DNA of 44,806 nucleotides from Bacteroidales bacterium. GTDB taxonomy: Bacteria > Bacteroidota > Bacteroidia > Bacteroidales > P3. Both the position numbers and the translations under genes were made by a program. The first letter of the stretch is position 1, and each line of letters opens with the position of its first letter. The stretch lies in contig JAFVCE010000018.1 of assembly GCA_017479385.1 (NCBI GenBank), positions 1-44,806 of the forward strand, given 5' to 3'. This document shows positions 1-44,806 of this stretch, piece after piece. Under the pieces are notes generated by a model. It saw only the letters and a program-made list of their open reading frames with translations, was not told the DNA's origin and did no database searches.

Positions 1-1
1 C

Positions 2-664
2 ACCACCTACAAGACCGTGAAAGCCGGCGCGCTGTGTGGCCAAGCCGAGTCGGCAACGATAGCCGACTGCCACGTCGACGGCCTTGCCATCGACGCCCCG
101 ACGGCCACGACCTACAACGTTGGCGGACTGGTCTACGAGCTGCGCAGCGCCACGGGCGAAGCCACGGTCGAAGACTGCACCACGCGCTTCGCGCTCGCCG
201 CCACGCTCGCGGGCAGCAACGGCTCGGTGGGCGGCATAGTGGCCGAGGTCACCTCGCCCACCAAAGCCATCGGCATAACACGCTGCTCGTCAACCACCGA
301 AGGGCCGGTCCTCGACGGCGGCTGCTCTCGCTTTGGCGGCATAGTGGCGCGCATAACCTCAGGCGGAACCCTGCCGCCGGTCACCATCGAAGGCTGCCAG
401 TGGGAGGGCGCGGCCGAACTGGGCTGCAGCGCCGCCATAATAGCGGGCGGACTGGTGGGCGAAAGCAGTCACCCGACCGTCCTCTCGAACAGCACCGCCG
501 CTGGTTCTATCATGCTGACAACCAGCAATATATCCAACGCTGCCGGCGGACTGATAGGCGCCGCCGCGCGAGGCAAATACACCCTCAGTGCCTCCACCGC
601 CACGGTCACCCTCACCGCCCCAGGCGGCACCACCTCGCCCACAGTAGCCAAAATCAACGGCTAA
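2..664 (+). CDS. GLUG-like repeat surface protein, 3' fragment
   Basis: The reading frame is open from the left edge, so this is the C-terminal part of a longer protein and no start codon should be assigned here. The visible 220 residues contain about five short degenerate repeats built on G-G-[LI]-V/I followed by a small strand and a Cys (for example NVGGLVYEL, SVGGIVAEV, RFGGIVARI, IAGGLVGES, AAGGLIGAA). This resembles GLUG-type beta-helix surface proteins, which are commonly exported. The composition is rich in Ala, Gly, Ser and Thr. No T9SS sorting domain is visible before the stop, and the protein ends soon after the last repeat. Extracellular location and an adhesive role are inferences from the repeat type; the signal sequence lies outside the window. 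Confidence 0.6.
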   Translation, partial: TTYKTVKAGALCGQAESATIADCHVDGLAIDAPTATTYNVGGLVYELRSATGEATVEDCTTRFALAATLAGSNGSVGGIVAEVTSPTKAIGITRCSSTTEGPVLDGGCSRFGGIVARITSGGTLPPVTIEGCQWEGAAELGCSAAIIAGGLVGESSHPTVLSNSTAAGSIMLTTSNISNAAGGLIGAAARGKYTLSASTATVTLTAPGGTTSPTVAKING

Positions 665-781
665 CAAAGTCGAGCAAGAGAACGTTAAAACACCCAAAAA
701 TCGCCACCCCCACACTACCCGCCGCCAGCCCCAAGAACGGCGGTCTGAATTCCCATGTCCAAATTCGAAAAAACGCCCCCT

Positions 782-871
782 GTAACAACCTGAAAATCAG
801 TACGAGGGAGGTATTAAAGAGGGGTTAAGGTCGTATTGAGGTCGAGCAACCCTTGATACAGAGCCACTTAC
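782..871 (+). repeat. 90-bp dispersed repeat, copy 1
   Basis: This copy aligns over 90 positions without gaps to the copies at 10124, 23755 and 33940. It begins GTAAC and ends CTTAC. The shared core (positions 33-64 of the element) reads TTAAAGAGGGGTTA, then A/G, then GGTCGTATTGAGGTCGA. The arms are partly inverted and more variable. It lies between two co-directional genes, about 120 bases upstream of the pcrA promoter. I do not recognise the family. Confidence 0.85.
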
Positions 872-992
872 ACCCCGATTTTCCCCCCTTTCTGCCCCCT
901 CGTTTTATCGGTTTTTCCCCAATGTGTGTCGCTTGCAGAAAGGCGCTTGCCGAGCCGTAAGCCTCTGATTTTGTTCTGTCGCAAAAAAATAT

Positions 993-1023
993 TTTGCCAC
1001 GTCGGCGAAAGTTCGTAACTTTG
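993..1023 (+). promoter_or_regulatory. Promoter of pcrA-dtd
   Basis: Bacteroidota-type promoter: TTTG at 993-996, a 19-base spacer, then TAACTTTG at 1016-1023. The predicted transcript start is about 45 bases before the pcrA start codon. Confidence 0.8.
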
Positions 1024-1072
1024 CAAATGATTAACCATTGTTCGAACAATAAAAAGCTATCCGTAAAGCCCG

Positions 1073-3388
1073 ATGAGCGAACTACTTGACCAACTGAACG
1101 AACCCCAACGCGAGGCAGCCGCATGCGTGGATGGCCCCGTGATGATTATTGCAGGCGCCGGCAGCGGCAAGACCCGCACACTGACCTATCGCATTGCCCA
1201 TTTGGTGGAATGTGGCGTCGACCCATTCAACATTCTGGCCCTTACTTTCACCAACAAGGCCGCCGGCGAGATGAAGGAACGCATCATGAAGCTGGTGGGG
1301 CCCGAGGCTCGCAACCTCTGGATGGGCACGTTCCACTCCATTTTTGCGCGTATCCTCCGCTCCGAGGCCACCAAGCTGGGCTACATTGCAAGTTTTACCA
1401 TCTACGACAGCGACGACAGCAAGAACGTGGTGAAGCAGATAATCAAGCAGCTCAACCTCGAGCCCAAGGTCTACAATCCCTCGTTCGTCATGGGCCGTAT
1501 CTCGATGGCCAAAAGCAACCTCATCTCGCCCGAAGACTATGCCAACAACCCCGAGATTATGCAGAGCGACCAAACGGCTCGCAAGCCCCAGATAAGCACC
1601 ATCTATCGGCTCTACAACCAGCGCCTGCGCAACGCTATGGCCATGGACTTCGACGACCTGCTGTTCAACATGAACATCCTTCTGCGCGATTTTCCCGAGG
1701 TGTTGGTTAAGTATCAAAACCGCTTTCGCTATATCATGGTCGACGAGTATCAAGACACTAACTACGCTCAGTATCTGATTGTTAAGAAGCTGGCTGCTCG
1801 CTTCCAAAACATCTGCGTGGTGGGCGACGACGCTCAGAGCATCTACGCTTTTCGCGGTGCAAATATACAAAATATTTTTAATTTCAGACGAGATTATCCA
1901 AATTTGCACCTTTTTAAATTGGAACAAAACTACCGTTCGACCCAAAACATAGTGGGTGCGGCAAACTCCATCATAGCCCAAAATCGCGAGCAGATAAAGA
2001 AAGAGGTGTGGACAGAAAACGCTAAAGGTGAGCCCATTACGCTCATGCGTGCCGCCGACGAGCGCGACGAAGGCCGTCAGGTGGCCGACTCGATAATGGC
2101 TACCCGGCTCGACGAAGATTTGGACTATAAAGATTTTGCCATTCTCTACCGCACCAACATTCAGAGCCGCGCCGTCGAGGAAGCCCTGCGCAAAATGAAC
2201 ATCCCCTATCGAATCTACCAGGGCATCTCTTTCTACGGCCGCAAAGAAATCAAAGACGTGTTGGCCTATATGAGGCTGGTGGTCAATAACCACGACGACG
2301 AGTCGCTGCTGCGCATCATCAACTTGCCACCACGCGGAATTGGGCAAACCACGATGGACAAGATACGCACCGCCGCTGCCGATAACGACGTGTCTATCAA
2401 TACGGTACTCGAAAATATTCAGCAGTTTGACCTCGGCATCAGTGCCTCGACCACTACCAAAATCGAGGACTTCATGGTCATGATTAAGCGCTTCTCGGCC
2501 ACGATGATGAACATCGATGCCTTCACTCTGGCCAAACAAATAGTATACAATTCTGGACTGCTCACCATGCTCCGCAACGACGATGACCCCGAAAACGCCA
2601 ACCGAATCGAGAACATCGAAGAATTGCTCAATGGTGTGCAAGAATTTTGTGAAAAAGAGGACGAAATCACCCCCGAGGAGCAACTTGAAGGAGGGACCGA
2701 AGCCAAGCCATTCCGAACCCTCGACGAGTTCCTTCAACAGGTGCTTCTGCTCACCTCGGAAGATAAGGATAAAGAAAATCCTAACAAGGTGAGTCTCATG
2801 ACTATACATGCCGCCAAGGGCTTGGAATTTCCCTGCGTGTATGTGGTTGGGATGGAGGAAAACCTCTTTCCCTCGTTGCTCTCAATCTCGTCGCGCCAAG
2901 AATTGGAGGAGGAGCGCAGATTGTTCTATGTGGCCGTCACCCGCGCCGAGCGTCACCTCACACTCAGCTACGCCATGACGCGCTACCAGTACGGCTCCGC
3001 TTCGTGCCAAGATATGAGCCGCTTTGTCGAGGAGATAGACAGCTCATATATACGTATGCCAGCCACCAAGCGCTCGCCGTTCCCCTCGCCAGGCAGTTTC
3101 CCACGCGCATTTACCGCCGTAGGCAAACCGGCTGCGACACAACCACAGTTCAAAAAACGTGCACCAGCCGCCCCAATCCAGCCCAAAGGGCCCACGATGG
3201 CCAATCCTCCGGCCGAGATTGGGCGCATTCAGGCCGGTATGAAGGTGGAACACAGTAAGTTTGGTACGGGCAAAGTGCTCAACGTCGAGGGTAGTGGCGA
3301 CTCGCGCAAAGCTACCGTCTTCTTCGACGGCGTGGGCAACAAGCAGCTGCTGCTGAAGTTTGCAAAATTAACCATAGTAGAGGAGTAG
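1073..3388 (+). CDS. pcrA: UvrD/PcrA-type ATP-dependent DNA helicase
   Basis: A superfamily 1A 3'-to-5' DNA helicase for nucleotide excision and mismatch repair and for clearing replication blocks in the cytoplasm. All helicase motifs are readable: Walker A GAGSGKT at residues 28-34, Walker B VDEYQDT near 223-229, motif III GDDAQSIYAFRGA near 252, motif IV LEQNYRST, motif V with TIHAAKGLEF near 577, and motif VI VAVTRAERH near 620. The C-terminal 50 residues (GMKVEHSKFGTGKV onward) form the Tudor-like domain of PcrA/UvrD proteins that binds RNA polymerase. Length (771 aa) is normal. dtd starts 6 bases after the stop, so the two are probably co-transcribed. A short AT-rich stretch inside the gene (about 1856-1920) stands out against the GC-rich remainder. 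Confidence 0.95.
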   Translation: MSELLDQLNEPQREAAACVDGPVMIIAGAGSGKTRTLTYRIAHLVECGVDPFNILALTFTNKAAGEMKERIMKLVGPEARNLWMGTFHSIFARILRSEATKLGYIASFTIYDSDDSKNVVKQIIKQLNLEPKVYNPSFVMGRISMAKSNLISPEDYANNPEIMQSDQTARKPQISTIYRLYNQRLRNAMAMDFDDLLFNMNILLRDFPEVLVKYQNRFRYIMVDEYQDTNYAQYLIVKKLAARFQNICVVGDDAQSIYAFRGANIQNIFNFRRDYPNLHLFKLEQNYRSTQNIVGAANSIIAQNREQIKKEVWTENAKGEPITLMRAADERDEGRQVADSIMATRLDEDLDYKDFAILYRTNIQSRAVEEALRKMNIPYRIYQGISFYGRKEIKDVLAYMRLVVNNHDDESLLRIINLPPRGIGQTTMDKIRTAAADNDVSINTVLENIQQFDLGISASTTTKIEDFMVMIKRFSATMMNIDAFTLAKQIVYNSGLLTMLRNDDDPENANRIENIEELLNGVQEFCEKEDEITPEEQLEGGTEAKPFRTLDEFLQQVLLLTSEDKDKENPNKVSLMTIHAAKGLEFPCVYVVGMEENLFPSLLSISSRQELEEERRLFYVAVTRAERHLTLSYAMTRYQYGSASCQDMSRFVEEIDSSYIRMPATKRSPFPSPGSFPRAFTAVGKPAATQPQFKKRAPAAPIQPKGPTMANPPAEIGRIQAGMKVEHSKFGTGKVLNVEGSGDSRKATVFFDGVGNKQLLLKFAKLTIVEE

Positions 3389-3394
3389 CCTGCA

Positions 3395-3853
3395 ATGAGA
3401 GTTGTGATACAGCGCGTTAGCCGCGCCTCGGTGAGTGTTGGTGGCGAAGAGAAGGGCCGCATAGGTCGCGGAATGGCCATACTTGTTGGCGTGTGCGACC
3501 AAGATGGCGATGAAGACATAGAGTACCTTTGCCAAAAAATTGTCAAACTGCGTATTTTCCCCGACGCAGATGGGGTGATGAATCTACCACTAACGGCTGT
3601 CGATGGCGCCAATGTTCTGGTGGTGAGCCAGTTCACGCTGATGGCATCGACGCGCAAGGGCAATCGGCCCAGCTACATCCGCGCTTCGCGTCCCGAGGTG
3701 GCAGTGCCGCTCTACGAGCGCTTTGTTTCGCGTCTGGCCGAATTGTTGGGGCACAACATCCCGACCGGTGTTTTCGGAGCCGATATGCAGCTCGAGCTGG
3801 TCAACGACGGCCCAGTGACCATTATCATCGACTCGCACGAGCGCGACTTTTGA
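3395..3853 (+). CDS. dtd: D-aminoacyl-tRNA deacylase
   Basis: This enzyme hydrolyses D-aminoacyl-tRNA (and Gly-tRNA-Ala in this family), a chiral proofreading step in translation. Conserved DTD segments are present: the SQFTL motif with its catalytic Thr near residue 81, KGNRPSY, and the C-terminal NDGPVTI segment corresponding to the Gly-cisPro motif that excludes L-amino acids. At 152 aa the length is typical. The ATG lies six bases behind the pcrA stop; a purine-rich AGAGGAG overlapping the pcrA end could act as a ribosome-binding site. No separate promoter is visible. Confidence 0.93.
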
Positions 3854-3916
3854 GGCGATTATGTCTGAGGTGACGAATTTTTTGCCCAGACAGGCCGAAT
3901 TTTCAAAAAAAATATG

Positions 3917-3924
3917 TAAATTTG
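3917..3924 (+). promoter_or_regulatory. -7 element of ribD promoter
   Basis: TAAATTTG lies 12 bases before the ribD ATG, implying a very short 5' leader. No clear TTTG was found at the expected upstream spacing. Confidence 0.55.
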
Positions 3925-3935
3925 CATTTTGAATT

Positions 3936-4859
3936 ATGAACACCAACGCCGACATCGTCTATATGCGCCGCTGCTTGCAACTGGCTGCTTCGGGGCTGGG
4001 CCGAGTGAGACCTAACCCGCTGGTTGGCTGCGTGGTGGTGCGCGACGGGCAAGTGCTCTCCGAAGGATTTCACCAAGAGTATGGCCACAACCACGCCGAG
4101 CGCAACGCCCTCATGCGAGCAGGCGATTTTGCTGGCGCTACGCTCTACGTAAATCTCGAGCCATGTTCGCACTATGGCAAAACGCCGCCCTGCGCCGACC
4201 TCGTGGTGGAACGCGGCATAAAGCGGGTGGTGTGTTGCAACGACGACCCCAACCCACTGGTCTCGGGCCGTGGTTTTGAACGTCTCGAAAAGGATGGAAT
4301 AGAGGTGGTTCGCCACCTGCTTTGCGACGAGGGCCGTATGCTCAACAGGCGTTTCTTCACATTTATGGAAAAACGTCGACCATATGTGATACTCAAATGG
4401 GCCGAAAGCGCCGACGGCTACCTCGCGCCGGCCAACATCGGTCAGCGTTACTGGATTACCACGCCGCAACAGGACCGCCTCAACCACCGCTGGCGCACCG
4501 AGGAGGCTGCCATCCTCGTTGGCAGCGCAACCTACCTCTGCGACAACCCCTCGCTCACCGCTCGCCATTTTTGTGGGCCTCAACCGCAACCCATTGTACT
4601 CGACCGTCGAGGCCGACTCGCTAAATTGCCAGAAGGGTGGATTGGATTGCAGCAACCAACTGTTAGCCAGGTGCTTGATGAACTCTACCACCTCAAAATA
4701 CAGTCTGTCATAGTCGAGGGTGGGCGCCAGGTGCTCGATGCTTTTCTCGCCACTGGGCTATACGACGAGGTGCGCGTGCTGCGCGGCCCCGAACTCCTCG
4801 GCGGTGGACTCAAAGCCCCGGCCATACCCGCTGGTTCGACCGTAATAATGCCTTCTTAA
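3936..4859 (+). CDS. ribD: Riboflavin biosynthesis protein RibD (deaminase-reductase)
   Basis: Bifunctional cytoplasmic enzyme that deaminates 2,5-diamino-6-ribosylamino-4(3H)-pyrimidinone 5'-phosphate and then reduces the ribosyl side chain, the second and third steps of riboflavin synthesis. The N-terminal deaminase shows the zinc ligands H53 (HAE, with E55 as proton shuttle), C77 (PCSHYGKTPPC) and C86. The C-terminal half has the reductase signature (KWAESADGY and VIVEGGRQVLDAF). At 307 aa it is on the short side for RibD because the reductase domain is compact, but no motif appears lost. ribH of the same pathway lies about 3.4 kb downstream with unrelated genes in between, so the pathway is dispersed. 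Confidence 0.93.
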   Translation: MNTNADIVYMRRCLQLAASGLGRVRPNPLVGCVVVRDGQVLSEGFHQEYGHNHAERNALMRAGDFAGATLYVNLEPCSHYGKTPPCADLVVERGIKRVVCCNDDPNPLVSGRGFERLEKDGIEVVRHLLCDEGRMLNRRFFTFMEKRRPYVILKWAESADGYLAPANIGQRYWITTPQQDRLNHRWRTEEAAILVGSATYLCDNPSLTARHFCGPQPQPIVLDRRGRLAKLPEGWIGLQQPTVSQVLDELYHLKIQSVIVEGGRQVLDAFLATGLYDEVRVLRGPELLGGGLKAPAIPAGSTVIMPS

Positions 4860-4878
4860 CCACCAACATCAGGCCACC

Positions 4879-5481
4879 ATGTTCGACGATACCTACCGCA
4901 CCATCACCGCCCCAGCCGAGGGCCTCTATAAAGAAAAAGGCAGCAAATTTTTGGCCTTTGCGCACCCTGTGGCCACGGTCGAGGAGGTGAAAGTTGTACT
5001 CGACGAGCTGCGCAAAACCTATTTCGACGCGCGCCACCACTGCTACGCGTACATCCTCGGGCCACGCAAGGATGCCTATCGCGTCAACGACGACGGCGAG
5101 CCCTCTGGCACAGGCGGCCGCCCCATCCACGGCCAGTTGCTCAGTGCCGACCTTACCAACACGCTCGTTGTTGTGGTGCGCTATTTCGGCGGCGTGCTGC
5201 TCGGCGCATCTGGCTTGGCCAACGCTTACAAAACGGCCGCGCGCGACGCTATTGCCCACGCCACCATCGTGGAGCGAACAATAGACATCCGTTACCGCCT
5301 CGCTTTCGAATATGCGCTGATGAACGACGTTATGCGGGTGCTCAAAGACTTTGGCCTCAAACCCCTCTCGCAAAAGTTCGACCTCGACTGCAGCCTCGAA
5401 GTCGAAGTGCGGCAAAGCCAAAGTGTGCGACTCTACGACACACTAACCAAAATCCGTGGCGTTAAAGTGCTGGTTTTGTAG
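4879..5481 (+). CDS. yigZ: YigZ/IMPACT family protein
   Basis: Member of the UPF0029 (Impact N-terminal) family, conserved in bacteria and eukaryotes. The core motifs are evident: KGSKFLAFAHP near the N-terminus, ARHHCYAYILG, DDGEPSGTGGRPI, and VVVVRYFGGVLLGASGLANAY. A C-terminal UPF0029-type alpha/beta domain follows. Length (200 aa) is typical. Eukaryotic IMPACT regulates GCN2 signalling; the bacterial role is not settled, and nothing here decides it. It starts 19 bases after ribD with no separate promoter visible, so it is probably read through from ribD. Confidence 0.9.
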   Translation: MFDDTYRTITAPAEGLYKEKGSKFLAFAHPVATVEEVKVVLDELRKTYFDARHHCYAYILGPRKDAYRVNDDGEPSGTGGRPIHGQLLSADLTNTLVVVVRYFGGVLLGASGLANAYKTAARDAIAHATIVERTIDIRYRLAFEYALMNDVMRVLKDFGLKPLSQKFDLDCSLEVEVRQSQSVRLYDTLTKIRGVKVLVL

Positions 5482-5543
5482 CCTTCGTCTCAAAATAAAA
5501 TAGGGAAGAGCAAAAAAAAATCGACACATCCAACTTTTTTTCG

Positions 5544-5551
5544 TAATTTTG
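5544..5551 (+). promoter_or_regulatory. -7 element giving a near-leaderless rsgA transcript
   Basis: TAATTTTG ends only five bases before the GTG start codon of rsgA. With the usual few bases between this box and the transcript start, the mRNA would begin at or next to the start codon. Confidence 0.6.
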
Positions 5552-5556
5552 CAGTC

Positions 5557-6489
5557 GTGAACGGACTTGTAATACGAACCACAGGCAGCTGGTACCGAGT
5601 GCTCAACGCCGACGGAACGACCGTCGACTGTAGGCTTCGTGGCAACTACCGCTTGCGTGGCAACAAACAAACCAACCCCATTGCTGTGGGCGACCACGTC
5701 GTTTTTGACCTTCAGGACGATGATACTGGCGTTATTACCGATGTTGCCGACCGTTCCAACTACATTGTGCGCCGCGCTACCAAACTCTCGAAGCAAACCC
5801 ACGTCATTGCAGCCAACATCGACCTCCTTTGCATAGTGGCCACCCTCGCCGCCCCGCGCACCTCGACCGGCTTCATAGACCGCCTGCTCGTCACCGCCGA
5901 GGCCTACCACATTCCGGCCTGCGTTGTCTTTAATAAAGTCGACCTCGTTGATGCCGACCTCGCGCCGCTACTCGACCAAACAGCCGCCATCTATACCGAG
6001 GCGGGCTACCCGGTGCTCTACACCTCGGCCATTACCGGCGCAGGTCTCGACACGCTTGCCGCCCTCATTACAGGACGAACGGTGCTCTTTTCTGGCCACT
6101 CTGGAGTGGGCAAATCGGCCCTGCTCAACGCCCTCGACCCGACGCTCGACCTCCGTGTGGGCAACATATCAGACTGGTCGCTAAAAGGTCGCCACACCAC
6201 CACTTTCGCCGAAATACACCCCGTGAACCTACCCAACCATTCGGGCCAAACTTTCCTAATAGACACGCCGGGTATAAAAGAATTTGGCATGGTCGACTTC
6301 ACCGTTCAAGAGCTCTCGCACTTCTTTCCAGAGATGAAGGCTGTGCTCCACGACTGCCGCTTTGCCAACTGCACCCACCGCCACGAGCCCGGCTGCGCGG
6401 TAAAAGCTGCCGTCGAGGCCGGAACCATCAATCCCGACCGCTACGTCAACTACCTCTCTATTTCCGACCAAATAATTGCCGACCAATGA
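5557..6489 (+). CDS. rsgA: Ribosome small-subunit-dependent GTPase RsgA
   Basis: Circularly permuted GTPase that helps late maturation of the 30S subunit. The motifs come in the permuted order expected for RsgA: G4 NKVD at residues 126-129, then the P-loop GHSGVGKS at 180-187, then DTPG at 236-239. An N-terminal OB fold covers roughly residues 1-70. The C-terminal zinc site is C267, C272, H274 and C280. The start is GTG at 5557: the sequence MNGLVIRTTGSWYRV fits the family N-terminus and no better start exists. The last four bases overlap folK (ATGA), indicating translational coupling. Confidence 0.95.
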   Translation: MNGLVIRTTGSWYRVLNADGTTVDCRLRGNYRLRGNKQTNPIAVGDHVVFDLQDDDTGVITDVADRSNYIVRRATKLSKQTHVIAANIDLLCIVATLAAPRTSTGFIDRLLVTAEAYHIPACVVFNKVDLVDADLAPLLDQTAAIYTEAGYPVLYTSAITGAGLDTLAALITGRTVLFSGHSGVGKSALLNALDPTLDLRVGNISDWSLKGRHTTTFAEIHPVNLPNHSGQTFLIDTPGIKEFGMVDFTVQELSHFFPEMKAVLHDCRFANCTHRHEPGCAVKAAVEAGTINPDRYVNYLSISDQIIADQ

Positions 6490-7013
6490 CCGCCCAACCC
6501 ACCACACGCGCAGCCCTGTTGCTGGGTGGAAATATGGGCGACACCGCCACTCTGCTCGCCCAAGCCCGAGACAGACTCGAGGCCCGTGGGCTGAAAATCG
6601 AAGCCTGCTCGTCGCTATACGAAACAGAGCCCTGGGGGATGGAATCGACACAAAACTTTATAAACCAGGCTGTTATTGTTGGCTCTGTGCTCGACGCTCA
6701 CACCCTCCTCGGCCACACACAGGCCGTCGAGGCCAGCTTGGGCAAGACGATGGCCGCGCCGCGGTTCGACAGCCGTGGCAACCGCCTCTACGCCTCGCGT
6801 CCAATCGATATAGACATCATCTTCTTTGGCAACGAAGTGGTTGACGAGCCCACGCTGCACGTGCCCCATCCGCGAATGCACCTGCGTCGGTTCGTACTCG
6901 AACCGTTGGCCGAGGTGGCCCCACAGTGGCGCCACCCGCTGCTGGGCCAAACTGTGGCCGAACTGCTTGCAAACTGCCCCGATAGCGGCACCGCCACCCG
7001 CCTCGAAAACTGA
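6486..7013 (+). CDS. folK: 6-hydroxymethyl-7,8-dihydropterin pyrophosphokinase
   Basis: HPPK transfers pyrophosphate from ATP to hydroxymethyl-dihydropterin in folate synthesis. Visible signatures are GGNMGD near residue 14, SSLYETEPWG (42-51), QNFINQAV and RPIDIDIIFF, where D108 and D110 are the magnesium ligands, followed by VPHPRMHLRRFVLEPLAE. Length (175 aa) is normal for the single-domain enzyme. It overlaps rsgA by four bases. Confidence 0.95.
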   Translation: MTAQPTTRAALLLGGNMGDTATLLAQARDRLEARGLKIEACSSLYETEPWGMESTQNFINQAVIVGSVLDAHTLLGHTQAVEASLGKTMAAPRFDSRGNRLYASRPIDIDIIFFGNEVVDEPTLHVPHPRMHLRRFVLEPLAEVAPQWRHPLLGQTVAELLANCPDSGTATRLEN

Positions 7014-7071
7014 AAAACAGGCCAAAAAACAAATTTTTTGCCTCGTTTCCTCGTATGTCAATTATTTTATG

Positions 7072-7079
7072 TAATTTTG
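7072..7079 (+). promoter_or_regulatory. -7 element upstream of the CNNM/CBS gene
   Basis: TAATTTTG lies 22 bases before the start codon. A TTTC at 7046-7049 could serve as a weak upstream element. Confidence 0.55.
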
Positions 7080-7101
7080 CACAGTTTTTTAAGATAAAGA
7101 A

Positions 7102-8160
7102 ATGACGCTTCTGCTGCTTTTCCTGTTTGGCGCAATGGCCATATCGTTCTTGTGTTCGGTGTTGGAATCGACGCTTATGTCGACTCCACTCTCTTTCATC
7201 ACCATGCGCGAGGACGAAGGCTACAAACCCGCCACCCGCTTCAAGAGCTACAAAACCGACAACGCCCGCCCCATAGCCGCCATACTGTCGCTCAACACAA
7301 TTGCCAACACCATAGGCGCTGCCGGCGTGGGCCGCCAAGCTACCCTCGTTTTTGGCAGCGAGTGGTTCGGACTCATCTCGGCCATAACCACCATTCTCAT
7401 ACTCATCTTCTCCGAAATCATTCCCAAAACCATCGGCACCAAACATTGGAAACAGCTTATGGGCTTCACGGCAGGCACCATTCGGGTGCTAATCACGGTG
7501 CTCTTCCCCGTGGTGTGGCTTATCGAAAAATTTACCAACATCGTGGCCGACGACGAGCAGGAAGCCGCCGCTGTGAGTCGCGAAGAGGTGGCCGCTATGG
7601 CCGATGTGGGCGAGGACGAAGGCGTGATTGACGAAGACGAAAACAAGATAATTCAAAACGTCATTAAACTGGGCGACGTGAAGTGCTACGACGTGATGAC
7701 CCCACGTGTGGTGGCCGCCACCGCGCCCGAGTCGATGACCTTGCGCCAGTTCTATAAAGAACAGGAATACAGCCACTTCTCGCGCATTCCTATCTATGCC
7801 GATGAGGAGGACTTCCTAACCGGTTACGTGCTGCGCAGCGAGGCGCTCGAAGAACTGGCCGAGGACCATTTTAGCAAAACTTTGGCCGACATAAAGCGCC
7901 CCATACCTCTCTTCAACGAGGAGATGTCGGTGGCCGACATTTGGGACTCGCTCCTCAAACACAAGGAGCAAATTGCAGGCATTATCGACGAGTACGGCTC
8001 GTTCCAGGGCATTATCACGCTCGAAGACATAATCGAAACCATCTTCGGCCTCGAAATCATCGACGAAAGCGACGCCGTGAGCGATATGCAGCAGTATGCC
8101 CGCGAGCGTTGGATGCAGCGCCAAAACCGCTTCAAAGCCATCACCCTGCCCGACGAGTAG
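7102..8160 (+). CDS. CNNM (DUF21) and CBS-domain membrane protein
   Basis: Integral membrane protein of the CNNM/CorB family, associated in other bacteria with magnesium or other cation export. The N-terminal 160 or so residues form the DUF21 transmembrane region, starting with a hydrophobic MTLLLLFLFGAMAIS helix and including a conserved SEIIPKTIG stretch. An acidic linker (ADVGEDEGVIDEDE) leads to a pair of CBS domains at about residues 200-325, ending with the DEYGSFQGIITLEDIIETIFG segment. It lacks the extra C-terminal CorC/HlyC transporter-associated domain found in longer relatives such as GldE, so I do not call it gldE. Cation transport is a family-based inference. Confidence 0.85.
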   Translation: MTLLLLFLFGAMAISFLCSVLESTLMSTPLSFITMREDEGYKPATRFKSYKTDNARPIAAILSLNTIANTIGAAGVGRQATLVFGSEWFGLISAITTILILIFSEIIPKTIGTKHWKQLMGFTAGTIRVLITVLFPVVWLIEKFTNIVADDEQEAAAVSREEVAAMADVGEDEGVIDEDENKIIQNVIKLGDVKCYDVMTPRVVAATAPESMTLRQFYKEQEYSHFSRIPIYADEEDFLTGYVLRSEALEELAEDHFSKTLADIKRPIPLFNEEMSVADIWDSLLKHKEQIAGIIDEYGSFQGIITLEDIIETIFGLEIIDESDAVSDMQQYARERWMQRQNRFKAITLPDE

Positions 8161-8210
8161 GCTTGCTCGCATAATTACTTAAATCACTCAAAATCAATGT
8201 TTCAGAACCA

Positions 8211-8702
8211 ATGAAAAAGACCAACCTCTCCGACTATGACCCCACCCTCATACCAGACGGCTCGCAAATGCGCATTGCCGTTGTTGCAGCCGAATGGAAC
8301 CCCGAAGTGACCACCCCCATGCTCGAGGGCGCCCTGCAAACCCTGGCCGAACACGGCGCGAAAGACATCACTGTGTGCCACGTGCCGGGCACCTACGAGC
8401 TGAGCTTTGCCGCCCACCGCCTCGCCTCGCACCCCGACATCGATGCCGTTATTGCCATCGGCTGCGTAATTCAAGGCGAGACGCGCCACTTCGACTTCAT
8501 CTGCCAAGCCGTGGCGCAGGGCCTCACCAACGCCTCGCTACAAACGGGTAAGCCCGTCATTTTCAGCGTTCTGACAACCAATACCATGCAGCAAGCCCTC
8601 GACCGCGCCGGTGGCAAGCATGGCAACAAAGGCGTCGAAGGAGCCGTTACGGCCCTCAAGATGTGCCGCTTTGCGCAACAATACCAAACCTCAGAGCCAT
8701 GA
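8211..8702 (+). CDS. ribH: 6,7-dimethyl-8-ribityllumazine synthase
   Basis: Condenses the ribityl pyrimidine product of RibD and its phosphatase with 3,4-dihydroxy-2-butanone 4-phosphate, the penultimate step in riboflavin synthesis. The family pattern is complete: AAEWNPEVT for substrate binding, the PGTYELSFAA loop near residue 59, the catalytic H93 within GETRHFDFIC, and the C-terminal NKGVEGAVTALKM helix. The 163-residue length is typical of shell-forming lumazine synthases. It follows the CNNM gene by 50 bases and overlaps fmt by four bases (ATGA). Confidence 0.95.
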   Translation: MKKTNLSDYDPTLIPDGSQMRIAVVAAEWNPEVTTPMLEGALQTLAEHGAKDITVCHVPGTYELSFAAHRLASHPDIDAVIAIGCVIQGETRHFDFICQAVAQGLTNASLQTGKPVIFSVLTTNTMQQALDRAGGKHGNKGVEGAVTALKMCRFAQQYQTSEP

Positions 8703-9640
8703 AAATAGTATTCTTCGGCACCCCCGACTTTGCAGTAGCCTCGCTCAGCGCCATAATGGCCTCGTCACACCAGGTGGCGGCCGTTGTCACCGTGCCCGAC
8801 CGTCAGGCCGGCCGCGGGCAACACACCACCGCCAGCGCCGTTAAGCAATATGCCGGGGCCCACGGTCTGCCAGTCATGCAACCCGAGCGCTTGCGCGATG
8901 CTACCTTCCTCGCCAAACTCGAGGCCATCGGCGCCGACGCCTTCGTGGTGGTAGCCTTTAGGATGTTGCCCAAAGAGGTGTGGGCAATGCCGCCGCGCGG
9001 CACTTTCAACCTCCACGCCTCGTTGCTGCCGCAATATCGCGGCGCTGCCCCAATCAACCGCGCCATAATGAACGGCGAAACACAGACCGGCGTCACCACC
9101 TTCCTCCTCAACGAGCGAATCGACGAAGGCTCTATCCTCCTGCAACGCGCCACTCCCATCGCTGCCACCGACAACGCTGGCATCCTCCACGACCGCCTGG
9201 CCGAGATGGGACGCAACCTTGTGGTCGAAACCCTCGACGCCCTGCAGCGCGGCACCATTGCCCCACAGCCACAAGGGCCACAAACCGACCTCAAACCCGC
9301 ACCGAAGATTTTTAAAGACGACTGCCGGACCCCCTGGACCGCCACCACCAAAGTGGTGATTGACCACATTCGCGGACTCGCCCCCTACCCAGCCGCCACC
9401 ATGCGCCTCGAAGCCGAGGATGGCCGTGTGGCCGACTTCAAACTCTTCGAAGCAACCCCCGCCGAGGGTCCGGAAACAGCGCCCGGAACGGTAGTCAGCG
9501 ACGGCAAAACCGAGCTAAAAATTGCTACAGCCGACTCGTTTGTGAGCATTCTCAGCCTCCAGATGAGCGGAAAAAAACGCATGACGACTGCCGAATTTCT
9601 CCGCGGCTTCGACATAAAGCTCTGGAAAACAGCGAAGTAA
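8699..9640 (+). CDS. fmt: Methionyl-tRNA formyltransferase
   Basis: Formylates Met-tRNA(fMet) with 10-formyl-tetrahydrofolate to make initiator tRNA. The start is placed at the ATG overlapping the ribH stop because MKIVFFGTPDFAV is the family N-terminus; twelve upstream in-frame codons belong to the ribH coding region. The catalytic triad is readable as N104, H106 (in NLHASLLPQYRGAAPI) and D142 (in ERIDEGSIL). The C-terminal tRNA-binding domain occupies roughly the last 100 residues. The 313-residue length is normal. Confidence 0.95.
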   Translation: MKIVFFGTPDFAVASLSAIMASSHQVAAVVTVPDRQAGRGQHTTASAVKQYAGAHGLPVMQPERLRDATFLAKLEAIGADAFVVVAFRMLPKEVWAMPPRGTFNLHASLLPQYRGAAPINRAIMNGETQTGVTTFLLNERIDEGSILLQRATPIAATDNAGILHDRLAEMGRNLVVETLDALQRGTIAPQPQGPQTDLKPAPKIFKDDCRTPWTATTKVVIDHIRGLAPYPAATMRLEAEDGRVADFKLFEATPAEGPETAPGTVVSDGKTELKIATADSFVSILSLQMSGKKRMTTAEFLRGFDIKLWKTAK

Positions 9641-9678
9641 ATGCCACGGAAAATAACTGCAAAAAAAATATAATTTTT

Positions 9679-9712
9679 TTTGCATAAAATCGCAAAAAAA
9701 ATTATATATTTG
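9679..9712 (+). promoter_or_regulatory. Promoter of the HU gene
   Basis: TTTG at 9679-9682, a 22-base spacer, then TATATTTG at 9705-9712, inside an extremely A/T-rich block. The predicted leader is about 45 bases. Confidence 0.7.
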
Positions 9713-9762
9713 CACTTTGAAAAAACAATTAAAAACAGTAACATATAAAAAATCATTACATT

Positions 9763-10023
9763 ATGAACAAAACCGAGTTAGTCAACGCCGTAGCTGAAAA
9801 AACAGGCCTGACCAAAGTCGATTCGCGCAAAGCCGTCGATGCCACCATCGCCGCCCTCACCGAGGACCTCCGCGCTGGCAACAACACCACCCTCGTCGGT
9901 TTCGGCACATTCAGCGTCATCAAACGCGAAGCCCGCACCGGCATTAACCCCCGTACCAAAAAGGCCATCAAAATTCCTGCCAAGAAAGTGGCCAAATTCA
10001 AACCCAGCAAAGGCCTCCTCTAA
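9763..10023 (+). CDS. hup: HU-family nucleoid DNA-binding protein
   Basis: Small basic histone-like protein that bends DNA as a dimer. The DNABII signature GFGTFSVIKREARTGINPRT is intact in the centre, followed by the C-terminal basic tail KKVAKFKPSKGLL. The helical N-terminus begins MNKTELVNAVAEKTGL. At 86 aa it is slightly shorter than the usual 90. It has its own promoter and its own terminator (10048-10079), so it is monocistronic. Confidence 0.95.
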   Translation: MNKTELVNAVAEKTGLTKVDSRKAVDATIAALTEDLRAGNNTTLVGFGTFSVIKREARTGINPRTKKAIKIPAKKVAKFKPSKGLL

Positions 10024-10047
10024 GTCGACCTTTGTGCAACCCCAAAT

Positions 10048-10079
10048 CGCCGACCGTAGTCCCAGAACCGCGGTCGGCG
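10048..10079 (+). terminator. Hairpin terminator after the HU gene
   Basis: A perfect 9-bp stem (CGCCGACCG with CGGTCGGCG) and a 14-base loop, followed by a modest T-rich stretch (ttcgcttttc). Confidence 0.65.
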
Positions 10080-10123
10080 TTCGCTTTTCTGGTTGGCAGA
10101 AAAATACCTCGCGCGCGGAACTC

Positions 10124-10213
10124 CTAACTTGCTGAAAATCATGGTTGAGGAGGGGTTAAAGAGGGGTTAGGGTCGTATTGAGGTCGAACAAGCATTGTCA
10201 ATCAAGCACTTAG
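10124..10213 (+). repeat. 90-bp dispersed repeat, copy 2
   Basis: Gapless 90-position match to the other copies. It begins CTAAC and ends CTTAG. The central core is identical to that of the 23755 copy from TTAAAGAGGGG to GAGGTCGAACA. Located in a convergent gap. Confidence 0.85.
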
Positions 10214-10387
10214 CCCCCAATTTTTGCCCAAAATTGGCACTTCTCAGCCTCGTCAAAACCCCGTTCTGGCCGCTCACACGCCGCTCGTTTTGCCCTCTAT
10301 GTCAACTCGCAACCCCCATATCATAAGGTCCCCTCCAGTTGCCTACAACGCCTCTGCTGCGCCCCAATCCGCACCACATGGCGACGC

Positions 10388-10415
10388 AAAAAAGGCAGAG
10401 CCACGGCTCTGCCTT
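10388..10415 (-). terminator. Intrinsic terminator of the rplM-rpsI-rpsB-tsf operon
   Basis: On the minus strand an 11-bp perfect stem (AAGGCAGAGCC with GGCTCTGCCTT) is followed directly by a run of T residues. It lies 27 bases after the tsf stop. Confidence 0.9.
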
Positions 10416-10441
10416 CGTTGTTCCTGGTTGTTGTTGGGGGC

Positions 10442-11428
10442 TTAGGCGCCGAGTTCGAGGCGTTTGAAACCGGTGCAGCACAGCTCCTTGTCGGCCTTGG
10501 CCATAAATTCTTTGACCTTGACTTTGCTTTCCATGATATACTCCTGCTCCATGAGGGTGTTCTCTTGGAAGTATTTGTTCAGGCGGCCGTTGGCAATCTG
10601 GTTGATTTGGGCTTCGTTGAGAGTGGCGGCTTTTTCGGCAGCTACTTTCTCTTTGATTTCGCGGGCCATCTTGACCTGCTCTTCGGTAATCCAGCCTTTG
10701 CTCATGTTCGACTCCATGTGCTCGTCGCTGTCGACGTGGGCGGGGTTGATGCCAGCTTTCTTGAGGGCGGCATCGACGGCCTTGCCAACGAGTTCTTCTT
10801 TGGTCTTCTCGATGGCCACGCGCAGCTCTTGGTCCTTAATCTCTTGGGGCACGCTGGCGGCGTCGAGGGCCACGGGGCGCATAGCCACGACCTGCATAGC
10901 GATGTCGTGACCCACCTCGTCGAATCCGCTCTTGTTCAGACCGATAATAGAGCCCATGCGGTTGCCGGGGTGTACGTAGGCGTAGACCTTCTCGGCCTCG
11001 ATGGTCTCGAAGTGGGCCAGCTCGATTTTTTCGCCAATCTTGGCCACTTGGTCGGTAATGGCGTCGGCCACACTGCTGCCGTTGAGGTCCATGGCGAGGA
11101 CCTCTTCTTTGGTGGTGATGTGGCGGCTCATGGCGGTGTCGATAATGCTGTTGGTAAAGTCGACAAAGCCGGCGTTGGTGGCCACGAAGTCGGTCTCGCA
11201 GCTCAGCATGATGAGGGCGCCGTAGTTGCCGTTCGATTTGGCCAGGACGCAGCCTTCGTTGGCGTCGCGGTCGGCACGTTTGGCGGCCATCTTTTGGCCT
11301 TTCTGGCGCAGAAGTTCGATAGCTTTTTGCATGTCGCCGTCGGTTTCGACGAGGGCCTTTTTGCAGTCCATCATTCCCACTCCGGTGAGTTTGCGGAGTT
11401 CGTTGACCTGTGAAGCGGTAATTGCCAT
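10442..11428 (-). CDS. tsf: Elongation factor Ts
   Basis: Guanine-nucleotide exchange factor that recycles EF-Tu. The N-terminal UBA-like domain contains VNELRKLTGVGMMDCKKAL (residues 7-25), followed by the core with CETDFVATNAGF, the TDFV motif that inserts into EF-Tu. At 328 aa it is longer than E. coli EF-Ts, with extra residues in the second half as is usual in Bacteroidota. It is the last gene of the ribosomal operon and is followed by a strong terminator. Relatively many T-ending Gly, Ala, Arg and Val codons suggest high expression. Confidence 0.95.
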   Translation of the reverse strand: MAITASQVNELRKLTGVGMMDCKKALVETDGDMQKAIELLRQKGQKMAAKRADRDANEGCVLAKSNGNYGALIMLSCETDFVATNAGFVDFTNSIIDTAMSRHITTKEEVLAMDLNGSSVADAITDQVAKIGEKIELAHFETIEAEKVYAYVHPGNRMGSIIGLNKSGFDEVGHDIAMQVVAMRPVALDAASVPQEIKDQELRVAIEKTKEELVGKAVDAALKKAGINPAHVDSDEHMESNMSKGWITEEQVKMAREIKEKVAAEKAATLNEAQINQIANGRLNKYFQENTLMEQEYIMESKVKVKEFMAKADKELCCTGFKRLELGA

Positions 11429-11476
11429 ATTGTTTGTTCCTTTCTTTGTGTTGTTTACGTTTCTGATTATTGTGCA

Positions 11477-11531
11477 AAACAGTGATTAGTGGCAGACGCT
11501 TGTGCGCGTCGTGAGGCACCAATCACTGTTT
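11477..11531 (-). promoter_or_regulatory. Long hairpin in the rpsB-tsf intercistronic gap
   Basis: An 11-bp perfect outer stem (AAACAGTGATT at 11477-11487 with AATCACTGTTT at 11521-11531) encloses an inner stem (GACGC 11495-11499 with GCGTC 11506-11510) and a possible GTG/CAC pair between them. It could act as an attenuator, processing site or stability element between rpsB and tsf. It is not followed by a strong T-run on the minus strand. Confidence 0.6.
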
Positions 11532-11544
11532 CGCGTCAGTTAAT

Positions 11545-12390
11545 TTATTCAGCCTGAGTGGTTTCTTCGGCTTTTTCGGCCTTGGGCTCTTCGGCTTTAG
11601 GCTCGTTGTTGCGTTGGCGACGGGCGCGGGGTTTGCGCTCGTTGTTGCCTTCGGCTTGGGCGTCGGCCTCGGCAGCCTCTTCGGCTTGAGCGTCTTTGTC
11701 GAGCATACGCTCGTTCAGACCTTCCTGGATGGCCTCGCACATATGTTTGAGGATAGCGGCGATAGATTTAGAGGCATCGTCGTTGGCAGGAATCGGGAAG
11801 TCGATGAGGTTGGGGTTTGTGTTGGTGTCGACCAAGGCGAAAGTGGGGATATTGAGGCGGCGAGCTTCGGCCACGGCAATGTGCTCCTTGTTGATGTCGA
11901 CGATGAACAGAGCGCTCGGCAGGCGGTTGAGGTCGGCAATAGAACCGAGGTTCTTGTCGAGTTTGGCGCGCTCGCGTTGCACTTGGAGGCGTTCGCGTTT
12001 CGAAATGCTGTTGAAGTCTTTATCGTTCATCATCTGGTCGAGGGCGTTCATCTTCTTGACAGCCTTGCGGATGGTGGCGAAGTTGGTAAGCATACCGCCT
12101 GGCCAACGTTCGGTCACGAAAGGCATATCGACAGATTTGGCCATTTCGGCCACGACTTCTTTGGCTTGTTTTTTGGTGGCCACAAACAGCACCTTCTTGC
12201 CCGAGCGAGCAATTTGTTTGAGGGCGGCGGCGGCCTCGTCGGCCTTCACGATGGTCTTCTGAAGGTCGATAACGTGAATACCATTATGCTCTTTGAAGAT
12301 GTAGGGAGCCATTTTGGGGTTCCATTTGCGTTTGAGGTGACCAAAGTGGCATCCTGCTTCGAGCAGTTCTTCGAATTTCAGTTCGTTCAT
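11545..12390 (-). CDS. rpsB: 30S ribosomal protein S2
   Basis: Structural protein of the 30S head. The S2 signatures are clear: LLEAGCHFGHLKRKWNPKM near the N-terminus, VIDLQKT, VLFVATKKQA, the RWPGGMLTN loop, and ALVDTNTNP. After the globular part (about 230 residues) comes a low-complexity charged tail rich in Ala, Glu, Lys, Arg and Gln (about residues 233-281), which is not part of the conserved fold. The upstream gap (12391-12545) is highly structured, see 12427-12515. Confidence 0.96.
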   Translation of the reverse strand: MNELKFEELLEAGCHFGHLKRKWNPKMAPYIFKEHNGIHVIDLQKTIVKADEAAAALKQIARSGKKVLFVATKKQAKEVVAEMAKSVDMPFVTERWPGGMLTNFATIRKAVKKMNALDQMMNDKDFNSISKRERLQVQRERAKLDKNLGSIADLNRLPSALFIVDINKEHIAVAEARRLNIPTFALVDTNTNPNLIDFPIPANDDASKSIAAILKHMCEAIQEGLNERMLDKDAQAEEAAEADAQAEGNNERKPRARRQRNNEPKAEEPKAEKAEETTQAE

Positions 12391-12426
12391 TTGTTTACTT
12401 TCCTTTTAGATTGTTGATTCTTTTTG

Positions 12427-12515
12427 CCAACTTTTGGCGAGTCCATCAGGCCACGTTTTTCGGCATTACTGTGTTGCGCGAACTGGCAACGTGGCGGAGC
12501 GGGCCAAAAGTTTGG
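12427..12515 (-). promoter_or_regulatory. Structured RNA element upstream of rpsB
   Basis: Three nested complementary segments. The outer arms CCAACTTTTGGC (12427-12438) and GCCAAAAGTTTGG (12503-12515) pair with one bulge; GCCACGTT (12450-12457) pairs with AACGTGGC (12488-12495); GTTGC (12473-12477) can pair with GCAAC (12486-12490), competing with the second stem. It lies between rpsI and rpsB, with no T-tract, so it looks like a regulatory or processing structure rather than a terminator. Autoregulation by S2 is a possibility, not shown. Confidence 0.6.
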
Positions 12516-12545
12516 ATACTAAACTTGTTCTTTATCAAGCGGCTG

Positions 12546-12935
12546 TTAACGTTTGCTGAATTGGAAACGTTTGCGAGCTTTGGGCTGACCGGGCTTTTTG
12601 CGCTCGACCATACGGGGGTCGCGCATGAGGAAACCTTCTTTCTTGAGGGCAGGGCGGTCTTCGATGTTGTTCTCGCACAGGGCGCGGGCAATGGCCATGC
12701 GCAGGGCTTGAGCCTGGCCAGTGATTCCGCCACCGTCGAGGTTGGCTTTAACGTCCCATTGGCCTTCGCAGTTGGCGGTTTGGAAGGGTTGGCCAACGAT
12801 GTACTGCAGCGGGCCGGTGGGGAAGTACTCCTTATAGTCGCGCTTGTTGACAATGATTTTGCCGGTGCCGGGGGTCATGTAGATACGAGCGACAGCGGTT
12901 TTTCTTCTACCGATGGTGTTGATTACTTCTGCCAT
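12546..12935 (-). CDS. rpsI: 30S ribosomal protein S9
   Basis: 30S head protein whose C-terminal tail reaches the P-site tRNA. INTIGRRKTAVARIYM at the N-terminus, the GGGITGQAQALRMAIARAL segment and the basic C-terminus ending KARKRFQFSKR are diagnostic. 129 aa is normal. It starts 9 bases after the rplM stop, the universal L13-S9 pairing. Confidence 0.97.
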   Translation of the reverse strand: MAEVINTIGRRKTAVARIYMTPGTGKIIVNKRDYKEYFPTGPLQYIVGQPFQTANCEGQWDVKANLDGGGITGQAQALRMAIARALCENNIEDRPALKKEGFLMRDPRMVERKKPGQPKARKRFQFSKR

Positions 12936-12944
12936 ATCTTATTC

Positions 12945-13400
12945 TTATCTTACTTCGTTGATATTGATTGCTTTGGGGTTCTGGCCCTGGTGGGGATGCT
13001 CGCTACCAGCATAGATGTAGAGGTTGCGGTAGAGGGCGTCGCCGAGGCGGTTCTTGGGGAGCATACCGCGAATGGCGTGCTCAAGAATGCGCTCGGGGAA
13101 AGTGGCGCGCACTTTGGCAGGGGTTGTCTCGCGCTGGCCGCCGGGGTAGCCGGTGTAGCGCTGGTAGATTTTGTCGGTCTCTTTCTTGCCAGTGAAGACG
13201 CACTTCTCGGCATTGATGATGATGACGTTGTCGCCGCAGTCAACATGCGGAGTGAAGCTGGGTTTGGTCTTGCCGCGCAGGATATTGGCTACGCGTGTTG
13301 CCAAACGACCTACGGTCTGGCCTTCGGCATCCACAAGCACCCATTCTTTCTGAACGGTGTTCTTGTTGGCCGAGATTGTTTTGTAGCTATTGGTACTCAT
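12945..13400 (-). CDS. rplM: 50S ribosomal protein L13
   Basis: Early-assembly 50S protein. Family segments include WVLVDAEGQTVGRLAT, GDNVIIINAEKC, YTGYPGG, the RILEHAIRGMLPKNRLG signature, and LYIYAGSEHPHQGQNP. 151 aa is typical. It is the first gene of the rplM-rpsI-rpsB-tsf operon and is preceded by a leader of about 160 bases with several hairpins and a perfect Bacteroidota promoter. Confidence 0.97.
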   Translation of the reverse strand: MSTNSYKTISANKNTVQKEWVLVDAEGQTVGRLATRVANILRGKTKPSFTPHVDCGDNVIIINAEKCVFTGKKETDKIYQRYTGYPGGQRETTPAKVRATFPERILEHAIRGMLPKNRLGDALYRNLYIYAGSEHPHQGQNPKAININEVR

Positions 13401-13560
13401 TATTTTTTTTGATGATGAACAATTTTTTCTTTCTTTTTACGTTTTCCTCTTGGTTCCTTCGGCTAAACTGGAGGCGACGGATTAACCCCAGTCGAGCGTT
13501 AGTTGCCTGATAGTGAGAGCGTTGAACGGGTAATTCCAACTCTCGCATACCATTTTAGAG
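13401..13560 (-). ncRNA. Candidate structured leader of the rplM operon
   Basis: The predicted rplM transcript starts near 13558, giving a leader of about 160 bases. Read on the plus strand, the stems are GAGAG-CG-TTG (13515-13524) with CAACTCTC (13537-13544), CGACGG (13475-13480) with the CC-CA-GTCG region ending at 13494, and CCTC with GAGG near 13446-13474. L13 or its partner S9 could bind such a leader to autoregulate the operon, as known for ribosomal protein operons in general. I cannot confirm a match to any described leader family. Confidence 0.4.
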
Positions 13561-13564
13561 ATTG

Positions 13565-13595
13565 CAAAATTACGCTTTTTTTTTGAACCAACAAA
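13565..13595 (-). promoter_or_regulatory. Promoter of the rplM operon
   Basis: On the minus strand TTTG (plus 13592-13595), a 19-base spacer, then TAATTTTG (plus 13565-13572): a perfect Bacteroidota promoter. Confidence 0.85.
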
Positions 13596-13630
13596 ATTTA
13601 TCTTTTATTTTTCAACAAAAAAGTGTTGGT

Positions 13631-14494
13631 TTATAGTATGTTGCCGAGCTGCTCCTTGATTTTTTCGAGCTCGTCTTTCATCTCGACAACGAGCTTTTGT
13701 ATTTCGACGTGGTTGGCTTTCGAACCGGTGGTGTTGATTTCTCGCCCCATTTCCTGCGCAACAAAGGCCAGCTTTTTGCCACAAGTGGGCTCGGTGGCCA
13801 TTATGGTGCGAAAGTAGTCTATGTGTTTGGCCAGTCGCACCTTTTCTTCGGTGATGTCGAGCTTTTCGAGGTAGTAGATGAGTTCCTGCTCGAAGCGGTT
13901 CTGGTCCACATCTTTGACGGCGAACTCGTCGAAGTAGCGTTTAATGCGGTCGCGGGCAGTGGCAATGCGCTCCTGCTCGTATTGCGGTATGGCGAGCATT
14001 TTCTGCTCGATGAGGTCGACGTGCAGTTTGAAATCTTTCTCGAGTACGGCACCTTCTTGGCTACGGAATTGGTCTACGAGGTCGATGGCGTGGCTGATGG
14101 CAGTGGTGAGGGTTTGCCAATCGTTCTCTGCAATGTCGTCGGCGTTGTTGCTTACCCAGGTGTCGGACTGGCGAAGCAGCGAGGCGAGCAGGGTAGAGGG
14201 GTCGGCTCCGAGTGTGTGGGCAATTTGGGCTGCGGTCTGGTAGCGCTGGGTGAGCAGTTCGGTGTTGATGATGGCCGACTCGGCAAGGCCGTTCTCCTCG
14301 GTAACGATGAAGTCTATCTTGCCTCGTTCCAGTCGGTTGAGCAGCTGACGAATGTCGAGTTCGCGCGAGCGTAGCGTTGCGGGGAGCTTGGTGTTGAGGT
14401 CGAGCTGTTTGCTGTTGAGGGTCTTGATTTCGATGTTTATCTTTTTGTCGCCGAGTGTGCATTGCACTTTGGCGAAACCGGTCATTGATTTCAT
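13631..14494 (-). CDS. yicC: YicC family endoribonuclease-like protein
   Basis: The protein opens with the family hallmark MKSMTGFA and continues with IEIKTLNSKQLDLNTKLP, and its C-terminal domain has the typical AQEMGREINTTGSKAN segment followed by a coiled-coil-like end (VVEMKDELEKIKEQLGNIL). The E. coli homologue is reported to be an RNase acting on small RNAs; that role is a family inference here. 287 aa is normal. It starts 11 bases after apbE, so it is likely in the same transcript. In many bacteria yicC precedes gmk; here it precedes the ribosomal operon. Confidence 0.92.
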   Translation of the reverse strand: MKSMTGFAKVQCTLGDKKINIEIKTLNSKQLDLNTKLPATLRSRELDIRQLLNRLERGKIDFIVTEENGLAESAIINTELLTQRYQTAAQIAHTLGADPSTLLASLLRQSDTWVSNNADDIAENDWQTLTTAISHAIDLVDQFRSQEGAVLEKDFKLHVDLIEQKMLAIPQYEQERIATARDRIKRYFDEFAVKDVDQNRFEQELIYYLEKLDITEEKVRLAKHIDYFRTIMATEPTCGKKLAFVAQEMGREINTTGSKANHVEIQKLVVEMKDELEKIKEQLGNIL

Positions 14495-14505
14495 GGGGTG
14501 GTGTT

Positions 14506-15558
14506 TTATTCTGTTGTCAGTTTTTCAAATTCGGGTGTAGCGTAGGTTTTGTATTCGCCGTCTTGGTCGGAGTAGATAAAGAACGAGCGGTTGATGTCTG
14601 GGTCGTCTGGGTGGGCAGCGATAAATCTCATAGCACTGTCGAGGCCCATGACCATAAATGCTGTGGCGAGGGCGTCGGCACGCCAAGCGCTGTCGCTGAC
14701 CACGGTGGCACTGAGCAGGGTGTGGCTTACAGGGCGGCCTGTGGTGGGGTCGATAGTGTGTGAGTATTTAACCCCATCTTTCTCGTAGTATTTTCGATAA
14801 TTGCCCGAGGTGACGACCGAGAGGTTGCTAACGCCGATGGCAAGCAGCACCTGTTGCTCGTCGTAACGGTTGGAGGCAGGCCGCTCTATGCCTATAGTCC
14901 ACAGGCTGCCGTCGGGCTTGGGAGCGCCGGTGATGATTTCGCCACCAACGTCTACCATAAAGCTGTTGATTCCGCGTTCGCGTAGCATCTGGGCAATGCG
15001 GTCGGAGGTCTCGCCTTGGGCTATGGCGTTGAAGTCGAGTTCGGTTTGGGGGTATTGCTTGACGAGGACGAGGCCAGAGTCGGTGTTTTGCAGGCTCACA
15101 CTGCCGTGTGAGTAGGTGAGTAGCGAGTCGATTTCGGTTTGCGAGAGGGTTTCGCGCTGTTTGAAGCTGAATCCCCATGCGCGGACCAGTCGTCCAACGC
15201 GGCAGTCGAAGGCACCGTCGGTGTAGGCTGCAATGGCTTGAGAGTGGTCGAAGGTGGTCTTTAACTCGATGTTAATACGACCTTGACCCGTCTCGTTCAG
15301 GTGCCGGAGTAGTGAGCTGTCGTTCCATAGCGAAAGGGTTTGGTCCATCAAGTTGAGTATGGAGTCGACAGCTGGTTGTAGGTCGCGGTGCTGAGGGTCG
15401 TAGTAGGCAATGGTGTAGTATGAGCCTTGCGTTTCGCCAGTGAGCACGGTCTTGTCGTTGTTGGTGCAGGCGACGAGCAGCAGGGCTGCAAGTGTGGCTA
15501 CGAAAAAGCGCCCGGTTGTGGCGAACCGAACGCTTTTGTTGTGGTGAGTGTTGTCCAT
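14506..15558 (-). CDS. apbE: FAD:protein FMN transferase (ApbE), lipoprotein
   Basis: Periplasm-facing flavin transferase that attaches FMN covalently to Thr residues of target proteins such as Nqr and Rnf subunits, using FAD as donor. The N-terminus has a hydrophobic stretch ending LLLVAC with the lipobox Cys at residue 31. Catalytic-domain signatures include FNAIAQG, VDVGGEIITG, SHTIDPTTGRPVSH and the metal-binding RADALATAFMVMG. At 350 aa the length is typical. The gene is five bases downstream of the T9SS repeat protein and 11 bases upstream of yicC, an unusual gene set with no obvious flavoprotein target nearby. Confidence 0.93.
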   Translation of the reverse strand: MDNTHHNKSVRFATTGRFFVATLAALLLVACTNNDKTVLTGETQGSYYTIAYYDPQHRDLQPAVDSILNLMDQTLSLWNDSSLLRHLNETGQGRINIELKTTFDHSQAIAAYTDGAFDCRVGRLVRAWGFSFKQRETLSQTEIDSLLTYSHGSVSLQNTDSGLVLVKQYPQTELDFNAIAQGETSDRIAQMLRERGINSFMVDVGGEIITGAPKPDGSLWTIGIERPASNRYDEQQVLLAIGVSNLSVVTSGNYRKYYEKDGVKYSHTIDPTTGRPVSHTLLSATVVSDSAWRADALATAFMVMGLDSAMRFIAAHPDDPDINRSFFIYSDQDGEYKTYATPEFEKLTTE

Positions 15559-15563
15559 CAGTG

Positions 15564-18449
15564 TTATTTGGATACTATGAACTTGCGGATAAGTGTTTCG
15601 CCGTTGGCGAAGGTGATACGCATTGAGTAGGTGCCGGTTGCGAAGGAGCTGAGGTCGAGGGTAGTAGCGGTGCCGAGGTTGCTGGCAGTGCTCACTTTCT
15701 GGCCGAGGTTGTTGAAGATGGTGACTTCGCTCACAGGCTGCTCGCTGCTGAGGTTGAGGTAGGCGGTGGTGGGGTTGGGGTAGAGAGAGACTTGGGCGCT
15801 TTCGATGTCCTCTATGCCGAGGTTCTCGTTGGCCATAACGGTGATGTATTTGGTGCTGACGCAGCCGCCGTCGCCGGTCGAAACGAGGGTGACGTCGATG
15901 TTTGTCTGTACGTTCTCGATGGTGATTTCGGGTGTGTTCTTGGTTGTGCCGTTATAGTTCCAAATGTGGGTGGCTCGGGGCTGGTCGCATTCGTAGGAGA
16001 GGTGTGCGGTCTCGCCTTTTTCGAGGTCCAATTCGCCGAGGATGGTGACGACAGGTGTGCGGTAGACGGTGAGGTCGAGCACTGCAAGGCTGTCGCAGCC
16101 GTTAACGTCGTGGCCAAGGAGAATGGTGTCTTTTACCGAGCGGGTGTAGAGTCGGGTCTTGGTGGAGTCGATGACCAGAGTAGAGTCGGTCGAGCCTTGC
16201 GATACGGGCACCTTGTTGAAGCTGTAGAACCATTCAAAGTTGTCGCAAATGTTCTCGGTTGGGTTGTTGGGGTTGGTGTAGGTCTTGCCGTTGATTTTAA
16301 GGTTGAGCACGGCCGAACTGTCGTAGCAGGTGGCTGCGGTGGCGCCACGTTTGATGGCGGTGATAGTGTCGTTGAAGCTGGCGGTGAAGTAGCGAGTGCT
16401 GTCGCCAACCTTGAAGCGGTAGTTGTCGCAGGCCGAGACTTCGCGGGTGACGAGTACTTTGTTTACGGGGATGATGGTGATGTTGAGGTCGTTGTTGGTC
16501 ACGCAGCGGGTGACTGTGTCGACGGTGACAACGCGGCGATATTCGTTTTGGGTGATGGTGCCGCTGACGGGCTCGAAGTTGCCGTTGAAGGTGTAGTCGT
16601 ATTTTTCGCAGGCAGTGGCCTCCGCTATGGTGTTTTTCTCGGTAATGTTGATGGTGAGGTAGTGGCGGGTTACGCACTTGGTCACGCTGTCGGTGGTGGA
16701 GTAGTAGATTTCGTCGTTGTTGTAGTAGGTAACGTCGTTCCATTTAACAGAACCGCAGGCAGCCATAGTGTCGTAGGCGTCGAGGCGGGTGATAGTAAGT
16801 TTGAGGGTGACGATGCTGTCGCAGGTGATGGTGGAGTCGGTCGAGGCAATGGTGTCTATAAACACAGTCGAGGCAAGGTATGTGCTGTCGTGCCAGGTGT
16901 AAGAACCACAGGCTTCGGCTTCGGTGGTGTCGGTCAGGTTTTCAACGAGCGAGAGGTTGAGGTAGTGCTCGGTGCGGCAGCCGTTGGCATCGGTTTCGAA
17001 GCTGATGATGGTGGTGCTGGCTGTGTAGGTCGAGTCTTTATAGGTGTAAGAACCACAAGCGGCCACGTCGGTAGTGTCGATTTTGTTGAAGATGTTGATG
17101 TCGAGCACAAAAACAGAGTCGCAGGAGTTCTCTTCGTCGGTGAAAGTGAATGTCGTGTTGGTCGAAGCGGTGAAGGTTGTGTCGCGCCATTGGTAGATGG
17201 TGCAGGCCTCGGCTTTAACGGTGTCGACTATGTTGTTGAAGGTCAGAGCCAGCACGAAGGTCGAGTCGCACAGCGTGGTGGTGTCGGCGGTGTATTGGCT
17301 GAGTGTGAATATACCGTTGCTGTCGGCGCTGCCTTTATATATAATGGTGTCGATGCCGAGAGCCGGAACTTGCCAGTTGAAAGAGCCGCAAGCCACTTGT
17401 GTGGTGGTATCGGTGAAGTGGGTTATTTTGAGCGAGAGAACTTTGATGATGGTGTCGCAGGTGGCAGTGCCGTCTTCGTCATTGTTGAGGATGTTGAGGC
17501 TTACAACGGTGTCGCGGGTGTAGCGCACAGAGTCGACGTTCCATACGTATGAGCCGCAGCTGGTGGCTTTTGTGCTGTCGATTTGGGCCTTGATGGTGAG
17601 TGTAAGGTGCAGGTTAGAGTCGCACATTGTGGTGGGGTTGACGAGGGTGGTGTCGTAAACGCTAGAGGCTGCAAACTGGATGCCGTGCCAGTTGTAGGCA
17701 CCGCAGGTGCTGGTTTCGACGGTGTCGTAAACGCCATTGATTTGCAGGTTGAGTTTGTAGATGGTGTCGAGCGCAGAGTTGTCGAAAGTGAAGTTGGTCG
17801 AGGCAAAGAAGGTGGTGTCGAGCAGTGTGTCGTAGTTGATTTGGCGCACCGAGTAGCCACCCATATCGGCCCAAATGGTGTCGCGTGGGTGCACTATTTG
17901 CCAGTAGTACGAACCGCAAACTTGTTTGTCGATGACTTTCTCGTATTTGGTGATAGTAAGGTCGAGTGTGAAGATAGAGTCGCAGGTGCCGTCGGCGGCG
18001 CTGGCCGAGTCGGCAACAACGGTGTCGGCGGTAAAGGTAATGCCACGCCATTCATAACTGTGAGGAGCCATCACGACCGTATCGTGCTGATGTTTATGTG
18101 TCAGCGTGAGGTTGATGGTGGCAATGCTGTCGCAGCCGCCTTTGACGGTCTTAAGCGTGTCGGTCAGGGTTGTGTCGGTTGTGAGCAGGTGTCCGAACCA
18201 TGTGTAGCTGCAGCCTTTTTCGAGGTCTACGGCAGGTTGCGAGGTGTATTCGCGGTCGACCGAGAGGTTGAGGACGAACATGGTGTCGTTGCGAGACAGC
18301 AGGACGGCTGTGTCGGTAGTGTAGGTCACACCATTTATCCATTGGTATTGGTTGCAGACCACTGTGTCGAGCGTGACGAACTTGGTTTGTGCCATTGTCA
18401 TTGGCAGGCATAAAACTGCTAATAGCAAGCTGAATAATACTTTTTTCAT
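15564..18449 (-). CDS. T9SS-secreted protein with about 14 Cys/Trp repeats
   Basis: Large predicted cell-surface or secreted protein (961 aa). The start is chosen at MKKVLFSLLLAVLCLPMTMAQ, a clear signal peptide; 19 codons of open frame upstream look like leader sequence. About 14 tandem repeats of 45-75 residues follow, each running roughly: Asp-Thr, AC-G-S-Y-x-W, x4-Y/F-x-A-S, T-CDS, then a strand ending L-x-L-T-I. The paired Cys in each unit suggests a disulphide per repeat. A PKD/Ig-like region comes next (about residues 800-880), then a type A T9SS sorting domain of about 75 residues starting near YPNPTTAYLNLS and ending RKFIVSK. Adhesive or structural function is inferred from architecture only. 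Probably co-transcribed with apbE. Confidence 0.85.
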   Translation of the reverse strand: MKKVLFSLLLAVLCLPMTMAQTKFVTLDTVVCNQYQWINGVTYTTDTAVLLSRNDTMFVLNLSVDREYTSQPAVDLEKGCSYTWFGHLLTTDTTLTDTLKTVKGGCDSIATINLTLTHKHQHDTVVMAPHSYEWRGITFTADTVVADSASAADGTCDSIFTLDLTITKYEKVIDKQVCGSYYWQIVHPRDTIWADMGGYSVRQINYDTLLDTTFFASTNFTFDNSALDTIYKLNLQINGVYDTVETSTCGAYNWHGIQFAASSVYDTTLVNPTTMCDSNLHLTLTIKAQIDSTKATSCGSYVWNVDSVRYTRDTVVSLNILNNDEDGTATCDTIIKVLSLKITHFTDTTTQVACGSFNWQVPALGIDTIIYKGSADSNGIFTLSQYTADTTTLCDSTFVLALTFNNIVDTVKAEACTIYQWRDTTFTASTNTTFTFTDEENSCDSVFVLDINIFNKIDTTDVAACGSYTYKDSTYTASTTIISFETDANGCRTEHYLNLSLVENLTDTTEAEACGSYTWHDSTYLASTVFIDTIASTDSTITCDSIVTLKLTITRLDAYDTMAACGSVKWNDVTYYNNDEIYYSTTDSVTKCVTRHYLTINITEKNTIAEATACEKYDYTFNGNFEPVSGTITQNEYRRVVTVDTVTRCVTNNDLNITIIPVNKVLVTREVSACDNYRFKVGDSTRYFTASFNDTITAIKRGATAATCYDSSAVLNLKINGKTYTNPNNPTENICDNFEWFYSFNKVPVSQGSTDSTLVIDSTKTRLYTRSVKDTILLGHDVNGCDSLAVLDLTVYRTPVVTILGELDLEKGETAHLSYECDQPRATHIWNYNGTTKNTPEITIENVQTNIDVTLVSTGDGGCVSTKYITVMANENLGIEDIESAQVSLYPNPTTAYLNLSSEQPVSEVTIFNNLGQKVSTASNLGTATTLDLSSFATGTYSMRITFANGETLIRKFIVSK

Positions 18450-18553
18450 CTTGATGTTAAGACTTAATTTTATACTTCTTTTATTATTTATCATATTGTT
18501 AGTCAAAATGTTATGTCGTAAATCCTGCGGTTTTTGAACAACATAACAACTTG

Positions 18554-18561
18554 CAAAGATA
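18554..18561 (-). promoter_or_regulatory. -7 element of the T9SS repeat protein promoter
   Basis: Minus-strand TATCTTTG about 105 bases before the chosen start codon. No clear TTTG upstream element was seen; that region overlaps the end of rlmD. Confidence 0.55.
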
Positions 18562-18583
18562 ATATTTTTTTTTAAATAGTCAG

Positions 18584-19999
18584 TTATTTTGTCAGAAAAA
18601 GTTCAACAATATTTTCTACGTGCTGTGTGTGGGGGAACATATCGACGGGCTGAATGCGCCCCACTTGGTACGCTTCGGAGAGCAGTTGCAGGTCGCGAGC
18701 TTGGGTGGCTGGGTTGCAGCTGACGTATACAATCTTTCTTGGTCGCATGGCGAGCAGTTGGCGTATCACTTTCTCGTGCATACCGGCTCGAGGGGGGTCG
18801 GTAACGACGATGTCGGGCGTGCCGTTTTGCGCAACGAAGTCGGGCGTGAGCACGTTGGCCATATCGCCAGCATAGAAGGTGGTGTTGGTCAGACCATTCG
18901 CTTCGGCGTTGAGGCGAGCGTCGGCAATGGCCTCTTCAACATATTCTATACCAACGACTTTGCTGCATTTGTCGGCCAAAAAGAGAGCTATGGTACCTGT
19001 TCCGGTGTAGAGGTCGTAGAGGGTGTCGCTGGGTTTGAGGTCGGAAAAACGTGCCACATGGCTGTAGAGGCGTTGGGCTTGTGCCGAGTTGGTTTGGTAG
19101 AACGACTTGGGGTTGATTTTGAATTTCAGCGTGTTGGCGCCGTTATAGCCCTCCATTCGCTCTTCGATGTAGCCTTTGCCTCGGTAGGTCTCGACGGAGA
19201 GGTCGCTGTACGAGTCGTTCATTTTTTGGTTTATGACGTAGTGGAGCGACGTGATTTGGGGGAAGGTTTCGGCCAAGTGGTTGAGTAGTGGGTAGAGGCG
19301 GTCGAGGTCAGGTTGTGCCACAATCACGATGAGCATAAGTTCGCCTGTCGACGAGGTTCGGATTACGATGTTGCGCAGGAAGCCGGTGTGGTTGCGAATG
19401 TCGTAGCACTCAAGGTTGTGAGCCAAGGCGTAGTCGCGAATGGTGTTTCGTATGGCGTTGGATGGGTCGGCCTGCAGCGCGCAGTGGTCGATAGGGAGAA
19501 TCTTGTCGAACATCATGGGTACGTGGAATCCGAGGGCGCCCCAGGTCGAAGGTGTCTCGTCGGGCGAGGTGAGCCATTGGCGCGACGAGAAGGTGAACTC
19601 TAATTTATTACGATAGTAATAAATATTGTCGGAGCCGCAGATGGGTTGCATTTGCGAGCAGTCTACGCCGCCAATGCGCTCCAGGTTGTCGCGCACCTGC
19701 TTTTGTTTGGCCTCGAGTTGGCCGGCGTAGTCGAATGTTTGCCACTTGCAGCCGCCGCATACGCCGAAGTGTGGGCAGGCTGGCGCCACGCGACGGGGCG
19801 ATGGCTCGACAAGTCGCACGACGCGGCCTTCGGCATAGTTCTTCTTTTTTTTGTATAGTTGAATGTCGACAACGTCGCCCGGCACGGCGTAGGGTACGAA
19901 GACCACCAAGCCATCGACTCGCGCCACAGCCATCCCTTCGGCCCCAGCGTCGGTCACCTCGACGTTCTCGAGCAGTGGTAGTGTCTTGTTTCTGCTCAT
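18584..19999 (-). CDS. rlmD: 23S rRNA (uracil-C5)-methyltransferase RlmD-like
   Basis: SAM-dependent RNA methyltransferase of the TrmA/RlmCD family. An N-terminal TRAM domain (about residues 10-65) precedes an iron-sulphur cysteine cluster: C75, C81, C84 (CPHFGVCGGCKWQ) and probably the Cys in LPIDHCAL. SAM motifs DLYTGTGTIALFLA and TDPPRAGMHEKV and the catalytic Cys in YVSCNPATQARDL are present. At 471 aa it is the expected size. Family members methylate U1939 or U747 of 23S rRNA or other uridines; the exact target cannot be read from the sequence. It lies behind rpmH but a hairpin terminator separates them. Confidence 0.9.
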   Translation of the reverse strand: MSRNKTLPLLENVEVTDAGAEGMAVARVDGLVVFVPYAVPGDVVDIQLYKKKKNYAEGRVVRLVEPSPRRVAPACPHFGVCGGCKWQTFDYAGQLEAKQKQVRDNLERIGGVDCSQMQPICGSDNIYYYRNKLEFTFSSRQWLTSPDETPSTWGALGFHVPMMFDKILPIDHCALQADPSNAIRNTIRDYALAHNLECYDIRNHTGFLRNIVIRTSSTGELMLIVIVAQPDLDRLYPLLNHLAETFPQITSLHYVINQKMNDSYSDLSVETYRGKGYIEERMEGYNGANTLKFKINPKSFYQTNSAQAQRLYSHVARFSDLKPSDTLYDLYTGTGTIALFLADKCSKVVGIEYVEEAIADARLNAEANGLTNTTFYAGDMANVLTPDFVAQNGTPDIVVTDPPRAGMHEKVIRQLLAMRPRKIVYVSCNPATQARDLQLLSEAYQVGRIQPVDMFPHTQHVENIVELFLTK

Positions 20000-20020
20000 A
20001 TATATTAATGTATATAATAA

Positions 20021-20054
20021 AAAGAAGTACCGCTTATGCCGCCAATACTTCTTT
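20021..20054 (-). terminator. Terminator between rpmH and rlmD
   Basis: A 9-bp stem (AAAGAAGTA 20021-20029 with TACTTCTTT 20046-20054) and a 16-base loop, followed on the minus strand by a T-rich stretch. Upstream on the transcript are two further small hairpins, AGCCGC/GCGGCT (20084-20098) and the perfect palindrome CCTTTGCAAAGG (20061-20072). Confidence 0.65.
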
Positions 20055-20112
20055 CTTTTTCCTTTGCAAAGGCTCTATTTCGCAGCCGCAGGGCGGCTCG
20101 GTGTCTGAGGGT

Positions 20113-20259
20113 TTAGCGCTCGTCAGATACAGACAGTTTTTTTCTGCCTTTTCTGCGACGTGCAGCCAACACTTTTCTGCCGTTGGCGGTAGACATTCTC
20201 TTACGAAATCCGTGCTTATTTGCTCTTTTTCTGCGTGATGGTTGGAATGTTCTCTTCAT
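20113..20259 (-). CDS. rpmH: 50S ribosomal protein L34
   Basis: Read directly from the minus strand: a 48-residue, very basic protein beginning [20 protein letters not shown], containing [19 protein letters not shown], and ending SVSDER. This is the complete L34 signature. It is too short for usual ORF length cut-offs and easily missed. L34 sits near the 23S rRNA domain at the exit-tunnel side of the 50S subunit. The usual partner rnpA is not adjacent; rlmD follows instead, beyond a terminator. A TACTTTTG promoter element lies 23 bases upstream. Confidence 0.96.
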
Positions 20260-20281
20260 TTTTTACTCATTTTTGGATTTG

Positions 20282-20289
20282 CAAAAGTA
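20282..20289 (-). promoter_or_regulatory. -7 element of the rpmH promoter
   Basis: Minus-strand TACTTTTG 23 bases before the rpmH ATG. The surrounding 20280-20450 region is a divergent, strongly A/T-rich regulatory gap. Confidence 0.65.
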
Positions 20290-20392
20290 CAAATTTTTTC
20301 GATAATGTGGATAAAAATATTTCTTCAAAATGATTTTTTTGTTGTAAGTGTTTGATTTTTAAGGTTAAAGAAATGTAAAATAAATTATTGTT

Positions 20393-20422
20393 TTTGTATT
20401 TTCAAAAAAATATGTATATTTG
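20393..20422 (+). promoter_or_regulatory. Promoter of the TPR-secG unit
   Basis: TTTG at 20393-20396, an 18-base spacer, then TATATTTG at 20415-20422, about 32 bases before the start codon at 20455. Confidence 0.75.
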
Positions 20423-20454
20423 CAAACTCATTTTGAACCGCAATTTTTGAAAAA

Positions 20455-21045
20455 ATGGACCAAGACAGATTCGCCACACTCATACACGAGCCGGAAGTTT
20501 TTTCGGCTGCCGACCGCGACGCCCTCGGTCGCTTGGCCGAGATGGCCCCTTACTCGTCGGTGGTGAGGTTGCTCTCGGTTCTTGCTCAAAAGTCGGTGGG
20601 CGACGAACCCGCCGAGGCCGAACTGCGCCAAGTGGCTCTGATGATGGTTGGCGGCTCGGCTCTCGACTCGCGTATGGCAGCCGTGCGCCAAGCACCGGTC
20701 GAGGAGGAGCCGTTCGACGTCTTCCGCGCTATCAACGACTATAAGGAGGTTTCGTTCAAGACCGCCCCGAAGAGCGTCATACTGTCGAATTTTTTAACAT
20801 CCGACGACTTCAACGTGCCCCAAGAGGCTGAGTCCGACAGCCTCCCGGTTACCGAATTGGGCAAAAAAAGCATATCGCCCGACAATATCTCAGAGACTGA
20901 AACTCTGGCAGTTATACTCGAAAAACAGGGCCGCTATGCCAACGCCATTGATGTTTATAAAAAATTAATTCTTAAATATCCCGAAAAAAGTAGTACTTTT
21001 GCAAAACGAATTACTGAACTGGAATTATTAATAAATAACAAATAA
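20455..21045 (+). CDS. Conserved TPR-like protein preceding secG
   Basis: A 196-residue acidic protein without a signal peptide or membrane segment, so probably cytoplasmic. The N-terminal half is helical (DRDALGRLAEMAPYSSVVRLLSVL) and the middle is low in structure. The C-terminal 45 residues form one TPR-like hairpin (TLAVILEKQGRYANAIDVYKKL, then LKYP and a final helix). A gene of this type lies directly before secG in Bacteroidales genomes as I recall, which suggests a link to protein export or envelope biogenesis, but no function is established here. It is three bases upstream of secG and shares its promoter. Confidence 0.75.
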   Translation: MDQDRFATLIHEPEVFSAADRDALGRLAEMAPYSSVVRLLSVLAQKSVGDEPAEAELRQVALMMVGGSALDSRMAAVRQAPVEEEPFDVFRAINDYKEVSFKTAPKSVILSNFLTSDDFNVPQEAESDSLPVTELGKKSISPDNISETETLAVILEKQGRYANAIDVYKKLILKYPEKSSTFAKRITELELLINNK

Positions 21046-21048
21046 ATT

Positions 21049-21363
21049 ATGTACAACTTCCTCGTAATACTTATTCTGATTGTCAGCGTGCTGCTCGCTA
21101 TTGTAGTTTTGGTGCAGAACTCGAAGGGAGGCGGACTTGCGGCCAACCTTCAGGCCCCGACCCAGGTTATGGGCGTGCGCCAAACCGCCGATTTCCTCGA
21201 AAAAGCCACTTGGTGGCTCGCCATCGCGCTCGTGGTGCTCAGCCTCGCCGCCACAATAGCCATCCCGCGCCACGGCAACGACGAGCAACTATCGACCAGC
21301 GTCACCCCAACCACCACGACCGCACCGGTCCAGTCGCCTGTCCAACCCGCACCTCAGGAATAA
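21049..21363 (+). CDS. secG: Preprotein translocase subunit SecG
   Basis: Small inner-membrane subunit of the SecYEG channel that assists SecA-driven export. The first helix (residues about 3-22) leads into the conserved LVQNSKGGGLAANL loop, then a second helix covers about 53-73. A Thr/Pro/Gln-rich tail ends the 104-residue protein. It is co-transcribed with the TPR-like gene and followed by a strong terminator at 21415-21447. Confidence 0.93.
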   Translation: MYNFLVILILIVSVLLAIVVLVQNSKGGGLAANLQAPTQVMGVRQTADFLEKATWWLAIALVVLSLAATIAIPRHGNDEQLSTSVTPTTTTAPVQSPVQPAPQE

Positions 21364-21414
21364 ACCAACAGGCACCAACGGTAAAATCAGTCAGTAAGAG
21401 ACACAAAAAAGAAC

Positions 21415-21447
21415 AAAGGATTTGCCGTCGTGCAAATCCTTTTTTTT
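21415..21447 (+). terminator. Intrinsic terminator after secG, touching the helicase start
   Basis: An 11-bp perfect stem (AAAGGATTTGC 21415-21425 with GCAAATCCTTT 21432-21442), a 6-base loop and a T-tract to 21447. The next gene's ATG is at 21454, six bases beyond the tract. Confidence 0.9.
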
Positions 21448-21453
21448 AGCGCC

Positions 21454-22878
21454 ATGAGTTTCAAACAAGCCGTCTGCCGAGTAGTCTTCTCCCACTTTCC
21501 CCACACTCCCACTGCGGGTCAAAGCGAGGCCTGCTCGGCCATTGTAGACTTCCTCTATTCGGCCGACCCCTTTGCCGCTTTCGTCCTCAGAGGCTACGCC
21601 GGTACGGGCAAGACGTCGCTCGTCAGCGCCCTCATCAAGACGGCTCCCGAACTGAAACTCAACACCGTGCTCTTAGCCCCCACCGGCCGCGCCGCCAAGG
21701 TGCTCTCCTCCTATTCGGGGCGCACAGCGCTCACCATACACAAAAAAATCTATATGACCGGCCTCGACGCCAACGGCATGGTTCGCATGGGGCGAGCCAT
21801 CAACCGCCACAGCTACACCCTTTTCATCGTCGACGAGGCGTCTATGATAGGGCTCGAAGGTGGCATCGGCGGCCACAGTCTGCTCGACGATTTGGTGGAC
21901 TATGTGTATGGCGGCAATCACTGCCGCCTCATGCTCATCGGCGACACTGCACAGCTGCCGCCCGTAGGCGCCGACGAAAGTCCCGCACTCGACATCGACT
22001 ACCTCTGTTCGGCCACGCCGCTCCGTGTTTCGACCTACGAACTGACCGAGGTGGTCCGCCAGCAGTCGCTTTCGGGCATACTGGCCAACGCCACCGCCCT
22101 CCGCTCGCAGATTGCCACGCTCGGCTATGCCAGCCAGCCGCGCCTGCCACTCTTCGACCTCGGGGGGTGCACCGACGTGACGCGCCTCGTGGGCGAGGAC
22201 ATCATGGAGACCATCAACAGCCTCTACTCGTCGCGCGAGTTAGAGCAGGTGGCCGTTGTGTGCCGCTCAAACAAGCGCGCCAACCTCTACAACCAGGGCA
22301 TCCGCAACCAGGTGCTCTACCGCGAGGAGGAGGTCAACGCCGGCGACTACCTTATGGTGGTCAAAAACAACTACCACTGGCTCGACCCCGATTCGCCCAT
22401 GGGGTTCATTGCCAACGGCGACATCGTCGAGGTGCTCGCGGCGCGCAACTTCCAGGAACTCTACGGTTTCCGCTTTGCCGACGCTACGTTACGTTTTGTA
22501 GACTATCCCGACCAGCCAGCCCTCGACTGCAAGCTCCTGCTCGACACCCTCCACTCCGAGGCACCGGCTCTGACCGCCGACGAGAGCGACCGCCTTTTTG
22601 CAACCGTTATGGAAGACTATGCCGACCTGCCCAACAAGGCCGACCGCTTGCGGCAGCTGCGCCTCAATCCCTACTATAACGCGCTGCAAATCAAGTTCTC
22701 CTACGCCCTAACCTGCCACAAAACGCAGGGCGGGCAGTGGCAAAACATCTTGATAGACCCTGGCTGGTTCGCCGACGATATGCTCGACCGCGAGTACCTG
22801 CGTTGGCTCTACACCGCCTTCACCCGTGCCACTAGCCACCTCTACCTCATCGGGTTTCCCGACCAATTTTTCGTTTAG
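21454..22878 (+). CDS. RecD/Dda-like superfamily 1B DNA helicase
   Basis: A 474-residue ATP-dependent helicase of the RecD-like group. Walker A is GYAGTGKT at residues 47-54, Walker B is VDEASMIG near 125, motif III is GDTAQLPPVGADESPAL near 163, followed by a TEVVRQ segment; the C-terminal UvrD_C_2-type region has CHKTQGGQW and YTAFTRATSHLYLIG. It lacks the N-terminal extension of RecD2 and is not next to recB or recC genes, so it is a stand-alone helicase. ATG at 21454 was chosen over an in-frame GTG at 21430 because the latter lies inside the terminator stem. No promoter is visible between the terminator and the start codon. Confidence 0.85.
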   Translation: MSFKQAVCRVVFSHFPHTPTAGQSEACSAIVDFLYSADPFAAFVLRGYAGTGKTSLVSALIKTAPELKLNTVLLAPTGRAAKVLSSYSGRTALTIHKKIYMTGLDANGMVRMGRAINRHSYTLFIVDEASMIGLEGGIGGHSLLDDLVDYVYGGNHCRLMLIGDTAQLPPVGADESPALDIDYLCSATPLRVSTYELTEVVRQQSLSGILANATALRSQIATLGYASQPRLPLFDLGGCTDVTRLVGEDIMETINSLYSSRELEQVAVVCRSNKRANLYNQGIRNQVLYREEEVNAGDYLMVVKNNYHWLDPDSPMGFIANGDIVEVLAARNFQELYGFRFADATLRFVDYPDQPALDCKLLLDTLHSEAPALTADESDRLFATVMEDYADLPNKADRLRQLRLNPYYNALQIKFSYALTCHKTQGGQWQNILIDPGWFADDMLDREYLRWLYTAFTRATSHLYLIGFPDQFFV

Positions 22879-22922
22879 CCCGCCGAGGCGAAAAAAATTG
22901 CCGAAGATTCACTTTTTTTTCG

Positions 22923-22930
22923 TAATTTTG
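22923..22930 (+). promoter_or_regulatory. -7 element giving a very short rnhA leader
   Basis: TAATTTTG ends 11 bases before the rnhA ATG. The predicted transcript start leaves a leader of only a few bases. A possible ATTG upstream element lies at 22897-22900. Confidence 0.6.
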
Positions 22931-22941
22931 CAGAACCGATT

Positions 22942-23613
22942 ATGGCCAAGAAACAGAGATACTACGTTGTGTGGCAGGGCAAAAAGCCCGGCATCTACAC
23001 CTCATGGGACGACTGTCGCGCGCAGGTTCAAGGGGTGCAGGGAGCGCAATACAAGGCTTTCGACTCGCTGTCCGAGGCCGAACAGGCCCTCCGAATGCCC
23101 TACCGCGCCGCTGTGCCACGTGTGGCGACAGCGCAGCCACAAAGCCACACATCGGTGCTCGTGGTCGACGCCAACGGCCTCACCACCGTCCGCCCAGGCA
23201 CACCCAACCCGCCGCTGCTCGACGCGCTGGCCGTCGATGCCGCCTGTTCGGGCAACCCCGGCGTAATGGAGTATCAGGGCATTTATATCCCCACCCGTAC
23301 GCAAGTCTTTCACCGTCGTTTTGACCTGGGAACCAATAATATAGGCGAATTTCTCGCCATAGTCCACGGCTTGAGCTACATGAAGAAACACGGCCTCGAC
23401 CAGCTCATCTACAGCGACTCGGTCAACGCCATGTCGTGGGTGCGGCAAAAACAGTGTCGCAGCAAGTTGCCCCTCGACAGCCGCACCGCCGACCTGTGGG
23501 ACTTTGTGCACCGCGCCGAGCAGTGGCTCCACGCCAACAACTACACCACCCAAATTCGCAAGTGGGATACCGACTCGTGGGGCGAGATTCCAGCCGATTT
23601 TGGCCGCAAATAA
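22942..23613 (+). CDS. rnhA: Ribonuclease HI with N-terminal viroplasmin domain
   Basis: Degrades RNA in RNA-DNA hybrids (R-loops and primers). Residues 1-52 form the caulimovirus-VI (viroplasmin) hybrid-binding domain, with YYVVWQGKKPGIYTSW. A Pro/Thr-rich linker leads to the nuclease domain (about 93-223), which shows the acidic residues expected for catalysis: D99 (VDAACSGNPG), E136 (GEFLAIVHGL), D159 (YSDSVNA) and D219 in the terminal WGEIPADFGRK. This architecture is common in Bacteroidota. Confidence 0.93.
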   Translation: MAKKQRYYVVWQGKKPGIYTSWDDCRAQVQGVQGAQYKAFDSLSEAEQALRMPYRAAVPRVATAQPQSHTSVLVVDANGLTTVRPGTPNPPLLDALAVDAACSGNPGVMEYQGIYIPTRTQVFHRRFDLGTNNIGEFLAIVHGLSYMKKHGLDQLIYSDSVNAMSWVRQKQCRSKLPLDSRTADLWDFVHRAEQWLHANNYTTQIRKWDTDSWGEIPADFGRK

Positions 23614-23727
23614 ACCCCTTGTCGCCACCTTTCAGCCACCAGCTAACCACCTGGTAGCCTCCTCGCGACAAGTGCTAACCACCCACTCGAACAACCTCAA
23701 CACTCCTCCCAACATCGGGTCAAGAAC

Positions 23728-23745
23728 GCCCCGAGGAGGGCATTT
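23728..23745 (+). terminator. Weak hairpin after rnhA
   Basis: GCCC and GGGC flank a six-base loop and are followed by ATTTTG. The stem is short, so terminator function is uncertain. It lies directly beside the 90-bp repeat copy. Confidence 0.3.
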
Positions 23746-23754
23746 TGTCGCTTC

Positions 23755-23844
23755 GTAACTGCTTGAAACTCAAGCGCTGTTCGACCTCAATACGACCCTA
23801 ACCCCTCTTTAATACCTCCCTAACCTTGATTTTCAAGTCGTTAC
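23755..23844 (-). repeat. 90-bp dispersed repeat, copy 3
   Basis: In minus orientation it begins GTAACGACTTGAAAATCAAG and ends with the inverted counterpart; the two 20-base ends match at 17 of 20 positions when one is reverse-complemented. Each end also contains its own small palindrome (CTTGA-AAA-TCAAG and GCTTGA-GTT-TCAAGC). The core matches copy 2 exactly from position 34 onward to position 67. It sits in a convergent gap. Confidence 0.87.
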
Positions 23845-23862
23845 AGAGGCAAAATTAATGGC

Positions 23863-23895
23863 CGAGAACGGGAAATCGAGCCCGTTCTCGATTTT
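23863..23895 (+). terminator. Strong hairpin in the rnhA/methyltransferase convergent gap
   Basis: A 10-bp perfect stem (CGAGAACGGG 23863-23872 with CCCGTTCTCG 23881-23890), an 8-base loop, then ATTTTTAATT on the plus strand. It is four bases from the stop codon of the minus-strand gene and may serve both directions. Confidence 0.75.
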
Positions 23896-25106
23896 TAATT
23901 ATCGATTTGAACCGAGTGGCAGAGCAGGCCGAGGCGGCGGCCCATGATGGTGGTGGCAACGAGGGTATGGCTGCCGCCGTCGCGCAGGCGTAGCTGGCGC
24001 TGCAGGTCGGCAGCTTCTGCAGGGTAGTTGCGGCAGAGCACCGAGGCGCGCCCGTCGGGTAGGAGGGGGGCAATGTGTTTGCGGCTGAGCGGCGTAGTGG
24101 TCTCGATTTCGAAAACTCGTCCGGGGAAGTCGGCCACCAGGCGCTCGGAGGTGTAGAGGTGGCTGTTGCGGTCGAGTTTGAGCAGTTCGTATCGATGGCC
24201 AATGAGGTTGAAGCATCCCCCTTTCATGAGGGCGGCATGGGGCACGTAGAGGTAGCGCTGCGCGTGTTGGCAGTAGGTGGCTTGGGCCTCGGCGGCCTCG
24301 CGGCGGCTGTAGGCAAAGTCGGCCACGCGCCCATGGGCAATGCAAACGCAGTGCATAGCTATGTCGCCAGCCTCGCCGCTGACGAATAGCACCTCCTTGC
24401 ATTCGCCACCTACGGCCATGATGTGGATTTCGGCTATTGGACCTATCTGGCTGATGGCCAGCGCTATGTCTATCATGGGCGAAGCTTTGACGACTACCCT
24501 GCGCGCGTGGGCGAGCAGCGCGGGCATGAGGGCCACGAGGTTGGGCTCGCATTGTTCGAAGGCCGCCACCTTGCGCCCGTGGGCGTCGCGGCGTGCGGGG
24601 TCTATGTAGGCCACTTCGAGTGGCTCGGCAGTGGTTGCAATCCAGTTTTCGGCCTCGGCGTTGTGGCAGACTATGTTGCTGATTTTCAGAGCAGAGAAGT
24701 TGTTTACGGCCAGTTGGTAGAGGCTTTCGTTGCGCTCAATGTAGTGCACTTTGCGCAGCTTGGCGGCGAGGGCCATGGTGTCTATGCCCATGCCGCCGGT
24801 GAGGTCGGCTGCCACGGCCGTGGGGCCAGAAAGGCGCTGGCAGAGCTGGGCCTTGTAGTTGGCGGTGGCTTCGGACGAGGCTTGCTCGCAGTTGAGGCGT
24901 GGCGGATAACAGAAAGTGCTGCTATTCAGCAGTGTGGGCCATTTGGCGGCGGCGGTTTGCAGCCCTTCTATTTGGCGCGCGGCGGCGCGGATGTCGACCT
25001 CTGGGTGGCTCGAAAGCAGCAGTTGGGCCACGTCGTCGTTGCGGTGTTGCCAAGCGAAGCGGAGCGTGGCTTCGTCGGGTGGGGTTACGAAAAATCCGTC
25101 GGCCAT
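23895..25106 (-). CDS. THUMP-like SAM-dependent methyltransferase (PG_1098 type)
   Basis: A 403-residue class I methyltransferase-like protein. SAM motif I is ADLTGGMGIDTMAL at about 100-113; an acidic motif (YIERNES) follows, then VAYIDPARRD, an NPPY-like position rendered as IDPAR. After the Rossmann domain come a ferredoxin-like region and the C-terminal THUMP-like domain (RHKIAPLL-type segment then VLCRNYP). Bacteroidales homologues are annotated as THUMP-like domain proteins and presumably modify RNA; the substrate is unknown. The start at 25106 (MADGFFVTPP) is preferred; an in-frame ATG at 25178 would add 24 residues. No other methyltransferase partner is nearby. Confidence 0.8.
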   Translation of the reverse strand: MADGFFVTPPDEATLRFAWQHRNDDVAQLLLSSHPEVDIRAAARQIEGLQTAAAKWPTLLNSSTFCYPPRLNCEQASSEATANYKAQLCQRLSGPTAVAADLTGGMGIDTMALAAKLRKVHYIERNESLYQLAVNNFSALKISNIVCHNAEAENWIATTAEPLEVAYIDPARRDAHGRKVAAFEQCEPNLVALMPALLAHARRVVVKASPMIDIALAISQIGPIAEIHIMAVGGECKEVLFVSGEAGDIAMHCVCIAHGRVADFAYSRREAAEAQATYCQHAQRYLYVPHAALMKGGCFNLIGHRYELLKLDRNSHLYTSERLVADFPGRVFEIETTTPLSRKHIAPLLPDGRASVLCRNYPAEAADLQRQLRLRDGGSHTLVATTIMGRRLGLLCHSVQIDN

Positions 25107-25203
25107 AGTATCAAGATAACGTCGGCCGGCGGATTTTATTGTTTGTTCGTATCGAAATTTTTTTCGGCAGCCTGCCACTCTCGGAGTGGTGGGGGAGTGG
25201 GGC

Positions 25204-26106
25204 TTAGTAAATGCCCTGTTCGTGCAGGCGGCGCAGGCGCTCTACCACCATGGGGCGGTCTTCCTTGTAGGTTACGCCGAACCATTGGGCGGTGGTTTTC
25301 AGCACCTTCATGCGGGCGTAGCCACCGGCAATGAGCGTGTTGACGGCAAAGGGAATGTAGTATTCCGACTTCATTTCGGAGCCGTGTTCTTTGAGGAAGT
25401 CGACAAATAGGCGCTCGCTCTGCTCGAAATAGTCGGGCGTGAAGCCGAAGAGGTTCATCGACACCGTGGCGTCGGCCGGCAGCGGGTGGAGCGAGCCGTC
25501 GGCATCGCGGTATTCAATGCCGTTCTGGCTGCGGCCAATCGAGGTGCGTTCGGTCATGCCCACCAGCCAGCCGTCGGCGTCGGTCTGGCACACGCCGCGG
25601 CTCACGGTGCCGTTCTCGCTCAGTGTGTTTTCGAGGCGGTAGCCCACCATGCAGTATTGGCCACGGCTGCCGCCGAGGGTGCGCAGGTGGTCGGCCATCA
25701 CCATAAAGGCGTCGCGGCCGTAGAAGTCGTCGGCGTTGATAATGGCGAAAGGCTCGTTGATGGCCTCTTTAGCCATAAGAATGGCATGGTTGGTTCCCCA
25801 AGGTTTTTCGCGCCCTTCGGGCACGCTGAAGCCTGCCGGCAGGCAGTCAAGTTCCTGGTATACGTATTCCACGGCAATGCGGCCGCCGAAGTGGTCGGCG
25901 TTGATGTGGCGTTTGAACTCCTCTTCGAACGAGTGGCGGATGACGAACACCACGCGGCCGAAGCCGGCGCGGATGGCGTCCTCGATGCTGTAGTCCATAA
26001 TGATTTGTCCGTCGGGGCCAACGCCGTCCATCTGTTTCAGCCCGCCGTAGCGGCTGCCCATGCCGGCGGCAAGAACAAGGAGTGTGGGTTTTTGTGCTGT
26101 TTCCAT
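25204..26106 (-). CDS. Sugar-phosphate nucleotidyltransferase family protein
   Basis: A GT-A-like NTP-transferase of 300 aa. The nucleotide-binding signature VLAAGMGSRYGGLKQ is at residues 11-25, the metal-binding Asp pair is in AIINADDFYGRDAF, and the second half has NLFGFTPDYFEQ and a C-terminal segment with TAQWFGVTYKEDRPMV. Family members activate sugar 1-phosphates with an NTP, but this subgroup lacks a firm substrate assignment, so I give no gene symbol. It lies 54 bases downstream of tadA and 97 bases upstream of the methyltransferase. Confidence 0.82.
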   Translation of the reverse strand: METAQKPTLLVLAAGMGSRYGGLKQMDGVGPDGQIIMDYSIEDAIRAGFGRVVFVIRHSFEEEFKRHINADHFGGRIAVEYVYQELDCLPAGFSVPEGREKPWGTNHAILMAKEAINEPFAIINADDFYGRDAFMVMADHLRTLGGSRGQYCMVGYRLENTLSENGTVSRGVCQTDADGWLVGMTERTSIGRSQNGIEYRDADGSLHPLPADATVSMNLFGFTPDYFEQSERLFVDFLKEHGSEMKSEYYIPFAVNTLIAGGYARMKVLKTTAQWFGVTYKEDRPMVVERLRRLHEQGIY

Positions 26107-26160
26107 GCTATATTATATATTTATTGAATCCTTAAATATTATAACGCCGAATGTTGAGTT

Positions 26161-26610
26161 TTATTGTCTGCGGCTTTTAAAAAAATCTTTCATAAGCTGC
26201 TCGCACTCGTCGGCCAGCAGGCCTTGCTCGACCACGGTCTTGGGGTGGAGCATGGCGCGGCCCAGTGTGGCGAAGCCCCGTTTGGGGTCGGATGCGCCGT
26301 AGACAATGCGGCTCAGCTGTGCCCACCCAATGGCACCGGCACACATAACGCAGGGCTCGAGCGTTACGTATAGGGTGCAACCTTGCAGATATTTGGCGCC
26401 GAGCGTTTCGGCGGCTGCGGTTATGGCCAGCATTTCGGCGTGGGCCGTAACGTCGTGCAGGCGCTCGGTGTGGTTGTGGGCTCGGGCAATGATTGTGCCG
26501 TCGGCCACCACAATAGCGCCCACAGGTATCTCGCCCTCGTCGCGAGCGTCGCGAGCCTCGCGCAGTGCCTGCTGCATGAAGTATTCGTCGGGATTGTCGA
26601 ATATGCTCAT
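26161..26610 (-). CDS. tadA: tRNA adenosine(34) deaminase
   Basis: Zinc-dependent deaminase that converts A34 to inosine in tRNA-Arg(ACG), allowing wobble decoding. HAE at residues 57-59 and PCVMC at 86-90 supply the zinc ligands H57, C87 and C90 and the proton shuttle E59; SRIVYGASDPKRG is the TadA-type segment after the second motif. 149 aa is typical. A related guanine or cytosine deaminase is possible but the SDPKRGF stretch favours TadA. It lies eight bases after the DUF4292 gene. Confidence 0.9.
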   Translation of the reverse strand: MSIFDNPDEYFMQQALREARDARDEGEIPVGAIVVADGTIIARAHNHTERLHDVTAHAEMLAITAAAETLGAKYLQGCTLYVTLEPCVMCAGAIGWAQLSRIVYGASDPKRGFATLGRAMLHPKTVVEQGLLADECEQLMKDFFKSRRQ

Positions 26611-26618
26611 AGTTGTTC

Positions 26619-27239
26619 TTACATTGGGAATTGGAGGCCGGTGGCCGTTTTGCGGTTCGAGAGCTTAATCTTTATGTTGTAGCCCAACTTGTGGGCCAGG
26701 GCTGTGAGCTCTTCGGCGGCAGTGTCGCGACGCATGAGGGCTTGCAGTTCGTCGAAGTTGGTTCGTACACCGGTAACCCGTGCCAGGTCGGCATAGGTAC
26801 CACGAAAACTTTTGCCGGCCACCTTGACGTCGATTCGCACCGAGTCGGGGGTGGCCAACACGCGTCCCAGTTCGAAGAAGTAGCTCACGCTGACCCATAT
26901 CGCGCTGTCGCGCTGCATACGCACCTGGCCGGTGGCTGCGAGCCCATCGTAGCCGCAACTAACGGTCATGGTTTCGTACATCGGCGCGGCGGCAACTGCT
27001 TCGGCTGCGTTGTAGGTATCGGTATTGGGGGCGTTCTCGGACCCAGTGTTGCTGCTGCCGCTGGGCTTGTTGGTCGAGATAGAAGGGTTCTGGCTGGTCG
27101 CTGTCGGGCTGTTGGGGTCGGCAAGGGTTATTGCCTCGTGGCCACCATCTGGTTTTTGGGCCGAAGGCTCTTTCAGGCTGGTGCAGGCCGTGGCCAGCAG
27201 CGCAGTCGCAATTAGCGTAAGGGCGAGGCGGACGTTCAT
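26619..27239 (-). CDS. DUF4292 lipoprotein
   Basis: A 206-residue outer-envelope lipoprotein candidate: signal MNVRLALTLIATALLATAC with the lipobox Cys at position 19, then a Ser/Pro/Asn-rich linker of about 60 residues. The conserved domain follows (VRMQRDSAIWVSVSYFFELGRVLATPDSVRI, then a strand-rich region). The protein ends at LQFPM, earlier than DUF4292 proteins I recall, so it may be a short variant. Its ATG overlaps the stop of the TPR lipoprotein by four bases. The tight pairing suggests they act together in the envelope; the function is unknown. Confidence 0.8.
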   Translation of the reverse strand: MNVRLALTLIATALLATACTSLKEPSAQKPDGGHEAITLADPNSPTATSQNPSISTNKPSGSSNTGSENAPNTDTYNAAEAVAAAPMYETMTVSCGYDGLAATGQVRMQRDSAIWVSVSYFFELGRVLATPDSVRIDVKVAGKSFRGTYADLARVTGVRTNFDELQALMRRDTAAEELTALAHKLGYNIKIKLSNRKTATGLQFPM

Positions 27240-28894
27240 TGTTGGGCGGCTTTTTTAATGGTGTTCAGGTGGTCGATGAGGGTTTGGCTTTGGCGCTTGT
27301 CGGCAGCCACAGCACGTTCCATATACTTCAGAGCCTCGTTGTTGCGCCCCATGCAGTGCAGCACCCAGGCGTAGGTGTCGAGAAAGGTTGCGTTGTCGGG
27401 CTCGGCGTCGATGGTCTTTTTCGACATCCGTTCGGCATCGGCGAGTCGTGTGCTCTGCTCGGCCAGGTAGTAGGCATAGTTGTTAAGCACCCCAATGTTG
27501 TCGCCAGTTATAGCGAGGCAGCGGTCGAAGGTGGCCCAAGCGTCGGAGTAGCGGCCGGTGCGATAGTAGCATTCTGCCATCAGCGAGTAGCAGCCATCGG
27601 CCAAATAGCCGTTGGTGAAGCCAATGCTCTCGCACTGCTTGAGCGGGCCGATGGCCTGCTCGTATTGTTGTTGGTTTACGAGGGTCTGACCCTCAATGAA
27701 GTAGGGCAGAATGTGGAGCGGGAAGAGTTTTTGGGCGCGTCGGGCGAGGTTGAGCAGGCGCACGTCGTTGTTCGGAATTTCGTTTTCGCAAATCAGCAGG
27801 GCTTCCCACACAGGGTACTGGCTGCTATCGGCCGTGAGCGAGGCGCGAAACTGGCGTGCGGCTTCGGCGTAGCGCTCTTGGCGCATAAGGACGTCGCCGT
27901 AGAAAGTGGCGTAGGTCACGGTGTCGTCGCATTCGGCCATGAGCTGTTCGAGCAGAGCGAAAGCCTGTTTCGAATATTTGCCGTAGAACTCGTCGCTGGT
28001 GTAGAACGAGCCGAGAATTTGGAGTTTGCTCTTGTTGTCGATGGCCGAGCTGCGCAGCCCCTGCTTCAGTTCGTCGTAGGCGCGGTCCATGTTGCCAGCC
28101 TGTTTGTAGTAAGAGGCGAGCGAGATGTGTACATATTCGTCGTCGGGGTCAATCTCGGCAATGCGCTCGTAGCAGCGGCGTGCTTTTTCGGGCTTGCCCT
28201 GGGCTATGTAGAGCTCGGAGAGTATGGCTTGATAACGTTTCTCTTGAGGGACGGCGGCGGCAAGGTTTTCGACCTCTTTGATGGCTTTGTCGTTGCGGCC
28301 GGCGTAGGTCCAGATTTTCTGTTTTTGGAGCGAAATGCCTTCGGTTATGCCAATCTTGCGTTCCACGCGGTTGAGGGCTTCGACGGCGCTGTTTATGTTG
28401 CCTGCAAGGACGTAGGCGTTCGACAGCTCGTTGTAGTAGTTGAGTTCGTCGGGGGCAATTTTGGTCATCTCCTCCCACAGGGCTATGAGTTGCTTGGTGT
28501 TGCCCTGGTGCTTGTAGATTTCGGAGAGGAGGAGTGCGTACCAGGGGTTGGCTTGGTTGCTCTGCCAAGCTATGGTGGCGTGGCCTGCGGCCGAGTCGAA
28601 CCATCCGCGTTGAAACATCATGCGGGCCAGTTCGTAGTTGGCCTCGGCGTTGGTCGAGTCGAGCTCAAGCACGGCTTGGTATAGACGTTCGGCCTCGGTT
28701 TCGTTGCCGATACTTTGCTGGGTTTTGGCGTCGATAATCATGCCGTCGACCTTCAGTGTCTGCTCCGACACCTCGGTCAGCGGTTTGCGCTTATAGGGGC
28801 TCTCGCTTTCTGCCATGGCGCTTTTCTTGGCTCCGCCACAGCCGGCGGCAGTCAGTGCCAGCAGGCACACAATTGCTATATCGAGTCTTTTCAT
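27236..28894 (-). CDS. Tetratricopeptide-repeat lipoprotein
   Basis: A 552-residue protein with a lipoprotein signal (MKRLDIAIVCLLALTAAGC, Cys 19) and some ten TPR-type helical hairpins across the remainder (for example AERLYQAVLELDSTNAEANYELAR and RYSDAWATFDRCLAITGDNIGVLNNYAYYLAEQ). The start was set at the lipoprotein Met, 16 codons inside the longest open frame. TPR lipoproteins of this size act as scaffolds for envelope assembly in Bacteroidota. Translation is coupled to the DUF4292 gene by an ATGA overlap. No canonical promoter was seen upstream. Confidence 0.85.
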   Translation of the reverse strand: MKRLDIAIVCLLALTAAGCGGAKKSAMAESESPYKRKPLTEVSEQTLKVDGMIIDAKTQQSIGNETEAERLYQAVLELDSTNAEANYELARMMFQRGWFDSAAGHATIAWQSNQANPWYALLLSEIYKHQGNTKQLIALWEEMTKIAPDELNYYNELSNAYVLAGNINSAVEALNRVERKIGITEGISLQKQKIWTYAGRNDKAIKEVENLAAAVPQEKRYQAILSELYIAQGKPEKARRCYERIAEIDPDDEYVHISLASYYKQAGNMDRAYDELKQGLRSSAIDNKSKLQILGSFYTSDEFYGKYSKQAFALLEQLMAECDDTVTYATFYGDVLMRQERYAEAARQFRASLTADSSQYPVWEALLICENEIPNNDVRLLNLARRAQKLFPLHILPYFIEGQTLVNQQQYEQAIGPLKQCESIGFTNGYLADGCYSLMAECYYRTGRYSDAWATFDRCLAITGDNIGVLNNYAYYLAEQSTRLADAERMSKKTIDAEPDNATFLDTYAWVLHCMGRNNEALKYMERAVAADKRQSQTLIDHLNTIKKAAQQ

Positions 28895-29045
28895 TGCTTT
28901 GTTCACGTTACGATGTTTTATATGTTTTTTTCGCGAGTACATTATTAATAACTTACAACCGCGTTTTTTATTGCGCGAGGGGGCAAAAAAAACACTAAAA
29001 AAAGTTAAAATCGAAAAAAAAATCTGTGCTTTTCCAAAAAATGAC

Positions 29046-29053
29046 TATATTTG
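29046..29053 (+). promoter_or_regulatory. -7 element of the 29164 T9SS gene
   Basis: TATATTTG about 110 bases before the start codon. No good TTTG at the expected distance. Confidence 0.6.
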
Positions 29054-29081
29054 CAATGTGTAAAAAAACACGCAAAAGCTG

Positions 29082-29106
29082 TCTCAAAAACCGAAACTTT
29101 TTGAGA
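29082..29106 (+). promoter_or_regulatory. 5' leader hairpin of the 29164 T9SS gene
   Basis: A 9-bp perfect stem (TCTCAAAAA with TTTTTGAGA) and a 7-base loop, about 20-25 bases into the predicted transcript. It may stabilise the mRNA; it is not followed by a T-tract. Confidence 0.45.
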
Positions 29107-29163
29107 ATCAGTGCTATAAAAATGAAAATGAAAACAAATTATTAATCATTAAAATCAAACAAA

Positions 29164-31914
29164 ATGAAAAAAACGTTAATGGTTTTAGGTTTTGCACTGT
29201 GCGCCACAATCGCATTTGCGCAAACTGGACGAGTTGCTACAAGCAACATGGCTGCCAAAGCCAACGCTGCAGCCAACGTTGAGGCTTTCAACCCCCAGTC
29301 GCAAGCTGGCTACAAAGCCTCCATCTTCACCAAAGAGGTGGGCGATACCCTTGCCGAATACCACTTTGCTAATGAAACTGGCTTCACCACTGGTGTTTAC
29401 AACAGCACCAACGCTGCTCCCGCCACTGTCGAGGGCCGCGCCAACCACAACCAAGACGGTTATTTCGCCACTTGGCACCGCGTCGACAGCGCCGACTACG
29501 AAATGAATAGTGCCGAGTATCTGCAGAACTATCCCAGCTTCAGTTCGTCGGTTTACGCCAACTTCCGTCGTTTCGTTATCGCCGTCATGAGCCCGTGGGC
29601 CGGTTGGGGTATCAACGACAGTAACGGCTTCATGCTTATGTCCTGCATCGACCAGACTCAGATGGATGTCAGCAAGAACTTCAACGCTTACATCGAGTTT
29701 GGCCCCATCGACGCTTCTTCTGCCGCCGTTGTCGACCTCCGCTTCATCCAGTTCTACATGAAGTTCTACGACACCTGCTACATCGACTATACCGATGCTC
29801 AAGGTGTTTGGCACTCGATGGAAATCAACGTCGAGGGTATTGACTGCGAAATCAACGAGTACAGCCGCGGTCTGCAACTCTACACCCTTCCCCTTGCTGC
29901 CGCCAACAACAGCAGCCTGAAACTGCGCCTCCGCTGGTACAGCAAACCCTACAGCGCCCGTCAGGCCGCCTACGGCTATGTGTGGGCTATCGACGATGTC
30001 ATTGTCCGCCGTGGCGCTGCCAGCCGTCTCTACACCTACTATGCTGACAAGTATGTGGAAGGTGCCTATGGCCAAGTTCCTCAAAGTATGCAACTCCCCC
30101 TCTCTTGGTATACCCCCATTAAGAACAACGGTTCTGTCGCTCAAACCGGTATCGTTGCCAAGACCTACTCGGGAACCGACAAAGCCAACCTCGCTGTTTC
30201 TGCCACCGGCAACCACGCCGATATGCCCTCCAACCCTGGCAAAATCGACAGTATGATTGTTGAAGGCCGTACCTCTGTTGCTCAGCACACTGGCTGGTTA
30301 GGCTACGACCCGACCTATATGGAGAGAGAGGCCTCTTTCACCAACAATGGTCTTAACACCACTGAAACTGGTCTGCACTATGCCACCACCACCATCACCA
30401 CCGACGACGAAAATGTTACTGGTGTGTACGACACCATTCTCTATCGCGTCACCGCTCCTGAAGATGGTCTCTACACCTGGAGTATCGACAATGGCCTCTT
30501 CCTCGCTGGTAACTACTTCAGTGCTGGCTATGTTGTCGAAAATGGCAACACCTACACCACCGACGGTAATGGTGGCTACACCAAAGCTGGCTATCGTGTA
30601 AGCAACCGCTACACCACTGGTAACGTAATCCCCACCGACACCAATGGCGATGCCTGGGTTATTCGTGGTGTCGAGCTCGTAACCGCTGCTGTTCCCCAGA
30701 GCCGTAACTACATTGGTGCTCGTATCAGCGCTACCCTCAATGCCGACGTCTTCACCTCGGATGGTCAAAGTGTCTACTTCTACGACAGCGATATACCTCT
30801 GACTACTGGCGACACCATCTACCTAAGCACTGGTGCCGGCGTTCACCAAGTTACCGGTAGCGAAGTCAACACCACCTATGGCTATGCCTATCCTGGCATC
30901 TACAACACCATCCGCATCATGTTCCCCGAGCAGCCCGAACTCTTCCCCAATATGTCCTATCGCATTGGTTACGCTCTCGAAGCCGAGCACGCTTTTGCTG
31001 TTGCCCAAACCAGCACCACCTATGCCGAGACCTACACCAGCGACACCACCGCCACTTGGGGCCGTCTGCTTGCCGACACCACCGGAACCCTCCGTCAATA
31101 TGGCTACCAGTTCGCTCCCAACCCTTACACCACCTACCTCCAAGACCCCACCAACGCCGACAACCCTGGCCGCTTTGCCTATATGCCCGATGCTCCTTAC
31201 ATCCGTATGCTTGTTGGTCCTCGCGTCCCCGTCGAGCGTAAAAACATTGAGTTCCAGTGCGAAACTATCGATGTCGACGGCGAACTCGTGATGAACGGTG
31301 GTGGCCGCTTCCGTTGGAATGGTCAAGACTCTGTCTGCCGCACCATCGACCGTGCTGTGGGTTCCTCTGTCTCTATCGACATGGTTCCTTTCACCGACAT
31401 CAACGCCTACAAGGTCGACTCTGTTTGGGTTGACGGGACTTATGTCGAGCCTTACGATGCTGAGGCCGACGAGGGCGACCCCAACCTCATTATCGACTAC
31501 GACCACACCCGTTGGATTATCGACAGCACCCGCAACGCCAGCGGTGCCTGGACCTACAACTACGCTCACAACTACCACGAGATTTACACCTACACCTTCA
31601 CCAACCTGCAGGCCGACCATAAAATCAAGGCTAAATATAAATATGTTCCCAATGGTATCGACCCCGTTCGCCAGGATGCCAGCATCAGCATCTATCCTAA
31701 CCCCGCCAGCAGCTCTGCCACCATCACCATCGAAGGTGTGACCGGCAAGGTTAGCCTCTCGCTCATCGACATGAGCGGCCGCGTGGTTCTGAACAAGACC
31801 GTCGATGCCGAATCGGTGCAAAATCTCAACCTCAACAACCTCGCCAAGGGCGCCTACTTTGTGCGCGTCACCAACGACGAGTTCAGCAAGGTCGAAAAAC
31901 TCATCGTCCGCTAA
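29164..31914 (+). CDS. T9SS-secreted protein, large, highly expressed type
   Basis: A 916-residue exported protein with signal MKKTLMVLGFALCATIAFAQ. Residues about 60-300 form a beta-rich region that resembles carbohydrate- or surface-binding jelly-roll modules (alternating aromatic strands, ending YVWAIDDVIV). The central 450 residues are rich in Thr, Tyr, Gly and Asn with no domain I recognise. The C-terminal 80 residues are a type A T9SS sorting domain (SIYPNPASSSATITI to VEKLIVR). Codons differ from neighbours by frequent T-ending Gly, Ala, Arg and Val codons, as in the translation genes, which suggests high expression. A very strong terminator follows. Surface-layer or adhesin roles are conjecture. 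Confidence 0.85.
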   Translation: MKKTLMVLGFALCATIAFAQTGRVATSNMAAKANAAANVEAFNPQSQAGYKASIFTKEVGDTLAEYHFANETGFTTGVYNSTNAAPATVEGRANHNQDGYFATWHRVDSADYEMNSAEYLQNYPSFSSSVYANFRRFVIAVMSPWAGWGINDSNGFMLMSCIDQTQMDVSKNFNAYIEFGPIDASSAAVVDLRFIQFYMKFYDTCYIDYTDAQGVWHSMEINVEGIDCEINEYSRGLQLYTLPLAAANNSSLKLRLRWYSKPYSARQAAYGYVWAIDDVIVRRGAASRLYTYYADKYVEGAYGQVPQSMQLPLSWYTPIKNNGSVAQTGIVAKTYSGTDKANLAVSATGNHADMPSNPGKIDSMIVEGRTSVAQHTGWLGYDPTYMEREASFTNNGLNTTETGLHYATTTITTDDENVTGVYDTILYRVTAPEDGLYTWSIDNGLFLAGNYFSAGYVVENGNTYTTDGNGGYTKAGYRVSNRYTTGNVIPTDTNGDAWVIRGVELVTAAVPQSRNYIGARISATLNADVFTSDGQSVYFYDSDIPLTTGDTIYLSTGAGVHQVTGSEVNTTYGYAYPGIYNTIRIMFPEQPELFPNMSYRIGYALEAEHAFAVAQTSTTYAETYTSDTTATWGRLLADTTGTLRQYGYQFAPNPYTTYLQDPTNADNPGRFAYMPDAPYIRMLVGPRVPVERKNIEFQCETIDVDGELVMNGGGRFRWNGQDSVCRTIDRAVGSSVSIDMVPFTDINAYKVDSVWVDGTYVEPYDAEADEGDPNLIIDYDHTRWIIDSTRNASGAWTYNYAHNYHEIYTYTFTNLQADHKIKAKYKYVPNGIDPVRQDASISIYPNPASSSATITIEGVTGKVSLSLIDMSGRVVLNKTVDAESVQNLNLNNLAKGAYFVRVTNDEFSKVEKLIVR

Positions 31915-31951
31915 TTGCGCTGACGACAAAAGTCATAAGAACCTAACTGCA

Positions 31952-31989
31952 GCAGGGCGCCTCGCAAGCGAGGCGCCCTGCCTGTTTTT
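31952..31989 (+). terminator. Strong terminator after the 29164 T9SS gene
   Basis: A 14-bp perfect GC-rich stem (31952-31965 with 31968-31981) with a 2-base loop, then TGTTTTT. It lies 37 bases past the stop codon. Confidence 0.93.
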
Positions 31990-32053
31990 ACCCCCATGGC
32001 CACAATGTCACGCTTTGAGGCTGTTGCACGGTGGCGCCAAAAAAATATGTGCT

Positions 32054-32091
32054 GCAAAAGTTCGCTATGTCGAACTTTTTGCGTAACTTTG
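32054..32091 (+). promoter_or_regulatory. Promoter and palindrome upstream of the C69 peptidase
   Basis: The -7 box TAACTTTG is at 32084-32091, 25 bases before the start codon. Directly upstream lies an 11-bp inverted repeat (GCAAAAGTTCG at 32054-32064, six-base spacer, CGAACTTTT-T-GC at 32071-32082). It occupies the spacer and -33 region, where no TTTG is present, so it could be an operator for a dimeric regulator. Confidence 0.55.
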
Positions 32092-32116
32092 CAATTTGGT
32101 TTAAACCGTAGAAGAA

Positions 32117-33811
32117 ATGAAAAACGCACTCTCGATATTGCTAACACTCTCGCTCGCAGCCTCGTCGGCGCTGGCCTGCACCAACCTCATAGTGGGCAAA
32201 AAAGCGTCGGCCGACGGCAGTGTGATGTGCACATACAATTGCGACGGATTTGGCTTTGCTGGCTCGCTCTACTACAGCCCTGCTGGCCGCCACACCCCTG
32301 GCGAACCCCTCGCCATCCGCGGTTGGGGCCCCGTCCACGAAGGTCAGTTTGTGGAGCAGGTCGAGTATACCTACAACGTTGTTGGCTTTATGAACGAGCG
32401 CCAGCTAACCATAGTCGAGAGCACCTTCGATGGCCGCCTCGAGTTACAGAACCGCGACGGGCTGCTCGACTACTTTAGCCTTATTCGCCTTGCCCTGCAA
32501 CGCTCGTCGGCGGCTCGCGAAGCCATTGCCTGTATGGCCGACCTTGTGGACCGCTACGGCTACAACAGCACTGGCGAGAGCCTCACCATCTGTGACCCCG
32601 ACGAGGCTTGGATTATGGAGATTGTGGGCAAAGGGCCCGGGCGCAAAGGAGCCGTGTGGGTGGCCTTGCGCATTCCAGACGACTGCATTTGCGCCCACGC
32701 CAACCTGAGCCGCATACGCCAGTTCCCGCTCGAAAAACGCAAGCCGTTTCGCAGCCTCAGTAGTAAGAATATCAAGCAGATAACCCGGCCCGAGGTTGAG
32801 TGCGTCTACTCGGCCGATGTCGTTGCCTTTGCGCGCGAAAAGGGCTACTTTGCTGGTCCCGACAGCGCTTTCTCGTTTCGCGACGCCTATTGCCCCATCG
32901 ACTTCGAAAACGTGCGCTACGCCGACGCCCGTGTGTGGAGTTTCTTCAACCACCACCGCACCGACATGGCGCAGTATCTGCCCTACATCAACGGCGATTT
33001 TGCCACCTGCGACCACCTGCCGCTTTGGGTCAAGCCCGACAAACAGCTATCGCTGCGCGACCTCCAGGCCGATATGCGCGACCACTTCGAAGGTACGCCG
33101 CTCGACATGACGGCCGACGCGAGTGCCGGCCCGTGGCGTATGCCTATCAGGCCGCTCCCTATGCACTTCGAGACCACCAACGGCACCCCGCTCTTCCGCG
33201 AACGCCCCATAGCCACACAGCAAAGCGGCTTCACCATGACCTGCCAAATGCGCCGCTGGCTGCCCGACGACGTGGGCGGTGTGTGCTGGTTTAACTGCGA
33301 CGACGCCGACATGGTGGCCTACGTGCCCCTCTATTGCTGCTTGACGCAGGTGCCCGACCCCTTCCGCCCCGAAAACAACCAGCACAACGAGTTCAGCTTC
33401 GAGTCTGCCTTCTGGATGAACAACTGGGTGGCCAACATGATTTACCCACGCTACAGCATGATGATAGGCGACTTGCGCCGCGCACAGCGCGAGCTCGAAG
33501 ACTACTACTTTGCCGACCAAGATAGCCTCATCGCAACCCTCGATGGACTCACCCCAGCCGAGCGCCAGCAACTGCTCAACAAGAAGTCGATAGCCTATGC
33601 CAACCGCATGATGAAGCGGTGGGACGCGCTGGCCAAGCACCTCATTGTCAAGTATAACGACCAGGTGGTGAAGCGCGAAAACCCCGACGGCACATTCCAA
33701 CGCTGGGGCTACGAAACCCCAGGCTACGACCAGCGCTTCATCGACGCCATACCCGCCGCCACCGCCGACCGCTACCACCTGCAAGAAGTCATAGACCGCA
33801 GAGAGCGCTGA
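32117..33811 (+). CDS. Secreted C69-family dipeptidase
   Basis: A 564-residue Ntn-hydrolase of the peptidase U34/C69 family. The signal peptide (MKNALSILLTLSLAASSALA) ends exactly before C21 in ACTNLIVGKKASADGS; in this family the N-terminal Cys exposed by processing is the nucleophile. Other conserved stretches are NCDGFGFA, STGESLTICDPDEAWIMEIVGKGP, and AYCPIDFENVRYADARVWSFFNHHRTDM. The family cleaves dipeptides or short peptides. Export places it in the periplasm or outside the cell; no sorting domain is visible. Its own promoter and terminator make it a single-gene unit. Confidence 0.9.
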   Translation: MKNALSILLTLSLAASSALACTNLIVGKKASADGSVMCTYNCDGFGFAGSLYYSPAGRHTPGEPLAIRGWGPVHEGQFVEQVEYTYNVVGFMNERQLTIVESTFDGRLELQNRDGLLDYFSLIRLALQRSSAAREAIACMADLVDRYGYNSTGESLTICDPDEAWIMEIVGKGPGRKGAVWVALRIPDDCICAHANLSRIRQFPLEKRKPFRSLSSKNIKQITRPEVECVYSADVVAFAREKGYFAGPDSAFSFRDAYCPIDFENVRYADARVWSFFNHHRTDMAQYLPYINGDFATCDHLPLWVKPDKQLSLRDLQADMRDHFEGTPLDMTADASAGPWRMPIRPLPMHFETTNGTPLFRERPIATQQSGFTMTCQMRRWLPDDVGGVCWFNCDDADMVAYVPLYCCLTQVPDPFRPENNQHNEFSFESAFWMNNWVANMIYPRYSMMIGDLRRAQRELEDYYFADQDSLIATLDGLTPAERQQLLNKKSIAYANRMMKRWDALAKHLIVKYNDQVVKRENPDGTFQRWGYETPGYDQRFIDAIPAATADRYHLQEVIDRRER

Positions 33812-33895
33812 AAATATCTTAACCCAAATCGGTCATCGGGGGCGTAACGTGTGCTACGAAAATTGTAAAATAGTTCGTCCTAACGACCGATAGAG

Positions 33896-33923
33896 TGGGG
33901 GGCTCTTGAGTCCCCCATTTTTT
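33896..33923 (+). terminator. Intrinsic terminator of the C69 peptidase gene
   Basis: A 10-bp stem (TGGGGGGCTC with GAGTCCCCCA, including one G-U pair) with a TT loop, followed by six T residues. Confidence 0.9.
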
Positions 33924-33939
33924 GCTTTTTTACCCCCAC

Positions 33940-34029
33940 CTAATTGCTTCATTCCCAGGGGTTCGGTCGTGTTAAAGAGGGGTTAAGGTCGTATTGAGGT
34001 CGAACAGAGCTTGATATTCAGATAGTTAG
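33940..34029 (+). repeat. 90-bp dispersed repeat, copy 4
   Basis: The most diverged copy in the first 32 positions, yet still exactly 90 bases: it begins CTAAT and ends GTTAG. The core from position 33 (TTAAAGAGGGGTTA, A, GGTCGTATTGAGGTCGA) is intact. Located in a convergent gap, 16 bases after a terminator T-tract. Confidence 0.82.
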
Positions 34030-34195
34030 CATTCGAGCAAAATGGCTCTTTGGCCCCTATGTTTGCCCTCATGTCGAGGTGGGTCGGTGGTCGGTTCCTG
34101 GTGTCGGGTGGCTTGTTGTTAGCTTTTCGGCCGGTGGTTGGGGCGGCAGCTTTTGGGTGTGAGGCATACCCATTGTCGGGCCTTGCGGGGGCGGG

Positions 34196-35266
34196 TTATC
34201 CGATTGAGGCTTTGAGCTTTTCGGCATTTTCGGCCAGCTGGAGGGCTTCGATACATTCTTCGATGTTGCCGTCCATGAAGTCGGGCAGGTTGTGCATGCT
34301 CCAGCCAATGCGGTGGTCGGTGACGCGGCTTTGGGGGTAGTTGTAGGTGCGCACCTTTTCGGAGCGGTCGCCGGTGGCTACCATAGTTTTGCGTTTGCTG
34401 CTCATCTCCTCCATATATTTGTTGTATTCGCGCTCGTAGAGGCGTGTGCGGAGCAGGGTGAGGGCTTTCTCCATGTTTTTTATTTGGCTTTTCTGGTCTT
34501 GCATGGAGACGACGATGCCGGTGGGGATGTGTGTGAGGCGGACAGCGCTGTAGGTGGTGTTGACGCTTTGGCCGCCGGGGCCCGAGGCGCAGAAAATCTC
34601 TTTTTTGATGTCGGCCGGATTGAGTTCTACGTCGAATTCTTCGGCTTCGGGTAGCACCACCACGCCGGCGGCCGAGGTGTGGACCCGGCCCTGGGTTTCG
34701 GTGGCTGGGACGCGCTGCACGCGGTGGACGCCACTTTCGTATTTGAGCAGGCCGTATACGCCGTCGCCGCTCACGCTGAAGGTAATGTCTTTGTAGCCGC
34801 CGGCAGTGCCTTCGTTGAAGTCGGTCACCTCCACCCGCCAGTGTTTTTTCTCGCAGAAGCGGGTATACATACGGAAGAGGTCGCCGGCAAAGAGGCAGGC
34901 TTCGTCGCCGCCGGTGCCGCCGCGAATTTCGACCACGGCGTTCTTCGAGTCGGTGGGGTCGGCCGGGATGAGCATAATGCGAATTTGCTCCTCCATGCTC
35001 TCCTTGCGGTTCTGGCTTTCGGTTAGTTCCTCTTTGGCCATCTCGCGCAGTTCGGGGTCCTTCTCGGTCTCGAGCAGGTCGCGGCATTCGGCAATGGTGT
35101 CGAGCAGAGCCTTGTAGTCGTGGTAGGCTTTGACCACGGGTTGTAGGTCCTTATAGTCCTTCGAGAGCTTCACATAACGCTTCATGTCGGCCGTGATTTG
35201 GGGGTCGTTCATCTGCTGTTCAATCTCCCGGTAGCGGGAATAGATGGCTTCAAGTTTATCTAACAT
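34196..35266 (-). CDS. prfA: Peptide chain release factor 1
   Basis: Recognises UAA and UAG stop codons and triggers peptide release. The tripeptide anticodon is PAT (187-189, in VQRVPATETQGRVHTS), the RF1 type rather than the RF2 SPF type, and the GGQ motif is at 231-233 (ASGPGGQSVNTT). Length (356 aa) is normal and no programmed frameshift is expected. It has its own promoter at 35315-35322. Confidence 0.97.
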   Translation of the reverse strand: MLDKLEAIYSRYREIEQQMNDPQITADMKRYVKLSKDYKDLQPVVKAYHDYKALLDTIAECRDLLETEKDPELREMAKEELTESQNRKESMEEQIRIMLIPADPTDSKNAVVEIRGGTGGDEACLFAGDLFRMYTRFCEKKHWRVEVTDFNEGTAGGYKDITFSVSGDGVYGLLKYESGVHRVQRVPATETQGRVHTSAAGVVVLPEAEEFDVELNPADIKKEIFCASGPGGQSVNTTYSAVRLTHIPTGIVVSMQDQKSQIKNMEKALTLLRTRLYEREYNKYMEEMSSKRKTMVATGDRSEKVRTYNYPQSRVTDHRIGWSMHNLPDFMDGNIEECIEALQLAENAEKLKASIG

Positions 35267-35314
35267 ATTGGTTCATTTGTTGTTGCGCTATGCGCGAGCA
35301 AAAATAACTTTTTG

Positions 35315-35322
35315 CAAAGTTA
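35315..35322 (-). promoter_or_regulatory. -7 element of the prfA promoter
   Basis: Minus-strand TAACTTTG about 50 bases before the prfA start, in the 94-base gap between prfA and the flippase gene. Confidence 0.65.
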
Positions 35323-35360
35323 CGAAAAAAGTCTGGAATCTGAGTGCCGAAAATTAAAAA

Positions 35361-36911
35361 TTATTCTTCCCGCCCCCGTCTCGCTTTGCAGAGGGCCGAA
35401 GCGAGAGCTTGGTTGAGGGTGGGGCTTATCTGCCAGTGGTAGATTGCCCACACGGCGGCTGCGCCCAGCAGGAGGCTTTTGGCGAGCGAGCCAGCAATGG
35501 CGCCGAGCGTGGTGCCCAGCGCTTGGCTCAGTAGGTGGTCGGTGCCCAGCAGACCGCCTATAGCGAAGCGCCACAGCCAGTCGGCTGCCAGCAGGCCGAT
35601 TACCACCACGGCCACCTTCAGGTGGGCCGTGCAGAACAGCCCCACCCTGTGGGTGCGCCACACGAAGGTTAGCAGCGCGGCGAAGTAGAGTGCATACGAG
35701 AAGAGCGTCGCCGCCGCCGCGCCGTTGATGCCCCACAGCGGTATGAGCCATTGGTTGAAGAGGATGGCCGTGACGGTGAGCAGCGCTATGAAGAGCAGCG
35801 ACCATGCGTATTTGTGCGAGAAGTTGACAATGTCGGTCGCAATAGAGAGCGACGAGTTGACAATCTTGGCCATCGAGAGCAGCAACACCACCCCCATACC
35901 GCCAGCGTAGTCGGCCCCGTTGGGTATGACGGCAAAAACGGTGTCGAGGTTAATCCAGATGGCGCAAAAAATCATGGTGCTCACCATGAACTGGTGGAGC
36001 GATACCTGTCGGGCCAAGCGTGTGGTTTCGGCGTTGTTGCCAGCCGCCATGGCCGCTGCCACCACTGGGCGCGATATGGCTCCGAGTGAGCGGTAGGGCA
36101 CTTCGACTATGTTGGCAATATAGAACGCTATGGTGTAGACTCCGGTGAGGGCCAGGCCGGTTTGCGCACCGAGAAAGAGCGAGTTGATGAGTGGTATGTT
36201 GCCGGCCAGTACGGTGGCGGTCATCAGCAGGGTGTAGCGCAGCAGTTCGCCCGCCATGGGGCGGTCGATGAAGTGCCAGTCGATACGGAGCGATATTCCC
36301 CCCAGGCGGACGAGGTAGAGCATATCGACGACCATGGCCACGCCGTAGGCACCCACAAACAGCAGCACAAACTGGTCGAGGCTAACCACCCCGTGGCCAT
36401 AGAGCAGGTAGCTGGCCAGGTTGAGCAGGCGCACCCCAACCTCGCGCACCGCTTTGGGCACGGCTATGTGTTGCAGGATACTGGCGTTGGTTTCGAACAC
36501 CGTCATGTAGAGCGCAAAAAAAGTGAGTGGCAGCAGCAGGTAGAAGTAGTCTACAATCATCGGAGCCTTCTCGGCATAGAGCGTCATGATGGGGTTTCGC
36601 AGCAGGAAGAACAGTGCGGCGAAGATGGCGAACCCAACGAGCGGTATGAGCAGCGAGAGACCGAAGATGCCGTGGTTGCCTCCCCCCTCGCCGTTCTTGA
36701 ATCGTGGGAAGAAGCGCACTATCGACGAGTTGGAACCCAGCTGCGCCAGGGCCGAGAAGAGCATGGCCGCGTCGACCATGACGCGGGTGAGGCCAATCTC
36801 CTCTTGCGTAAGGCAGTCGGTGAGCACAAAAAAAGTGATAAAGAAGCCCAGAACCACGCCCACATAGTTGGCCGCAGCGCCCCTAACACTCTGTTTTGCT
36901 ATGAATCCCAT
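35361..36911 (-). CDS. Polysaccharide flippase / MOP-superfamily transporter
   Basis: A 516-residue integral membrane protein with some 12-14 hydrophobic helices. The N-terminus (GFIAKQSVRGAAANYVGVVLGF) and spacing of helices fit Wzx-type oligosaccharide flippases of the MOP/MATE superfamily, which move lipid-linked sugars across the inner membrane. Charged loops (for example RFFPRFKNGEGGGNHG) separate the helices. The basic C-terminus (CKARRGREE) is probably cytoplasmic. No glycosyltransferase cluster is adjacent, so the substrate is unknown; mannose-1-phosphate guanylyltransferase lies about 1 kb away in the divergent unit. Confidence 0.85.
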   Translation of the reverse strand: MGFIAKQSVRGAAANYVGVVLGFFITFFVLTDCLTQEEIGLTRVMVDAAMLFSALAQLGSNSSIVRFFPRFKNGEGGGNHGIFGLSLLIPLVGFAIFAALFFLLRNPIMTLYAEKAPMIVDYFYLLLPLTFFALYMTVFETNASILQHIAVPKAVREVGVRLLNLASYLLYGHGVVSLDQFVLLFVGAYGVAMVVDMLYLVRLGGISLRIDWHFIDRPMAGELLRYTLLMTATVLAGNIPLINSLFLGAQTGLALTGVYTIAFYIANIVEVPYRSLGAISRPVVAAAMAAGNNAETTRLARQVSLHQFMVSTMIFCAIWINLDTVFAVIPNGADYAGGMGVVLLLSMAKIVNSSLSIATDIVNFSHKYAWSLLFIALLTVTAILFNQWLIPLWGINGAAAATLFSYALYFAALLTFVWRTHRVGLFCTAHLKVAVVVIGLLAADWLWRFAIGGLLGTDHLLSQALGTTLGAIAGSLAKSLLLGAAAVWAIYHWQISPTLNQALASALCKARRGREE

Positions 36912-36948
36912 GACTGTTTTTGGCTTTTGGTTCTACTTTACGAAAATG

Positions 36949-36981
36949 CAAATTTACGAAAAAAAGATGGATTGTCACAAA
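36949..36981 (-). promoter_or_regulatory. Promoter of the flippase gene
   Basis: Minus-strand TTTG (plus 36978-36981), a 21-base spacer, then TAAATTTG (plus 36949-36956), giving a leader of about 30 bases. It lies in the divergent gap shared with thyA. Confidence 0.7.
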
Positions 36982-37054
36982 AAAATTGTGCCGATTTATT
37001 TTTTTTGCTCGCCGATACAATTTTTTTGCGTCTTGTGCGTTATCATTAATAGTT

Positions 37055-37849
37055 ATGAAACAGTATTTAGACTTGGTCAGCCACATATTGGAGCGCGGCA
37101 ACCGCCGCTCCGACCGCACGGGAACGGGCACCGTGGGCGTGTTTGGCTACCAGATGCGCTTCGACTTGGCCGAAGGTTTTCCGCTGCTGACCACCAAAAA
37201 ACTCCACTTGCGTTCCATCATCCACGAACTGCTTTGGTTCCTCCAAGGCGACACCAACATAAAGTATCTCCACGACAACCGCGTCACCATCTGGGACGAG
37301 TGGGCCCATGCCGACGGCAACCTCGGCCCCATCTATGGCTACCAGTGGCGCTCGTGGCCAGACTACGACGGCGGCTTCGTCGACCAGACGACGCGCGTGG
37401 TTAACGAAATCAAGACCAACCCCACCTCGCGCCGGCTCATCGTCTCGGCCTGGAATGTGGCCCAAATCGACGAGATGGCGCTACCACCCTGTCATGTGCT
37501 CTTCCAGTTCTATGTGGCCGACGGGAGGCTGAGTTGTCAGCTCTATCAGCGTTCGGCCGATGTCTTCCTCGGCGTGCCGTTCAATATTGCCAGCTACGCC
37601 TTGCTCACCATGATGGTGGCCCAAGTGTGCGACCTCGAGCCAGGCGAATTTGTTCACACTCTCGGCGACGCGCATATCTACCTCAACCACATCGACCAGT
37701 GCCACTTGCAACTAACTCGCGAACCACGGCCTCTGCCGAAAATGGTTATCAACCCCAATGTCAAAGACCTCTACTCGTTTGCCTACGACGACTTCTCACT
37801 CGAGGGCTACGACCCTCATCCGCACATCAAAGGCGACGTCAGTGTTTGA
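37055..37849 (+). CDS. thyA: Thymidylate synthase
   Basis: Methylates dUMP to dTMP with methylene-tetrahydrofolate. The start was placed at [12 protein letters not shown], 45 codons inside a longer open frame whose 5' part is AT-rich promoter sequence. The catalytic C146 lies in [12 protein letters not shown], the phosphate-binding [10 protein letters not shown] is near the N-terminus, and the C-terminal end GDVSV resembles the family's APVAI-type ending. The 264-residue length matches E. coli ThyA. The usual partner folA is not next to it. No canonical promoter is visible in the 143-base divergent gap, only a T-rich stretch. Confidence 0.97.
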
Positions 37850-37878
37850 ACTATTAACGTCAAAAATCGAAATTTATT

Positions 37879-38979
37879 GTGAACCCCAAAATATATTGTA
37901 TCATCATGGCTGGCGGACTTGGTAGCCGGTTCTGGCCCATGAGCCAGGCCGACAACCCCAAGCAGTTTATCGACATCCTCGGCACTGGGCAAAGTATGCT
38001 CCAAACCACCTTTGCCCGTATGGAGATGCTCTGCCGGCGCGAGAACATCATCATCGTCACCTCGGCAGCCCATGCCAACATCGTGCACGAACAAATACCC
38101 GGCCTCTTGCCCTACCAGGTGCTCAGCGAGCCCGTGCGTCGCAACACAGCCCCATGCATAGCCTATGCTGCAGCGGTTATTGGCAGCCTCTGCCCCGACG
38201 CCACGGTCGTCGTCACCCCGTCGGACCATGCCGTGTTCGGCTCCCAACGTTTTGCCGACAACTTGGCCGATGCCATCGAGGTTGTGCAAACCAACGATTG
38301 GGTGGTGACTGTGGGTGTGCAACCCACCAACCCCAATTCCAAGTACGGCTACATACAATACTCAGACAATTATTCCCTGCCCAACCACAACCGCCTGCAC
38401 CCTGTTGTAACATTCACCGAGAAGCCCCCCGTCGAGGTGGCTCAGCAGTTTATCGCCTCGGGCGAATTTTTCTGGAACTCGGGTCTGCTGGTGTGGAGTC
38501 TGCCAGTGCTCAAGGCTGCCTATGAGCGTCTGCTGCCAGCTGTGGCTGCATCGTTTTTCAGCCTCTCGGCTATCAGCAGCGACCAAGTTGTGGCCGAAGC
38601 CTACGCCACGGCCGAATCGATTTCGGTCGATATTGGCATTATGGAGAAACTCGACAACGTGCATGTTCTCGAAGCCTCGTTTGGGTGGAGCGACATCGAG
38701 ACCTGGGAGTCGCTCTATATCACCTATCCCCACGACACCGACGGCAACGCCCCCGTGTCGGGCAACATCTTTCTCTACGACGTTAAAAACACAGTTGTCC
38801 ACGTTCCGAACAATCAGAATGTCGTCGTCAAAGGTCTGAACGACTACATCGTGGCCGCAGGTGGCGACACCATACTTATCTGCCCTCGCGCCGACGAGGA
38901 ACAACTCTTCCGCTTCTCGAACGACGTAGAACTTAAGCAGCTTATCGGCAAGCAAAACGCCAAATCGGCTCAGTCATAA
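37879..38979 (+). CDS. manC: Mannose-1-phosphate guanylyltransferase
   Basis: Makes GDP-mannose from mannose 1-phosphate and GTP, a donor for polysaccharides and for GDP-fucose synthesis. The pyrophosphorylase signature MAGGLGSRFWPMS is at residues 10-22, followed by VTPSDHAVFG, FTEKPPVEVAQQ, FFWNSGLLVWS and SVDIGIMEKLDNVHVLEASFGWSDIETWESL. At 366 aa it lacks the C-terminal isomerase domain of bifunctional enzymes. The start is GTG at 37879. It follows thyA by 29 bases and may share its transcript. Confidence 0.92.
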   Translation: MNPKIYCIIMAGGLGSRFWPMSQADNPKQFIDILGTGQSMLQTTFARMEMLCRRENIIIVTSAAHANIVHEQIPGLLPYQVLSEPVRRNTAPCIAYAAAVIGSLCPDATVVVTPSDHAVFGSQRFADNLADAIEVVQTNDWVVTVGVQPTNPNSKYGYIQYSDNYSLPNHNRLHPVVTFTEKPPVEVAQQFIASGEFFWNSGLLVWSLPVLKAAYERLLPAVAASFFSLSAISSDQVVAEAYATAESISVDIGIMEKLDNVHVLEASFGWSDIETWESLYITYPHDTDGNAPVSGNIFLYDVKNTVVHVPNNQNVVVKGLNDYIVAAGGDTILICPRADEEQLFRFSNDVELKQLIGKQNAKSAQS

Positions 38980-39014
38980 CTTTTTAACCAAGAAAAACAA
39001 AAAAATATAAATAA

Positions 39015-40451
39015 ATGAAACGTTACGAAATCAAGTACCTTCTGAAAGAAGATGTAAGTTCACTTATCGGTACGCAGATTTGCGTCAAAGGATGGGTGCG
39101 CACCAAGCGCGGCAACAAGAACGTGGCCTTCATAGCCCTCAACGATGGCTCTATTATCCATAACATCCAAGTTGTGGCCGACCCCACCAAGTTCGAAGAG
39201 GAACTTAAGCGCATCACCACCGGCGCCTGTATTGGTGTCGAAGGTACGCTGGTCGAGAGTCAAGGCTCGGGCCAAGCCGTAGAGGTGCAGGCCGAAAGTA
39301 TTGTGGTCTATGGCGAAGCCGACCCCAATACGTACCCATTACAAAAGAAAGGCCACTCGATGGAGTTTTTGCGCGAGATTGGCCACCTGCGTCTGCGCAC
39401 CAACACGTTCGGCGCCGTTATGCGTCTGCGCCACAATATGGCCATGGCCATCCACACCTTCTTCCACGAGCGTGGCTTCTTCTACTTCCACACACCGCTC
39501 ATCACGGCCAGCGACTGCGAGGGCGCAGGCGAGATGTTCCACGTCTCGACCCTCGACCCAGAGAACCCGCCTCGCAAAGAGGATGGCACCATAGACTGGG
39601 AACAGGACTTCTTTGGTAAATTCACTGCCCTAACCGTTAGCGGACAGCTCGAAGGCGAGTTGGGTGCCACCTCGTTGGGTAAGATTTACACCTTTGGCCC
39701 CACATTCCGCGCCGAGAATAGCAACACGCCTCGCCACCTGGCCGAGTTCTGGATGATTGAGCCCGAAATGGCTTTCTACCAACTCGACGAGCTCACCGCT
39801 CTCGAAGAGGAATTTATCAAATACTGTGTGCGTTGGGCTCTCGACCACTGTATGGACGACCTCGAATTCTTGAACAAGATGATAGACAACGGCCTCATCG
39901 AGCGCCTGAAGAGCGTGGTAAGCACCGACTTCGTGCGACTGCCCTACACCGAAGGCATCAAGATTCTTGAGGAGGCAGTCAAAAACGGCGAAAAATTCGA
40001 GTTCCCCATTAGCTGGGGTGTCGACTTGGCCAGCGAGCACGAGCGCTACCTTGTAGAGAAGCATTTCAAGAAGCCCGTCATTATGATTGACTACCCGAAA
40101 GAAATCAAGGCTTTCTACATGAAGCTGAACGACAGCGTGGTAGAAGCTGGCAAAGCCAACGGTTTCTCGGGTCTCACCGTGCAGGGCACCGACGTGCTCT
40201 TCCCACAGATTGGCGAAATCATCGGCGGCAGCGTTCGCGAGGAGAACTACGACAAACTGATGGGTCGCATCGATGAGCTGAACATACCGATGAAAGATAT
40301 GTGGTGGTATCTCGACACCCGCCGCTACGGCAGTTGCCCACACGCGGGCTTCGGCTTGGGCTTCGAACGCCTACTGCTCTTCGTCACCGGCATGGCCAAC
40401 ATCCGCGACGTCATCCCCTTCCCCCGCACACCCAAGACCGCCGAGTTCTAA
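39015..40451 (+). CDS. asnS: Asparaginyl-tRNA synthetase
   Basis: Class IIb aminoacyl-tRNA synthetase charging tRNA-Asn. An N-terminal OB-fold anticodon domain covers about residues 15-105 ([23 protein letters not shown]). The catalytic core has motif 2 ([26 protein letters not shown]) with the AsnRS-type ending and motif 3 ([29 protein letters not shown]). The insertion between the motifs distinguishes it from AspRS. 478 aa is within the usual range for Bacteroidota. The RelA/SpoT-domain gene starts 13 bases after the stop. Confidence 0.96.
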
Positions 40452-40464
40452 TGATGAATGCGCA

Positions 40465-41502
40465 ATGATATATTCTCGAAATCAACTGAACAAAGCAGGA
40501 CAGATAGTTGTGGCCTCCGACGATGTGTTTAAAATCGCCGAGGCCACAACCCTCATCGACAATTGGCGAGCCATGCATCAGCCTGTACTCGACAGGATGG
40601 CAGAACAAGTGATGCAGATTATGACTGACCACGGACTGCCGGTAGCATTCTCGTCGAAACGACTGAAACGTATGGTGTCCATAGTAAACAAGCTGAAGCA
40701 TAACCCTACAATGGGGCTCGGCGGTTTGCAGGACATCGGTGGCGCGCGATTCGCATTCGAGAATATACCCACATTGATGGCTGCGTTTAATCTGCTGCAA
40801 GAGGTATCGCTCGATGGTTTCGAGTTAAAGTCAACCTACAACTATGTAGGGCAGCCTAAAGAGAGCGGCTATCGTAGTATCCACTTTGTGTATAAGTACC
40901 ACTCTATCGACGAATACAATGGTATGCTTGTTGAGTTGCAGATTCGTACACGTTTGCAGCATGACTGGGCTACGGCGGTAGAAACTGCCGAGTTAATCTC
41001 GCAGTCGGCGCTGAAAGCCAGCAAAGGTAACGAAAAATGGCAAAACTACTTCAAACTGGTTAGTGCCATCTTCGCGCGACAGGAAGAGCAGCCTACGGCC
41101 GCAGAGTTCAAGGGCCTATCCGAGGCTGACTTTTGCAGGCAATACGACTTGGTAGAGAAGGAAAACAACTTCACAGAGCAGCTAAGCGCGCTCGTCGGTG
41201 CCGTACAGATAGCCTCAGAGCAATCGTTCAGCATGGGATACGTGGTTGTGCATATCGACTACGAGAAGCATATTTCGCAGTTGCGACACTTTAAGGCCGA
41301 AGAGATTGATTTGGCCAGCGACTTCTACTCGAAGGTAGAGAGCAGCATCACTAATCGCAACGGAGCAGTGGTGCTGGTATCAGTTTCCGACATGAACGAG
41401 TTGCGCGAAGCCTACCCAAGTTACTTTCTAAACGCCAACGAATTTATCTCAGCTCTGCTACAATTTCACAAGGCCTGCCGCACAGCGGGACACATAGCAT
41501 AG
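40465..41502 (+). CDS. Accessory RelA/SpoT-domain protein
   Basis: A 345-residue protein with one alarmone-synthetase domain (about residues 55-180) and a C-terminal region of about 165 residues that I do not recognise; there is no HD hydrolase or TGS domain. Likely active residues are present: D90 (LQDIGGAR), G135-YRSIH, and E157 in VELQIRT followed by QHDWA. Synthetases of this family transfer pyrophosphate from ATP to GTP/GDP, and toxic relatives modify tRNA 3' ends. The gene's third positions are visibly less GC-rich than asnS, suggesting transfer. No antitoxin-like gene is adjacent. It starts 13 bases after asnS and ends at a 19-bp hairpin. Confidence 0.8.
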   Translation: MIYSRNQLNKAGQIVVASDDVFKIAEATTLIDNWRAMHQPVLDRMAEQVMQIMTDHGLPVAFSSKRLKRMVSIVNKLKHNPTMGLGGLQDIGGARFAFENIPTLMAAFNLLQEVSLDGFELKSTYNYVGQPKESGYRSIHFVYKYHSIDEYNGMLVELQIRTRLQHDWATAVETAELISQSALKASKGNEKWQNYFKLVSAIFARQEEQPTAAEFKGLSEADFCRQYDLVEKENNFTEQLSALVGAVQIASEQSFSMGYVVVHIDYEKHISQLRHFKAEEIDLASDFYSKVESSITNRNGAVVLVSVSDMNELREAYPSYFLNANEFISALLQFHKACRTAGHIA

Positions 41503-41521
41503 CCAGCACAATCAGTGGAGA

Positions 41522-41571
41522 AAGGAAAAACAGTCTGCAGCACTTCTCAATACTGCAGACTGTTTTTCCTT
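41522..41571 (+). terminator. Very strong bidirectional terminator
   Basis: A 19-bp perfect stem (41522-41540 with 41553-41571) with a 12-base loop; the arms contain A-runs and T-runs so both directions end in T-rich sequence. It separates the RelA/SpoT-domain gene (+) from the T9SS gene (-). Confidence 0.95.
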
Positions 41572-41586
41572 AAAGGTAATATAGAA

Positions 41587-42483
41587 CTATTTGATAATTA
41601 TCTTGCAGGCGCCTTGGCTCTTGTGGTTGCGGGCGCCGACTATGTGCATACCGCTGCCGAGGTCGCTGGCGCGGAGTTGTACCTCGTGCTGGCCGGGCTG
41701 CACGGCGACGCTCTTCACCACATGACCGACGGCGTTGACCACCTGTACTTCGGTGGCGTTGTTGCCCTCGCCCAGCTCGACGGTGAGGGTCTGGTTGCGG
41801 TCGGCGACGGAGGGGAACACGCTTATTGGCAGGCTGCCATCTACGCGGGCAATGCTCTGCGTCTGCTGGTTGATGCGGTAGAATACTAACTTTTCATCCT
41901 CGGTAATAGAGTCTTGTTCATTTACAACAAGGTAGGACGCACCTCCCCAGCGTAATGCAAGAACACCTAGTGATACCTCCGCTATTCCGCCACCCCAAGA
42001 TATTGCATATCCGAATGTGGTATTTTCAGGCGCATCAAGGGAGAACAATACGGTGCCATTCATGTTCACCGCTTCGAGTTTTGTGATATCATAGTCGGTA
42101 TATGTTTCCCACTCACTTGTCACGAGGCGTTCGTTGGTGACGGTGTATCTGATGTACTCAAACGTCGCGTCGTTGTTGAAAAATGTTTGGCTGTAAGAAA
42201 TATAAGTCTCTTCGGGGTTGTCCAAATTCATGTAGAACAAAGTTACGCATCTCTCTGGCCTCTGAATCTCGGTTGCTGTGAGGTTCTGGTCGCAGAAGGT
42301 AGCAGTGCTATCGTCGTAATAATACAGCAACGCTACACCGTTGCTTGTAAGTTCGGCAGGGATGTAACAGCGTTTCTGGTCTCTGAATATGTTTTTGTTT
42401 GTTTCCCCGATACGGGTCTGTGCGTTTACGGCGGTTGCCGTCAGTGTGGCCAATGTGGCCATCAACAGTACTTTTTTCTTCAT
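41587..42483 (-). CDS. Small T9SS-secreted protein, mosaic composition
   Basis: A 298-residue exported protein with signal MKKKVLLMATLATLTATAVNA. The middle (about 25-205) is beta-rich and of unknown family, with no enzyme motif. The last 85 or so residues (from LPISVFPSVADRNQTLTVEL to KIIIK) are a T9SS sorting-type domain, though the usual YPNP is replaced by FPSV. DNA for this end (41587-41885) is clearly GC-rich, while the rest (41890-42480) is nearer to even base composition, pointing to a mosaic. The leader is about 240 bases long and rich in palindromes. Confidence 0.75.
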   Translation of the reverse strand: MKKKVLLMATLATLTATAVNAQTRIGETNKNIFRDQKRCYIPAELTSNGVALLYYYDDSTATFCDQNLTATEIQRPERCVTLFYMNLDNPEETYISYSQTFFNNDATFEYIRYTVTNERLVTSEWETYTDYDITKLEAVNMNGTVLFSLDAPENTTFGYAISWGGGIAEVSLGVLALRWGGASYLVVNEQDSITEDEKLVFYRINQQTQSIARVDGSLPISVFPSVADRNQTLTVELGEGNNATEVQVVNAVGHVVKSVAVQPGQHEVQLRASDLGSGMHIVGARNHKSQGACKIIIK

Positions 42484-42581
42484 TTTGTGGTAATTTTATA
42501 AGGTTTTGTGCATTATTGCCGTGTTATATAAGAAGAATGGTACGGTTTTTTCCGTCTGCCTTACAGGTTTACCACAACCTT

Positions 42582-42635
42582 CTTTTACCAACGGGCACCG
42601 TACCATATAAAATACGAATGTCCCAATGGTAAAAG
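42582..42635 (-). promoter_or_regulatory. Nested inverted repeats in the T9SS leader
   Basis: CTTTTACCA (42582-42590) pairs perfectly with TGGTAAAAG (42627-42635), with possible extension by ACGGG/CCCAA neighbours. Its loop contains CCGTACCA (42598-42605), which is perfectly complementary to TGGTACGG at 42538-42545 outside the hairpin, so a pseudoknot or two exclusive folds are possible. Flanking this are three similar 16-17 base motifs of form GTGGTAA...TAAGG at 42487 (+), 42559 (-) and 42669 (+). Confidence 0.5.
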
Positions 42636-42730
42636 AGATATATGATGAAGCTCTAATCGGTCTTCGGCGTGGTAATTTGTAAGGCAATTGAGTTCTTCTT
42701 GTCGTCAGCCTACTCTCGCAAACGACGTTG

Positions 42731-42762
42731 CAAAGTTACGCAATTTTTCTTTACTGGCCAAA
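42731..42762 (-). promoter_or_regulatory. Promoter of the 42483 T9SS gene
   Basis: Minus-strand TTTG (plus 42759-42762), a 20-base spacer, then TAACTTTG (plus 42731-42738). It predicts a 5' leader of about 240 bases. Confidence 0.8.
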
Positions 42763-42767
42763 TTTTT

Positions 42768-42798
42768 TTTGCTATGCTCCAAAAAAGTTGTATCTTTG
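42768..42798 (+). promoter_or_regulatory. Promoter of the DUF4298-MBL unit
   Basis: TTTG at 42768-42771, a 19-base spacer, then TATCTTTG at 42791-42798. The leader is about 120 bases. Confidence 0.8.
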
Positions 42799-42924
42799 CA
42801 GTTCGGATTGGCAACCGGGCAGCGGCGTTTCGAGGCCGATGTGTGGAATGCCGGCCGATGAGATTTGTTGAACCTAAAATAGAGAATTGTTCTACCAAAC
42901 AGAGAATTTTTTGTGTTTCGACCT

Positions 42925-43221
42925 ATGAATCAGATTGAGCGCATAAGTATAATGGAGGAACGTTACGACCGCGTTGTGGCTGCGGTGGGCGATTTGCGCA
43001 GGGCGCTGGAGCAGTATGTGGCCGTGCAGGCCGACTTGGCAGCGCTGGCCGAATATGCCGATGGCGGCGACTGGCTGACCGATTTCGAAGCCGACGAGGC
43101 TGGCCTCCTGCCCGAGGGCTTGAAGCGTGGCGTGTTGAGCGAGGATGGGCTGTACGACCTCTTGGACGAGGCGTCGCAGCTTGCGACCCGTCTTGGCGCC
43201 ATGGGAGAGGATGAAGATTAG
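42925..43221 (+). CDS. DUF4298 family protein
   Basis: A 98-residue acidic cytoplasmic protein. The pattern MNQIERISIMEERYDRVVAA, a helical L-x3-AL-x2-Y segment, GDWLTDFEADEAGLLPEGLKRGVLSEDGLYDLL and a final helix matches DUF4298. Function is not known. The start is at the ATG at 42925 rather than an in-frame GTG at 42913. The MBL-fold gene follows after 49 bases. Confidence 0.85.
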   Translation: MNQIERISIMEERYDRVVAAVGDLRRALEQYVAVQADLAALAEYADGGDWLTDFEADEAGLLPEGLKRGVLSEDGLYDLLDEASQLATRLGAMGEDED

Positions 43222-43270
43222 TATCGGCGAATTGTTAAGTACAAAATATTAAAAAATCGACCATTTAGAC

Positions 43271-44122
43271 ATGAAACACAACCCAACCATTTTTGTCGCC
43301 ACGATTGTCGTGGTTCTTGTTGCGGCCGCCGGCGGCGGCCGCAACAGCCGCACCAACGCCTCCACCCCAGCCGACCGGTTCGCCCAACTTTGTGGCGACC
43401 GTCTGGAATGCCCCGAACTGGGCCTCACCGTGGTCGGAATCGAAGACCGCGCCGGCCGGCAACCGGCAGCCCTCTTTCAGGGCTCGGCTGGCGACAGCCT
43501 GCTTTTTGCCCTCGCCGGCGGAGCCGACGCCACTTTCCGCTCGGCATTCAACGTCTACCTCGTCACTACCGCCGACCACACCCTGCTCGTCGACGCTGGC
43601 CTCGGCCCCAAAGCCGGCGGCACCCTCCTGCCACAGCTCGACAGCCTCGGCGTCAGCCCCGACCAGGTGGCCGACATCCTCATCACGCACATACACCCCG
43701 ACCACATAGGCGGGCTGGTGGCCGACGGCCGAGCCGTCTTTGCCAACGCCACACTCCACCTCTCGGGCCCCGAGCTCGAGTCTGGCTCCTCCAACCCCGT
43801 GTGGCAGCAGGTGGCCGCTGCCTACGAAGGCCGAATCGATACCGCCATGGCCGCCGGCGAACTCTTCGGCAGACTGGTCAAGGCAATACCCGCCTACGGC
43901 CACACCCCGGGCCACACCCTCTACCAAATTGGCCCCTGCCTCATGGTGGGCGACCTGTTGCACGCACAAGACTTGCAACTCGACAACCCCGACTACTGCG
44001 CCCGCTTCGATGGCAGTCCCGACCAGGCTCGCGCCACTCGCAAGGCCATCTACGACCGCGTGCGCGCCGAGGGCCTATACCTGTGTGGTGCGCATTGCTA
44101 CGAGCGTTTTATAAAACCCTGA
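43271..44122 (+). CDS. MBL-fold metallo-hydrolase with N-terminal export signal
   Basis: A 283-residue metallo-beta-lactamase-fold hydrolase. The metal-binding motif HIHPDHIGG is near residues 139-147, followed by AYGHTPGHTLY, VGDLLHAQDLQ (bridging Asp) and a final CGAHCYERF His region. The N-terminus has a hydrophobic segment (TIFVATIVVVLVAAAGGG) that looks like a signal or lipoprotein signal without the Cys. Substrate is unknown; relatives include lactonases and other hydrolases. A perfect 12-bp inverted repeat (43319-43345) lies within the signal-peptide codons. Confidence 0.82.
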   Translation: MKHNPTIFVATIVVVLVAAAGGGRNSRTNASTPADRFAQLCGDRLECPELGLTVVGIEDRAGRQPAALFQGSAGDSLLFALAGGADATFRSAFNVYLVTTADHTLLVDAGLGPKAGGTLLPQLDSLGVSPDQVADILITHIHPDHIGGLVADGRAVFANATLHLSGPELESGSSNPVWQQVAAAYEGRIDTAMAAGELFGRLVKAIPAYGHTPGHTLYQIGPCLMVGDLLHAQDLQLDNPDYCARFDGSPDQARATRKAIYDRVRAEGLYLCGAHCYERFIKP

Positions 44123-44148
44123 TAGATAAATATTTATACCGCTTAACT

Positions 44149-44700
44149 ATGAACGATAACACCACCACGAAGGGCGAGGAATACGTAGGTAGCGACGACC
44201 TCTATGCCGAAGTGCAGCGCACCATGCGGTTGGCAGCCACACTCAACAGCGGCTGGCACACCGAGGCCGAGGTGCGCGACCTGCTGCGCGAGATTACGCG
44301 CCACGACGTGCCCGACGACGTTCGCGTCTTTGCCCCACTCCACATCAACTATGGCCCCGGCGTCAGCTTTGGGCGCGACTGCTTTCTCAACTTCGGTTGC
44401 ACCCTCCTCGCCTTGGGCGGCATTGCCATTGGCGACGGCGCCTTTATTGGCCCTAACTGTGTGCTGGCCACCGAGTTCCACCCCGAAGAGCCCGAGCGGC
44501 GCCACTCGCTCCTCACGCGCCCCATCGTCATCGGACGCAACGCCTGGCTGGGCGCCGGCGTCACGGTGCTGGCGGGCGTCACAGTGGGCGACAACGCCAT
44601 TGTGGCCGCTGGTGCGGTGGTTACGCGCGACGTGCCGCCCAATACCGTAGTTGCCGGCACCCCAGCGCGAGTGCTACGCCCTATCGACCCCACTCGATAG
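44149..44700 (+). CDS. Hexapeptide-repeat sugar O-acetyltransferase
   Basis: A 183-residue left-handed beta-helix acyltransferase of the LacA/Maa/NodL group. A short N-terminal helical region is followed by the coil repeats (INYGPGVSFGRDCFLNFGCTLLALGGIAIGD-type hexapeptides), the active-site-like FIGPNCVLATEFHPEEPERR region (His near 107), and GRNAWLGAGVTVLAGVTVGDNAIVAAGAVVTRDVPPNTVVAGTPARVLRPI. It probably transfers acetyl from acetyl-CoA to a sugar hydroxyl. It follows the MBL gene by 26 bases. Confidence 0.88.
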   Translation: MNDNTTTKGEEYVGSDDLYAEVQRTMRLAATLNSGWHTEAEVRDLLREITRHDVPDDVRVFAPLHINYGPGVSFGRDCFLNFGCTLLALGGIAIGDGAFIGPNCVLATEFHPEEPERRHSLLTRPIVIGRNAWLGAGVTVLAGVTVGDNAIVAAGAVVTRDVPPNTVVAGTPARVLRPIDPTR

Positions 44701-44720
44701 CCCTGCAAGATTCAACCAGA

Positions 44721-44748
44721 GAGCCGGCGGCCTGTGGCAGCCGGCGCT
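44721..44748 (+). terminator. GC-rich hairpin after the acetyltransferase
   Basis: GCCGGC repeated as an inverted pair around a ten-base loop, about 20 bases after the stop. Only a weak T-rich stretch (ttctctta) follows, so efficiency is uncertain. Confidence 0.4.
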
Positions 44749-44806
44749 CACTTCTCTTACCTCAAAAAAGCACAAGCCTCACACCCCTCCGCCCCCTGCA
44801 AAAACA

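What the first reader, a model, noticed from the sequence alone, without database searches (positions are those of the whole stretch)
782..34029. A dispersed, gapless 90-bp repeat family with an invariant core and complementary ends
Four intergenic segments (782-871, 10124-10213, 23755-23844 reversed, 33940-34029) are each exactly 90 bp and align without a single gap. Positions 33-64 are almost invariant (TTAAAGAGGGGTTA, A/G, GGTCGTATTGAGGTCGA) while the outer arms vary. All begin [G/C]TAA and end TTA[C/G]; the first and last base are complementary in every copy (G-C, C-G, G-C, C-G), and copy 3 has 17 of 20 matching terminal bases. This is the reverse of a typical MITE, where the ends are conserved and the middle drifts. 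Fixed length and conserved core suggest a selected protein- or RNA-binding site, or an element mobilised by recognition of the core. Four copies in under 45 kb would imply a very large number genome-wide. I do not recognise it as a described family.
Basis: seen in the sequence. Interest (0 to 1): 0.87.

Follow-up and report, generated by a model that had tools for sequence, protein, structure and literature searches.

The report
Helically phased 11-bp repeat arrays
Between genes that point at each other, this bacterium and several relatives carry many short DNA arrays built from 11-base units, one per turn of the helix, whose spelling differs between species while the spacing stays; they look like places where DNA is bent around a protein, perhaps gyrase, and not like ordinary jumping genes.

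Summary
The repeat is real and much more numerous than four: 84 exact 14-mer cores and 150 model hits, the scoring cap, in this 2.28-Mb genome. Three inferences fail. The ends do not covary. Length is not fixed: the left arm can slip 10-11 bp. The element does not stop at 90 bp. The core is a tandem of 11-bp units, and an A+T/G+C rhythm of 11 bp, phase-locked to it, runs from about -30 to beyond +200. A-tracts at fixed phase are all-A or all-T (53 of 84; 17.5 expected), so DNA shape seems selected. Of 117 copies with both neighbours known, 74 lie between convergent genes. I found no Y1/RAYT or DDE_Tnp_1 transposase and no target-site duplication. Several other species of the genus carry 11-bp arrays with other units; 8 lightly sampled genomes of other families showed none. 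Best reading: curved DNA wrapped by protein, most likely gyrase, where transcription-driven positive supercoils meet. Gyrase binding is inferred, not shown; two of my tests of it were weak or inconclusive.

The parts
753..909 (+). copy 1 with phased flanks (element positions -28 to 128)
782..871 (+). copy 1, the 90-bp part named in the finding; lies between two genes that both read +
814..845 (+). copy 1 core, 32-mer, 0 mismatches
10095..10251 (+). copy 2 with phased flanks; between a convergent HU-family gene (9763-10023 +, PF00216) and an EF-Ts gene (10442-11428 -)
10124..10213 (+). copy 2, 90-bp part
10156..10187 (+). copy 2 core
23717..23873 (-). copy 3 with phased flanks; between convergent genes 22942-23613 (+) and 23895-25106 (-)
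23755..23844 (-). copy 3, 90-bp part
23781..23812 (-). copy 3 core
33911..34067 (+). copy 4 with phased flanks; between convergent genes 32117-33811 (+, peptidase C69) and 34196-35266 (-)
33940..34029 (+). copy 4, 90-bp part
33972..34003 (+). copy 4 core
33892..33921 (+). terminator-like hairpin beside copy 4 (1 found, 0.9 expected in shuffles, so weak)
10392..10415 (+). terminator-like hairpin beside copy 2 (1 found, 0.7 expected in shuffles)
23862..23891 (.). terminator-like hairpin beside copy 3, seen on both strands (2 found, 0.5 expected)

Best explanation
The repeat is a DNA-level structural site: a run of 11-bp units with inverted arms (STAACTGCCTGAWWWTCAG) on both sides, followed by A+T/G+C alternation in phase with the helix over at least 230 bp. 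It is bent around a protein. The protein most likely is DNA gyrase, whose known motif is a centre of about 36 bp with flanks of 10-11-bp G+C periodicity and which acts on positive supercoils; the sites sit where convergent transcription should pile up positive supercoils. Shown: copy number, 11-bp phase, independent A-tract polarity, convergent location, absence of pairing, no Y1 or DDE_Tnp_1 transposase found, other units in congeners. Inferred: wrapping, gyrase as the binder, supercoil relief as the function. My odds: protein-wrapped or bent DNA site of some kind 0.7; gyrase in particular 0.4.
For: Phase-locked 11-bp profile, noncoding positions only, 114 copies: amplitude 0.18 at -46..-3, 0.25-0.30 in the core, 0.24 at 86-129, 0.14 at 152-195, 0.06 at 218-261. 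Pure A or pure T tracts at 98-102 in 53 of 84 copies, 17.5 +/- 3.5 expected (largest of 1000 shuffles 30), polarity unrelated to that at 13-15 (14:12:4:4). Left-arm slips are mostly one helical turn. 74 convergent, 39 tandem, 4 divergent of 117; in 20 stretches chosen away from the 84 known copies, 8 of 19 convergent gaps against 2 of 56 tandem and 0 of 24 divergent hold one. Modelled curvature: end-to-contour 0.847 against 0.933 shuffled; 68% of copies beat all 5 of their shuffles, chance 17% (wedge values recalled). GyrA with six C-terminal blades. Gyrase motif in the literature: 130 bp, 10.75-bp G+C period, downstream of genes, BIME-2 (PMC6379681, passages); 10-11-bp period in all gyrases tested, stronger on positively supercoiled DNA (PMC12324340, section 12). 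Mu gyrase site ranks 9 and 26 of 3050 bins with two of six templates.
Against: The other four templates rank the Mu site 80, 109, 182 of 3050 and 561 of 3048. The gyrase cleavage-domain pattern matches 4 of 6 positions at best, which I judge to be within chance. Modelled handedness is inconsistent: 59 of 84 whole elements left-handed, 57 of 84 right halves right-handed. The phased region is longer than the 130-bp gyrase motif and stronger on the right; mirror symmetry is only moderate (best r 0.52, next 0.45). Gyrase alone does not explain a nearly invariant 32-bp core that differs between congeners. PMC6379681 reports that downstream regions in E. coli do not score higher for the motif.
Confidence: 0.4

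Rival explanations
1. A dedicated, sequence-specific array-binding nucleoid protein, not gyrase, polymerises on the 11-bp units and co-evolves with them, so that the units change together in each species.
For: The core is nearly invariant within this genome but different in congeners and still in the same 11-bp register: TTRAGGTCGTA here, TTAAGGTCGGG and TTGAGGTCGGG in G113, TTCGGGTCGTA in G132; TGGTAGGTNNN in G004 (195 hits); ACCGTAYCAAC in G002 and G035 (55 and 47 hits). An arm-like motif is found more widely than the core: 35 hits against 5 reversed controls in the 117 genomes other than own, G113 and G132.
Against: No candidate protein was found; HU/IHF family has only 2 members here and no other DNA-binding family was searched. 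Arm-like motifs also occur away from cores (95 hits against 6 in shuffled sequence).
Confidence: 0.28
2. A non-autonomous mobile element (MITE-like) spread by a transposase that recognises the arms or core.
For: Some copies have arms 86-91% identical with mostly unrelated flanks, arms are inverted, and one junction (own L025, G132 L274) has an element in one species and none in the other.
Against: No target-site duplication above shuffles over the boundaries tested; no sharp boundary; no Y1_Tnp and no DDE_Tnp_1 in this genome. Other transposase families were not searched. Arm pairs do not covary.
Confidence: 0.14
3. Tandem-duplication drift plus recombination between copies, tolerated because convergent gaps lack promoters, with weak or no function.
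For: Units are simple tandem repeats; in G113 and G132 loci L270 and L271 the two flanking genes each lie beside a copy in this genome but at different places, as if rearrangement had occurred at copies.
Against: Period is 11 and hardly any other: own 40 windows at lag 11 against 0-4 at lags 8-10 and 12-14; independent A-tract polarity at fixed phase; drift predicts neither.
Confidence: 0.1
4. An RNA element or transcription terminator in 3' untranslated regions.
For: Location after gene ends.
Against: No covariation in ends or arm hairpins, no Rfam match in the window, tandem-gap orientation 23 with and 16 against the genes.
Confidence: 0.05
5. A DNA-uptake or polar chromosome signal (DUS- or KOPS-like).
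For: Species-specific dialects and dispersed copies without a transposase found.
Against: Almost no copies in genes (3 of 128); orientation along contigs random (64 of 129 neighbours alike, 64.1 expected); far longer than such signals (recalled).
Confidence: 0.03

Closest known systems
BIME-2/REP clusters of E. coli (gyrase-bound extragenic repeats)
   Same: Dispersed, group-specific, at 3' ends and between convergent genes; gyrase cleaves many BIME-2 (PMC6379681, passages).
   Different: No hairpin or arm covariation, no Y1/RAYT gene in this genome, built of 11-bp units with phased flanks.
Mu strong gyrase site and the 130-bp gyrase motif
   Same: Long, degenerate, G+C phased at 10-11 bp around a non-periodic or differently phased centre; Mu site ranks high with some templates.
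   Different: Here there are at least 150 copies with a nearly fixed 32-bp core; the phased stretch is longer; binding untested.
11-bp A-tract periodicity and curved intergenic DNA of bacteria
   Same: Same period, attributed to supercoiling or packaging in the literature (PMC3372288, passages; PMC4132750, abstract in search listing).
   Different: Here the signal is phase-locked to a repeated core and concentrated in convergent gaps; not a diffuse genomic bias.
MITEs
   Same: Short, dispersed, inverted arms.
   Different: Core conserved and arms variable, no target duplication, no sharp ends, no matching transposase found.
ParR/parC-type centromeres with 11-bp iterons (recalled, no call)
   Same: Helically phased iterons that wrap DNA.
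   Different: Hundreds of chromosomal sites instead of one plasmid locus; no ParR searched for.

Membership tests
REP/BIME with RAYT | palindromic hairpin kept by compensatory change | tested here: not met
   arm pairs at expectation in 72 and 79 copies
REP/BIME with RAYT | RAYT (Y1_Tnp) gene in the genome | tested here: not met
   0 in this genome, 28 of 40 other genus genomes positive
REP/BIME with RAYT | extragenic, enriched at 3' ends and convergent gaps | tested here: met
   74 of 117 convergent, 3 of 128 inside genes
REP/BIME with RAYT | gyrase binding | not testable with these tools
   needs Topo-Seq or EMSA
MITE | terminal inverted repeats defining sharp ends | tested here: not met
   inverted arms exist but ends do not covary, arms slip, phase continues outside
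MITE | target-site duplication | tested here: not met
   largest excess 4 of 84 over shuffles, at 3 bp, among many boundaries tried
MITE | partner transposase | tested here: inconclusive
   Y1_Tnp and DDE_Tnp_1 absent; other families not searched
Gyrase strong site | about 130 bp with 10-11-bp G+C periodicity on both sides | tested here: met
   left side weaker and shorter than right
Gyrase strong site | two-fold symmetry about the cleavage site | tested here: inconclusive
   best mirror correlation 0.52, next 0.45
Gyrase strong site | resemblance to the Mu site | tested here: inconclusive
   ranks 9, 26, 80, 109, 182 of 3050 and 561 of 3048 by template
Gyrase strong site | cleavage-domain base preferences | tested here: inconclusive
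   best 4.0 of 6 against mean 1.48; I judge a maximum over 65 places of this size to be within chance
Gyrase strong site | gyrase with a wrapping C-terminal domain in the cell | tested here: met
   six PF03989 matches in one 860-aa frame
RNA element or terminator | conserved base pairing or strand bias with the gene | tested here: not met
KOPS-like polar signal | orientation polarity along the chromosome | tested here: not met
   64 of 129 neighbouring pairs alike, 64.1 expected (contigs only, replichores unknown)

The most novel reading that the evidence does not exclude
A satellite-like system new to bacteria: 11-bp, one-turn DNA units assembled in register into arrays at the ends of transcription units throughout a chromosome, homogenised within each species and re-spelled between species, because a co-evolving DNA-wrapping protein (gyrase or an unknown array binder) reads helical phase plus a fast-changing unit word; in effect a dispersed, quickly evolving supercoil-boundary or chromatin code.
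Probability: 0.3. Interest if true: 0.92.

Novelty: new variant of a known kind. Interest (0 to 1): 0.8.

Why it matters
If right, a whole bacterial genus marks the collision points of transcription with purpose-built curved DNA, and the marks turn over from species to species in a common 11-bp register. That offers a natural experiment on what gyrase or another wrapping protein reads (phase or word), on how dispersed sites evolve in concert without an evident transposase, and on whether convergent gene ends are topological boundaries. It also adds a kind of bacterial repeat that I did not find under a name in the searches made here.

Tried and rejected
Pairing of ends and arm hairpins: rejected. 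REP/RAYT: rejected. Target duplications: none above shuffles. Rfam, window only: nothing. Copies in IMG/VR (exact 27-mer) and in phage records (one 157-bp query): none. Copies of this core in relatives: 0 of 60 at <=2 mismatches; in the 119 other genus genomes at <=3 mismatches of a 24-mer, G113 61, G132 22, G096 1, 116 none.

Right-handed wrap: I expected an 11-bp period to give right-handed coils throughout; the wedge model gave mixed handedness, so I do not claim it. Gyrase cleavage pattern: not significant in my judgement. Regular spacing: CV 0.69 against 0.99 for random placement and 3 against 24.9 spacings under 3 kb; convergent junctions cannot be adjacent, which by itself would cause this, so I do not claim domain spacing. 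Polarity: none.

Sister-site tests, 10 G113 and 9 G132 loci against the 47% of this genome that I held. L258/L146: same junction, opposite orientation. L267/L083: element beside the same gene, same orientation. L270 and L271: each flanking gene lies beside a copy here but synteny is broken. L274/L025: present here, absent in G132. L273 and L277: aligned genes are not beside a copy here (against conservation). L252: the junction was not held. L255: the hit lies inside an aligned stretch, probably a gene. L279 only a short hit; the other 10 had no hit in what I held. No pair is close enough (about 66-84% identity over genes) to define exact insertion points.

Limits: genes were called by my own script, checked only by eye against the ORF list of the window. 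Most loci were centred on copies, so the share of occupied gaps in the whole sample (72 of 87 convergent, 35 of 146 tandem, 4 of 64 divergent) is too high in absolute terms. Lag-11 arrays: of 12 other genus genomes sampled, 9 had at least one window and G015, G020, G035 had none in the little sequence held; in G002 lag 11 (14 windows) does not exceed lags 9 and 14 (14 and 29), although by gap it does (4 of 5 convergent gaps against 0 at control lags). Position labels printed are one higher than the element numbering used elsewhere. Adjacent terminators: hairpins are there, but their number is hardly above shuffles.
Full report
Observation. The four window copies are as described within 90 bp and cannot be chance. 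The whole genome holds 84 exact 14-mers, 41 forward and 43 reverse, 141 27-mers at up to 2 mismatches and 150 model hits, the number scored. I fetched all 84 exact copies with flanks (plus the window) and later more stretches.

Anatomy. Column statistics of the 84 copies show a core of tandem 11-mers: position 22 TTGAGGAGGGG or variants, 33 TTAAAGAGGGG (fixed by the choice of copies), 44 TTARGGTCGTA, 55 TTGAGGTCGAA (76 of 84). Both sides carry an arm, the same motif inverted, consensus CCTTGATATTCAGGCAGTTAC. The left arm is at its usual place in 71 of 84 copies and 10-11 bp further out in 7: slips of one helical turn. Outside the arms an A+T/G+C alternation continues. Averaged over 114 copies and noncoding positions only, its 11-bp amplitude is 0.24 at 86-129, 0.14 at 152-195 and fades by about 260; on the left it is 0.18 at -46 to -3 and about 0.05-0.07 beyond. 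The recurrent right-flank 11-mer is roughly C[GC][AT]NNWWWNSC.

Shape, not pairing. Base-pair covariation is absent for the ends and for both arm hairpins. The strongest couplings are between neighbouring columns of A-tracts: at 98-102, 53 of 84 copies are pure A or pure T against 17.5 +/- 3.5 expected, in equal numbers (27 and 26), and the choice is unrelated to that at 13-15. A wedge model, with values recalled, predicts more curvature than in dinucleotide shuffles (0.847 against 0.933 end-to-contour), and than in coding (0.952) or element-free intergenic windows (0.900-0.939); handedness is not consistent.

Place. With genes called by script, 128 separate copies in 1.08 Mb divide into 74 convergent, 39 tandem, 4 divergent, 8 at sequence ends and 3 inside genes. 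In 20 stretches chosen between the 84 known copies the bias remains: 8 of 19 convergent gaps, 2 of 56 tandem, 0 of 24 divergent. Fisher's test on gap counts of the whole sample gives 1.4e-25. In tandem gaps 23 copies follow the genes and 16 oppose them. Orientation along contigs is random. Element-free convergent gaps also show 11-bp power (1.80) above coding (1.08).

Relatives. In 26 relatives the tsf junction shown has no such element by eye. But other genus members have arrays of 11-bp units of other spelling. G004: TGGTAGGTGAA, TGGTAGGTATC, TGGTTCGACTC, 195 pattern hits. G002: TACCAACACCG and TATCAACTCCT, often inverted about CCATGG, 55 pattern hits; G035 47. G028: TTGTTCTTCGA; G001: CTTCGTCTGTT; G012: TACTAGCGTAA. 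G113 and G132 carry versions near to this genome's: TTAAGGTCGGG with TTGAGGTCGGG, and TTCGGGTCGTA. Windows of 44 bp with at least 57% identity at lag 11: own 40 against 0-4 at lags 8-10 and 12-14; G028 7 against 0; G004 12 against 0-4; G002 no excess by this count. Three of 12 other genus genomes (G015, G020, G035) had none in the small samples, although G015 and G035 have pattern hits elsewhere. Eight genomes of other families, 46 kb of intergenic DNA, had none. By gap, lag-11 arrays in the 11 other genus genomes counted fall in 8 of 12 convergent gaps against 35 of 163 others (p 0.0017); here they fall in 14 of 20 convergent, 9 of 65 tandem and 7 of 28 divergent gaps. One named record carries this genome's core: a Bacteroidales MAG from roe deer rumen, JAFVBF010000042.1, one copy; that scan may leave out the window's own or very near genomes.

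Mechanism. A long, shape-selected, helically phased stretch at convergent gene ends is what a DNA-wrapping protein would use. Gyrase fits in length class, period and place: the E. coli motif has a 36-bp centre and two 47-bp flanks with 10.75-bp G+C period, and cleavage sites are enriched downstream of transcribed operons and in BIME-2 (PMC6379681, abstract and passages); gyrases of three species show a 10-11-bp G+C period, stronger on positively supercoiled DNA (PMC12324340, abstract and section 12). This genome encodes a GyrA with six blades. A scan of phage Mu with the average profile ranks the annotated cut site 9th to 561st of about 3050 bins depending on template: suggestive at best. The cleavage-domain pattern gave nothing clear. 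So wrapping is well supported by anatomy, and gyrase is the best single guess at 0.4.

How copies spread stays open. Y1_Tnp and DDE_Tnp_1 are absent, there is no target duplication, yet some copies share arms to 91% with mostly unrelated flanks. One junction is filled here and empty in G132; one is filled in G113 in the opposite orientation; two show broken synteny with copies at both broken ends; two others do not line up with copies here. Ectopic recombination between copies, or a mobile system not searched for, are possible.

Novelty. No Rfam match in the window and no description in the searches made (a library of openly licensed papers only). I file it as a new variant of a known kind (dispersed extragenic structural repeats), since by function it may be a gyrase-type site, while its build is unlike REP/BIME or MITE.

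Noticed in passing
L147:14072, L148:5047, L149:1371, L150:12236 (this genome): Other 11-bp arrays with different units (ATCAACTCCCT, ATAGGGACTTG, CGACTGAAGAA, TTAGTTGATCC) in divergent or tandem gaps; a second unit vocabulary in the same genome.
   Followed up: partly
L153:10714, L140:16655, L142:7085, L152:10134 (this genome): A second class of element: one arm directly followed by units ending in TTAACATCG, or their relatives, resembling the build in G113.
   Followed up: partly
L203:6681, L204, L205, L208 (genome G004): Arrays abut a long inverted repeat TGTTAATAGATGTTAAAC...GTTTAACATCTATTAACA or close variants.
   Followed up: no
L190-L201 (genome G002): Many tandem repeats at lag 7 and its multiples in addition to the 11-bp arrays.
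   Followed up: no
L046 and L084 (starts of contigs C8 and C23); L044 (end of C5) and window 782-871: Near-identical copies at contig ends: right arm and right flank identical in the first pair, arms 95% and left flank 92% in the second; probably assembly breaks at repeats.
   Followed up: no
L270 and L271 (G113, G132) against L052, L073, L055, L173: Breaks of synteny fall at elements, as if the copies served as recombination sites.
   Followed up: partly
L147:5489-5562: A short stretch 95% identical to a G132 locus (L277) is a tRNA-Phe gene, not an array.
   Followed up: yes
intergenic DNA of this genome, G002 and G004: Recurrent 12-mers TGTATCTTTGCA and TGCAAAGWTACG, perhaps promoter elements of the Bacteroidota type (recalled).
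   Followed up: no
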